This document shows positions 1-64,000 of a DNA stretch of 64,000 nt, one piece after another. A model generated the notes under the pieces. It was not told the DNA's origin. It made no database searches and saw nothing but the letters and a program-made list of their open reading frames with translations. Every line of letters begins with the position of its first letter. The first letter of the stretch is position 1. The DNA comes from Crambe crambe (lineage: Eukaryota > Porifera > Demospongiae > Poecilosclerida > Crambeidae): NCBI GenBank assembly GCA_963924555.1, contig OZ004588.1, positions 7,103,205-7,167,204 of the forward strand. The letters run 5' to 3'. The position numbers were made by a program, and so were the translations under genes.

Positions 1-110
1 ACAAAGGACAAAAGGCTGGGCCCCAAGTGTGTCCATTATTCAGAGGGTTCCACTGTTGGCACATATGGTGTCTTCTCAACCATTTCTATGACATTTTCAT
101 AAACACATAC

Positions 111-2205
<2,095 letters not shown>

Positions 2206-4132
2206 ATGCGCTTCAGAGCCAAGCTTTTAGACATCGCATGTATCACACAATTTTGTAGTAAGTCTCGAACTGGCATGAGTATCTTAAAGAGTATGTTGAC
2301 CACACACCCCGTCTTTTTCAGATGTAGTTACAACTTTGGCTCGAAGTGTGAAGACGTGTGTGATCTGCCTCTCTCCAACAAAAATCTGTTTCATCCTCTC
2401 AGACCGTGTCCCAGTGGGAGGAGCCAACCTTTGGTGTGAGATCATACAGGAAAACCTGTTTGACGAGTATCGGATTGAGGGCAAGGACGAGCGGAATGAG
2501 ATTTACCTGGAGGTGACTGTAGATCTGCTCTCTCGGGCACTCAAGTCTTCCCTTGGGGCTGCTGTTGTGAAATTAAAGTTAACCAAAAAACAGGGGGCAT
2601 GTCTCACTGTGGAAATAACTCAAGTATGTGGCATATTAGTATCTCTAGAACGAGTGATCTATATTCGTGCAGCCTACTCTAACTGGAGCACATCGCAGTG
2701 TGACTCATGATGTTCCTGTCAGTGTAGTTCCTGAGAGATTGTGGGCTGACTATCAAGAACCGAGCATGCCTGACATAGATGTACGTTTCATTATATGCAA
2801 GGTTCTGACTATCAAGAACCGAGCATGCCTGACATAGATGTACGTTTCATTATAATGCAAGGTTCTGAGTGGTGGCCAAAACATATTTTGACCATGTCCA
2901 CGTACTTTATAAGACTATGCTCATTTAGGGGGTGTCCCTTTGGATGATCAAAACCATCACTGATATGTAGTAGATGCAGAGCCTATAGTGTGGCCGAAAA
3001 AGGCCAAAAATGGCCACTGTCAACCAGTGTGGGCAGAACCTTGAATATGTAGTAAAGTAGTAATCTTTTGATGTGCAGGTCAGTATATTCCTTCCACCAC
3101 TCAAGCTCTTTAAGAATGTCATCGACCGCATGAAGACTATGAGTAACTTTGTAGTAAGTTGTCAGTCACAAGGTAACCTGGGGGCCGGGGAGCTAGAATT
3201 TGACTCTGCTCACACAAATTTAGGTTGGCTGTCTGGTACCCTATGACTCCGAAAATGTATAGTGGGAAATTTTCGTGGGGTAAAATTTTCATGGTCTTAA
3301 AAACATTAATACAAGTGAATTATACCACAAAAATTTTATCCCACAAATTTTATTTCTATCTCTGTGTTACTGTATATGCAGACATTAGCAGCCAACATGA
3401 GTGGTGAACTCCATGTGAGACTGGAGACTGATACGGTCACGGCCACTACCTACTTCAAAGATTTACAGAACAACCAATTCCAGGATATGTCGACAACCTC
3501 ACAGGACGACCAGCAGCAGTCTCAAGATGTGACTACATTGTACGAGGCTCGGGTGGAGGTCAGGAAGTTGAGTCAGTTCTTGCAGGGACAGTTCAACCCA
3601 ACTAAAGTCATATGCAGTAAGTGGGACCTAGTTAGACAGGGATCTAAGGTATTTAGAAACCATAGCACATATCCCATTAAGGGCCAACTTATTTGGAACA
3701 TAGCCATCACAACATACCATTTCCCAGCAATAGAATTCCCTCGAGAGCTAGCTAAGGGCAACTTAGTTGATGACCTCAGAGGTATAAGTTAACTTAATAC
3801 CCTCCTCAGCAGGACACCATCTAAGTGATATAGCTAGTGCCCTGCAATTAATGGGTAGTTAGTCAGGGTAACTCTCAGTTGTTGATGTGGGTGGGTAGTA
3901 AGTTGGTTGGTTGTAATGGTGTAGTGACCAGTTGGCATGTGTGAACTAATAAGTTAAAGTGCAAGGACCATTACATCGTTGGCATGGAAGAGTAGACCAT
4001 GGCCAAGTTTAATTAAAAGTTTTAATAATATTTTTCTCTTCTGTAGATATTGTTGCAGGAAGAGGTCTCCAGATCTTCCTATTGCATGATGTGGTATCAT
4101 TACAACACTACATACCAGCTGTGGCCAAATAA
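2206..4132 (+). CDS. HUS1: HUS1, clamp subunit of the 9-1-1 DNA-damage checkpoint complex
   Basis: HUS1 forms a PCNA-like ring with RAD9 and RAD1 that is loaded at damaged DNA and activates ATR signalling. Exons: 2206-2257, 2322-2623, 2673-2780, 3079-3153, 3382-3616, 4047-4132; phases join throughout and the frame ends at TAA 4130-4132. The start MRFRAKLLD matches the usual HUS1 beginning MRFRAKI. Other family blocks are GGANLWCEIIQENLFDEY, NEIYLEVTVDLLSRALKS, THDVPVSVVPERLW, the C-terminal LLHDVVSLQHYIPA and NPTKVICNIVAGRG. The length, about 285 residues, is normal for HUS1. The exon 2673-2780 and its donor are partly duplicated immediately downstream (see the tandem repeat at 2746-2864). 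Confidence 0.95.
2746..2864 (+). repeat. 59/60-bp tandem duplication covering a HUS1 exon end and splice donor
   Basis: Bases 2746-2804 are repeated at 2805-2864 with one extra A. The unit holds the last 35 bases of HUS1 exon 3 (ending ...GACATAGAT) plus the donor GTACGT and the first intron bases. The second copy is therefore a complete decoy donor 60 bp downstream. Confidence 0.93.
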
Positions 4133-4260
4133 CACTCTTTCAGGACAGTCATTCTCTAATATTATACTTTCAGCACCATCATCATATCCCAATGATACAG
4201 TAATCCACGAATTCAAGAATGCCATAATTCTCTTCTGTGCATAACAGCCCCCAAGTGAAA

Positions 4261-4266
4261 AATAAA
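4261..4266 (+). promoter_or_regulatory. Candidate HUS1 polyadenylation signal
   Basis: AATAAA lies about 130 bp past the HUS1 stop and is followed closely by an A-rich run. The HUS1 and glycosyltransferase genes converge here, with only about 320 bp between their stop codons. Confidence 0.55.
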
Positions 4267-4454
4267 TTATAAAAAAAAAAAAGATTGCTGTCTGATACAG
4301 TACAGAGTCAGCATGAGACCAAGCTGTGCCTTTTGTGAAGTGATAAAATATGAATGGATGGGTAGATGGTTATATCGAAATGATAGATGATGGTACTAAA
4401 TATGTGCAGTGCAGTGCAGCTCATAAGCCGAACCTTTTCCATGGTGGATTTCAG

Positions 4455-6753
4455 TTATCTTTTTCTTATCCTGCGAGAGTTTTTTGCCAACTGTGACCTG
4501 AGGGTGGCTGTTTTGGTGATGGAGGTGTTTAAGTCTTTGAGGAGGAAGTGTTGGTGGAGGGTGTAGATGGTGTCCCATGGACGAGTGTGGAGGGGAGGGG
4601 TGGAAGAAGTGGTGGGATGTACAGGGAGGGAGGTTGAGTTGCGGGGGAGAGGAGGGATGACACCAGTCATCAGCTCATTCACCTACGGTACAAAAGTTAA
4701 TGAAACAAGTATTCAGTTTCTACAAGGAAAGATTAACTATCCAGTTACAAGGATAATTTAACTATTGAATTCTCCAATGTTATTAACACTATGTTTAGAC
4801 AAAGATCCTGCAACACTATAATAGGCCAGACAGAGAAACTGTGGCAATGCAGTGGTTAACCTCAAGTCTTCAATATTGAGATGTGGGTTTTAAGCAGCAC
4901 TATATATACCTGGTATTGAGGGATGCATTCCACACCTAGATACCAAGCAAGACACTGTATTAACTTCCTTCCACTGCACGCATCTTCATTATTAACCAGT
5001 GCCCCCACTTCCAATAACAGTTTCCTGTTCATTACCACACCCTTTTCTTCATCACAGTTTCCAGATGATAATCTTGAGTTACCCATTTCACTATCCCTGC
5101 TTGCATTCCGCCCAAAACAAACTGGCTTTTCCTGGTTCCAGCTCTCCAATAATCTTTCCATATTGTCCAACCTAACATAAGTATTGTCAGGAATGTACAT
5201 AAACCAGTCATACTGGTTTACCAAACCAGAATTGTACATATGTTTCAGCACTGAGATTAGATTTCTAGAGTTTGAAGACTTGGATTTTAACTTGACAATT
5301 TGTCGTTTCCTTCTCTTTCTCCTAAGCCACAATTCTTCGTTCATTGCTTTACCAAGTGAATATGGTATAGAATAGAAAAGAATATCAGTCCAACTTTGAC
5401 CCCACGTCTCGTCCACCTCCCACATAGCTTCATGTATTCTACTTTCCTCTACGACCACACCCACCAATAAAGGCTTCTTCGCCTTCAAATGTACATTAGT
5501 TCTTAGCATTGGAACTTTGTGAATGTCCTGATCTTTATCACTACTGTCCTGATCATCATGAACGTCCTGAGTTGTCTCAGGACCAATAATCTCTTTTTCT
5601 GCACCTGCTGGAATAGGAATGAATTATAATCAAACAAATTTTCAAGCCACACACACTGTCACTTTCACATTTTTCTCGAATAGTGCATAACAATAAACTC
5701 GGGGGTGCCCCTCTTCATTATCAACATCATATTGCAATCATAATGAGAGAGGGAACATGAACACAGCATTACAACGTACAGAGAGGCTACAAAGAGAGAT
5801 TAATGTACAGAGAGGCTACAAAGAGAGATTAATGTACAGAGAAGCCAGAGTAGGTACACAAAGTGGTTATTTTTTATCATCTTGTACTAATTTGTGGTAT
5901 TTTCGTTGTACCATGTGTACTGATTATTAGAGTGTGTACATCTCTACTGGGACTGTACATCAGGTCATTACTAGGCATCCACCTATGGGCTATATCACAA
6001 CACATTAAAGGCAAAGCAAAGTGTACTCATAGCAAAATGTACTCAGTTGAAGGGGAAAAGTGAAGTTCATATGCATGAGCAAGGTAATTACTGTGTTCAA
6101 CCTTCGTAATCTGAAGTTAAACACTAAAAACAAAAAAACAAAAACACAGCCATCATCAAGAACTAGAAATTCCCAAATTAGACTTGTGTGACAAACTATT
6201 TCAGCATACCATATGGTTTCTTCAGAGCCATTGATAGGGTTCCCTTTTGTATAACCACCATTGAGGAAAAAGCAATTCACAAAAACAGAGGACCATTGAG
6301 TCAATTTGAGTACAAGCCACACTGTCTAACCACCAATTATTGAAATTGGTGTTATGTCGGACCACTTTGTGGGATCATAAATAGACACCATAAGCAAACA
6401 TGCTTGGAGAGATAATTGACCAACTTACTGCCAAGAGAGACGGACTGAAATTCTTTTCCTTTTTCTGCCGAACCACTTCCAGCTGGTCCTTGATACGGGT
6501 AAGTCCCTGTATTTATCTCCCCACCACGATCCGTGTCACCACTTCCCACCAGGAGCTGGTGATACCCGGACGGCTGTAGACCCATTCCTCCTCCTCTCTT
6601 GGTGACATGTATGGTACCACACAGCTTGGTGACATCCGATAACCTCAAATCTCGGTCAAAGACGGCTCTAGCTAACAGTAGACCAAGCATGCTACCAAAC
6701 AGCATCATAACAACATCCCTGAGGAGGGCTCTCAGGGGGAATCTGGCAGCCAT
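4455..6753 (-). CDS. Chondroitin-synthase-like (GT31, Fringe-type) glycosyltransferase, single domain
   Basis: Predicted type II Golgi membrane protein of 415 residues from three exons: 6753-6429, 5604-4910, 4682-4455 (phases 1 and 0 join). Residues about 12-30 (VVMMLFGSMLGLLLARAVF) form a signal anchor, followed by a Gly/Ser-rich stem and an acidic stretch. The catalytic region starts near KKPLLVGVVVEE and includes TWGQSWTDILFYS, LKHMYN...YDWFMYIPDNTYVRLDNMERLLESW and KPVCFGR, the layout of the N-terminal domain of CHSY/CHPF and of C1GALT1. The tail (PWDTIYTLHQHFLLKDL...TATLRSQL) resembles the end of the CHSY N-terminal domain. The metal-binding DDD expected before TYVRLDN reads PDN here. 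The second (GalNAc-transferase) domain of CHSY proteins is absent. It could be a CHPF- or COSMC-like helper rather than an enzyme. Confidence 0.65.
5776..5845 (+). repeat. 29-bp minisatellite, about 2.4 copies
   Basis: The unit begins GTACAGAGAGGCTACAAAGA and recurs at 29-bp spacing inside the first intron of the glycosyltransferase gene. Confidence 0.85.
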
Positions 6754-7619
6754 TCCTAAAGAAAATAAAGAATACAATGAAACCGTAAATTCTGGAAGGA
6801 TACACTCTCTCTTCTATACAGCTGCTCATAATTGAAGAGCATTAGAGTGCAACTTTAGGATTGGCTCACAACCCTCATCCATTGAAAAGGCATTGATACA
6901 CCAAGGGATGCCAAATCTCATTGAACAAAAAAAAATTCTTGGCACAATTTTACATCCTTGTGTTCCAAGGAATTGCATAATCCTTTATGCTCAAAGAAAT
7001 GGCACACTGGGCACAAGTTTTCCATTTCGTTTTGTAGTAAGAGTACGTAACCAAATCTCATTACTAACATAAAACGAATAACAACACTAGAGCAAACATC
7101 ACATTTTCAGCACTTTACTACCATACCGGCAGTGAATATGTAGAGTTACAAAATGACCACAATGCTACCTCTTTAGCTAGATCATAAGAATGCTACTTTG
7201 GTGGAAGGTTAGCTTCTTTAGACTTCTGAATAAGGAGGTGGCCCTGGGTAACTAGGCAGCAGACTACTATTAGGAGCAGCTATTACTCATATCAATCATG
7301 ACTGACCCCAAGCTGCAGCACTCGTACTGTAGCTGGCTTGTTCATATTCATAGCCGATAACTTGTAGCTACATCAACTTACACGTTCGCCACTGTTGTAT
7401 CTAATCCTAGTCTTCAGATAGCACCTTCAGCCTCACAGCAAGCAGCTGGTTTATCAACTGGCACACAACACGCTCATAAGCCACAAATTAAGGGACGGGG
7501 TTTTATGGCGCGGTTTTATGCTGAATGTTTGCGCGCTAACAATTATCGCATTAGTGCAAGTACACCAAAAGTACACCAAAAGTACAGTTATGAAGTCTTT
7601 GCTCCAGCTATTAGTCACA
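6754..7619. other. Intergenic, no gene seen
   Basis: Upstream of the minus-strand glycosyltransferase start and downstream of the MYND gene stop, about 870 bp of AT-rich sequence. I see no ORF with splice support, no RNA gene and no clear repeat. The promoter of the glycosyltransferase gene must lie here. Confidence 0.6.
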
Positions 7620-10600
7620 TCATCCTGTAGACTCCTTTCCATCTTTCCTCAGAGCATAGGAACAAGTTTTCTTGTGGACCTTCCAGCTTGCCTTCTGACA
7701 ACGGTAGTTACAATAGGCCACTTTCTTGCATCCCGCACACAACAATATTCGACTGGTTATCTCTTGCCCACAATTTTCACAGTATTTGAACTTTTCACGG
7801 GCCACGGTATGAGAACGGGATTCATCCGATGAATCTTCATCGTCTTCCATCATCTCTGGTGGTTGGTCATGTTTGCTGTGGACAATTTCATCGGGATCCA
7901 AGGCGAGGTCATCTTCGGGTAGAGCAGGGTCTTCTGCAATGCCTCCTGTGGCACCTTCCTCGCTGTTCTGCTGTGCTAACTTCATCTTCTTCTTCATCCT
8001 CTTACGCTGGGACTTTGAAATCTGTGGAAAAGGCAGTTCATATTTTCCCGTAAGGGACAGAAATAAATAAATAAAAATTCAACTTCTCCTCCCATCTTAC
8101 CTTTGGTGCTGCCTCTTCCTTGACCTCCTTCTCTTGTTCCTCTGGAGGTTTTTCTTCTTCTTTGGTCTCTTCCTCAGTTGGAGGATTCACTAAATTATTA
8201 TAACAGTCAACCAAACAACAAAAAACAAATAACTTGTGCAATTAACTCACAGGATCTGTATCTGCTCTTTGGAAGGAGAGTAATTTTGGAGAGAATGGCT
8301 ATTCTCTTAGGGAAGTGAGGGACCACCTCCCCCTCGTCATTGAGATGTGGAGTCAGCACTTGCGTCAGCTCATATTTGTAAGGAATCCTCATTGCATCCA
8401 GAGCTAGAGATGGTAGTGATCATGTTTGAATAATTAGGCTAATCATGTGACCAAGAAGACTGATCATATGACTGAAAGGAAGGCTTACCTCTCATTTGTT
8501 TATGAGGTGCAGCATACTTCATTAGAATAGGAACATCTTTTTTCGTAGTGCCAACTGGAAGCTTTTTGCTTGCCCCAGGACTTCCTGTGGAAGAGAGGAG
8601 GTAAACAGGAAGTGAATGGGTATTACCCCTGGCCCATATATAGGTAGGTGGTCAGGACCTTCCTGGAATAAACATTTTTAGCAACTACTGCAAATTCTGG
8701 GAAATCTTGGGCTTCCACTCATGCTAGTTCCAGGGTTTCCACTTATGTACAGCATGCACATGCATATGACATGTGAGAGTCACATGACTGACCTCCTCCA
8801 CCACCTGAGGGTATGATGTAGCGAGGGACCTTGGGGTCGATGCCTGGACCCAAGTCAGCAGGTTCCATGTAACGGTTCATCACTGTCTCAGCCGCTTTCT
8901 CATCAGGTGCATCAACGCTGTTCAGTTCCAATCTCTAAAAAAAAAATTAAAAAAATCTCTCGAAATCTAACAAGCTATAGTACTACATTATAGGTTGTTG
9001 CTATAGAAACAGTCTGTGCCTCCACTCAGGACTACCTTGTTACTGGTTCAATAATTCTTTGTATTTGGACCTGGTTACTGGTTCCAAAAGTGATGGGGTT
9101 GTGTATAATTCTTTGTATGGGGGGGGGGGGGGGGGGACCTGGTTACTGGTTCCAAAAGTGATGGGGCTGTGTATAATTCTTTGTATGGGGGGGACCTGGT
9201 TACTGGTTCCAAAAGGGATGGGGTTGTGTATAATTCTTTGTATGGGAGGAAAATGTCATGGCTTTGAAAACTACAGTTTGCTATTTTCTAAATCAAACCC
9301 CACACAATATTAAAATAGTACACACCATTAACATGGAATGGTTGCCAAAACTGTCTCTATCGAGAGCCTTCACTAAGTCGTCGTCATCACTTTCACATAT
9401 CACCTCCCGATCAGAGTGGTACTCAGTCCCATAGTCCAAACCTTCGGGCCAATCCCCTCCCTGGGTGGCCCAAATCCCCAACGGAATAGAGTAGGGATTG
9501 GTGGGGCGTGGCATGGGCCAGCGGGTGAGGGAGGAATACTGCTTCTCCTGGATGGCTCTCTTCTTGTTCCTCATCTTCTTCCTGTTCCCCACAAACTTGT
9601 CCCCAGGGATCTCTTCACTCGCTGATGGGTAACAACAAAACAGAAATCACACCTCAAATTTCTACAAATGCATTGCCTATTTGGACAAAACTAGACAGAA
9701 ATGGTAACCATTACTGTTACATGCTAACGTGTTAGCTTAGGGTCAATCAACAACCCTCCAGGGTGGTCCTTGGTCGGCATGGTGATGACCCCAGGGCCGG
9801 ATTGTTGAGCGACAATATTGTAGCGTTTGGAGAGGAAGTCTTTGACTTGATCGGGCGTCTGCTCCCCTTCAAGGACGTGGATGATGGCACCTTCCTTGTT
9901 GGCAATCACAGTGGCAGTACCAGAATCAGTTTTCACCTGAAGTTGGTGGGAAAGATGGGTGTGGTTAAAGGGGAGGGGCTAATTAATAATACACTCGGGC
10001 ATATAAATCAGAATTTCTCAGAACACTTTAAGAGTTTTAATCATAAGAGATTGGCCCTATTAATCTTTGCAGTAACACCTTGCACTCTCACTAATCCGAG
10101 CCACTATTATCATGGCTATTTTGAGAAAACTGGAAAGTGCTCCATTAAAACTGTATGCATGCACTAATCCCTAATCCAAATGAGCCCTAGCCTAGCTCTG
10201 GTCCCAAGGTCCACTGTAATTACTTCTATTCTGTGACTAAATTCCATTTAAAGCACACACATCAAATCCTTGTCTCCTGAGTATATCGGTGTCGACCTGG
10301 GTCACCATGACAGCATGGTGGTCTGAAGGATGTTTCAATGTCTTCCTAGCATTCCTTATGGCTTCCCTCTTGGCTCTCCTGGATGAGTTCCGATCGTACT
10401 TGGTGCCCAATTTTGGAGCAAAGCTGCTGGTGGTCTCAAAGCCAGGCATCTGCATAGAATCTGCTCCTGCATTTGGGAACATAGGCTTGGGTGGTTTGGG
10501 TTTAGCCTTTGAAACTGCTGCTTTGGGCTTGGCTTTTTGCTGTTCTTTGGCAGCGGAAGAAGAAGATGAAGGGGTAAGACCCTACACGAAGAGAAAGGTG

Positions 10601-13600
10601 AGAAGGAATGTGTAATCTAATGAGCCACGCTTTATGAACACGAGTAGTAGCTCTGTTTACAATAAAACACAACCAAAATTATGAGTAAGGCTTACCCTGG
10701 ATTCTGCCAATCTTGTCCTGATTGTATCATATATTTTCTGAGCAATTTCTTCTTCTGCCTCTTCATCGATCTCCTCTTCCACCTCCACCACCTCCTCCTC
10801 TTCTTTCTCCTCACAGACGCCAATAAACTCCCTTGATAACTCCGTCAAGAGTTCGGCATCCAAATTCAGCTGACTGGGCAAACACAGAACTGACTCAGTG
10901 TCCTTACTCTCTCCTTCAACGTGAGATGTTCCGTGCTCCTTCAAATTCACCAACATCTCCTGATACTCCTCCTGCGAGATTATCATGGGCTCCATCGCTT
11001 CTCCCCTTTCTTCGCTCTCAACCAAATCCCGCAATCTCTTTGGAAGCAGAGAGCTGGACATCGAGTGAAAGGTGTAGTCCATAACTTTTTCTTCTTCATC
11101 TTTCGATTCCTTGCTCAGTTCAGAGAGCAAGTAAGACAACCGATCAGTCATTGGAGTATCATTCCTCGCTCCATCGGAGTCACTCTCAGGTCCTTTGCTA
11201 CCTGTGGCTCCCGAAGTTGCTGGTACTAAACTTGAATCCAAAGCTGCAGGTCCGTTCTCCTTAGCATCCTTGGAATGGGTGGGGTCTGATGACGGAAGAG
11301 CACGACGAGGAGGAGGTGAGACCTTCGTCTTCCGTTTGACGAATGCTATGGCTCCCTGGTCGGGTTCAGTGGAGCCATCTGTCAGCATGCAGAACGGATC
11401 GGCAAGAACAGACACATTTTTAGGTCGATGGGTTTGGCTGGGGTCTGATTTAGGAGGAGAGGATGGGAGAGTGTTGACCGACTCTAGGAGATCAGCAATT
11501 ACTGGATATGAAAGGGCAGAGAGGTCTTGGATCAGTTCCTCTACAGCTTCTTCGGACATATCTGTTTCTGAATTAGCAGCTGCTTCGCTCAATACTTTCT
11601 TTGTTTTTGCCTGCTCCACTTGAGCCATTGGACTGTCGTTTTCAGCTCTAAAAAGATCCTTTGCTTTAGCTTCATTAAGTATCCTACTGGCTGTGGAGGT
11701 GTAGTTCCCAGGAGGTCTTGACACTTCAGCTGTGGGTTTATACAGCTTTGAAACAGACTTGGGTACACCTACAGCTGCTGCCTTTGCAGGAGGAATTGGC
11801 TTATTTCCAGCCTTGGTTCCATTTTTAGATGCTGATTTTGAAGAAGCTGACACAGAACTTGACTCTGACTTGGAAGGAGGAATTGTATATTTAGTTGGAG
11901 ATTTGGAAGTCACCAACTTGTGTGCACTGGATGAAGATGATTTAGATGCCACTTTGGCAGTGGCAGCCCCCGACAACAGCGAGTCCAGAGCTTGGACAGT
12001 ATCGGGAGAAACATGAGACACCTTAAGCCCACCCTTAGATGTATCCAATGAAGACGGTCGTTGAGTGCTAGATGATTCTCCACTCCCCTTCTTCCCTTTC
12101 TTGCCGCCAACCGTAGAGGACTTGAGATTGTCATCTTTCTTCTTTATATTCTCCTTATTTGCAGGTTGAGATACATCATCTTTCTCGACTTCTAAATGTT
12201 CCGCTTCAGCTTTAGCAGCAGCTACAGCAGCCAAAGCCTTCTTCCTTCGTCTCTTGATTTGAGCTTTAGTGAGACCTGGTTCATCTCCCGATTTGTCCAT
12301 GATTTCTCCACCTTCTGTGTCTTTGCCTTTCTTATCTGCAACTTTATCTTTGCTCGGAGGCTCCAGAGCAAGAGGGGGAGATGCTTGTTCCTTTGGAGGA
12401 TGCTTGCGAGGAATAGCTTCGATAGAATCCAGTGGAGATTTTGGGAGAGATTTCTTGTTGCGATCTCTACCGTATTTCCCTAAAGCTGCCTTGGCTCTGT
12501 TCTTCTCTCTAATTAAAGGAAAGAATGATCAAAAAAAAATACTTGGCTATGGGGGTGGGGAGTTTCCCTCCTCACTATCACGAAGATTTTCCCACACTCT
12601 AAACTTCCTGTCCCCCACCCTTGCTCAATTACATGTCAATATTCTATATAGTGCACACCAACATATACCATAATGCCACAATGTTTTGCACGTGTTTCAA
12701 TGTATTGCGATGCCTGTACACACACAAACAGTTGAGACTACGCACTGAACAATTAACACTTACAGTGATCATGTGCCTTGCTACAGGCAAACAAACGAAA
12801 TAGAGGAAGCGTAGGATGGATAATGTCCATAATGCATACAATACAAGAAAGACGGGCAAAACTTTACAGCATTAAAGTGAACGGTTGATTTGGGAATCTA
12901 AGATTACACTAGCATGTAGGCTACACACAAAAACTAACATGAACCTGAATCAATTCACTAAAAACTAACATCCAACGTGAATATGAAGCAGTTTTATCTA
13001 CATTTGGTGGGTGAGGGGGACTAATTACTTGTTTTACCACCTCCCCAGGCCTCACCTGCACGACTCATACACTTTTTCCCTATCCACTTCCTCCAGCTTT
13101 GTCAGATAATCAAAATGTGCTTCAGGGGACACCATGGTACGATTTTTCTTACCCCGCCTCCTTGCTGCTCGCCCCGCCCCCATTTTGGATGCCTCTTCGT
13201 CGATGGCAGCAAGCTCTGCCCTCTCCATGTCTGTAAGGATACTCCTGGGTTTTCGTTTGCCAAGACGCTGATTCAGAAACTCCACATAGTGGTAGAAACG
13301 AGGAAGCTCAAAGAGAACAAAGATGACAGGGATTTTCTTGATTCCCAGGGGGACATCAAGGGAGAGGTAGCGTTCACGAAGAGCATGATACTCGGCAGAC
13401 TCCACCCTCATGAAAGACCTAGGGTCATACATCCTCTTGAACTTGGGGTAATTCTCAGAATGCATCATGGAGAGACTCAACCACATCATGAAGGTGGATC
13501 GTGAAGGGCTATCAATCAACGATTCCTTCAGCAGCTGAAGGAGAATCATGATCTTGGTTCTATTCTGTCGAAAACTCTGAGCCATCATCTCGTACATTTC

Positions 13601-14767
13601 TTTATATTCTTCAGTACAATCAGGAGTGAATGTTGGCTTGTATTTTGAGAGGAGCGTCTCTTCCCTCAAACGAAGATACTTTCGTTGACGAAGTTCTGAA
13701 TTCTCTGGTCGGCACCACTCCTCGCAGACCTTCCTTGCATTGTGGAGCATAAATTCACCGACTTCCAGATGCTTCTCCTTCCTCAGGATACTATTATCCA
13801 TGGCCGCAATGTGCAGCATCTCCATAATGTCATGAAGAACTTCGAAATGAGTTATCTTCTTGCAATAATCCCGAATCTCGGCCCCTTTTATCGACAGACG
13901 AGGATCCTGAGGTAAAAGGGTGGGGTCATCACCAGAGATCACCAATTCTTTCCCCCCACATTTTTCACACATGATATTCTGTTTCCCAATGATCCCTTCT
14001 TCAATGACGCACAGCTGCAAGGAGTTATCGCCTGGAGGGAGTTTGGCAGAGCCCCTAGCACCACAGTGGACGCACGGACGTGATTCTCCAAAAATCTTAT
14101 CCAAGAACATGTAGAAGAAGTAATTGCCGTCTTTATCTGCTGAACCAAACAGTCTAGCTTTGAGGGACTCACTCCATTTCTGTTTGCGGGGATCAGTTTC
14201 GAATGGGTCATCACTGTCGGAATCCTCCCTCTTTATCAGTCTTTCAATCTCTTCATGTTTCTTTCTCTCTTCTTCTTCCCTCTCCTCCTTGCTAGCAAAG
14301 CCTGCTACTTCGTCGAAAAAAGGTGGGGACTGCGAACCAAACGATAAATCAGATCCAGAATCAGACACATGACCTTCTGAGTTCTCATTCTCCAAATCAG
14401 ATGAAACTCCATCACTTTCAGCATTTCCAGTTCCTTCCTCTTTGGCTTCCTCTGCCGAAAGGGCCAAAGCTGTTGCCAGATTTTTATCTCCCTCAGTAGT
14501 CAGTGAAGTACCAACCTCCAGGCTTTGGTTAGCAAGTTCTGGAGCTTGGCTTGTGTTGCTCTCTGGAATTTGATTGACTTCAGCTTCAAGCTCCAGGGTT
14601 TGGTGGACGTTGGTACTGGCCTCTGGGATTCGATCGACTTCAGCTTCGAGCTCCAGGGTTTGGTGGACGCTGGTATTGGCCTCTGGGATTCGGTTGATAT
14701 CGGCTTCAAGCTCTGGGGGTCTGCTGACCTCTGAGTTAAGTGGGGGTGCCTCAGAGTTGATATTCAT
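7620..14767 (-). CDS. About 1743-residue disordered protein with C-terminal MYND zinc finger
   Basis: Ten exons join in frame: 14767-13056, 12508-10696, 10581-10261, 9936-9729, 9621-9326, 8934-8793, 8584-8489, 8403-8251, 8189-8101, 8021-7620. Near the N-terminus there are three 20-residue repeats of the form LELEAEVDRIPEASTNVHQT. A long acidic stretch follows, then a structured block with a possible zinc ribbon (CVHCGARG...IMCEKCGG) and a helical region (about residues 300-500). The middle is Lys/Ser/Glu-rich and low complexity. After residue 1175 come a TPDQVKDFLSKRYNIVAQ block, a W/P/G-rich block (WPMPRPTNPYSIPLGIW) and the MYND finger KYCENCGQ...LLCAGCKKVAYCNYRCQKASWKVHKKTC close to the stop. 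MYND fingers bind proline-rich partners. I do not recognise the family as a whole and give no specific role. Confidence 0.82.
9051..9245 (+). repeat. Three-copy intronic tandem repeat with a poly-G run
   Basis: A unit of roughly 60-70 bp (CTGGTTACTGGTTCCAAAAG core, then TTCTTTGTATGGGG) occurs three times in the intron between MYND-gene exons 9621-9326 and 8934-8793. Copies differ mainly in the length of the G run at about 9119-9136. Confidence 0.85.
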
Positions 14768-16069
14768 GATGCTTCAGGCATGCAGAGGATAGATTGAAAT
14801 AATACCTTCTACCACTCAACCATCGTAGACTACACATCTGATGTTCATGCTAGGTTTCTTAGACATATCTCACATCCACACCTTATGTACTTAATCCCTC
14901 CTTCCCCATTAAGATTTGGTCTCCAATTAAAGCACACCTCACACCAGAGACATAAGGAATTGGGACTTGTACCAATCAAAGTATATACACCAGGCATTGA
15001 AACAGCACGCCAATAGAAAACACTGCCTTTTTATCATTGTAGCATTATGGTACACTTTCAGATTCATTGATCACACATCGCATTTTTTTTTTGCCTCTGG
15101 CACCAGCATCTATGGTGGCATGTAGGTCAACACAAAATAGTAACACACCACACCCACGCAATACATGCTAAACAGAAGCATGTAGAGCAAGCAAGCTTGA
15201 GTTGAATTGAACAAAGTTTACAGGCCACGCCTTGAGACCGACAGTCTAGACAGTCTAGGCGATTGAACAACTACAAGCCACGATTAGCAAGGCAACTGGA
15301 AAGCCAAGAGCACCTAGAGAATGAGGACTACATGCTCCAGAAAAAAACAGAAACAGCAGAGACAACCCTCTAGGAGCCATGATGAGAGTGAATAAAGACT
15401 ACAAGCCAGATGATTAGCTAGGGCAACAGGAAGCCAAGAGCACTAAGATCAACAACTACATGAGCCACCGGCCCAGACATCAGGAAAGCTGAGCAAGCCT
15501 TACATGGAAGTGAACATTTGAAGAGTGCTTATCAGAGAGTATAAATTCAGAAGTCGTTTCAGGAATTGACACCTAACTCTACCCTTCAAATTGAGTGTGC
15601 ACTATTAAGACATTGCCCTAGACTAATGCCTCGGGCACTGGTAGCTAGCTATATGGACTTAGGTTATTAAAGACTAACTTATTAAAATAATCATTGCTCC
15701 ATTACTATTGTACTATACTGTACTGAGTACATATGCTATAATTTTATATAGTATCACGTGGCGTGTAATAGCTAGCTAGTTAGCTCATCTATATTATCCC
15801 TATTATATATCGCTCTAGTTACGCTGCTGCTGCCACAAAGTGGCTAAATTAATTCATCCCAGCTCTACCGTTGACTCACTTGCGCTCTATGTCTTGCTCG
15901 CCTCTAAAATAGTTGACTCTGGCCTGTACGGTATTGCAGAAGTACTTATGGAAGTGCCCGCTTCTATTCTCTGCTGCTCCTTGGACTTTAGCAGTTCAAT
16001 ATTCACTCAATCAAGCAAATCAAGCATGTGGCACAAGATGTTCTAATTATACGAAAGAAAAATCAAATA
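14768..16069. other. Intergenic region with two diverged copies of a ~120-bp repeat
   Basis: No gene seen. Between about 15260 and 15490 two diverged copies of a segment occur (core AAGCCA.GATTAGC..GGCAAC.GGAAGCCAAGAGCAC). The rest is AT-rich. It must contain the MYND-gene promoter on the left and that of the first MRPL45 copy on the right. Confidence 0.55.
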
Positions 16070-17340
16070 TGCACGTGGCATGCACACTGCATGCAAAGAT
16101 GCTATGCAGATACAGAGGCCAATTACCACCTACCATTCAAACAAGGGGAGCGAAGCAGGCAGTGATGGGGAATTCTACTGTGGATCCATATAATTATTTG
16201 AGAAGAAAGGTCCAGAAAGTAGAAATGATTGATAAGCAGAAGAAACTTGATCATCCCTTCCATGGGACCAGTTTAGGTATGTTAATGGAACTAAGAGAGA
16301 TGTTGATCATGTGCATGCATGCAGAACAGGTGATGTCAACTATATTGCTTCAAGAGGGGCTGGTAGAGAAACCTCCTCTATATTCAAGGCCGGTGAGTTC
16401 TGAGGAAGACATTAGTGTTCTCATTAATGGGGGTGTCCTCATTATAAGAGTATACTATCAGTGTTAATGGGATTTTTAAAAGGGTTCTCATGGGAGTTCT
16501 CCTTTCCCCCCCCCCCCCCCCCCCCCCCCCCCACTTAAAAGATCTTTCTCATATCAGGGTTGGGAGCATAGATGGACAGCCTTCAAAACTCGTCTTTCTG
16601 TGATCAGCTCGTGAGTTTAGATTCATTCACATAACAGTCAGATGAGTCAAAATGAATTATCATGAAGGAATATGGTGATCAAAAAGATGCTGAAGAATGT
16701 TGATCCTTTTAAGCCGACATTTTTTGCCCTGGAGGCACAGGAGCATTTCATAGAGATGAACATGGCTTTGAAAAAGTGAGAACAGAGAGGGAAAAAAGTC
16801 AATGCCTTTGACTTGACTTTGCAGAAAAGACGAGATGATATCCAGAGAACTGCTTACTGAGAGTGCATATGAAGTAAGTGGAGGAGTTTAAATGATTTAA
16901 GGACTAGCCTACTTGTTCTGTCCTCTTCCATTGAGTGCATATGTGCCAATATCTGTTTGTGCAGGCTACCAAGAAGGCGGGGTTTCTGAATGGATCTTTC
17001 ATGTGGGACTTTATTGAAGAACTAGAGGTGCCGAGAGTGATTGGTACCAATGTGTCTCATTTCAACACCAGGGAAAACCTATTCGCTCAGGTCTTTGTCC
17101 GTATCCGATTAAAACAGGTACCCTTTCCCCGAATGTAGCTTGCACCCTCATAATTATTTCTTTGTATGTATGACACATATGCAGCTGTTTGCATTGTACA
17201 GCCCCACGGGTAAGGTGGTACAAGGTGACCCCAACAAGCCAAGAGAGAGGACAGAATATATTGTGTTTGAAAGGCACTTGATAGAGCCACAGAAAAGCCC
17301 ATGGAAGATAGCAGCAAAATTATTAGCGGACGATTCCTGA
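16070..17340 (+). CDS. Mitochondrial ribosomal protein L45-like, upstream tandem copy
   Basis: MRPL45 is a Tim44-like protein of the mitochondrial large subunit near the polypeptide exit. This copy has the same seven-exon plan as its neighbour at 17452: VDPYNYLRRKVQK; EQVMSTILLQEGLVEKPPLYSRP; GWEHRWTAFKTRLSVIS; MLKNVDPFKPTFFALEAQEHFIEMNMALK; KDEMISRELLTESAYE; the exon FMWDFIEELEVPRVIGTNVSHFNTRENLFAQVFVRIRLKQ; and a final exon LFALYSPTGKVVQGDPNKPRERTEYIVFERHLIEPQKSPW that stops at 17338-17340. Splice sites are all intact. The start is uncertain: I chose ATG 16070 as the first ATG of the open frame. It lacks the long Lys-rich tail of the second copy and is clearly diverged. Confidence 0.78.
16506..16532. 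repeat. Poly-C run of about 27 bases
   Basis: Homopolymer in an intron of the first MRPL45-like copy; its length should be treated as assembly-uncertain. Confidence 0.95.
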
Positions 17341-17451
17341 ATCTTTTTTCGACGCGTGCGCGTTATTAGTTCTAATTATGAGAAAATATTTGAATTCTAG
17401 CCACGTGGCCTTTTGGATCATAGCTAGCTGCACTACACTAAAATATAAAGA

Positions 17452-19168
17452 ATGCAGAGACTACCCTTGGGCCTTGCAGAGGTATGCTTCGGGAGTGGAC
17501 TGACCAGGAGCCTGTTGCCGCTTCGCTGCACCTCAGCTGCAGGACTGATTCAAGTCAGGGGTGCAAAAAGGAAGAAATTTGCAAGTCCCACTGTCGACCC
17601 CTATACTCATTTGAGAAGAAAGCTTCGTCAAACAGAGGCTCAAAAATTTCAGAAGATCCCTCTCATGTCTGATGACCAAAGGGAAAAGAAGATCGATCTT
17701 CCTTTCCTTGTGACAAGTCTAAGTATGTAACCGGTAACCTACTTTACCAACCCACAGCCTGCAAGACTAATAGATGCAATTGGGGGGCAAACCCTGTAAT
17801 TAGTGAAATGATATTGATCCTGTGCAGATCAGGTGATTTCGTCTAATATCCCTCTGGAGAGATTTGCTAGAGCTCCACTATCCACAAAACTGGTAAGGTG
17901 TTGACTACAAAAAATACCCTCTGATCTTGCTTCAGAGATTTTACTAAGTCTCCCTTACTACCCAGGCCAGCAGTGGGTCTGGATAGACTAAGTCAGTTTT
18001 TATGCATCATAATCAAACTGTATTAGGGGTGGGATCAGAGATGGGCTGCCTTTAAAGCCAGCATGTCTGCCATCTACTCGTGAGTTGTTTGTTTTTTGTT
18101 GTTTTTTTAATTTGATTCATAGCATTGCTCTTTATTATTTTTTTTAGGGGTGCAGTCATTCGGAGGAGGTTGAAGAAAGTCGATCCTTTTAAACTGATAC
18201 CGTTTGCCCGCAAAGCACAGGAGCAGTTCATCGAGGTGAATATGGCTCTGCAAACGTGAGTATGAAATATAAAGCATGCATCTAGATGAAGTATCTTAGC
18301 GTGTTGTGCACTAAACCTTAACAACGTTCTCGATGCTTGACCATAAGCTGATCAACCACTCTGAAATTTGATTAAGAATCGAGTAGTTATAATGAATGAT
18401 CTGGGATCAAGTCAACACAAATAAACTTCAATTCCTTCAGGAATGAAAAGATGAAATTGAGAGAACTAACCACTGAAAATGCTTGTGAAGTAAGTTATAC
18501 CATATGTGACAGTCAAGGGTAGAACTATTCAAGTTTGCAAAAAAAAAATAATTCAAAAGGCAGAAAATTTCATCAGTTATGTAACCAGGCTGGCTGCCTC
18601 GTCAAATGTTTGAGTCTTAGAATTTTGCATAGACTGATTATAACTACATAATATAGCACAAAACAGAATATGAAAACAAACCACAGGATGACAATATTGA
18701 ATGAATGACTTGCAAACAATCAGTTATGACAAAAGTAAACTTTGACTAAAACCTGACCCTCGACTGTCACATATACATGTTCGACTTCCTGAATGTATTT
18801 CCAATAATAATAATAATTATCGTGTAGGTTTTGAAGGAGGAGTTTATGAATAAACAGTTTACATGGAAGTTTGTAGAAGAACTGGAAAGACCAAGAGTGA
18901 TACGTGCTTACGTTGCACCGTTCAATACCAGAGACAACTTGTTCGCTCAACTTGTTGTCCGTTTAAAATCAAAACAGGTGATCAATCAGAAAGTGAAAAC
19001 TAACCCAATAAAGTGTGTGTGTGTGCTCTAAAGCTAAGTTGGAACTTCCTAATATGGACACACTTGGGGGTTAGCCTTTTATCCTTTGTAGAGAGATTAG
19101 TCCTTTTTCAAAGTGTCCCTTATTGTGAGGTTTCAGATTAAATCGAGTATGCAATACTTCATTTGTTT

Positions 19169-19240
<72 letters not shown>

Positions 19241-19488
19241 CACAGCTGCTTGCAGTGTACAGCCCAACGGGAAAGGTGATAAAAGGTGACCCTGAGAATC
19301 CAAGAGAGGTGATAGATTACGTCGTATTTGAGAGGCACTTGGTGGAACCAGAGAAGACTTTTTGGAGAATAGCCTCCAAACTCCCACCCCAAAGGCCATG
19401 GAGAGAGACACTTGAGGAAAATGCAAAGAAGAAAGCAGAAAGTAGCAACAAACTGAGCGACGGTCAAAAGGCACTGACAGCATCTTAA
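17452..19488 (+). CDS. MRPL45: Mitochondrial ribosomal protein L45, downstream tandem copy
   Basis: Seven exons. The first (17452-17722) begins MQRLPLGLAEVCFGSGLTRS, an Arg-containing, acid-free start typical of a mitochondrial targeting peptide, then RGAKRKKFASPTVDPYTHLRRKLRQ. Later exons give NQVISSNIPLERFARAPLST, GWDQRWAAFKASMSAIYS, IRRRLKKVDPFKLIPFARKAQEQFIEVNMALQ, then FTWKFVEELERPRVIRAYVAPFNTRDNLFAQLVVRLKSKQ and LLAVYSPTGKVIKGDPENPREVIDYVVFERHLVEPEKTFWRIASKLPP. The last two match the conserved core of animal MRPL45 (W.FVESLE..., YDRFGRLMYG...LEYVVFEKQL...SWRMHTKI). It stops at TAA 19486-19488. This copy starts only 112 bp after the stop of the first and keeps a basic tail, so it is probably the main gene. 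Confidence 0.85.
19171..19238. repeat. (CT)n microsatellite, 34 units
   Basis: Perfect CT dinucleotide tract forming the pyrimidine tract just before the CCACAG acceptor of the last MRPL45 exon. Length changes here could alter splicing of that exon. Confidence 0.95.
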
Positions 19489-19905
19489 AAAAGGCAATTT
19501 TATAACCAGTCGTTCCATTTCATGTTTAACTTAATCAACTTATCAACTTGCCTGCTACTTTAAATCTGGCAATTTAATTTCTTTTTATAGATAAAATTGA
19601 TATATTAAAAAGGTTATAAAAGACACTTGGTATAAAGTACTGGTGTTGCTGTGTAGCGCTAGTGGTGTCAAACCTGGGTGAGCATTTGGTACATGTCCGA
19701 GTTACTGTCCTTCTGGAGCAGTGGAGACCGGTGAGTGAGAGTTCTACCTCCTTTGCAATAATGATTGGATGTGATTTTTGTGGACTTTCCCCTCCTTTGC
19801 CCCAGGCTACGTATCTGTGTCAGATATATGTACATTTTGATGATGATTCAATGAATCATGTATTACTATTGTACCTTCTGAAGCAATGGAGTCTTCTTTT
19901 TCTTT

Positions 19906-20570
19906 TCACCTATAATGCATAATGAGTCCACACACATTTAACATCACTACCTCATCCCATACTCCACTCTTACCATGTTCCATCAGGTCCATGACAGCAC
20001 TGATCATCTCCTGCTCTTTAGTTCTCCTAATCTTCCCTCTCTGCCCATAAAACACCTCACTGGCCACACCCGATTCCTTCTGACTGCACCCTCTCCTATT
20101 AAGGAGGGTAGGAGTAGACCTGGGTAATTTCTCATTGGTCTTAAAGAGAGGGTTAGTCTTGATCACGACTTTAGTCGGAGAAGAAATACCAGGACCAACA
20201 GGAACCACAAACTCTTGCTGTTTTATGGATGAAGGCCTGAAGTGATATTAAAGGACGTCCATTATTATCTTATACTGACAGATAATGCTTACTTTATTGT
20301 CACTCTTCTCTTTGTGACTTTAATATTTCCACAGACTCCTTGCTTCACTCTACTTCTTCTGAGCACAAGACGAGTTTTTCCTTTGCTTCTCTTCCTGGTT
20401 ACACTTTTATTCAAACTCCCAGCAGTCCTTGGGGCCTGAGGTCTTGCTGTTCTGCTCCTCAGGGCATAGGTATGCCTTTGGGCTGGTGGTAACTTCGCTT
20501 CTATTGGCTTATCTCTAGCTGGAGAGTTTTCTTTGTATTGATGTATTTCGAAACTGGCAGGAGCAGCCAT
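19906..20570 (-). CDS. Small basic protein of unknown function
   Basis: The start codon at 20570 opens MAAPASFEIHQYKENSPARD, followed by a proline/arginine-rich basic region (YALRSRTARPQAPRT, KRSKGKTRLVLRRSR). A likely donor GTGAAG follows that region, and an acceptor (ATAAAACAG) leads to QEFVVPVGPGISSPTKVVIK, then a region ending KEQEMISAVMDLMEHGKSG and a stop near 19906. About 180 residues with no recognised domain. The C-terminal end is uncertain because a further splice cannot be excluded. It sits head-to-head with PSMD3. The basic, disordered character would fit a nuclear protein, but that is only a guess. Confidence 0.5.
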
Positions 20571-20734
20571 GATGGAAGTTTCCTTTTAAATTTAGGGGGT
20601 GTATGCAATTTGAATTTCGCGGGAATTTTTGACGCAAAATTAAATGCTGACGTCAGCAAAGTACAGCTGCTGCCGGGAAGGAGTTGGTAAAGGGTTTGGT
20701 TACACGAGTGTACTTGTACTCTGCAAGCTTCAAG
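20571..20734. promoter_or_regulatory. Bidirectional promoter candidate for PSMD3 and the small basic gene
   Basis: Only 164 bp lie between two divergent start codons. The region includes TGACGCAAAAT and TGACGTCAGCA; TGACGTCA is a perfect CRE-type palindrome. The palindrome is seen in the sequence; its use is inferred. Confidence 0.55.
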
Positions 20735-23700
20735 ATGGCTACGGATACGAAGGACGTGGAGATGAAAGATGTAGAGGATAAAAAATCCACAGAAGAGGCG
20801 ACTGATCCCAAACAAGGCCAAAAAGATAAAGATTTGCTGTTATTCGAAGGTAACTTGGACTAGTTAATTGTAGACTGTGGTCAGTATATTTGAGTTAGCT
20901 ATCCAGATGTGGCTGTTAACTCATCGCCAGGTATCTTAGTGTACATATAGACGACAGTGGATTAGAATTTTGACTCCCTTCTTCCCTTACCTCGAAATGG
21001 TGTGCTCTTATTAGAACCCTACACTTTCTTGCAGACATACGCGAACAGATGAAGCTAATAGAGAAAGGAGTGAACCAGAAAGAGCCTCGATTCATCCATA
21101 GAGCAGTACGATGCCTGCAGCCCCTTCGTAAGAAAACCAATGACAATGTCCTTCGCAAACTAGTCATTATCTATTTCCCACCAAGTAAGAAAGTTATCCC
21201 AACCAATCACCTTTATCTTTAGCATCTTTAATCAGGTTCCCCCAGTAGAGAACCACTTTTGAAGTACTTGGAAGAGGTTGGTACATACAATAAGAGTAGA
21301 AAATAGATGAATTAGAATTTTTATTACCTTTAGCCGATGGAGACAGAGGAAACCGTACATTCTTATCGACCGCGGAGTTCCAAATTAGTGGGTGGTGCTA
21401 TCCTACCAGAGTTGGATGTCTTTGTTCATTTGCTGATACTGCTACGATTAATCGACACCAACAATTTAAATAAGGTGAGAGAAATACATCAATCAGCCCT
21501 TTCTAAACTGAAAACTCTATGCTACTTTGACCTCTTAAGATATTTTCTTTTTTCCAGGCCAAGGATTGTAGTGATAGTCTAATGAATAAGTTCATTCCTT
21601 TCAACCGAAGAACTCTGGACTTTCTCAGTGCCAAGGCTTTCTTCTACCACTCTAGAGTTTACGAGTTGATGGACAAGTTAGCTGATATTAGGAGGTGAGA
21701 CACTAATCAGGGCATGCAGGAACACCCCATCATTGTCCAGACATGATTAGCAGTTTCAAATGTATCAGACAAAGGCAGAAAGAGACCACAAAGTAGCCAT
21801 TTTCGGTCAGACAAAGGCAGAAAGTGGCAAGACAAATTTGCCTGAAAAATGTAGGACCTATGACAGACTGTTATTACAAGCCCTGCACTAGCTATTGCTC
21901 CAAATTATAAAGATTAAAGCAGAGTATGGTGTCAATCCATGCTTCAAGGCTTCATTGGACTTTTGCTTACTGTTTTACAGTTTTTTTCATGCCCGTCTTC
22001 GCACAGCTACGTTGCGACATAACGAGGAGGGGCAAGCCTGTTTGATCAATATCTTGCTGAGGAATTACTTGCACTACAATCTATATGATCAGGTAAAGGA
22101 TCACCACATTTAAAAAGAAATGCACAAACTTGAATTGAATATACTGATTGTAGGCAGATAAACTCGTATCAAAGAGCGAGTTTCCTCACAGTGCAAACAA
22201 CAATCAAATGGCAAGACATCTTTACTATTTAGGTAAGTGGACGCGAGTAGAATAAGTCACAATCACTGATTCAGTATGCCACATATAATCGTGGTATAAG
22301 ATCACAGCAGTACTGCTAGTATACTGGACCCCAGACAATTACTGATTCAGTACTGCTAGTATACTGGACCCCAGACAATTACTGATTCAGTACTGCTAGT
22401 ATACTGGACCCCAGACAGTTACTGATTCAGTACTGCTAGTATACTTCTAGTATACTGGACCCCAGACAATTATTACTGATTCAGTAAATGCTGTTGTACT
22501 ATTTTGGTAACACTTTATCGTGTATGTTGTGCAGGTCGAATCAAAGCCATTCAGTTGGACTACTCTGATGCCCACAAGAATCTGTTGCAGGTGAATTAAA
22601 CCCTATTTCTATGGAAACATTGATGTGAAGTTTCATCCCCTCAGGCTATCTGCAAGGCACCACAGAACTCAGCCATTGGCTTTAAGCAGACGGCCCATAA
22701 ATTTGCCATAGTGGTGCAGCTGCTACTAGGGGAAATCCCTGACCGCGCCACATTCCGAGAACCCATTCTGAAGAAGCCCCTGATTCCATACCTGCAACTC
22801 ACTCAAGGTAGGTGCTGCCCCACCTCCTCTCTTCTTTAATTAGGACACTTCAATCAGGACACCTCTAATCAGGACACTTCTTTAATTAGGACACTTCTTT
22901 AATTAGGACACCTCTAATCAGGACACTTTTTTAATAAGGACACTTCTTAATCAGGACACCTTTAATCAGGACACTTCTTTAATTAGGACACTTCAATCAG
23001 GACACCTCTCTGACCAGGACACTTTTTTGTTCCCTAGAAGGGTATAGAGTATCTCATTTCAAGTGTCCACATTAAGATTAACTTATAAACTGATTCTAAT
23101 ACTGCCTGTAGCGGTACGGAATGGAGACCTGGACCAGTTCAATGATGTCTTGAAGCGGTATGGAACACAGTTCCAGTCGGAAAAGACTTACACGCTCATT
23201 ATTCGTTTGAGACACAATGTGATCAAGACTGGCATCAGAATGATCAGCCTCTCATACTCCAGGTCAGAGGGGAGGGAGATAGGTGGGTGTGGTTTTACAC
23301 ATGGTGTTGTCTCTTTAGGATATCTTTGACTGACATTGCTCATAAGCTGTTGTTGGACAGTGGAGAAGATGCAGAATACATAGTTGCCAAGGTAAGGGGA
23401 TTGAAGACCCACACGTACACCACCACACTATACTGCCCACCACCACCAGCTAGTATAAAGGGCTAGCTGGTAAACTTCTCTGTGGTACCTCTTCTTTTCA
23501 GGCCATTCGAGATGGAGTAATAGAAGCAAGCATAGACCATGAACAAGGTTTCATGAGGTCAAAGGTGAACATCACCAGCGATTCATTCTACTCTGTCAGT
23601 ATAGTATTATCAACTCCTATAGGAGAATATTGATATCTATGCAACTAAAGAACCCCAGGAAGCCTTCCATCAGAGAATTCTCTTCTGTCTGGACCTCTAC

Positions 23701-23953
23701 AACCAGTCTGTCAAGGTTAGTCACATGATCATCATGTGATGCAGGCAATAGTTAAGCTTCTGTGACATTACAGGCTATGAGATATCCTCCTAAGGCATAC
23801 AAAAAGGACTTCGAATCAGTTGAGGTGAGATTCTCTCTCTCTCTCTCTGTTTTAGTTGCCCCTTCCCTACAGGATCGTCGAGAGCGTGAGCAGCAGGACT
23901 TGGAATTGGCCAAGGAGATGACAGAGGATGATGAAGAGGAGGACTTCCCTTAA
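20735..23953 (+). CDS. PSMD3: 26S proteasome non-ATPase regulatory subunit 3 (Rpn3)
   Basis: PSMD3 is a PCI-domain subunit of the 19S lid that helps hold the deubiquitinating module on the proteasome. About a dozen exons starting [18 protein letters not shown] (20735-20849) and including 21035-21184, 21236-21276 and 21334-21474. The product is about 500 residues. Family blocks include [79 protein letters not shown] and [20 protein letters not shown]. The PCI domain ([20 protein letters not shown]...[22 protein letters not shown]) and the acidic tail [12 protein letters not shown] follow. The last exon, ending TAA 23951-23953, exists in three decayed extra copies at 32349, 43123 and 55428. Confidence 0.96.
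22310..22486 (+). repeat. About 40-bp minisatellite in PSMD3 intron
   Basis: The unit, core TACTGCTAGTATACTGGACC then CCAGACAATTACTGATTCAG, occurs about four times, the last with a small internal duplication. Confidence 0.88.
22834..23024 (+). repeat. Short-unit minisatellite (AATTAGGACACTT/AATCAGGACACCT)
   Basis: About ten alternating 16-18 bp units in a PSMD3 intron. Confidence 0.88.
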
Positions 23954-24137
23954 TAGAACAAGTAATATCATTATTTAAAAATAGAATTAATAACAAAATT
24001 TCTTTAACAAACTGTATAAAGTGTGCATGTGCATGTTGTAATGGTGGGATTAACCAACTAGTTACTTATAACTCAAGGTTTATAACTAACTGTTATCTTG
24101 TGCTGCACCAATTCAATTCCATTAGGCTGTTTCTTTC

Positions 24138-27100
24138 TTATCTGTCATCTGCAAGGTACTCTGTAGGTTGAAAGCATAAATTTTATCACCACAAGTCCAT
24201 AATAACCATAGTTACCATACATAACACTAAATATCACTATTGCTACAATAACTTACTTTTCCTGATCCTGGAGGCCACCCCTGTGTGACCAACGGCCTCA
24301 AGTGCTGTAGCTAAACTGTCCCAGGTGGGAGGTCCAGAGGCTGTAGTGACACTGTCGTCTTCTCTCAACCACACAGCCACCATGTCTGCTGGAAGGTTGT
24401 TCATCCCTTGTAGGTGTTGAAAATGCAATCCCAGTTTCCCACCCACTCTCATCAGTTCTTTTCTGTTTAAATTTTCCAATTCTTGAGTGACTGCATGGTG
24501 GTCACCCGTTGATGAAAGCCATGAAGAATCTATCAAGACACAGATAGCTATAAATATAATTTCAGATAACCTCTTACCCTTTTGTTGATCCTGATTGGGT
24601 CTCTGTAGAAAACATGCATGGTAACTGATAAAAGTATGACCAAAGATTATAACTTACTGAACTGCTGGTGTGTGATGATGATTCATATTTCTCTGTGAAT
24701 TCTGAATATTTGACCCTAAAAGGATGAAGTGACATGAGGAAGTAGCTAGCTGTGGTTATAGTCTTTACTTTTCTGCCACTTCATGCATGTCAATGCACTC
24801 GAGATGGTGGATGAGGTAAGGACGAGGAGGGACTCCAATTTGCTCCATTTCTTTGATCCAGCGATCAATCAGTATCACCGGATCTTGAACTCGATGTGTT
24901 GTCATTTCCAAGGCATCTTTGAAATCAGCCAATTTCTGAGGATTTTCCTTAAGCTCTTTAGCAACACCATTAATCTCAGGAACTGATATTGGACCAGTGG
25001 AACCATGGAGCTAAAGGACCATATACACATAATGTGCACACACCTTACTAGGATTATACGAACCTTGGGAATGGCTATTTTTAGCCAGTTTTTCTGATCT
25101 TTATTTAGTTCGTATATCTTGTCCTCCTGACAACGTAAACACGACTTGGTGGTGTATTCTGACTTCAGGAGAACAAAATGCTCGGGAGTGTGGGGATTAC
25201 TGGTTTTGCAGTGGTCACAGGAGAAAGCAAAGGCCATTTTGATTCCTGGAAACCATTGACTGACTTGATCAGTGAAGCACCTTTGGACAGCGCCCATTAC
25301 TTTCTGACAAATATCTGGGAATATTGGGTTGCCACTTTCTCGTGGTTTTTCACGCACTAAATTGATTTGAATAGAATGCTTGCATTCAGAAATAGTGAGT
25401 GTGTCTATGTTTGAACCAGATTGACCTAGTGTGAAGGACACTCTATTTCTGTAGATGCCATGACCAAAGGCTATGTCGCAGCCTTTCTTTGTAGAAAGAG
25501 CTGTAGCAAGTCGGGTGAAGAACCCTGGGGGAAGATATTTGATATCTGGGAATACCAAATGCAATGAAGCAGCTCTCCTTTCACAAGATGGAATATCAGT
25601 AGATGCACCATTTTGTGTAGCTGGAAGAGGAGGGAGTACAGAAGGAACAAAGTACTCTTTGCCCTTAAGATTGTGCACTTTGCCACAAGTGTTGACTGGC
25701 GCCACTATAAGGAAATGCTTTAAGAGGTCGACTATGGACTGAGGTGGCAAGGGATTAAGCTCATCTGCTGTAGAGGCTTTCCAAATTTCTGCATAGAGTG
25801 CTTCAACCAGAATACCACAATTTCGGAGAGTGTCCCACAATGTTGGTGCTCCCTCTTTTTCAAAGCCTTCAAGAGCTAAAAGCTTGGCTATCTGCTTTAT
25901 GAGCCACTGAGGGTCAGATATGACTATAGAGCTTAAGCTGGGGATCTTGTCATAGTGAAGAAACACAGCAAGGTCGTGGTAAAACTTCAAGACACTGGGA
26001 ACTGAATCTTTTGGGATGGTGCAGGCTTCTGCAACTGCAACCACTTCTTTCAACGTGAAATAAGGCTTGTTTTTAGCCATTCTACGCAACACCTTCCTGA
26101 AGAGAACCCATGTAAGAGGTGTATCGACCTTCATTTCATTGTTGCAGGCAAAATCATTGACAATTTGGAGAACTCTTCTGTACCCAGGATCTGCATTCTC
26201 CCGCCCAGCTGTTGTGTTGTCGATGATCACTCCTTTATCACGGACCAGGTGAGCATATTCTTTATCCTTGTACTCGGTGTACAGCTGCTCGAGAATGCTA
26301 TCTTTGTTAGCTCGTACAGTAGGATCATCACCATGGGTACCAACTGGCAAGATACGAGGATATTCAGGCATTTTAGTGATGCTTTCATTGGCACTTTTGT
26401 CGGTGAGAGTGGCATCAATGCAAGACATCCATTGCAGAAGGAGCTCTATCGTACTTTGCTCCAGAACTTGCTGTGTGGCATGACCTTGATAGTGAGAAAG
26501 GGATAAGCATCGCTCGTGTAGATCCTTTCGAGCATCAAACATGAGGAAGAACATGGACTTTGATGTTAGAAAGGCTGGCAGGATGCAGAGAAAGACTTGC
26601 TGGCCACCACAATCCCACACATACAGGAACACTTCAGATTCAGGTGCTTGGATTTCAGGATGCTGCTTGGCTAATTCGATAATTTCTTCTATGATCTTCT
26701 GAGCTTCAGATATTTCAGGGTTACTTCCTGTACGAGAGAGACGTGATGCTGCCAAAGCAATTCCTACTTGGATCCATTTTACCACTCGCAATGACTCAGT
26801 TTCTCCACTACTTACATCGTATACCAGACGCACTAGTCCAACCAGTTCATTAGTTTCGTCATCTTCAGTGACCGGCACCCAATACCCTCCACTAACACTT
26901 CCACCTTTTGCTGTGTGCGTGCTGACGTCTCTTGAGGCCCCACTTTGTCCAGGTTGGAAAGTGCTGAGGTCAGCCATTTGAGTGCTGTTAACATTAGCTT
27001 CATCTGGAAGTGGTTTGTTCATCATTCCACGCTGGAAACTGCTCTTGCCTACTCCTCCAGCACCAAGGTGCACGATGCGTGCATAAGCCACACTGACTAC

Positions 27101-30100
27101 ACCACTCTTCAATGCTTCCCTGTAGTTGGCTACACAACATACATGTCATCCATAACTATGGTGGTGTGTGGTATATAAGCCTACATGATGAGCATCATGG
27201 AACAGACATGTAATGGCTTTGGAAATTGTGGTATAGTTTACAAACATACTACTACTGATTAGGCAGTCACATACAGACAGTGAGTCAACATTAAACAGAT
27301 CAGAGTGGCTTGATGGGAACCTCGGTTATCCAGACACCTTAGGCCAAAACTTTATCCAGATAAGTGAATAGTACAGTTTAATTATAGCTAGCACTATCCA
27401 CCTAGAACAGTGCACGTGCTACTAATGTGTTACTTATCATGTGCATGAGCAAAGCACTCTCTAACCTGGCCTGCTTTTTTCAAAAAATTTCATAAATTCA
27501 TTGCTATTGAGGTTTTGTATAAACAAGGTGAGGAAACCCGAGGTTCAACTATACTAAGTTCCTATGAATAGCTAATTAACAGGTATCATGCATTGTGTAC
27601 CTTCCAAAATTTCTTCTTCAGTGGGTTCATGTAGAGGCTGCATGAAGACAGGATAAAAATATTTTGGGGCAATGAAGGGTAGGAAAACAATTAGTATTTG
27701 ATAATGCTGAGATGAGACAGTTCAGAATAACTTACACCCTGAAGGAACCAAATTCAGCATCCATTCAGGATAATGGAGATATTAAAGGTAGGAAAACAAT
27801 CAGTGTGTAACAATGCTGAGATGAGACAGTTCAGAATAACTTACAGACTGAAGGAACCCATTTCAGCATCCAATCAGGATAATGGAGATATTGAAGGTAT
27901 AGGAAAACAATCAGTGTGTAACAATGTTGAGATGAGACAGTTCAGAATAACTTACAAACTGAAGGTACCAAATTCAGCATCCGTTCAGGATAATGGAGAT
28001 ATTGAAGGTATAGGAAAACAATCAGTGTGTAACAATGTTGAGATGAGACAGTTCAGAATAACTTACTAACTGAAGGTACCAAATTCAGCATCCGTTCAGG
28101 ATAATGGAGATATTGAAGGTATAGGAAAACAATCAGTGTGTAACAATGCTGAGATGAGACAGTTCAGAATAACTTACACGCTGAAGGAACCAAATTCAGC
28201 ATCCGTTCAGGATAATGGAGATATTGAAGGTATAGGAAAACAATCAGTGTGTAACAATGCTGAGATGAGACAGTTCAGAATAACTTACAAGCTGAAGGAA
28301 CCAAATTCAGCATCCGTTCAGGATAATGGAGATATTGAAGGTATAGGAAAACAATCAGTGTGTAACAATGCTGAGATGAGACAGTTCAGAATAACTTACC
28401 AGCTGAAGGAACCAAATTCAGCATCCGTTCAGGATAATGGAGATATTGAAGGTATAGGAAAACAATCAGTGTGTAACAATACTGAGATGAGACAGTTCAG
28501 AATAACTTACAGGCTGAAGGAACCAAATTCAGCATCCGTTCAGGATAATGGAGATATTGAAGGTATAGGGAAACAATCAGTGTGTAACAATGCTGAGATG
28601 AGACAGTTCAGAATAACTTACAGCCTGAAGGAACCAAATTCAGCATCCGTTCAGGATAATGGAGATATTGAAGGTATAGGAAAACAATCAGTGTGTAACA
28701 ATGCTGAGATGAGACAGTTCAGAATAACTTACAATCTGAAGGAACCAAATTCAGCATCCGTTCAGGATAATGGAGATATTGAAGGTATAGGAAAACAATC
28801 AGTGTGTAACAATGCTGAGATGAGACAGTTCAGAATAACGTACCTGCTGAAGGAACCAAATTCAGCATCCGTTCAGGATAATGGAGATATTGAAGGTATA
28901 GAAAAACAATCAGTGTGTAACAATGCTGAGATGAGACAGTTCAGAATAACTTACACGCTGAAGGAACCAAATTCAGCATCCATTCAGGATAATGGAGATA
29001 TTGAAGGTATAGAAAAACAATCAGTGTGTAACAATGCTGAGATGATACAGTTCAGAATAACTTACTTCCTGAAGGAACCAAATTCAGCATCCATTCAGGA
29101 TAATGGAGATATTGAAGGTATAGGAAAACAATCAGTGTGTAACAATGCTGAGATGAGACAGTTCAGAATAACTTACCCACTGAACGAGCCAAATTCAGCA
29201 TCCATTCAGGATAATGGAGATATTGAAGGTATAGAAAAACAATCAATGCTGAGATGAGACAGTTCAGAATAACTTACCCACTGAAGGAACCAAATTCAGC
29301 ATCCATTCAGGATAATGGAGATATTGATGGTATAGGAAAACAATAGGTATTTAACAATAGCTACTTAGTTCAGAATAACTTACTGTCTGAAAGAACTAGA
29401 AATAATGATTGTATAGGGTGAATGATCCATTCATATAATAGGAAAAAATAAATTATCTCATTAGCATGAATATCCATTTCACATGGTGTTTTTATTGGTA
29501 TGGTGCTGAACAGAGTGAATATGGAACCAATCTTTTTCAGAACTATCAATAACTTAGGGATGGTAAACAAATGGCTTTTCAGGGTCCTTACAGACTGTGG
29601 CCATTCATCAAGACATTCATGAAATAGGAAGTCATGTTTAATGAGTTAACTGCTAGTGGTAGCATTGTATACAAAAATTGTTTACTTCTTGACCCTTGAC
29701 CCTTGACCTAGCTCTTGCAGCTTGATAATTATATGAATGTTGAGTCAGCCATATTGGATAAACTTGCTTCATGAGAACTGAGTGGTATCAGATCGTAAGA
29801 AATAAAAATATGGTCTCTGTTAGCTTTGTTGCAATGCTACAGGTTACTGCCATAAAAGGTGCAGATATCCAGAATGGCATTGGAGTGACACCAGGATCAG
29901 TAACCCAGGCCAATTATGACACTGTGGTTGTTTTCCTGGAACCCAATGACAGCATTGGTCCCGGCCTCTTGATGCACAGGTTGACAACTTGACACTTGAC
30001 TAGTCAGCCCTCCCTGGCTGTCTACAATCACTGGACTGGACTGGTGGACTGCTTAAAAGCATGAAAACGCATTTATAGTGATGATGTGCATTATAGCTGC

Positions 30101-30390
30101 AACTCTCCAATGGCTGTTTTACTGCAGCATGCTAAGCTTAGCCATAGTTTGGCAAAAAAATTTGTGGAATGTAGGAAACAGAAGTGCAATAGGCAAGAGA
30201 GAGGGTCACTCTATTATTACAAAACTGCTTATTCTTCATCACAAGCTTTCTCACATGCGAAATAGTTGTATGTTTTAGGTCAGTCTAGTCCACCAGTCCA
30301 GTCCAGTGATTGTAGACAGCCATCCTCCCTTGTAAATAGTACAATTAGTAATTAATAGCTCACCCGCTTCTTCTCTTGTCTTTCAGCCAT
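24138..30390 (-). CDS. ROC-COR GTPase with C-terminal Death domain, copy 1, with 3-nt microexon array
   Basis: Predicted cytosolic ROCO GTPase. CDS exons: 30390-30364 (MAERQEKKR, start ACCATGG), 16 candidate 3-nt exons, 27637-27601 (PLHEPTEEEILE), 27129-25064, 25010-24769, 24715-24658, 24602-24578, 24529-24257, 24160-24138. All join in frame, giving 916 residues plus up to 16 from the array. Ignoring the array, the P-loop GAGGVGKS is at residues 44-51. The G3 motif VWDCGGQQVF and G4-like GTHGDD follow. Next are the COR domain (LTWVLFRKVLRRM...FYHDLAVFLHYDKIPSL...SDPQWLIKQIAKLLAL), a COR-B-like part (YLPPGFFTRL...RNRVSF) and a CDHC...CLRC zinc knuckle. The end is a six-helix Death domain (HHAVTQELENLNRKELMRVG...DMVAVWLR...TWDSLATALEAVGHTGVASRIR). 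The architecture suggests a death or immune signalling switch. Confidence 0.85.
27726..29400 (-). repeat. Array 1: 16 tandem units, each a candidate 3-nt microexon
   Basis: Unit period is 111 bp over most of the array. On the minus strand each unit reads TGCTGAATTTGGTTCCTTCAG, three variable bases, GTAAGTTATTCTGAACTG. Triplets (plus-strand start positions): 27736, 27845, 27956, 28067, 28178, 28289, 28400, 28511, 28622, 28733, 28844, 28955, 29066, 29177, 29278, 29384. In transcript order they encode TWWERQIAPLLRLFSG if all are included. Fourteen of the 16 triplets are different while the flanks are almost identical. Flanking coding exons end and begin in phase 0. Confidence 0.8.
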
Positions 30391-30611
30391 GGTAGCAACT
30401 AGCTTGTACACCTCAACAACTTGTTCCACTAGAAGAATAAGAGTTGCAAGCTAAGCAAAGTCACTCTGAAAGCAAGAAATCTCAGAACCCATTATCAACC
30501 TGTAAGAGACCTCCCTGGTGATCTTCAAATTAGTTATCCTTTGAGCTGTAGTTTTCAGATGCATGTCCTTATTAGCTAATGTGGGAGTGTTATTTTACAT
30601 ACACTCTGTCA

Positions 30612-31384
30612 GGGGCCTCACTATTCTACGGAACAAATGAAACAGAACGGTTCCGAGACCCTATTTCATATGGAATTTCACTGCGCATGTACAGGAGCAT
30701 CCCTGATTAGTAGCACCTGTGTGTGCATATTGGAGAATCCAGGAATAATGCTGAAGATTTAAGATTCTAAGCATACAAGGTTTTAGGAGGTAATATTGAG
30801 CGACAACTTTACTACATTTTGCATGCATGACACATCAACTTGATGATCTAATGGCTGCAGAGCAGCTAACCTTCTTTAGAAAGAGCATTTTCTCTGTTAG
30901 CTAACTCTTTACTATAAACACCAGGAAACAAGTAATAGGTACCTATCATGATGCTATACAAAATTCACTAGCATTATAATTTTAATAACTTCAAAAAAAA
31001 ATCTGCACAGGGCCAGAAAGCTATTTTAAATAGATTTCGAGTGTTGTATACTCCTATCATGTGCACAAACTAGTTTACAGCCAAGTATATGAACCAAGTA
31101 TACAAGAGTATACCAAGTATATGAACCAAGTATACAAGAGTTAATCACATGTACACTCAAAGTTTACACCAAAGTATACAGTACATAGCAGAGAATGTTC
31201 GAATACCACTTATCTCAGAGAGCACGTAAAGTTCTCAATGACAAGACAATGCATTACACACTTTTACCATCCTAGGTGTTAAACTCATATTGTGCATGCG
31301 CATACGCTTGTGCAGTGAAAATTCCGTTTGTGAAATAGGATCCTGGAACCGTTCCATTCTGTTCTGTTCCATAGAATGAGGCCC
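30612..31384. mobile_element. Inverted-repeat (MITE-like) element in module 1
   Basis: The left end (GGCCTCACTATTCTACGGAA...CGGTTCC...CCTATTTCAT...GAATTTCACTGCGCATG) is the diverged reverse complement of the right end (CATACGCTTGTGCAGTGAAAATTCC...GAAATAGGATCC...GGAACCGTTCC...GAATGAGGCCC). Terminal inverted repeats are about 80 bp and there is no ORF of note. It holds two copies of the 30-bp minisatellite expanded in module 2. No clear target-site duplication. Confidence 0.75.
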
Positions 31385-31474
31385 AAACTCAGCAAGTATA
31401 TGGAAGGGGAGGAGTTTTACACACCTCTAGTTTGCTTGCTACATACATACATACATACATACATACATACATAC

Positions 31475-31760
31475 CTGTATAGATGTGACCTTATTAAGGT
31501 GATTGTGGAGAAGCTTCCTGTTTGACCCCTCCCCCTCCCCAAGTAGAACCTGTAGAGAAATAAATTTATTTTTATGGCTTGTGTCCCTACAGCCACATGT
31601 AGTCAACTAGCTATGTGGATGCTGATGGGCGATTTCCTCTGTTTAAACTTTGAATTGATCTTACCTCAAAAAGATGTACAACTAGCAATGGAGAAGCACC
31701 TCACAGCAACTGACTGCAAAAAGAAGAACACTTACCTGATTCAAATAGGTATTTTCTGTA
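31475..31760 (-). other. Candidate upstream (5' UTR) exons of ROCO copy 1
   Basis: Exon 31549-31475 has a strong acceptor (TTTCTCTACAG) and donor GTATGT and is conserved in modules 1-3. A second candidate near 31675-31723 (acceptor TTTTGCAG, donor GTAAGA) lacks 13 bp present in module 2 and has an in-frame stop, so these are more likely untranslated. Exon 30450-30364, which carries the start codon, has an acceptor (TTTGCTTAG) 60 bp before ATG 30390. Confidence 0.45.
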
Positions 31761-32348
31761 ACTTGAGTTTGAAATACAAAAAAGGAGTGGATCAAATAAT
31801 GAATATCATTAAAAAGTCACATGTGCCTAATCACATGACGTATGATTATGATAAGGGTCAGGACTACTAGAGTAATATGAATATGCAATATTGAGTACAG
31901 AGTATTAAGTTTGAAATTCATTATTAGTGCTACAGCTCCAGTTGCTAGTAACTACCAACAACACTAGCTATAGACTATGCAGTAGTAAGTGGCAGGGGAA
32001 AGTTCAGTTATCTGAAAAAGGTTTTCTCAAGCATTCTTCATTGTCGTCCCAGTTCCTTTCTCTTCTCCTCCAGGAAATCCTCGTACCCAAAAACAGCCTT
32101 CCTCATCGTCTCCAGGAACTGAGGCACTCCAGTCAAACAAACAAACAAACAAACAAACAAACAAACAAATGAATGAACATACAAACTATAATAACATTTG
32201 ACTTGACTGCAAGCAAATCTTCATGAAGTCAGACATGAACATCATTAATGCTTCATTCTGTTCTTTGAATGACACAACAAATAGATGAGGAGTTATATCC
32301 TTCAGAGTCCTCTCTCTGTATTATTTTGTGTTGTCCCTCCCCCCACAG

Positions 32349-32422
32349 GTTTGTTAAGAGTGCAAGCAGCAGGACTTGGAGTGGAGAGGACAGAAGATGA
32401 TGAAGGGGAGGACTTCCCTTAG
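32349..32422 (+). pseudogene. Decayed copy of PSMD3 last exon (module 2)
   Basis: Acceptor CCCCCCACAG then sequence similar to the last PSMD3 exon, ending AGAAGATGATGAAGGGGAGG and ACTTCCCTTAG. Substitutions and a length change remove the original frame near the start, and the rest of PSMD3 is missing. Confidence 0.85.
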
Positions 32423-32630
32423 TCAGAACAAGTAGCTAGTGATTTTAGAAAATAGCATTTAATTAATAAAAAAATTCTTTAACAAACAGTATAAAGTGTG
32501 CATGTGGCATGTTGTAATGTGATAATATAAAGTAATAATGTTATAAGATTATAACCAACTAGTCACTTGTAATAACTCAAGGTTTACAACTATAGTTATG
32601 TCAAGTCAGTGCTCCACCAATTCAATTCCA

Positions 32631-35600
32631 TTAGGCTGTGTCTTTCTTATCTGCAAGGTACTCTGTAGGTTGAAAACATATATTTTGTAACCATAACAAC
32701 TACAGTATTAGTAGTTACTTGAACTTATCCCAGAGGCAACCCCTGTGTGACCAACGGCCTCTAGAGCTGCAGCTAGACTGGTCCAGGTGGTAGGTCCAGA
32801 GGCTTTAGTGACGTTATCATCTTTTCTCAACCATGCAGCCACAATTTCATTTGACAGACTCTCGCCTTCCATGTTTTGAAGGCGTGGATAGTACAACCCC
32901 AGTGCAGTACCCAGTCCTATCAGGTGTGCCTTGGTCAGGTTTTTCAAATGTCTAGTGACTGCATGGTGGTCATCCATTGTTAAAACCTGTGAAGGATCTA
33001 TCAAGACACAGACATGAACTAAAGATGATACAGCATTTTTATTATTTATTACCACTTTGTTGATGTTGTTTGGGTCTCTGCAAAAACAAACGAATGAAAA
33101 AACAGTAGCTAATTAAAAAGATTCAAACTTACTGAACTGCTGGTGTGTGATGATTCACCTTTCTCTTTAAATTCCAAATACTTAATTCTAGGTGGAATGA
33201 TATATTTTCTTTACTGCCTGAAACATGTCATGTGACTATAGTCCTTACTTTTCTGCCACTTCTTGCATGTCAATGCACTCAAGATGGTGGATGAGGTAAG
33301 GACGAGGAGGGACTCCAATCTGCTCCATTTCTTTGATCCAGCGATCAATCAGTATCACTGGATTTTGAACTCGATGTGTTGTCATCTCCAAGGCAATTTT
33401 AAAATCAGTGAATTTCTCCTCGAGTTTTTTAGCAACACCATTAATCTCGGAAATTGATATTGGACCAGTGGAACCATGGGACTAGAGAATCATATACACA
33501 TGTGCATGTTATCAATATGTAAGGCACCTATATATGATTATACAAACCTTGGGAATGGCTATTTTTAGCCAGTTTTTCTGATGTTTATTTAGTTCGTATA
33601 TCTTGTCCTCCTGGCAGCGTAAACACGACTTGGTGGTGTATTCTGAATCCAGGAGAACTAAATGCTCGGGAGCCGGAGTGTGGGGATTACTGATTTTGCA
33701 GTGGTCACAGGAAAAAGCAAAGGCCATTTTGATACCAGGGAACCATTGGCTGACTTGATCAGTGAAGCACCTTTGGATAGTGACAATTACTTTCTGACAA
33801 AGATCAATGAATATTGGGTTGCCACTTTCTCGTGGTTTTTCACGTACTAAATCGATCTGCACAGAATGCTTGCATTCAGAAATAGTCAGTGTGTCTAACT
33901 TTGAACCAGATTGACCCAGTGTGAAAGACACTCTATTTCTGTAGATGCCATGACCAAAGGCTATGCTATAGCCCTTCTCTGTAGAAAGAGCTGTGGCCAG
34001 TCGAATGAAGAACCCTGGGGGCAGATATTTGATATCTGGGAATACCAAATGCAATGGAGCAGCTCTCCTTTCAAGAGATGGAATATCAGTAGATGCACCA
34101 TTCTGTGTAACTGGAAGAGGAGGGAGTACAGAAGGAACAAAGTACTCTTTGCCCTTGAGATTATGCACTTTGCCACGAGTGTTGACTGGTGCCACTATAA
34201 GGAAATGCTTTAAGAGGTCAACTATGGACTGAGGTGGCAAGCATGGATTAAGCTCATCTGCTGTAGAGGCTTTCCATATTTCTGCATAGAGTGCTTCAAC
34301 AAGAATGCCACGATTTCTGAGAATGTCCCACAATCTTGGTGCTCCTTCTTTTTCAAAGGGTTCAAGAGCTAGAAGCTTGGCTATCTGCTTTATGAGCCAC
34401 TGAGGGTCAGCTATGACTATAGAGCTTAAGCTGGGGATCTTTTCATAGTGAAGAAACACAGCAAGGTCGTGATAAAATTTCAAGACACTGGGAACTGAAT
34501 CTTTGGGGATGGTGCAGGCTTCTGCAACTGCTACCACTTCTTTCAACGTGACATAGGGCTTGTTTTTAGCCATTCTACGCAACACCTTCCTGAAGAGAAC
34601 CCATGTAAGAGGTGTATCGACCTTCACTTCATTGCTGCAAGCAAAATCATTGACAATTTGGAGAACTCTTCTGTACCCAGGATCAGCATTCTCTCCTTGC
34701 CCAGCTGTTGTGTTGTCAATGATCACTCCTTTATCACGGACCAGGTAAGCATAATCTTTATCCTTGTACTCGGTGTACAGCAGCTCGAGAATCCTCTCTT
34801 TGTTAACTTGTACAGTAGGATCATCACCATGGGTACCAACAGGCAAGATACGAGGATATTCAGGCATTTTAGTGATGCTTTCATTGGCATTTTTGTCAGT
34901 GAGAGTGGCATCGATGCAAGACATCCATTGCTGAAGGAGCTCGATTGTACTTTGCTCCAAAATTTGCTGTGTGGCATGACCTTGATGATGAGATAGGGAT
35001 AAGCATCGCTCGTGTAGATCTGTTCGAGCATCGAACATGAGGAAGAAGATGGACTTCGATGTTAGAAAGGCTGGCAAGATGCAGAGAAAGACTTGCTGAC
35101 CACCACAATCCCACACATACAGGAACACTTCAGATTCAGGTGCTTGGATTTCAGGATGCTGCTTGGCTAATTCGATGATTTCTTCTATAATCCTTTGAGC
35201 TTCAGATATTTCAGGGCTACATCTCGTATGAAAGAAATGTGATGTTGCAAAAGCTTGGATCCATTTTACAAAACGTGATGATTCAGTTTCACCATGTCTT
35301 ACATCGTATACCAGACGCACTAGCCCAACCAGTTCATTAGTTTCATCATCTTCAGTGACCGGCACCCAATACCCTCCACTAACACTTCCACCCTTTGCTG
35401 TATGCGTGCTGACGTCCCTTGAGGCCCCACCTTGTCCAGGTTGGAAAGTGCTGAGGTCAGCCATTTGAGTGCTGTTAACATTAGCTTCATCTGGAAGTGG
35501 TTTGTTCATCATTCCACGCTGGAAACTGCTCTTGCCTACTCCTCCAGCACCAAGGTGCACGATGCGTGCATAAGCCACACTGACTACACCACTCTTCAAT

Positions 35601-38600
35601 GCTTCCCTGTAGTTGGCTACATAACACAGTACATGTCATCCATAACTATGGTGGTGTGTGGTATATAAGCCTACATGATGAGCATCATGGAACAGACATG
35701 TAATGGGTTTGGAAATTGAGGTATAGTTACTAACATACTACTACTGATTAGGCAGTCACATACAGACAGTGAGTCAACATAATTAAACAGATCAGAGTGG
35801 CTTGATGGGAACCTCGGTTATCCACACACCTTAGGCTAAAATTTTATTCGGATAAGTGAATAGTACAGTTTAATTATAGCTAGCACTATCAACAGTGCAC
35901 GTGCTACTAATGATCATGTGCATGAGCAAAAAATTCATTGCCAGTGCACGTATTTCTAAAACCAGATAAATTAGATTTCTGTCTAAACAAGGTGAGGAAA
36001 CCCGAGGTTCCACTGTACAAAGTTCCTCTGAATAGCTGATTAACAGGTATAATGCACTATGTACCTTTCAATATTTCTTCTTCAGTTGGTGGAGGCTATA
36101 TGAAGACAGGATAACCATTTTGGGGAATGAAAAGTGTAAGTATAGGAAAACAATTAGTATTTGATAATGTTGAGATGAGACAGTTTAGAATAACTTACAG
36201 ACTGAAGGAACCAAATTCAGCATCCGTTCAGAATAATGGAGATATTGAAGGTATAGGAAAACAATCAGTGTGTAACAATGCTGAGATGAGACAGTTCAGA
36301 ATAACTTACCCACTAAAGGAAACAAATTCAGCATCCGTTCAGAATAATGGAGATATTGAAGGTATAGGAAAACAATCAGTGTGTAACAATGCTGAGATGA
36401 GACAGTTCAGGATAACTTACACCCTGAAGGAACCAAATTCAGCATCCGTTCAGGATAAGGTATAGGAAAACAATCAGTGTGTAACAATGATGAGATGAGA
36501 CAGTTCAGAATAACTTACACCCTGAAGGAACCAAATTCAGCATCCGTTCAGGATAATGGAGATATTGAAGGCATAGGACAACAATCAATGTGTAACAATG
36601 CTGAGAAGAGACAGTTCAGAATAACTTACAAACTGAAGGAACCAAATTCAGCATCCATTCAGGATAATGGAGATATTGAAGGTATAGGAAAACAATCAGT
36701 GTGTAACAATGCTGAGATGAGACAGTTCAGAATAACTTACAGGCTGAAGGAACCAAATTCAGCATCCATTCAGGATAATGGAAATATTAGAAAACAATTA
36801 GTATTTGATAATGTTGAGATGAGACAGTTCAGAATAACTTACTGACTGAAGGAACCAAATTCAGCATCCGTTCAGGATAATGGAGATATTGAAGGTATAG
36901 GAAAACAATCAGTGTGTAACAATGCTGAGATGAGACAGTTCAGAATAACTTACATCCTGAAGGAACCAAATTTAGCATCCGTTCAGGATAATGGAGATAT
37001 TGAAGGTATAGGAAAATGTAAAAATGCTGAGATGAGGCAGTTCAGAATAACTTACAATCTGAAGGAACCAAATTCAGCATCCGTTCAGGATAATGGAGAT
37101 ATTGAAGGTATAGGAAAACAATCAGTGTGTAACAATGCTGAGATGAGACAGTTCAGGATAACTTACACCCTGAAGGAACCAAATTAAGCATCCGTTCAGG
37201 ATAAGGTATAGGAAAACAATCAGTGTGTAACAATGATGAGATGAGACAGTTCAGAATAACTTACATCCTGAAGGAACCAAATTCAGCATCCGTTCAGGAT
37301 AATGGAGACATTGAAGGTATAGGAAAACAATCAGTGTGTAACAATGCTGAGATGAGACAGTTCAGAATAACTTACAGGCTGAAGGAACCAAATTCAGCAT
37401 CCATTCAGGATAATGGAGATATTGAAGGTATAGGAAAACAATTAGTATTTGATAATGTTGAGATGAGACAGTTCAGAATAACTTACAGACTGAAGGAACC
37501 AAATTCAGCATCCGTTCAGGATAATGGAGATATTGAAGGTATAGGAAAACAATCAGTGTGTAACAGTGTTGAGATGAGACAGTTCAGAATAACTTACATC
37601 CTGAAGGAACCAAATTCAGCATCCGTTCAGGATAATGGAGATATTGAAGGTGTAGGAAATAATCAGTGTGTAACAATGCTGAGATGAGACAGTTCAGAAT
37701 AACTTACATCCTGAAGGAACCAAATTCAGCATCCATTCAGGATAATGGAGATATTGAAGGTATAGGAAAACAATTAGTATTTGATAATGTTGAGATGAGA
37801 CAGTTCAGAATAACTTACAGACTGAAGGAACCGAATTCAGCATCCGTTCAGGATAATGGAGATATTGAAGGTATAGGAAAACAATCAGTGTGTAACAATG
37901 CTGAGATGAGACAGTTCAGAATAACTTACAAACTGAAGGAACCAAATTCAGCATCCGTTCAGGATAATGGAGATATTGAAGGTATAGGAAAATAATCAGT
38001 GTGTAACAATGCTGAGATGAGACAGTTCAGAATAACTTACTTCCTGAAGGAACCAAATTTAGCATCCGTTCAGGATAATGAAAATAATCAGTGTGTAATA
38101 ATGCTGAGATGAGACAGTTCAGAATAACTTACAGGCTGAAGGAACCAAATTCAGCATCCATTCAGGATAATGGAGATATTGAAGGTATAGGAAAACAATC
38201 AGTGTGTAATAATGCTGAGATGAGACAGTTTAGAATAACTTACACCCTGAAGGAACCAAATTCAGCATCCATTCAGGATAATGGAGATATTGAAGGTATA
38301 GGAAAACAATTAGTATTTGATAATGTTGAGATGAGACAGTTCAGAATAACTTACACGCTGAAGGAACCAAATTCAGCATCCGTTCAGGATAATGGAGATA
38401 TTGAAGGTATAGGAAAACAATCAGTGTGTAACAATGTTGAGATGAGACAGTTCAGAATAACTTACAAACTGAAGGAACCAAATTCAGCATCCGTTCAGGA
38501 TAATGGAGATATTGAAGGTATAGGAAATAATCAGTGTGTAACAATGCTGAGATGAGACAGTTCAGAATAACTTACACGCTGAAGGAACCAAATTCAGCAT

Positions 38601-40804
38601 CCATTCAGGATAATGGAGATATTGAAGGTATAGGAAAACAATCAGTGTGTAACAATGCTGAGATGAGACAGTTCAGAATAACTTACAATCTGAAGGAACA
38701 AAATTCAGCATCCGTTCAGGATAATGGAGATATTGAAGGTATAGGAAAACAATCAGTGTGTAACAATGCTGAGATGAGACAGTTCAGAATAACTTACAGG
38801 CTGAAGGAACAAAATTCAGCATCCATTCAGGATAATGGAGATATTGAAGGTATAGGAAAACAATTAGTATTTGATAATGTTGAGATGAGACAGTTCAGAA
38901 TAACTTACAGACTGAAGGAACCAAATTCAGCATCCATTCAGGATAATGGAGATATTGAAGGTATAGGGAAACAATCAGTGTGTAACAATGCTGAGATGAG
39001 ACAGTTCAGAATAACTTACAAACTGAAGGAACCAAATTCAGCATCCGTTCAGGATAATGGAGATATTGAAGGTATAGGAAAACAATCAGTGTGTAACAAT
39101 GCTGAGATAAGACAGTTCAGAATAACTTACATCCTGAAGGAATCAAATTCAGCATCCGTTCAGGATAATGGAGATATTGAAGGTATAGGAAAACAATTAG
39201 TATTTGATAATGTTGAGATGAGACAGTTCAGAATAACTTACAGACTGAAGGAACCAAATTCAGCATCCGTTCAGGATAATGGAGATATTGAAGGTATAGG
39301 AAAACAATCAGTGTGTAACAATGCTGAGATGAGACAGTTCAGAATAACTTACATCCTGAAGGAACCAAATTCAGCATCCGTTCAGGATAATGGAGATATT
39401 GAAGGTATAGGAAAACAATTAGTATTTGATAATGTTGAGATGAGACAGTTCAGAATAACTTACAGACTGAAGGAACCAAATTCAGCATCCATTCAGGATA
39501 ATGGAGATATTGAAGGTATAGGAAAACAATCAGTGTGTAACAGTGTTGAGATGAGACAGTTCAGAATAACTTACTTCCTGAAGGAACCAAATTCAGCATC
39601 CGTTCAGGATAATGGAGATATTGAAGGTATAGGAAAACAATCAGTGTGTAACAATGCTGAGATGAGACAGTTCAGAATAACTTACAATCTGAAGGAACCA
39701 AATTCAGCATCCGTTCAGGATAATGGAGATATTGACGGTATAGGAAAACAATAGGTATTTAACAATAGCTACTTAGTTCAGAATAACTTACTGTCTGAAA
39801 GAACCAGAAATAATGATCGTATAGGGTGAATGATCCATTCATATAAAAGGAAAAATAAATTGCATGAATATCCATTTCACATGGTGTTTTTATTGGTATG
39901 GTGCTGAACAGAGTGAATATGGAACCAATCTTTTTCAGAACTATCAATAACTTGGGGATGGTAAACAAATGGCTTTTCAGGGTCCTTACATACAGACTGT
40001 GGCCATTCATCAGGACATTCATCAAATAGGAAGTATTGTTATGTTTAATGAGTTAACTGCTAGTGGTAGCATTGTATACAAAAATTGTTTACTTTTTGAC
40101 CCTTGACCCTTGACCCTTGACCTAGCTCTTGCAGCTTGATAATTATAAGAATGCTGAGTCAGCCATATTGGATAAACTCTTAACTGCATACTTCATGAGA
40201 ACTTGGTGGTATCAGATCGTAAGAAATAATAATATGGTCTCTGTTAGCTTTGTTGCAATGCTACAGGTTACTGCCATAAAAGGTGCAGATATCCAGAATG
40301 GCATTGGAGTGACACCAGGATCAGTAACCCAGGCCAATTATGACACTGTGGTTGTTTTCCTGGAACCCAATGACAGCATTGGTCCCGGCCTCTTGATGCA
40401 CAGGTTGACAACTTGACACTTGACTAGTCAGCCCTCTACAATCACTGGACTGGACTGGTGGACTGCTTAAAAGCATGAAAACGCATTTATAGTGATGATG
40501 TACATTATAGCTGCAACTCTCCAATGGCTGTTTTACTGCAGCATGCTAAGCTTAGCCATAGTTTGGCAAAAAAATTTGTGGAATGTAGGAAACAGAAGTG
40601 CAATAGGCAAGAGAGAGGGTCACTCTATTATTACAAAACTGCTTATTCTTCATCACAAGCTTTCTCATATGCGAAATAGTTGTATGTTTTAGGTCAGTCT
40701 AGTCCACCAGTCCAGTCCAGTGATTGTAGACAGCCATCCTCCCTTGTAAATAGTACAATTAGTAATTAATAGCTCACCAGCTTCTCCTCTCGTCTTTCAG
40801 CCAT
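32631..40804 (-). CDS. ROC-COR GTPase with C-terminal Death domain, copy 2, with 34 candidate microexons
   Basis: Same plan as copy 1. Start exon 40804-40778 (MAERREEKL, Kozak ACCATGG), 34 candidate 3-nt exons, 36095-36065 (PPPTEEEILK), ROC-COR exon 35616-33548, the PISVSEINGVAKKLE exon near 33480-33250, two small exons, Death exon 32997-32719, and a last exon ending TAA 32631-32633 (KYLADKKDTA). Key motifs GAGGVGKS, WDCGGQQ and GTHGDD are intact, as are the CDHC...CLRC knuckle and the Death domain (NLTKAHLIGLGTALGLYYPR...EIVAAWLRKDD). The Death exon uses a slightly different donor (TTCAA then GTAACT), giving GISSKYLADK. In this copy the G1-G3 interval has a short deletion relative to copy 1 (FATSHFFHTRCSPE replaces GIALAASRLSRTGSNPE). 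Confidence 0.85.
36160..39800 (-). repeat. Array 2: 34 tandem units, each a candidate 3-nt microexon
   Basis: Same minus-strand core (CCTTCAG, 3 nt, GTAAGTTATT) in all 34 units. Triplets start at 36199, 36310, 36421, 36519, 36630, 36741, 36843, 36954, 37056, 37167, 37265, 37376, 37487, 37598, 37708, 37819, 37930, 38041, 38133, 38244, 38355, 38466, 38576, 38687, 38798, 38909, 39020, 39131, 39242, 39353, 39464, 39575, 39686, 39792. Encoded residues: S7, D6, F4, P4, G4, I3, R2, E2, T1, W1; no stops. Two unit subtypes occur: most have CAGTGTGTAACAATGCTGAG, eight have TTAGTATTTGATAATGTTGA in its place. Confidence 0.8.
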
Positions 40805-41026
40805 GGTAGCAACTAGCTTGTACACCTCAACAACTTGTTCCACTAGAAGAATAAGAGTTGCAAGCTAAGCAAAGTCACTCTGAAAGCAAGAAATCTCAGA
40901 ACCCATTATCAACCTGTAAGAGACCTCCCTGGTGATCTTCAAATTAGTTATCCTTTGAGCTGTAGTTTTCAGATGCATGTCCTTATTAGCTAATGTGGGA
41001 GTGTTATTTTACATACACTCTGTCAG

Positions 41027-42010
41027 GGGCCTCACTATTCTACGGAACAAATGAAACAGAACGGTTCCGAGACCCTATTTCATATGGAATTTCACTGCGC
41101 ATGTACAGGAGCATCCCTGATTAGTAGCACCTGTGTGTGCATATTGGAGAATCCAGGAATAATGCTGAAGATTTAAGATTCTAAGCATACAAGGTCTTAG
41201 GAGGTAATATTGAGCGACAACTTTACTACATTTTGCATGCATGACACATCAACTTGATGATCTAATGGCTGCAGAGCAGCTAACCTTCTTTAGAAAGAGC
41301 ATTTTCTCTGTTAGCTAACTCTTTACTATAAACACCAGGAAACAAGTAATAGGTACCTAACATGATGCTATACAAAATTCACTAGCATTATAATTTTAAT
41401 AACTTCAAAAAAAAAATCTGCACAGGGCCAGAAAGCTAGATTTTGAGTGTTGTATACTCCTATCATGTGCACAAACTAGTTTACAGCTTTGTATATGAAC
41501 CAAGTATACAAGAGTATACCAAGTATATGAACCAAGTATACAAGAGTATACCAAGTATATGAACCAAGTATACAAGAATATACCAAGTATATGAACCAAG
41601 TATACAAGAGTATACCAAGTATATGAACCAAGTATACAAGAGTATACCAAGTATATGAACCAAGTATACAAGAATATACCAAGTATATGAACCAAGTATA
41701 CAAGAGTATACCAAGTATATGAACCAAGTATACAAGAGTTAACCACATGTACACTCAAAGTTTACACCAAAATATAGAATTTAACAAGCATACAGCAGAA
41801 AATGTTACTTCTTTATCTCAGAGAGAAACTTAGAGCACGTAAAGTTCTCAATGACAAGAAGATCAGCTATGACACATTTCCACCATAATATTATAGGGAC
41901 CCCAAACTGTTAAACTCATATTGTGCATGTGCATACGCGTGTGCAGTGAAAATTCCATTCCGTGAAATAGGGTCCCGGAACCATTCCGTTCTGTTCCGTT
42001 CTGGAGGCCC
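41027..42010. mobile_element. Inverted-repeat (MITE-like) element in module 2 with expanded minisatellite
   Basis: Same terminal inverted repeats as at 30612-31384. The internal 30-bp unit (TATGAACCAAGTATACAAGA then GTATACCAAG) at about 41493-41745 has about eight copies here, against two in module 1 and three in module 3. Open frames across it on the minus strand are products of the 30-bp (10-codon) period. Confidence 0.78.
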
Positions 42011-42088
42011 AAATGCAGCAACAACTATATGGAAGGAGGAGGAGTTTTACACCCGTCTAGCTTGCTTGCTACATACATACATACGTAC

Positions 42089-42900
42089 CTGTATAGATGT
42101 GACCTTATTAAGGTGATTATGGAGAAGCTTCCTGTCTGACCCCTCCCCCTCCCCAAGTAGAACCTGTAGAGAAAGAAATTTATTTTTGTGGTTTGTGTCC
42201 CTATAGCAACATGTAGTCAACTAGCTACGGGGGTGTAGATAACCTTGATGGGGGGGGGGGGGGGGGGGGGGGGGGCTAAGGGTTATAGCATGCATGCCAA
42301 TATGGCTGCATAAGCAGCTGCAGGAGGTGGATGTGCCTCCTCCCACAGAGTGAGCTATGTGGATGCTGATGGGCAATTTCCTCTGTTTAAACTTTATTTC
42401 AATTGATCTTACCTCAAAAAGATGTGCAACAGAACTAGCAATAGAGTCACTTCTCCACACCTCACAGCAACTGACTGCAAAGGAAGAACACTTACCTGAT
42501 TCAAATACCGGTAGGTATTTTCTGTAGCTTGAGTTGAAATACAAAAAAGGGGTGGATCACAATAATGAATATCATTTAAAAAGTTACATGTGCCTAATCA
42601 CATGACTTATGATTATGATAAGGGTCAGGACTACTAGAGTAACATAAATATGCAATACTCAAGTACAGAGTATAAGTTTTCATTATTAGTGCTACAGCTC
42701 CAGTTAGCTATTAGCTATGACATGTAAGCACAACACTAGCTATTGACCATGCAGTAGTGGCAGGGGAAAGTTCAGTTATCTGATAGAGTTTTCTCAAGCA
42801 TTCGTCAAGTGTCTCTAGTCCCAGTTTCTTTCTCTTCTCTTCCAGCCCAAAACAGCCTTCCTCATCGTCTCCAGGAAGCGAGGCACTCCAGTCAAACAAA
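42089..42900 (-). other. Candidate upstream exons of ROCO copy 2
   Basis: Exon 42163-42089 (25 codons, VLLGEGEGSDRKLLHNHLNK) and exon 42474-42413 (SCCEVWRSDSIASSVAHLFE) both have good splice sites and would be open in this module. Further right, 42890-42770 has an open stretch (DWSASLPGDDEEGCFGLEEK...). The same exons are frameshifted or carry stops in modules 1 and 3, so they are either untranslated or a longer N-terminus kept only in copy 2. Confidence 0.45.
42250..42275. repeat. Poly-G run of about 26 bases
   Basis: Homopolymer within an apparently module-2-specific insertion (about 42225-42355) between two candidate upstream exons of ROCO copy 2; length is assembly-uncertain. Confidence 0.95.
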
Positions 42901-43122
42901 CAAACAAACAAACAAACAAACAAATGACTGAATGAACATACAAACTATAACAACATTTGACTTGACTGCAAGCAAATCTTCATGAAGTCAGACGTGAACA
43001 TCTAATATTAATACTTCGTTCTGTTCTTTGAATGACCCAACTTCTTTATTTGACTGAGGTGAGGAGTTGTATCCTTCAGAGTGTTCTCTCTGTATTATTT
43101 TGTGTTGTCCCTCCCCCCACAG

Positions 43123-43196
43123 GTTTATTAAGAGTGCAAGCAGCAGGACTTGGTGTGGAGATGACAGAAGATGATGAAGGGGAGGACTGCCCTTAA
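43123..43196 (+). pseudogene. Decayed copy of PSMD3 last exon (module 3)
   Basis: Preceded by the conserved acceptor CCCCCCACAG; ends GAGGACTGCCCTTAA. Same degenerate form as the copy at 32349, so the copies share a duplicated ancestor rather than being independent retro-insertions. Confidence 0.85.
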
Positions 43197-43419
43197 TCAG
43201 ATGCAGAACAAGTACTAGTGATTTTAAAAAATAGCATTACCAAGAATTTAATCAGAACAAGTATTACAATAAAATCATTTTAATTTTAAGAAAAATAGCA
43301 CAACCAAAAATTAACAATAAAAACTGTAAAAGATGTGCATATAAGTTATAAAGATTATAACAAGCTAGCTAAGTGAAGGTTTACAATGTGAAGTCACCAA
43401 TTCAATTCCATTAGCATTT

Positions 43420-46400
43420 TCAGGCTGTTTCTCTCTTATCTGAAATGTACTCTGTAGGTTGAAAGCATAGATTCTGTCACCATAGCAATAATGACCACAG
43501 TACTATCACTACAAGTTTTACTTTCTCTGATCCTGGAGGCCACCCCTGTGTGACCAATGGCCTCTAGAGTTGCAGCTAAACTGGCCCAGGTGGGAGGTCC
43601 AGTGGCTTTAGTGACACCATCGTCTTCCCTCAACCATGCAGCCACCATCTCATCTGACAGACTTTCCCCTCCAATCCTTTGAAGATGTGAATAGTACAAC
43701 CCCAGTGCAGTACCCAGTCCAATCAAGCCTTCTTTACTTAGGTTTTTCAACTCTACAGTAACTGCTCTGTGGTCGTCCATAGTCAAAAGCTGTGAAGAAT
43801 CGAAAATATGGTAACTATAGTTTAATGAAAGTATGATCAAGGATTCAAACTTACTGAACTGTTGGTGTGTGATGGTGATTCAGCTTTTTTTGCAAATTCA
43901 GAATACTTGACTCTAAAAGGATGAAGTGACATAAGGAAGTATCTAGCTGTGGCTATAGTCTTTACTTTTTTGCCACTTCTTGCATGTCAATGCACTCAAG
44001 GTGGTGGATGAGGTAAGGACGAGGAGGGACTCCAATCTGCTCCATTTCTTTGATCCAGCGTTCTATCAGTATCACTGGATCTTCAGTTTCATGTGTTGTC
44101 ATTTCCAAGGCATCTTTGAAATCAGCCAATTTCTGAGGATTTTCCTGAAACTCCTTGGCAACACCATTAATCTCAGGAACTGATATTGGACCAGTGGAAG
44201 CATGAGACTAAAGGATCATATAAATATGCACATGTAGCTAAATACGTAGCAATTGATATGTAAATAAACACCGCTAATTATGAAATACAAACCTTGGCTA
44301 TTTTTAGCCATTTTTTCTGGTCTTTCTTTTGTTCGTATATCTTGTCCTCCTGGCAAAGTAAACACGACTTGGTGGTGTATTCTGACTCCAGGAGAACAAA
44401 ATGCTCGGGAGTACAAGGATTATTAGTTTTGCAGTGGTCACAGGAAAAAGCAAAGGCCATTTTGATGCCTGGAAACCATTGGCTGACTTGATCGGTGAGG
44501 CCCTTTTGGATAGTGACAATTACTTCCTGACAAATATCTGGGAATATTGGGTTGCCACTTTCTCGTGGTTTTTCACGTACTAAATCGATCTGAATAGAAT
44601 GCTTGCATTCAGATATAGTAAGTGTGTCTATCTTTGAACCAGATTGACCCAGTGTGAAAGACACTCTATTTCTGTAGATGCCATGACCAAAGGCTATGTC
44701 GTAAGCCTTCTTCTTAGGAAGAGCTGTGGCCAGTCGGGTGAAGAACCCTGGGGGCAGATATTTGATATCTGGGAATACCAAATGCAATGGAGCAGCTCTC
44801 CTGTCATAGGATGGGGGGTCAGAAAGTCCTTTGTGCAAAGGAGGATTTGAGGGTCCATCATTTTGTGTGGAGGGATTCCTTAAATGCGATGGGGAATCAG
44901 GAGGTGTATAATATGGTGTGGAGGGCCTCCTTTCGTGTGATGGGGGTGTGTCATTTGGAGTGGAGGGCCTCCTTTCATGTGATGGGGGATCAGAAGGTGC
45001 ATTATTTCGTGTGGAGCTGGAGAGACTCTTTTCCTGTTGTGGAGCTTGTGGTGTGGTCGGAAGAGGAGGGAGTACAGAAGGAACAAAGTACTCTTTGCCC
45101 TTGAGATTATGCACTTTGCCACGAGTGTTGACTGGTGCCACTAAAAGGAAATGCTCAAGGAGGTCGACTATGGACTGAGGTGGCAAGCATGGATTAAGCT
45201 CGTCTTCTGTAGAAGTTTTCCAAATTTCAGCATAGAGTGCTTCAACAAGAATACCTTGATTTCGAAGAATGTCCCACAATCTTGGTGCTCTCACTTTTTC
45301 AAAGCCTTCAAGAGCCAGAAGCTTGGCTATCTGCTTTATGAGCCACTGAGGGTCAGCTATGACTATAGAGCTTAAGCTGGGGATCTTGTCATAGTGAAGG
45401 AACACAGCAAGGTCGTGATAAAACTTCAAGACACTGGGAACTGAATCTCTGGGGATGGTGCAGGCTTCTGCAACTGCTACCACTTCTTTCAACGTGAAAT
45501 AAGGCTTGTTTTTAGCCATTCTACGCAACACCTTCCTGAAGAGAACCCATGTAAGAGGTGTATCGACCTTCATTTCACTGCTGCAAGCAAAATCATTGAC
45601 AATTTGGAGAACTCTTCTGTACCCAGGATCTGCATTCTCCCGCCCAGCTGTTGTGTTGTCGATGATCACTCCTTTATCACAGACCAGGTGAGCATACTCT
45701 TTATCCTTGTACTCGGTGTACAGCTGCTCAAGAATCCTCTCTTTGTTAGCTTGTACAGTAGGATCATCACCATGGGTACCAACTGGCAAGATACGAGGAT
45801 ATTCAGGCATTTTAGTGATGCTTTCATTGGCACTTTTGTCAGTGAGAGTGGCATCAATGCAAGACATCCATTGCAGAAGGAGCTCTATCGTACTTTGCTC
45901 CAGAACTTGCTGTGTGGCATGACCTTGATAGTGAGAAAGGGATAAGCATCGCTTGTGTAGATCCTTTCGAGCATCAAACATGAGGAAGAACATGGACTTT
46001 GACGTTAGAAAGGCTGGCAGGATGCAGAGAAAGACTTGTTGGCCACCACAATCCCACACATACAGGAACACTTCAGATTCAGGTGCTTGAATTTCAGGAT
46101 GTTGCTTGGCTAATTCAATGATTTCTTCTATGATCTTCTGAGCTTCAGACATTTTGGGGCTACTTCTTGTACGAGAGAGATGTGATGCTGCCAAAGCAAT
46201 TCCTACTTGGATCCATTTTACCACTCGCAATGACTCAGTTTCTCCACTACTTACATCGTATACCAGACGCACTAGTCCAACCAGTTCATTAGTTTCATCA
46301 TCTTCAGTGACCGGCACCCAATACCCTCCACTAACACTTCCACCTTTTGCTGTGTGCATGCTGACGTCCCTTGAGGCCCCACTTTGTCCAGGTTGGAAAG

Positions 46401-49400
46401 TGCTGAGGTCAGCCATTTGAGTGCTGTTAACATTAGCTTCATCTGGAAGTGGTTTGTTCATCATTCCACGCTGGAAACTGCTCTTGCCTACTCCTCCAGC
46501 ACCAAGGTGCACGATGCGTGCATAAGCCACACTGACTACACCACTCTTCAATGCTTCCCTGTAGTTGGCTACACAACATATATGTCATCCATAACTGGTA
46601 TATAAGCCTACATGATGGAACAGACATGTAATGGCTTTGGAAATTGAGGTATAGTTTACTAATATACTACTACTGATTAGGCAGTCACATACAGACAGTG
46701 AGTCAACATAACTAAACAGATCAGAGTGGCTTGATGGGAACCTCGGTTATCCACACACCTTAGGCCAAAACTTTATTCGGATGAGTGAATAGTACAGTTT
46801 AATTATAGCTAGCACTATCCACCTAGAACAGTGCACGTGCTACTAATGTGTTACTTATCATGTGCATGAGCAAAGCACTCTCTAACCTGGCCTGCTTTTT
46901 TCAAAAATTTCATAAATTCATTGCCATTGAGGTTTTGTATAAACAATGTGAGGAAACCCGAGATTCCACTGTATGAAGTTCCTCTGATTAACAGATATCA
47001 TGCATTATGTAGCTACCTTCTAAGATTTCTTCTTCAGTGGGTTCATGTGGAGGCTGCATGAAGACAGGATAAGAATAATACCATTTTTGGGGCAATGAAA
47101 GGTAGGAAAACAATGCTGAGATGAGACAGTTCAGAATAACTTACAAACTGAAGGAACCAAATTCAGCATCCATTCAGGATAATGAAGATATTGAAGGTAT
47201 AGGAAAACAATCAGTGTGTAACAATGCTGAGATGAGACAGTTCAGAATAACTTACAAACTGAAGGAACCAAATTCACAGATATCGAAGGTATATAAGAAA
47301 ACAATCAGTGTGTAACAATGCTGAAATGAGACAGTTCAGAATAACTTACAAGCTGAAAGAACCGAATTCAGCATCCATTCAGGATAATGGCGATATTGAA
47401 GGTATGGGAAAACAATCAGTGTGTAACAATGTTGAGATGAGACAGTTCAGAATAACTTACACCCTGAAGGAACCAAATTCAGCATCCATTCAGGATAATG
47501 GAGATATTGAAGGTATAGGAAAACAATCAGTGTGTAACAATGCTGAGATGAGTCAGTTCAGAATAACTTACAAACTGAAGGAACCAAATTCAGCATCCAT
47601 TCAGGATAATGAAGATATTGAAGGTATAGGAAAACAATCAGTGCTGAGATGAGACAGTTCAGAATAACTTACATACTGAAGGAACCAAATTCAGCATCCA
47701 TTCAGGATAATGGAGATATTGAAGGTATAGGAAAACAATTAGTGTGTAATAATGCTGAGATGAGACAGTTCAGAATAACTTACACCCTGAAGGAACCAAA
47801 TTCAGCATCCATTCAGGATAATGGAGATATTGAAGGTATAGGAAAATAATCAGTGTGTAACAATGCTGAGATGAGACAGTTCAGAATAACTTACAACCTG
47901 AAGGAACCAAATTCAGCATCCATTCAGGATAATGGAGATATTGAAGGTATAGGAAAACAATCAGTGTGTAACAATGCTGAGATGAGACAGTTCAGAATAA
48001 CTTACAGCCTGAAGGAACCAAATTCAGCATCCATTCAGGATAATGGAGATATTGAAGGTATAGGAAAACAATCAGTGCTGAGATGAGACAGTTCAGAATA
48101 ACTTACATACTGAAGGAACCAAATTCAGCATCCATTCAGGATAATGAAGGTATAGGAAAACAATTAGTGTGTAACACTGCTGAGATGAGACAGTTCAGAA
48201 TAACTTACACCCTGAAGGAACCAAATTCAGCATCCAATCAGGATAATGGAGATATTGAAGGTATAGGAAAACAATCAGTGTGTAACATTGCTGAGATGAG
48301 ACAGTTCAGAATAACTTACAGCCTGAAGGAACCAAATTCAGCATCCATTCAGGATAATGGAGATATTGAAGGTATAGGAAAACAATCAGTGTGTAACAAT
48401 GCTGAGACGAGACAGTTCAGAATAACTTACAGCCTGAAGGAACCAAATTCAGCATCCATTCAGGATAATGGAGATATTGAAGGTATAGGAAAACAATCAG
48501 TGTGTAACAATGCTGAGATGAGACAGTTCAGAATAACTTACATACTGAAGGAACCAAATTCAGCATCCATTCAGGATAATGAAGGTATAGGAAAACAATT
48601 AGTGTGTAACACTGCTGAGATGAGACAGTTCAGAATAACTTACACCCTGAAGGAACCAAATTCAGCATCCATTCAGGATAATGGAGATATTGAAGGTATA
48701 GGAAAACCATCAGTGTGTAACATTGCTGAGATGAGACAGTTCAGAATAACTTACAGCCTGAAGGAACCAAATTCAGCATCCATTCAGGATAATGGAGATA
48801 TTGAAGGTATAGGAAAACAATCAGTGTGTAACAATGCTGAGACGAGACAGTTCAGAATAACTTACAGCCTGAAGGAACCAAATTCAGCATCCATTCAGGA
48901 TAATGGAGATATTGAAGGTATAGGAAAACAATCAGTGTGTAACAATGCTGAGATGAGACAGTTCAGAATAACTTACATACTGAAGGAACCAAATTCAGCA
49001 TCCATTCAGGATAATGAAGGTATAGGAAAACAATTAGTGTGTAACACTGCTGAGATGAGACAGTTCAGAATAACTTACACCCTGAAGGAACCAAATTCAG
49101 CATCCATTCAGGATAATGGAGATATTGAAGGTATAGGAAAACCATCAGTGTGTAACATTGCTGAGATGAGACAGTTCAGAATAACTTACAGCCTGAAGGA
49201 ACCAAATTCAGCATCCATTCAGGATAATGGAGATATTGAAGGTATAGGAAAACAATCAGTGTGTAACAATGCTGAGACGAGACAGTTCAGAATAACTTAC
49301 AGCCTGAAGGAACCAAATTCAGCATCCATTCAGGATAATGGAGATATTGAAGGTATAGGAAAACAATCAGTGTGTAACAATGCTGAGATGAGACAGTTCA

Positions 49401-52400
49401 GAATAACTTACTTTCTGAAGGAACCAAATTCAGCATCCGTTCAGGATAATGGAGATATTGAAGGTATAGGAAAACCATCAGTGTGTAACATTGCTGAGAT
49501 GAGACAGTTCAGAATAACTTACAGCCTGAAGGAACCAAATTCAGCATCCATTCAGGATAATGGAGATATTGAAGGTATAGAAAAACAATCAGTGTGTAAC
49601 AATGCTGAGACGAGACAGTTCAGAATAACTTACAGCCTGAAGGAAACAAATTCAGCATCCATTCAGGATAATGGAGATATTGAAGGTATAGGAAAACAAT
49701 CAGTGTGTAACAATGCTGAGATGAGACAGTTCAGAATAACTTACACCCTGAAGGAACCAAATTCAGCATTTATTCAGGATAATGGAGATATTGAAGGTAT
49801 AAGAAAACAATCAGTGTGTAACAATGCTGAGATGAGACAGTTCAGAATAACTTACAAACTGAAGGAACCCATTTCACAGATATCGAAGGTATATAGGAAA
49901 ACAATCAGTGTGTAACAATGCTGAAATGAGACAGTTCAGAATAACTTACAAGCTGAAAGAACCGAATTCAGCATCCATTCAGGATAATGGCGATATTGAA
50001 GGTATGGGAAAACAATCAGTGTGTAACAATGTTGAGATGAGACAGTTCAGAATAACTTACACGCTGAAGGAACCAAATTCAGCATCAGTTCAGGATAATG
50101 AAGGTATAGGAAAACAATCAGTGTGTAACAATGCTGAGATGAGACAGTTCAGAATAACTTACACGCTGAAGGAACCAAATTCAGCATCCGTTCAGGATAA
50201 TGGAGATATTGAAGGTATAGGAAAACAATCAGTGTGTAACAATGCTGAGACGAGACAGTTCAGAATAACTTACAGCCTGAAGGAACCAAATTCAGCATCC
50301 ATTCAGGATAATGGAGATATTGAAGGTATAGGAAAACAATCAGTGTGTAACAATGCTGAGATGAGACAGTTCAGAATAACTTACATACTGAAGGAACCAA
50401 ATTCAGCATCCATTCAGGATAATGAAGGTATAGGAAAACAATTAGTGTGTAACACTGCTGAGATGAGACAGTTCAGAATAACTTACACCCTGAAGGAACC
50501 AAATTCAGCATCCATTCAGGATAATGGAGATATTGAAGGTATAGGAAAACCATCAGTGTGTAACATTGCTGAGATGAGACAGTTCAGAATAACTTACAGC
50601 CTGAAGGAACCAAATTCAGCATCCATTCAGGATAATGGAGATATTGAAGGTATAGGAAAACAATCAGTGTGTAACAATGCTGAGACGAGACAGTTCAGAA
50701 TAACTTACAGCCTGAAGGAACCAAATTCAGCATCCATTCAGGATAATGGAGATATTGAAGGTATAGGAAAACAATCAGTGTGTAACAATGCTGAGATGAG
50801 ACAGTTCAGAATAACTTACACGCTGAAGGAACCAAATTCAGCATCCGTTCAGGATAATGGAGATATTGAAGGTATAGGAAAACAATCAGTGTGTAACAAT
50901 GCTGAGACGAGACAGTTCAGAATAACTTACAGCCTGAAGGAACCAAATTCAGCATCCATTCAGGATAATGGAGATATTGAAGGTATAGGAAAACAATCAG
51001 TGTGTAACAATGCTGAGATGAGACAGTTCAGAATAACTTACATACTGAAGGAACCAAATTCAGCATCCATTCAGGATAATGAAGGTATAGGAAAACAATT
51101 AGTGTGTAACACTGCTGAGATGAGACAGTTCAGAATAACTTACACCCTGAAGGAACCAAATTCAGCATCCATTCAGGATAATGGAGATATTGAAGGTATA
51201 GGAAAACCATCAGTGTGTAACATTGCTGAGATGAGACAGTTCAGAATAACTTACAGCCTGAAGGAACCAAATTCAGCATCCATTCAGGATAATGGAGATA
51301 TTGAAGGTATAGGAAAACAATCAGTGTGTAACAATGCTGAGACGAGACAGTTCAGAATAACTTACAGCCTGAAGGAACCAAATTCAGCATCCATTCAGGA
51401 TAATGGAGATATTGAAGGTATAGGAAAACAATCAGTGTGTAACAATGCTGAGATGAGACAGTTCAGAATAACTTACTTTCTGAAGGAACCAAATTCAGCA
51501 TCCGTTCAGGATAATGGAGATATTGAAGGTATAGGAAAACCATCAGTGTGTAACATTGCTGAGATGAGACAGTTCAGAATAACTTACAGCCTGAAGGAAC
51601 CAAATTCAGCATCCATTCAGGATAATGGAGATATTGAAGGTATAGAAAAACAATCAGTGTGTAACAATGCTGAGACGAGACAGTTCAGAATAACTTACAG
51701 CCTGAAGGAAACAAATTCAGCATCCATTCAGGATAATGGAGATATTGAAGGTATAGGAAAACAATCAGTGTGTAACAATGCTGAGATGAGACAGTTCAGA
51801 ATAACTTACACCCTGAAGGAACCAAATTCAGCATTTATTCAGGATAATGGAGATATTGAAGGTATAAGAAAACAATCAGTGTGTAACAATGCTGAGATGA
51901 GACAGTTCAGAATAACTTACAAACTGAAGGAACCCATTTCACAGATATCGAAGGTATATAGGAAAACAATCAGTGTGTAACAATGCTGAAATGAGACAGT
52001 TCAGAATAACTTACAAGCTGAAAGAACCGAATTCAGCATCCATTCAGGATAATGGCGATATTGAAGGTATGGGAAAACAATCAGTGTGTAACAATGTTGA
52101 GATGAGACAGTTCAGAATAACTTACACGCTGAAGGAACCAAATTCAGCATCAGTTCAGGATAATGAAGGTATAGGAAAACAATCAGTGTGTAACAATGCT
52201 GAGATGAGACAGTTCAGAATAACTTACACGCTGAAGGAACCAAATTCAGCATCCGTTCAGGATAATGGAGATATTGAAGGTATAGGAAAACAATCAGTTT
52301 AACAATGGCTACTTAGTTCAGAATAACTTACTATCTAAGGAACCAGAAATAATGATTGTATAGGGTGAATGATCCATTCATATAATAGGAAAAATTAAAT

Positions 52401-53401
52401 TATCTCACTAGCAAGAATATCCATTTCACATGGTGTTTTTATTGGTATGGTGCTTAACAGAGTGAGTACTAATATGGAACTCATAACTGTCAATAACTTA
52501 GGGATGGTAAACAAATGTAAAATCTCAGGGTCCTTACAGACTGTGGCCATTCATCAAGACATTCATCTCAAAATGAAATAGGAAGTATTGTTATGTTTAA
52601 TGAGTTAACTGCTAGTGGTAGCATTGTATACAAAAATTGTTTACTTCTTGACCCTTGACCCTTGACCTAGCTCTTGCAGCTTGATAATTATATGAATGAA
52701 ATGGATAACTCTAACTACATGCTTTGATTGTAAGGTTACTGCCATAAAAGGTGCAGATATCCAGAATGGCACTGGAGTGACACCAGGATCAGTAACCCAG
52801 ACCAATTATGACATTGTGAAAAGTGGATGTTTTCCTGGAACCCAATGAATAGACCATGACATTTAGTGCATTAGTCCTGGCCCCTTGATGCACAGGTTGA
52901 CAACTTGACAACTGAAACTCAACTAGTTAGCCCTCCCTGGCTGTCTACAATCCCTGGAATGGACTGGTGGACGAGCATGAAAATGCATTTATAGTGATGA
53001 TATGCATTATATATAATCCTTCCCTCAAAAGACTCATCCCTCTTCAACTCTCTCTCTTTTTTTTTGTAAACAATTTTCTGTTCAACACCAGGATTATCCA
53101 CTAGCCAAAAAAAAATTGTGGAATGTAGGATACAGGAGTGCAATAGGCAAATCTTCCAAGTTCAAGAGAGGGGGCCACTCTATTATTGCAAAACTGCTGA
53201 ACCAGACTGTTAATGCTCACAAGCTTTCTCACATGCAAAATAGTTGCAAGACAGTGATTCTAATTCCTATTTTTAGGTCAGTCCAGTCCACCAGTCCAGT
53301 CCAGTGATTGTAGACAGCCGTCCTCCCTTTGAATAGTGCATGCAACTAGAAATAGCTAATTAATAGCTCACCAGCTTCTTCTCTTGTCTTCTTTCAGCCA
53401 T
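43420..53401 (-). CDS. ROC-COR GTPase with C-terminal Death domain, copy 3, with 49 candidate microexons and a proline-rich insert
   Basis: Start exon 53401-53372 (MAERRQEKKL, ACCATGG), 49 candidate 3-nt exons, 47053-47017 (PPHEPTEEEILE), ROC-COR exon 46568-44293, a PISVPEINGVAKEF exon near 44207-43968, the KVKYSEFAKKAESP-type exon, the Death exon, and a last exon ending TGA 43420-43422 (KYISDKRETA). All GTPase motifs are intact. After VPSVLPPLP there is an insert of roughly 70 residues, rich in Pro/Ser, with repeats of SHERRPSTPNDTPP. The small RPNQDQQK exon of copy 1 is deleted and the old Death-exon acceptor is lost (AG to CG). A CACAG twelve bases further in restores the frame at LLTMDDHRAV. 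Confidence 0.83.
47110..52345 (-). repeat. Array 3: 49 tandem units, each a candidate 3-nt microexon
   Basis: The 49 triplets encode A17, G9, Y6, F5, R5, L3, K2, V1, I1; no stops, and 46 of 49 are NNT codons. First triplets are at 47145, 47256, 47350, 47461 and last at 52015, 52126, 52228, 52332. Higher-order structure: a four-unit block (A, A, Y, G) repeats at 435-bp spacing (48431, 48866, 49301). A block spanning 49301-50163 recurs exactly 2065 bp later at 51366-52228. Some units are shortened by loss of the GGAGATATT segment, yet the acceptor-3 nt-donor core is kept. Confidence 0.8.
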
Positions 53402-53626
53402 GGTAGCAACTAGCTTGTACACCTCAACAACTTGTTCCACTAGAAAGAATAAGAGTAGCAAGTTAATTAAGCAAAGCAAGGAATCTATAGTATTCAGAAC
53501 CCAATATCAGCTTGTAAGGGACCTCCCTGGTGGTCTTCAAATTAGTTACCCTTTGAGCTATTCAGATGCATGTCCTTATTAGCAAATGGGAGTGTTATTT
53601 TGCATACACTCATTTAGAAAACTCAA

Positions 53627-54467
53627 GGGCCTCTCTATTATATACGGAACAGAACAGTTCCAGGACCCTATTTCATGGAATGGAATTTCACTGGCATGTG
53701 CAGGAGCATCCCTGATTAGTAGCGCCTGCTGTACTGTATATACAGGAATAATACTGAAGATTTGAGATTCTAAGCATACAAGGACTGTCAAGGAGGCGAC
53801 AATTTTACTACATTTTGCATGCATGACACATCAACTTGATGATCTAGTGGTTGCAGAGCAGCACTGCTCATCTAACCTTCCTCAGAAAGAGCATTTCTTC
53901 TGTTAGCTAACTCTTTACTATAAACACCAGGAAACAAGTACTAGCTAGGTACCTAGCATGATAATCTAGGAATATAATAATGCTAGCTATACAAAATTAA
54001 CTAGCATTAATTTTAAAAACTGCACAGGGCCAGAAAGCTATTTTAAATAGATTTCGAGTGTTGTATACTCCTATCATGTGCACAAACTAGTTTACAGCCA
54101 AGTATACAAACCAAGTATACAAGAGTATACCAAGTACATGAACCAAGTATACAAGAGTATACCAAGTATATGAACCAAGTATACAAGAGTTAACCACATG
54201 TACACTCAAAGTTTACACCAAAATATAGAATTTAACAAGCATACAGCAGAGAATGTTCGAATACTACTTGTTTATCTCAGAGAAAAACTTAGAGCATGTA
54301 AAGTTCTCAATGACAAGAAGATCAGCTATGACACACTTTCCCATAATATTATAGGGACCCCAAACTGTTAAACTCATATTGTGCATGTGTGCAGTGAAAA
54401 TTCCTTTCTGTGAAATAGGGTCCCAGAACTGTTCCGTTCTGTTCCGTTCTGTAGAATAGTGAGGCCC
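53627..54467. mobile_element. Inverted-repeat (MITE-like) element in module 3
   Basis: Third copy of the element, with ends GGGCCTCTCTATTATATACG and GTAGAATAGTGAGGCCC. It lies at the same position relative to the ROCO gene as in modules 1 and 2, so it was present before the modules duplicated. Confidence 0.75.
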
Positions 54468-54556
54468 AAATACAGCAACCACTAGCTATATGGAAGGGGG
54501 AGGAGTTTTACACCCCTCTAGCTAGCTTGCTACATACATACATACATACATACCTG

Positions 54557-55300
54557 TATAGATGTGACCTTATTAAGGTGATTATGGAGAAGCTTCCTGT
54601 TTGACCCCTCCCCCTCCCTCCCCAAGTAGAACCTGTAGAGAAAGAAGTTTATTTTTATGGTTCGTGTCCCTACAGCCACATGTAGTCAACTAGCTATGTG
54701 GATGCTGATGGGCAATTTCCTCTGTTTAAACTTTGAATTGATCTTACCTCAAAAAGATGTACAACTAGCAATGGAGAAGCACCTCACAGCAACTGACTGC
54801 AAAAAGAAGAACACTTACCTGATTCAAATAGGTACTTTCTGTAGCTTGAGTTTGAAATACAAAAAGGAGTGGATCAAATAATGAATATCATTAAAAGTCA
54901 CATGTGCCTAATCACATGACTTAGCTATGATTATGATAAGGGTCAGGACTACTAGAGTAATATGAATATGCAATATTGAGTACAGAGTATTAAGTTTGAA
55001 ATTCATTATTAGTGCTACAGCTCCAGTTGCTAGTAACTACCAACAACACTAGCTATAGACTATGCAGTAGTAAGTGGCAGGGGAAAGTTCAGTTATCTGA
55101 AAAAGGTTTTCTCAAGCATTCTTCATTGTCATCCCAGTTCCTTTCTCTTCTCCTCCAGGAAATCCTCGTACCCAAAAACAGCCTTCCTCATCGTCTCCAG
55201 GAACTGAGGCACTCCAGTCTGACAAACAAACAAACAAACAAACAAACAAATGAATGAGCATACAAACTATAACAACATTTGACTTGACTGCAAGCAAATC
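54557..55300 (-). other. Candidate upstream exons of ROCO copy 3, frame-broken
   Basis: The homologue of exon 42163-42089 lies at about 54640-54560 and has a 4-bp insertion (GGGAGGGAGGGG in place of GGGAGGGG), which shifts it into an early stop. The homologue of 42890-42770 (55220-55110) also differs in length. Splice sites remain. This supports an untranslated role or decay. Confidence 0.4.
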
Positions 55301-55427
55301 TTCATGAAGTCAGACATGAACATCATTAATGCTTCATTCTGTTCTTTGAATGACACAACAAATAGATAAGGAGTTATATCCTTCGAGTCCTCTCTCTGTA
55401 TTATTTTGTGTTGTCCCTCTCCCACAG

Positions 55428-55501
55428 GTTTGTTAAGAGTGCAAGCAGCAGGACTTGGAGTGGAGAGGACAGAAGATGATGAAGGGGAGGACTTCCCTTA
55501 G
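55428..55501 (+). pseudogene. Decayed copy of PSMD3 last exon (module 4)
   Basis: Acceptor CTCCCACAG, then nearly the same sequence as the module 2 copy, ending GGACTTCCCTTAG. Confidence 0.85.
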
Positions 55502-55709
55502 TCAGAACAAGTAGCTAGTGATTTTAGAAAATAGGATTTAATTAATAAAAAAATTCTTTAACAAACTGTATAAAGTGTGCATGTGGCATGTTGTAATGTG
55601 ATAATATAAAGTAATAATGTTATAAGATTATAACCAACTAGTCACTTGTAATAACTCAAGGTTTACAACTATAGTTATGTCAAGTCAGTGCTCCACCAAT
55701 TCAATTCCA

Positions 55710-58700
55710 TTAGGCTGTGTCTTTCTTATCTGCAAGGTACTCTGTAAGTTGAAATATATTTTATAACCATAACTACTACAGTATTAGTAGTTACTTGAAC
55801 TTATCCCAGAGGCAACCCCTGTGTGACCAATGGCCTCTAGAGCTGCAGCTAGACTGGCCCAGGTGGGAGGTCCAGTCACTTTAGTGACACTGTCAGCTTT
55901 TATCAACCATGCAGCCACCATCTCATCTAGCAAGCTTTCCCCTCCGATTTTTTGAAGGCGTGGATAGCACAACCCCAGTGCAGTACCCAGTCCAATCAGG
56001 TCTGCCTTCGTCAGATTTTTCAATTGACTAGTGACTGCATGGTGGTCATCCGTTGCTAAAACCTGTGAAGAATCTATCAAGACACAGGCATAAAGATGAT
56101 AGCTACAGTTCTCAAATAATTATTTTACCACTTTGTTGATGTTGTTTGGGTCTCTGCAAAAACAGACAAATGAAAAATGGTAGCTAATTAAAAAGATTCA
56201 AACTTACTGAACTGCTGGTGTGTGATGATTCACCTTTCTCTTTAAATTCCAAATACTCAATCCTAAGGAGAATGACATATCACACAGCTGGCTTTATATA
56301 TTAATATAGTCTTTACTTTTCTGCCACTTCATGCATATCAATGCACTCAAGGTGGTGGATGAGGTAAGGACGAGGAGGGACTCCAATCTGCTTCATTTCT
56401 TTGATCCAGCGATCAATCAGTATCACTGGATTTTGAACTCGATGTGTTGTCATTTCCAAGGCAATTTTAAAATCAGTGAATTTCTTATGATTTTCCTCGA
56501 GTTTTTTAGCAACACCATTAATCTCGGAAATTGATATTGGACCAGTGGAATCATGGGACTAGAGAATCATATACACATGTGCATGTTATCAATATGTAAG
56601 GCACCCATATATGATTATACGAACCTTGGGAATGGCTATTTTTAGCCAGTTTTTCTGATCTTTGTTTAGTTCGTATATCTTGTCCTCCTGGCAGCGTAAA
56701 CACGACTTGGTGGTGTAATCAGACTCCAGGAGGACTAAATGCTCGGGAGTGTGGGGATTACTGGTTTTGCAGTGGTCACAGGAAAAAGCAAAGGCCATTT
56801 TGATACCAGGGAACCATTGGCTGACTTGATCAGTGAAGCACCTTTGGATAGTGACAATTACTTTCTGACAAAGATCAATGAATATTGGGTTGCCACTTTC
56901 TCGTGGTTTTTCACGTACTAAATCGATCTGCACAGAATGCTTGCATTCAGAAATAGTCAGTGTGTCTATCTTTGAACCAGATTGACCCAGTGTGAAAGAC
57001 ACTCTATTTCTGTAGATGCCATGACCAAAGGCTATGTCATAATCATGTTCCTGAGAGAGAGTGGTGGCTAGTCGGGTGAAGAACCCTGGGGGCAAATATT
57101 TGATATCTGGGAATACCAAATGCAATGGAGCAGCTCTCCTTTCAAGAGATGGAATATCAGTAGATGCACCATTTTGTGTAACTGGAAGAGGAGGGAGTAC
57201 AGAAGGAACAAAGTACTCTTTACCCTTAAGATTATGCACTTTACCACGAGTGTTGACTGGTGCCACTATAAGGAAATGCTTTAATAGGTCAACTATGGAC
57301 TGAGGTGGCAAGGGATTAAGCTCATCTGCTGTAGAGGCTTTCCAAATTTCAGCATAGAGTGCTTCAATAAGAATACCACGATTTCTGAGAATGTCCCACA
57401 ATTTTGGTGCTCTCACTTTTTCAAAGCCTTCAAGAGCTAGAAGCTTGGCTATCTGCTTTATGAGCCACTGAGGGTCAGCTATGACTATAGAGCTTAAGCT
57501 GGGGATCTTGTCATAGTGAAGGAACACAGCAAGGTCGTGATAAAACTTCAAGACACTGGAAACTGAATCTCTGGGGATGGTGCAGGCTTCTGCAACTGCT
57601 ACCACTTCTTTCAACGTGAAATAAGGCTTGTTTTTAGCCATTCTACGCAACACCTTCCTGAAGAGAACCCATGTAAGAGGTGTATTGACCTTCATTTCAT
57701 TGCTGCAAGCAAAATCATTGACAATTTGGAAAACTCTTCTGTACCCAGGATCAGCATTCTCTCCCTGCCCAGCTGTTGTGTTGTCGATGATCACTCCTTT
57801 CTCACGGACCAGGTGAGCATACTCTTTATCCTTGTACTCGGTGTACAGCTGCTCAAGAATGCTCTCTTTGTTAGCTTGCACAGAAGGATCATCACCATGG
57901 GTACCAACAGGCAAGATACGAGGATATTCAGGCATTTTAGTGATGCTTTCATTGGCACTTTTGTCAGTGAGAGTGGCATCAATGCAAGACATCCATTGCA
58001 GAAGGAGCTCTATTGTACTTTGCTCCAGAACTTGCTGTGTGGCATGACCTTGATGGTGAGAAAGGGATAAGCATCGCTCGTGTAGATCCTTTCGAGCATC
58101 AAACATGAGGAAGAACATGGACTTTGATGTTAGAAAGGCTGGCAGGATGCAGAGAAAGACTTGCTGGCCACCACAATCCCACACATACAGGAACACTTCA
58201 GATTCAGATGCTTGGATTTCAGGATGCTGCTTGGCTAATTCGATGATTTCTTCTATGATCTTCTGAGCTTCAGATATTTCGGGGCTACTTCTCGTACGAG
58301 AGAGATGTGATGCAGCCAAAGCAATTCCTACTTGGATCCATTTTACAAAACGTGATGATTCAGTTTCTCCATGTCTTACATCGTATACCAGACGCACTAG
58401 CCCAACCAGTTCATTAGTTTCATCATCTTCAGTGACCGGCACCCAATACCCTCCACTAATACTTCCATCCTTTGCAGTATGTGTGCTGACGTCCCTTGAG
58501 GCCCCACCTTGTCCAGGTTGGAAAGTGCTGAGGTCAGCCATTTGAGTGCTGTTAACATTAGCTTCATCTGGAAGTGGTTTGTTCATCATTCCACGCTGGA
58601 AACTGCTCTTGCCTACTCCTCCAGCACCAAGGTGCACGATGCGTGCATAAGCCACACTGACTACACCACTCTTCAATGCTTCCCTGTAGTCAGCTACATA

Positions 58701-61700
58701 ACATACATGTCTGACAGTCATCCATTTAACTACTACAAGGGAAATGCAAAGCATTGTGGCAAGTGAAGCTTCAGTCAATGACTTGCATAAGACAATCCAA
58801 ACTGGAAGAACGTAAATCTATATAAGACTTATAACAGCTGATGAGTGTAATAAGTGATTTATTCTTACAGTGCATAGCAACTAACAAGTCTAATGAGTGC
58901 ACATGTAAAGCGGGCGATTCCGAAAGGCACGCAGGGCAATTCCAAACGGTTCAATATTTCTGAAACCACTGAGACTTTTTAGCTCAAATTTGGAGGAGAG
59001 AATCAGTTTGGAATTGCCCCACTTTACCTTATGTCTGTAGGAACCTGTAATACTTCTACCACGAGCACTTAGATAAGCCTAGCAGGCTACCAGACCTACA
59101 AATAACTAATGAACTTTAACAAACAACTCAATAATTAAGCTTTGCCTATCATGGCTAGTCTGCACATGCGCAGTAGAGCACGAGAAAAATTTTCGCACAT
59201 GCTCAATACTTGCATTAGGCAAAATGGAATCTGCTTGTCCTTCAGTCCCAAGATAAGGAGTTACTGTAGTGGAATGTATACGGCTCGTCTATAGTCTTGG
59301 CCCCCAGGCACTCTTTTGTGACCTGTCTAAAAGAGAGCCTGGTATCAGTTATTTGCGTGTTAGCCTCGGAATTCCGAGGCTTCCTTCATACACTCTCCGT
59401 AAATGGATGTTTATTCTGAGCTAAATGATATAATAAGCCTAAAGACAGTCTTGTTCACTGCAGTAGCGAATGGTATGGAAAACTGGACTAAAATAATTTC
59501 ACTTGTACATGTATACTACACCCATGCGCAAACAATTGATACCAGGCTCTATTAAATTTTCAATAGAGCCTGGGGACGAGGCTGGCAAGGCTCGTCTATG
59601 GGATAAATATATTAGTGGGCATGGCCTGTAAGAATAATATACTCGATCCTCTAGTGGCTCACTTCGCTCACAATAATGGTGTGTGGTGGCTATATAGGCC
59701 TAATTACCATTTCCTAGACTATCACACACAGTAAGTTAACAATAACCATGGTAACTAATTAATTAATTACTGGCAGCATGTTTTGTGTACCTTCCGATAT
59801 TTCTTCTTTAGTGGGCACAGGTGGAGACTGCATGATCTAGAAATAATTATATCATTCATCATGTCCATGAAAACAAATAATGCAGAGAAGAGATATATAC
59901 AAAATAACTTACAGGCTGAAGTAATTCATTTCAGCATCCATTCAAGATATCAAAGGTATAGGCAAAACAATCAGTGTGTAACAATAGCTACTGAGATGAG
60001 AGTTCAGAATAACTTACATGCTGAAGGAAACAAATTCAACATTCATTCGGGATAATGAAAACAATAAGTGTGTAACAATGCTGAGATGAGACAGTTCAGA
60101 ATAACTTACAATCTGAAGGAATCAAATTCAGCATCCGTTCAGGATAATGGAGATATTGAAGGTATAGGAAAACAATCAGTGTGTAACAATGCTGAGATGA
60201 TAACTTACATGCTGAAGGAACCGGTTTCAGCATCCATTCATAATAATTAAAATATTGATGAGATGAGATAATTCAGGATAACTTACAAGCTGAAGGAACC
60301 CATTTCAGCATCCATTCAAGAGATATTGAAAGTGTAGGAAAATCAGTGTGTAACAATGCTGAGATGAGACAGTTCAAAATAACTTACATGCTGAAGGAAA
60401 CAAATTCAACATCCATTGAGATATTGAAGGTGTAAAAAAATAAATGGTGAGATGAGAAAGTCCTGAATAACTTACAGACTGAAAGAACCAAATTCAGCAT
60501 CCATTCAGGATGATATATATAAATATAGAAAACAATCAGTGTGTAGAGATAAGGCAGTTCAGAATAACTTACACGCTGAAGGAACCCAATATTCAGAATC
60601 CATTCAGGATGATTGAGGTATACGAAAACAATCAGTGTGTAACAATACTGTGATGAGACGGTTCATAATAACTTACATCCTGAAACAACCAAATTCAGCC
60701 GATAATGGATAGGGAAACAATCAATGTGTAACAACACTGAGATGAGATAGTTCAGAATAACCTACTTCCTGAAGAAGCCAAATTCAGCATCCAATCAGGA
60801 TAATGAAGGTAGAGGAAAACAATCAGTGTGTAACAATGCTGAGATATGTCAGTTCAGAATAACTTACACGCTGAAGGAAACAAATTTAACATCCATTAAG
60901 ATATTGAAGGTGTAAAAAAACAATCAGTATGGAATACTGGTGAGATGAGAAAGTCCTGAATAACTTACAGACTGAAGGAACTAAATTCAGCATCCATTCA
61001 GGATGATATATAATAAATATAGAAAACAATCAGTGTGTAGAGATAAGGCAGTTCAGAATAACTTACACGCTGAAGGAACCCAATATTCAGAATCCATTCA
61101 GGATGATTGAGGTATACGAAAACAATCAGTGTGTAACAATACTGTGATGAGACGGTTCATAATAACTTACATCCTGAAACAACCAAATTCAGCCGATAAT
61201 GGATAAGGAAACAATCAATGTGTAACAACACTGAGATGAGATAGTTCAGAATAACTTACTTCCTGAAGAAGCCAAATTCAGCATCCAATCAGGATAATGA
61301 AGGTAGAGGAAAACAATCAGTGTGTAATAATGCTGAGACAAGACAGTTCAGAATAACTTACATCCTGAAGGAACCAAATTCAAAATCCATTCAGAATAAT
61401 GGAGATATTGAAGGTATAGGAAAACAATCAGTGGTATATGACACTGAGATGAGACAGTTCAGAATAACTTACCCACTGAAGGAAGGATATGATGGAGATA
61501 TAGAAGGTATATGTGAAAATAATCAGTGTGTAACAATGCTGAGATGAGACAGTTCAGAATAACTTACATCCTGAAGGAACACCTTTCAGCATTCATTCAG
61601 ATACATTGAAGGTATAGGAAAACAATCAGTGTGTAACAATGTTGAGATGAGACTGTTCAAAATATCTTACTTCCTGAAGAAACCAATAACAGCATCATGC

Positions 61701-64000
61701 AATTCAGGATAATAGAGATATTGAAAACAATCAGTGTGTAACAATGCTAAAGATGAGGCAGTTCAGAATAACTTACATTCTGAAGGAACCCAATATTCAG
61801 CATCCATTCAGGATGATTGAGGTATATGAAAATAATCAGTGTGTAATAATACTCTGATGAGATGGTTCATAATAACTTACATCCTGAAACAACCAAATTC
61901 AGCCGATAGTGGATAGGGAAACAATCAATGTGTAACAACACTGAGATGAGATAGTTCAGAATAACTTACTTCCTGAAGAAGCCAAATTAAGCATCCAATC
62001 AGAATAATGAAGGTAGAGGAAAACAATCAGTGTATAACAATGCTGAGATAAGACAGTTCAGAATAACTTACATCCTGAAGAGCATCCATTCAGGATAATG
62101 AAAATATTGAAGGTATAGGAAAAAATTAGTGTGTAACATACTGAGATGAGACAGTTCAGAATAACTTACAGACTGAAGTAACCCATATCAGCATCCATTC
62201 AGGATAATGGAGATATTGAAAGTATAGGAAAACATGTAACAATGTTGAGATGAGACAGTTCAGAATAACTTACATCCTGAAGGAACCAAATTCAGCATGG
62301 AGATATAGGGAAACAATCAGTGTGTAACAATGCTGAGATGAGACAGTTCAGAATAACTTACAACCTGAAGGAACCAAATTCAGCATCCATTCAGGATAAT
62401 GGAGATATTGAAGGTATAGGAAAACAATCAGTGTGTAACAATGCTGAGATGAGATGGTTCAGATTAACTTACATACTGAAGGAACCCATTTCAGCATCCA
62501 TTCAGGATAATGGAGATGTTGAAGGTATAGGAAAACAATCATTGTGTAACAATGCTGAGATGAGACAGTTCAGAATAACTTACATCCTGAATGAACCAAA
62601 TTCAGATCCATTCAGGATAATGGAGATATTTAAGGTATAGGAAAACAATCAGTGTGTAACAATGCTGAGATATGTCAGTTCAGAATAACTTACACGCTGA
62701 AGGAAACAAATTCAGCATCCATTAAGATATTGAAGGTGTAAAAAAATAATCAGTATGGAATAATGGTGAGATGAGAAAGTCCTGAATAACTTACATCCTG
62801 AAGGAACCAAATTCAGCATGGAGATATAGGAAAACAATCAGTGTGTAACAATGCTGAGATGAGACAGTTCAGTATAACTTACATCCTGGAGGAACCCAAT
62901 TCAGCATCCATGCAGGATAATCAAGATATCGAAGGTATATGAAAACAATCAGTGTATAATGATACTGAGATGAGACATGTTCAGAATAACTTACATCCTG
63001 AAGGAACCAAATTCAGCATTCATTCAGGATAACAAAGGTATAGGAAAACAATCAGTGTGTAACAATGCTGAGATGAGATGGTTCAGATTAACTTACAGGC
63101 TGAAGGAACCCATTTCAGCAAGATATTGAAGGTATAGGAAAACAATCAGTGTGTAACAATGCTTAGATATGTCAGTTCAGAATAACTTACACGCTGAAGG
63201 AAACAAATTCAGCATCCATTAAGATATTGAAGGTGTAAAAAAATAATCAGTACGTAATACTGGTGAGATGAGAAAGTCCTGAATAACTTACAGACTGAAG
63301 GAACCAAATTCAGCATCATGCAATTCAGGATAATGGAGATATTGAAAACAATTAGTGTATTATAACTAACAATGCTGAGACAAGAGAGTTTGAAATAACT
63401 TACAGGCTGACGAAACCCATTTCATCATCCAATCAGATTAATGGAGATATTGAAAACATGTAACAATGCTGAGATGAGACAGTTCAGAATAACTTACAGA
63501 CTGAAGGAACCAAATTCAGCATGGAGATATAGGAAAACAATCAGTGTGTAATAATGCTGAGATGAGTATAACTTACATCCTGCAGGAACCCATTTCAGCA
63601 TCCATTCAGGAGATGGAAATATTGAAGGTATAGGAAAACAATCAGTGTGTAACGATACTGAGATGAGACAGTTCAGAATAACTTACATACTGAAGGAACC
63701 CATTTCAGCATCCATTCAGGATAATGGAGATATCGAAGGTATAGGAAAACAATCAGTGTGTAACAATGCTGAGATGAGACAGTTCAGAAGAACTTACATC
63801 CTGAAGGAACTAAATTCAGCATGGAGATATTGAAAAACAATCAGTGTATAACAATGTTGAGATGAGACAGTTCAGAATAACTTACATTCTGAAGGAATCA
63901 AATTCAGCATGGATATATAGGAAAACAATCAGTGTGTAACAATGCTGAGATGAGACAGTTCAGTATAACTTACATCCTGGATGAACCCAATTCAGCATCC
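55710..64000 (-). CDS. ROC-COR GTPase with C-terminal Death domain, copy 4; 5' end beyond window
   Basis: Exons seen: at least 42 candidate 3-nt exons (59913-63976 and beyond), 59827-59791 (SPPVPTKEEISE), ROC-COR exon 58693-56625, the PISISEINGVAKKLEE exon near 56560-56320, small exons, the Death exon near 56070-55795 (NLTKADLIGLGTALGLCYPR...EMVAAWLIKAD), and a last exon ending TAA 55710-55712. GAGGVGKS, WDCGGQQ, GTHGDD, the COR block and the CDHC...CLRC knuckle are intact. The intron between 59791 and 58693 is about 1.1 kb, against about 0.45 kb in the other copies, because of inserted inverted-repeat elements. The start exon lies to the right of the window. Confidence 0.83.
58904..59028. 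mobile_element. Short inverted-repeat element in ROCO copy 4 intron
   Basis: Left end TGTAAAGCGGGCGATTCC and right end GGAATTGCCCCACTTTACC are imperfect inverted repeats about 125 bp apart. Absent from the matching intron of copies 1-3, so probably a small MITE inserted after the duplication. Confidence 0.5.
59283..59602. mobile_element. Second inverted-repeat insertion in ROCO copy 4 intron
   Basis: AGAGCCTGGTATCAGTTATT (near 59332) pairs with the reverse complement of AATTGATACCAGGCTCT (near 59535), and AGGCTCTATTAAATTTTCAA then TAGAGCCT is a local palindrome. Flanks GGCTCGTCTAT occur near both ends (about 59282 and 59590). No coding capacity. Also absent from copies 1-3. Confidence 0.5.
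59895..64000 (-). repeat. Array 4: at least 42 decayed tandem units keeping the 3-nt microexon core
   Basis: Unit length varies from about 75 to 125 bp through many small deletions and insertions, so no plus-strand frame persists. All 42 units still have CAG or TCAG, exactly 3 nt, then GTAAG (one GTAGG) on the minus strand. Encoded residues: D14, R5, S5, E4, P3, H3, N2, Y2, I1, L1, W1, V1; no stops, 37 of 42 are NNT. Where the acceptor context has mutated (triplets at 62883, 63404, 63577, 63974) the change still leaves CAG before the triplet. A three-unit block (R, D, E) recurs at 60573-60768, 61067-61262 and, with the first codon altered, 61777-61972. The array runs off the window. Confidence 0.78.

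Follow-up and report, generated by a model that had tools for sequence, protein, structure and literature searches.

Arrays of candidate one-codon exons in four neighbouring Roco GTPase genes of a sponge

On the minus strand of the 64,000-nt stretch of Crambe crambe DNA analysed here (the window), four neighbouring Roco genes hold 141 tandem units, split 16, 34, 49 and at least 42, each of which consists of an acceptor, exactly three variable bases and a GTAAGT-type donor. What such rows of splice-like signals encode, if anything, is the question addressed below. The explanation we favour, at a probability of about two in three, is that the units are three-nucleotide, one-codon exons that would be spliced in order to give a fast-diversifying segment in front of the GTPase domain. 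The anatomy of the arrays, their reading frames, the conservation of the splice signals, the hypervariability of the triplets and the codon signature are read directly from the DNA, whereas splicing itself, in-order inclusion, the founder unit and positive selection as the cause of the variation are what we infer from them.

Anatomy of the arrays and their flanking exons

The unit length is most often 111 nt, and the introns between units have a median length of 108 nt (range 75-109 nt). Exact matches to TTCAG-NNN-GTAAGT number 132 on the minus strand, against none on the plus strand. Wrap-around alignment to the 111-nt unit, which left out partial cycles at the array ends, gave 16, 34, 48 and 42 complete units with AG and GT in 140/140, and an extra founder-like unit of gene 3 (TAG-ATA-GTAAGT at 52334-52332) brings the total to 141. 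Together with a masked alignment (see below), these counts bear out the four arrays and 141 units of the original prediction. At the sequence level, three nucleotides separate AG and GT in every one of the 141 units. Imperfect signals include three donors (one GTACGT, one GTAGGT and one GTAAGA) and two acceptors (one ending in TTTAG, one in TTAG). The base preceding GT is T in 121 of the 141 units, and the branch-like motif lies only ~16 nt from AG. Outside the arrays, minus-strand CAG-NNN-GTRAG occurs twice, in neither case within the window's first 27.6 kb, and a looser unit scan matched two sites beyond the arrays, at 19877 and 546.

The flanking exons are compatible with any number of one-codon exons between them (Table 1). 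The P..PTEEEIL-type exon and the ROC exon are present in all four genes, and the start exon was found in three, as the gene 4 counterpart would fall past the window end. The ROC exon is in the proposed phase, and both the start and the P..PTEEEIL-type exons have the predicted phase 0, so that a direct join is in frame, as is one with any number of triplets; the claim that every subset of three-nucleotide exons keeps the frame thus holds. Intron retention, on the other hand, would bring in an in-frame stop in 130/136 cases. Array 3 further contains units copied in blocks along with their triplets (lag 4), as well as an internal repeat.

Table 1. Features of the four Roco genes, in window coordinates; array units are candidate microexons
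Gene	Feature	Position	Strand	Remark
1	Start exon MAERQEKKR	30364..30390	-	phase 0 end at GTGAGC
1	Array, 16 putative three-nt microexons (ACA as presumed founder + 15), predicted peptide TWWERQIAPLLRLFSG	27736..29386	-	
1	Downstream exon PLHEPTEEEILE + 1 nt	27601..27637	-	phase 0 to 1
1	ROC-COR exon	24902..27129	-	low end is the open frame limit, splice site unmapped
1	C-terminal death-like domain	24243..24509	-	limits approximate
2	Start exon MAERREEKL	40778..40804	-	
2	Array, 34 putative microexons, predicted peptide TIESDSDFSPIRFRGPEFSDDSPDGIDSPFGGWS	36199..39794	-	
2	Downstream exon PPPTEEEILK + 1 nt	36065..36095	-	in frame, 6 nt less than gene 1
2	ROC-COR exon	33512..35616	-	low end is the open frame limit
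2	Death-like domain	32708..32977	-	limits approximate
3	Start exon MAERRQEKKL	53372..53401	-	30 nt
3	Array, presumed founder ATA (52332-52334) + 48 putative microexons, predicted peptide IRRLFGAAKAAGYARAAGYARRLFGAAKAAGYAAGYAAGYAVGYFGLFF	47145..52334	-	internal ~2,065-nt duplication
3	Downstream exon PPHEPTEEEILE + 1 nt	47017..47053	-	
3	ROC-COR exon	44278..46568	-	low end is the open frame limit
3	Death-like domain	43517..43780	-	limits approximate
4	Array, at least 42 putative microexons, predicted peptide DNDYDSPSRPDDDRDYVDSDEDNEDWDEDRSREDRSHLHIHP	59913..64000	-	continues past window end
4	Downstream exon SPPVPTKEEISE + 1 nt	59791..59827	-	
4	ROC-COR exon	56589..58693	-	low end is the open frame limit
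4	Death-like domain	55787..56053	-	limits approximate

Fixed splice signals, hypervariable triplets and codon signature

To keep the splice sites and triplets from guiding unit finding, we masked their columns (acceptor, triplet, donor) before aligning the units. In this splice-blind alignment AG and GTA fall in register in 16/16, 34/34, 49/49 and 41/42 units (140/141), and the lone exception, near 60209, reflects a one-base alignment shift with TTCAG-CAT-GTAAGT intact. The intron columns of array 4 have a mean identity of only 0.813 in the same masked alignment. In each of the four arrays, no columns vary more than the first two of the triplet. Parsimony on a tree built from introns only requires 53, 59 and 16 changes at triplet positions 1, 2 and 3, compared with a mean of 2.44 and a maximum of 7 for intron columns on the same tree. 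Array by array, positions 1 and 2 compare with the highest intron column as 8 and 8 versus 2, 14 and 17 versus 4, 11 and 14 versus 2, and 13 and 13 versus 6; change at these two positions is concentrated 22-24 fold. Counting pairs within and between arrays, 152 pairs of units show no difference in their introns; position 1 differs in 46% of these pairs and position 2 in 48%. For such pairs inside single arrays the numbers are smaller and the picture is mixed: position 1 differs in 43% (n=7), 50% (n=10), 18% (n=72, array 3) and 0% (n=1), the low value in array 3 indicating that its recently copied blocks have mostly retained their triplets.

At the third base, T is used by 121 of the 127 residues that have an NNT codon, whereas 56.3 would be expected from the codon use of the ROC exons (z 12). 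A third base other than T is found in 20 triplets, and in 15 of them the encoded amino acid differs from that of the NNT form (E in 7, W in 4, K in 2, Q and L in one each), compared with 8.8 expected from within-array shuffles (P=0.0012, pooled, an optimistic value because the units are related by descent). Taken per array, the same test gives P values of 0.055, 0.31, 0.17 and 0.08, none of them significant alone. None of the 141 triplets is a stop, which is uninformative, since shuffles also give none in 27% of trials (P=0.27).

The predicted peptides have little in common between paralogues, their alignments being at or near shuffle level in all six pairs; the best, between genes 2 and 4, scores 30 versus 25.8 (sd 4.6) for shuffles. 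The ROC-COR exons are under constraint in all six pairs (dN/dS 0.28-0.33), and the flanking introns of the paralogues are 85-98% alike. Across the four Roco arrays, the encoded amino acids seem to change far faster than the surrounding DNA.

Splicing in order and its alternatives

Under the favoured explanation, each unit would be a phase-0 coding exon of three nucleotides followed by a short intron, and an array would have been born from a founder microexon by tandem duplication. While transcription proceeds, the growing first exon would join the first acceptor, and the joined triplet would directly abut a strong GTAAGT donor, which in turn would be spliced to the next acceptor. Such a stepwise 5'-to-3' walk, resembling recursive splicing, would gain one codon per step and, with all units used, place segments of 16, 34, 49 and at least 42 residues after MAER... 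and before the P..PTEEEIL.. linker, on the N-terminal side of the GTP-binding ROC domain. Selection would hold the splice signals fixed and push the encoded residues apart, so that paralogues with closely similar introns come to carry unrelated peptides. A run of 16 to 49 consecutive three-nucleotide exons is, to our knowledge, without precedent for the spliceosome. Moreover, U1 pairing prefers G before GT, and the T of most units counts against the proposal, as do the short distance from the branch-like motif to AG, the mixed values from pairs inside single arrays and the weak codon test in each array alone. Fly ratchet points reportedly need a cryptic exon downstream, according to one study (PMC8605326), and this requirement also counts against stepwise splicing, since a three-nucleotide exon supplies none.

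The original prediction had proposed diversification codon by codon, through the splicing of different subsets of the one-codon exons; were these subsets to vary between cells or individuals, a combinatorial peptide library would result. The units do look like phase-0 three-nucleotide exons, but in-order inclusion is simpler than the choice of subsets, which we regard as unlikely. Every subset would be in frame, and the near-identical sites offer the spliceosome no obvious preference for the neighbouring unit; against this, AG and GT are kept in all units, which would be unneeded were the units optional, and no conserved RNA structure for choosing units was found. The latter statement rests on an alignment of 36/42 array-4 units with one each from arrays 1-3, which has no consensus base pairs, and on the fold of one unit, in which a hairpin that pairs TGCTGAA with TCAGCAT round the microexon does not outperform shuffled sequences (z of -0.21 for the unit and -0.63 for its 71-nt core). 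A docking/selector type of exon choice, as in Dscam, is thus unsupported. Exon skipping is, in addition, reportedly the least common mode in Amphimedon (PMC4432959). A related and rather improbable proposal is a germline-encoded library diversified by splicing, in which cells or individuals would splice different ordered subsets of rewritable one-codon rows and so equip a death-domain-like GTPase with distinct tags for recognition or assembly, sensing of self/non-self or of pathogens being one example of their use.

Three further explanations each fit worse. If the arrays were a minisatellite in an ordinary intron, with splice-like sites unused or acting as decoys, the mRNA would join MAER... 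to the P exon, which is in frame; an unused repeat, however, should not keep AG and GTA while its other columns decay, and neither the 22-24 fold concentration of change in two columns nor the third-base signature would be expected, so we consider this quite improbable. Invasion by near-identical introners between existing codons would explain why the introns are alike and the triplets are not, with no need for rapid codon change, the triplets being old coding sequence. It would need insertion exactly every 3 nt and would predict neither the excess of third-base T nor the duplication of triplets along with their units in blocks, as in the lag-4 copies and the 2,065-nt repeat of array 3; introners, furthermore, form dispersed copies in unrelated genes, whereas within this window none was found outside the arrays, which leaves the idea scarcely plausible. 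The least credible reading, to which we give almost no weight, is a plus-strand protein of 37-residue repeats with one hypervariable residue. Plus-strand open frames do reach 705 codons, but a period divisible by 3 produces long open frames by itself, and the frame is broken at 44/136 spacings and holds a stop in 50/136, including 32/41 in array 4, where the minus-strand signals are intact.

A longer exon, with a second acceptor-like CATCTCAG as its start and the same donor as its end, was considered and rejected, as it would shift the frame in most of the units that have the exact motif and leave an intron of ~29 nt. Exact CATCTCAG occurs in 83/140 units, the commonest exon length would be 82 nt (53 units), and 62/83 lengths are 1 mod 3.

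Comparison with known systems and protein context

Known microexons are single or few per gene. They measure 3-30 bp according to one abstract (PMC9929638) and, like the candidate exons of the arrays, are very short and have strong splice sites on either side; the candidates differ in that 16 to 49 of them follow one another, each of exactly 3 nt, with near-identical introns and hypervariable content. The micro-exon genes of Schistosoma likewise have many short, mostly in-frame exons per gene and diverse products; one paper (PMC10526429) gives exons of 6-81 bp in the main text and 3-81 in the abstract, mostly 15 bp, introns of 0.1-5 kb and secreted proteins. Unlike that type, all array exons would be 3 nt with introns of 75-109 nt, and the Roco GTPases have no evident signal peptide: inspection by eye found no hydrophobic core in the charged MAERQEKKR, MAERREEKL and MAERRQEKKL. 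Recursive splicing resembles the arrays in that an acceptor lies directly before a donor regenerated after the first splice, but at ratchet points AG and GT are juxtaposed and nothing is added, according to the study cited above (PMC8605326), whereas the arrays have three bases in between and would add one codon per step.

A tandem repeat with hypervariable codons is also found in PRDM9, where the whole repeat is translated within one exon, whereas in the arrays translation would be limited to the variable codon, the constant remainder being spliced out. For the PRDM9 zinc-finger minisatellite, several reports (PMC3890296 among them) describe positive selection at few amino-acid positions of a tandem coding repeat, and the arrays follow this evolutionary pattern alone, with variation at few codon positions of a uniform repeat and no zinc finger. 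No tandem array of three-nucleotide exons appeared among the titles and abstract openings listed, in part as the top of longer lists, in a search of the open PubMed Central literature. Pattern scans of IMG/VR and of a prokaryotic genome collection returned one single-copy match each, with no further CAG-NNN-GTAAG at either locus; one match per 257 billion bases is about the chance level for 20 fixed bases.

Should transcripts confirm the favoured explanation, the spliceosome would assemble a protein segment one codon at a time, which would test the lower limit of exon definition and offer stepwise splicing a substrate that occurs in nature. Peptides would, moreover, evolve here by a new route, with the code kept as separate, duplicable one-residue cassettes, so that the length and each residue could change without risk to the frame. 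Read mapping and annotation readily miss three-nucleotide exons, so that further genes of this kind could have gone unnoticed.

With regard to the proteins, Pfam Roc and COR-A exceed the curated cut-offs in all four open reading frames, which places them in the Roco family, and gene 3, the sole gene searched, matches Roco proteins and LRRK2 in the PDB at the sequence level. The Death domain of the original prediction is a tentative label. A model of the domain has six helices (pLDDT 72), and the top 16 Foldseek matches are death-fold proteins (FADD, ASC, NLRP3 and others), a weak structural match with a best E of 0.99 and none below 0.001. Sequence searches gave no death-domain match: a Pfam death family was absent in the domains tested (3/4), gene 1 has only sub-threshold Rap1_C and HI1480, and the gene 3 domain had one unrelated PDB match (E 0.4). 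Divergence so extreme and restricted to codons suggests an arms race or an identity function for this GTPase and its death-like domain, and the segment may act in recognition or in the assembly of a signalling GTPase. By charge and hydropathy, peptides 2 and 4 fall on the disordered side and peptides 1 and 3 on the folded side, a split that argues for no single physical class of peptide.

Arrays and host genes

In the 64,000-base window, the minus strand has 132 exact matches to TTCAG-NNN-GTAAGT and the plus strand has none. The sites are grouped in four arrays, 111 nt being the most frequent distance between neighbours, with one array (arrays 1-4) in each of the four tandem Roco genes (genes 1-4). 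Wrap-around alignment to the unit, which leaves out partial cycles at array ends, gave 16, 34, 48 and 42 complete units, and an extra founder-like unit in gene 3 (TAG-ATA-GTAAGT) brings the total to the 141 originally predicted; the 42 units are a lower bound, as array 4 reaches the window end and runs on. The claim of exactly three variable bases between a near-consensus acceptor and donor was likewise borne out. With acceptor, triplet and donor all masked from the aligner, AG and GTA were in register in 140 of 141 units (16/16, 34/34, 49/49 and 41/42 in arrays 1-4), and the sole off-register unit reflects an alignment shift, its TTCAG-CAT-GTAAGT being intact. In array 4, columns outside the mask have a mean identity of 0.813, and only 6 of 96 reach 0.99 or more. 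A few units deviate at outer signal bases (GTACGT, GTAGGT and GTAAGA donors; TTTAG and TTAG acceptors). A loose scan, which missed two real units, returned two acceptor-triplet-donor-like sites outside the arrays. Some 29 nt downstream of each donor there is a second acceptor-like motif, CATCTCAG, which matches exactly in 83 of 140 units; exons from it would be frame-shifting in most cases.

The large exons of all four genes match Pfam Roc and COR-A above curated cut-offs. The start exons of genes 1 (MAERQEKKR, 27 nt), 2 (MAERREEKL, 27 nt) and 3 (MAERRQEKKL, 30 nt) end in phase 0 at GTGAGC and are followed, after a 5' intron of about 1 kb, by a first candidate microexon (ATA in gene 3, ACA in the other two), which has a non-repeat upstream flank and precedes the repeats. 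The downstream exon (P..PTEEEIL.. or PTKEEIS; 31 nt in gene 2 and 37 nt in genes 1, 3 and 4) is entered in phase 0 and left in phase 1, an end matched by the first two bases of the ROC exon. Since the phases match, the frame is kept with any number of triplets, zero included, as predicted, on the evidence of the start exons of genes 1-3 and the downstream and ROC exons of genes 1-4. The gene 3 ROC-COR ORF also carries a proline/serine-rich repeat insertion (SHERRPSTPNDTPP...) after a VPSVLPPLP stretch, absent from those of genes 1, 2 and 4. Long plus-strand open frames with a 37-residue repeat (up to 705 codons) are expected because the unit length is divisible by 3, and could be mis-annotated as genes.

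Window coordinates of individual features
Feature	Position	Strand
Loose-scan sites outside arrays	19877; 546	
ORF with zf-MYND finger	7620-8078	minus
Separate tandem repeat	22831-23028	
Second acceptor-like motif, range	27736-64000	minus
37-residue-repeat open frames	28070-29257; 38531-39754; 48056-51980	plus
Gene 3 ROC-COR ORF	44278-46584	minus
Array 3	47147-52230	minus
Off-register unit, array 4	near 60209	minus

Variation and probable coding use of the triplet

In every array, the two columns with the highest variability are codon positions 1 and 2. Among 152 unit pairs without intron difference, both within and between arrays, position 1 differs in 46% and position 2 in 48%. Within single arrays 1-4, position 1 differs in 43% of 7, 50% of 10, 18% of 72 and 0 of 1 pairs, the array 3 value indicating that recent block copies there mostly retain their triplets. 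An internal duplicate of some 2,065 nt and blocks of four units (A-A-G-Y) show that array 3 grows by block duplication, with triplets carried along. On an intron-only tree, parsimony change counts were 53, 59 and 16 for codon positions 1, 2 and 3; the 108 intron columns had a mean of 2.44 changes (maximum 7), and the excess at positions 1 and 2 was seen in each array separately. Scrambling of the tree by recombination between units was rejected, since other polymorphic columns would also score high, and their counts are low. Genes 1 and 2 share 98.5% identity in the 5' intron (953 aligned bases), and comparison of their ROC-COR exons gives a dS of 0.17 and a dN/dS of 0.29; the peptides deduced from their triplets nevertheless align no better than shuffles. 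The remaining flanking-intron comparisons gave 85.0 to 95.7% identity.

The third base is T in 121 of 141 triplets and C in none. Fifteen of the 20 triplets without a final T specify a different residue from the NNT form (E 7, W 4, K 2, Q 1, L 1; E, W, K and Q have no NNT codon), and the remaining five are silent relative to NNT (ACA twice, ATA, CTG, TCA). Third-base shuffles within arrays gave a mean of 8.8, and 0.12% of 5,000 trials reached at least 15, a pooled P that is optimistic because units are related by descent; this supports the claim that the triplet acts as a codon. Single arrays 1-4 gave P values of 0.055, 0.31, 0.17 and 0.08, none significant alone, and omission of array 3 gave 13/17 (P 0.004). 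If the triplets were remnants of an older coding sequence that introns had interrupted, their third bases should resemble those of genes 1-4; NNT is used for 121 of 127 residues having such a codon, versus 56.3 expected from 2,668 ROC codons, which speaks against this origin. The pattern fits an NNT cassette that was duplicated and then underwent selected changes.

Candidate splicing mechanism

Introns between units measure 75-109 nt (median 108), and retention of a single intron brings an in-frame stop in 130 of 136 cases, which makes whole units unlikely as ordinary exons. Two complexes flanking 3 nt simultaneously would probably be hard to fit, and we therefore propose stepwise, 5'-to-3' splicing along the array, in which every joining step would leave a fresh GTAAGT behind the newly added codon. 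This process would be similar to ratchet-point recursive splicing as outlined in PMC8605326, but would add one codon per step. The same paper states that ratchet points in flies depend on a cryptic exon, and this is a problem for the analogy.

The original prediction proposed splicing of different subsets. We prefer inclusion of all units in order, because AG and GT are retained in every unit, those of array 4 included, and because small introns and little exon skipping are reported for Amphimedon (PMC4432959). Consensus folding of 36 of the 42 array 4 units plus one unit each from arrays 1-3 revealed no conserved RNA structure able to select among units.

Deduced peptides and known systems

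The deduced segments of genes 1-4 have net charges of +1, -6, +7 and -13; that of gene 2 has many S, D, F, P and G residues, that of gene 3 contains internal repeats and an abundance of A, G, Y and R, and that of gene 4 is acidic. They stop about 35 residues (counted by eye) ahead of the P-loop motif GAGGVGKS. As to the proposed Death domain, the C-terminal exon is predicted to form six helices (pLDDT 72) and its 16 best structural matches are all death-fold proteins, but the scores are weak (the best E is 0.99, and none falls below 0.001); sequence searches (Pfam, PDB sequences) yielded no death-domain match. The likeliest role of the segment would be that of a recognition or assembly tag in an immune or cell-death pathway.

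Four known systems resemble the arrays in one feature each and lack others: microexons, Schistosoma micro-exon genes, ratchet-point splicing and the PRDM9 zinc-finger minisatellite. No array of 3-nt exons was found among the matches listed in the open-access literature; given transcript proof, such arrays would be categorically new. Elsewhere in the window, a tandem repeat with periods of 17, 32 and 48 (CTTCTTTAATCAGGACA...) lies past the Roco cluster on its 3' side, separate from the arrays, and another ORF encodes a zf-MYND finger (Pfam E 7.5e-10).
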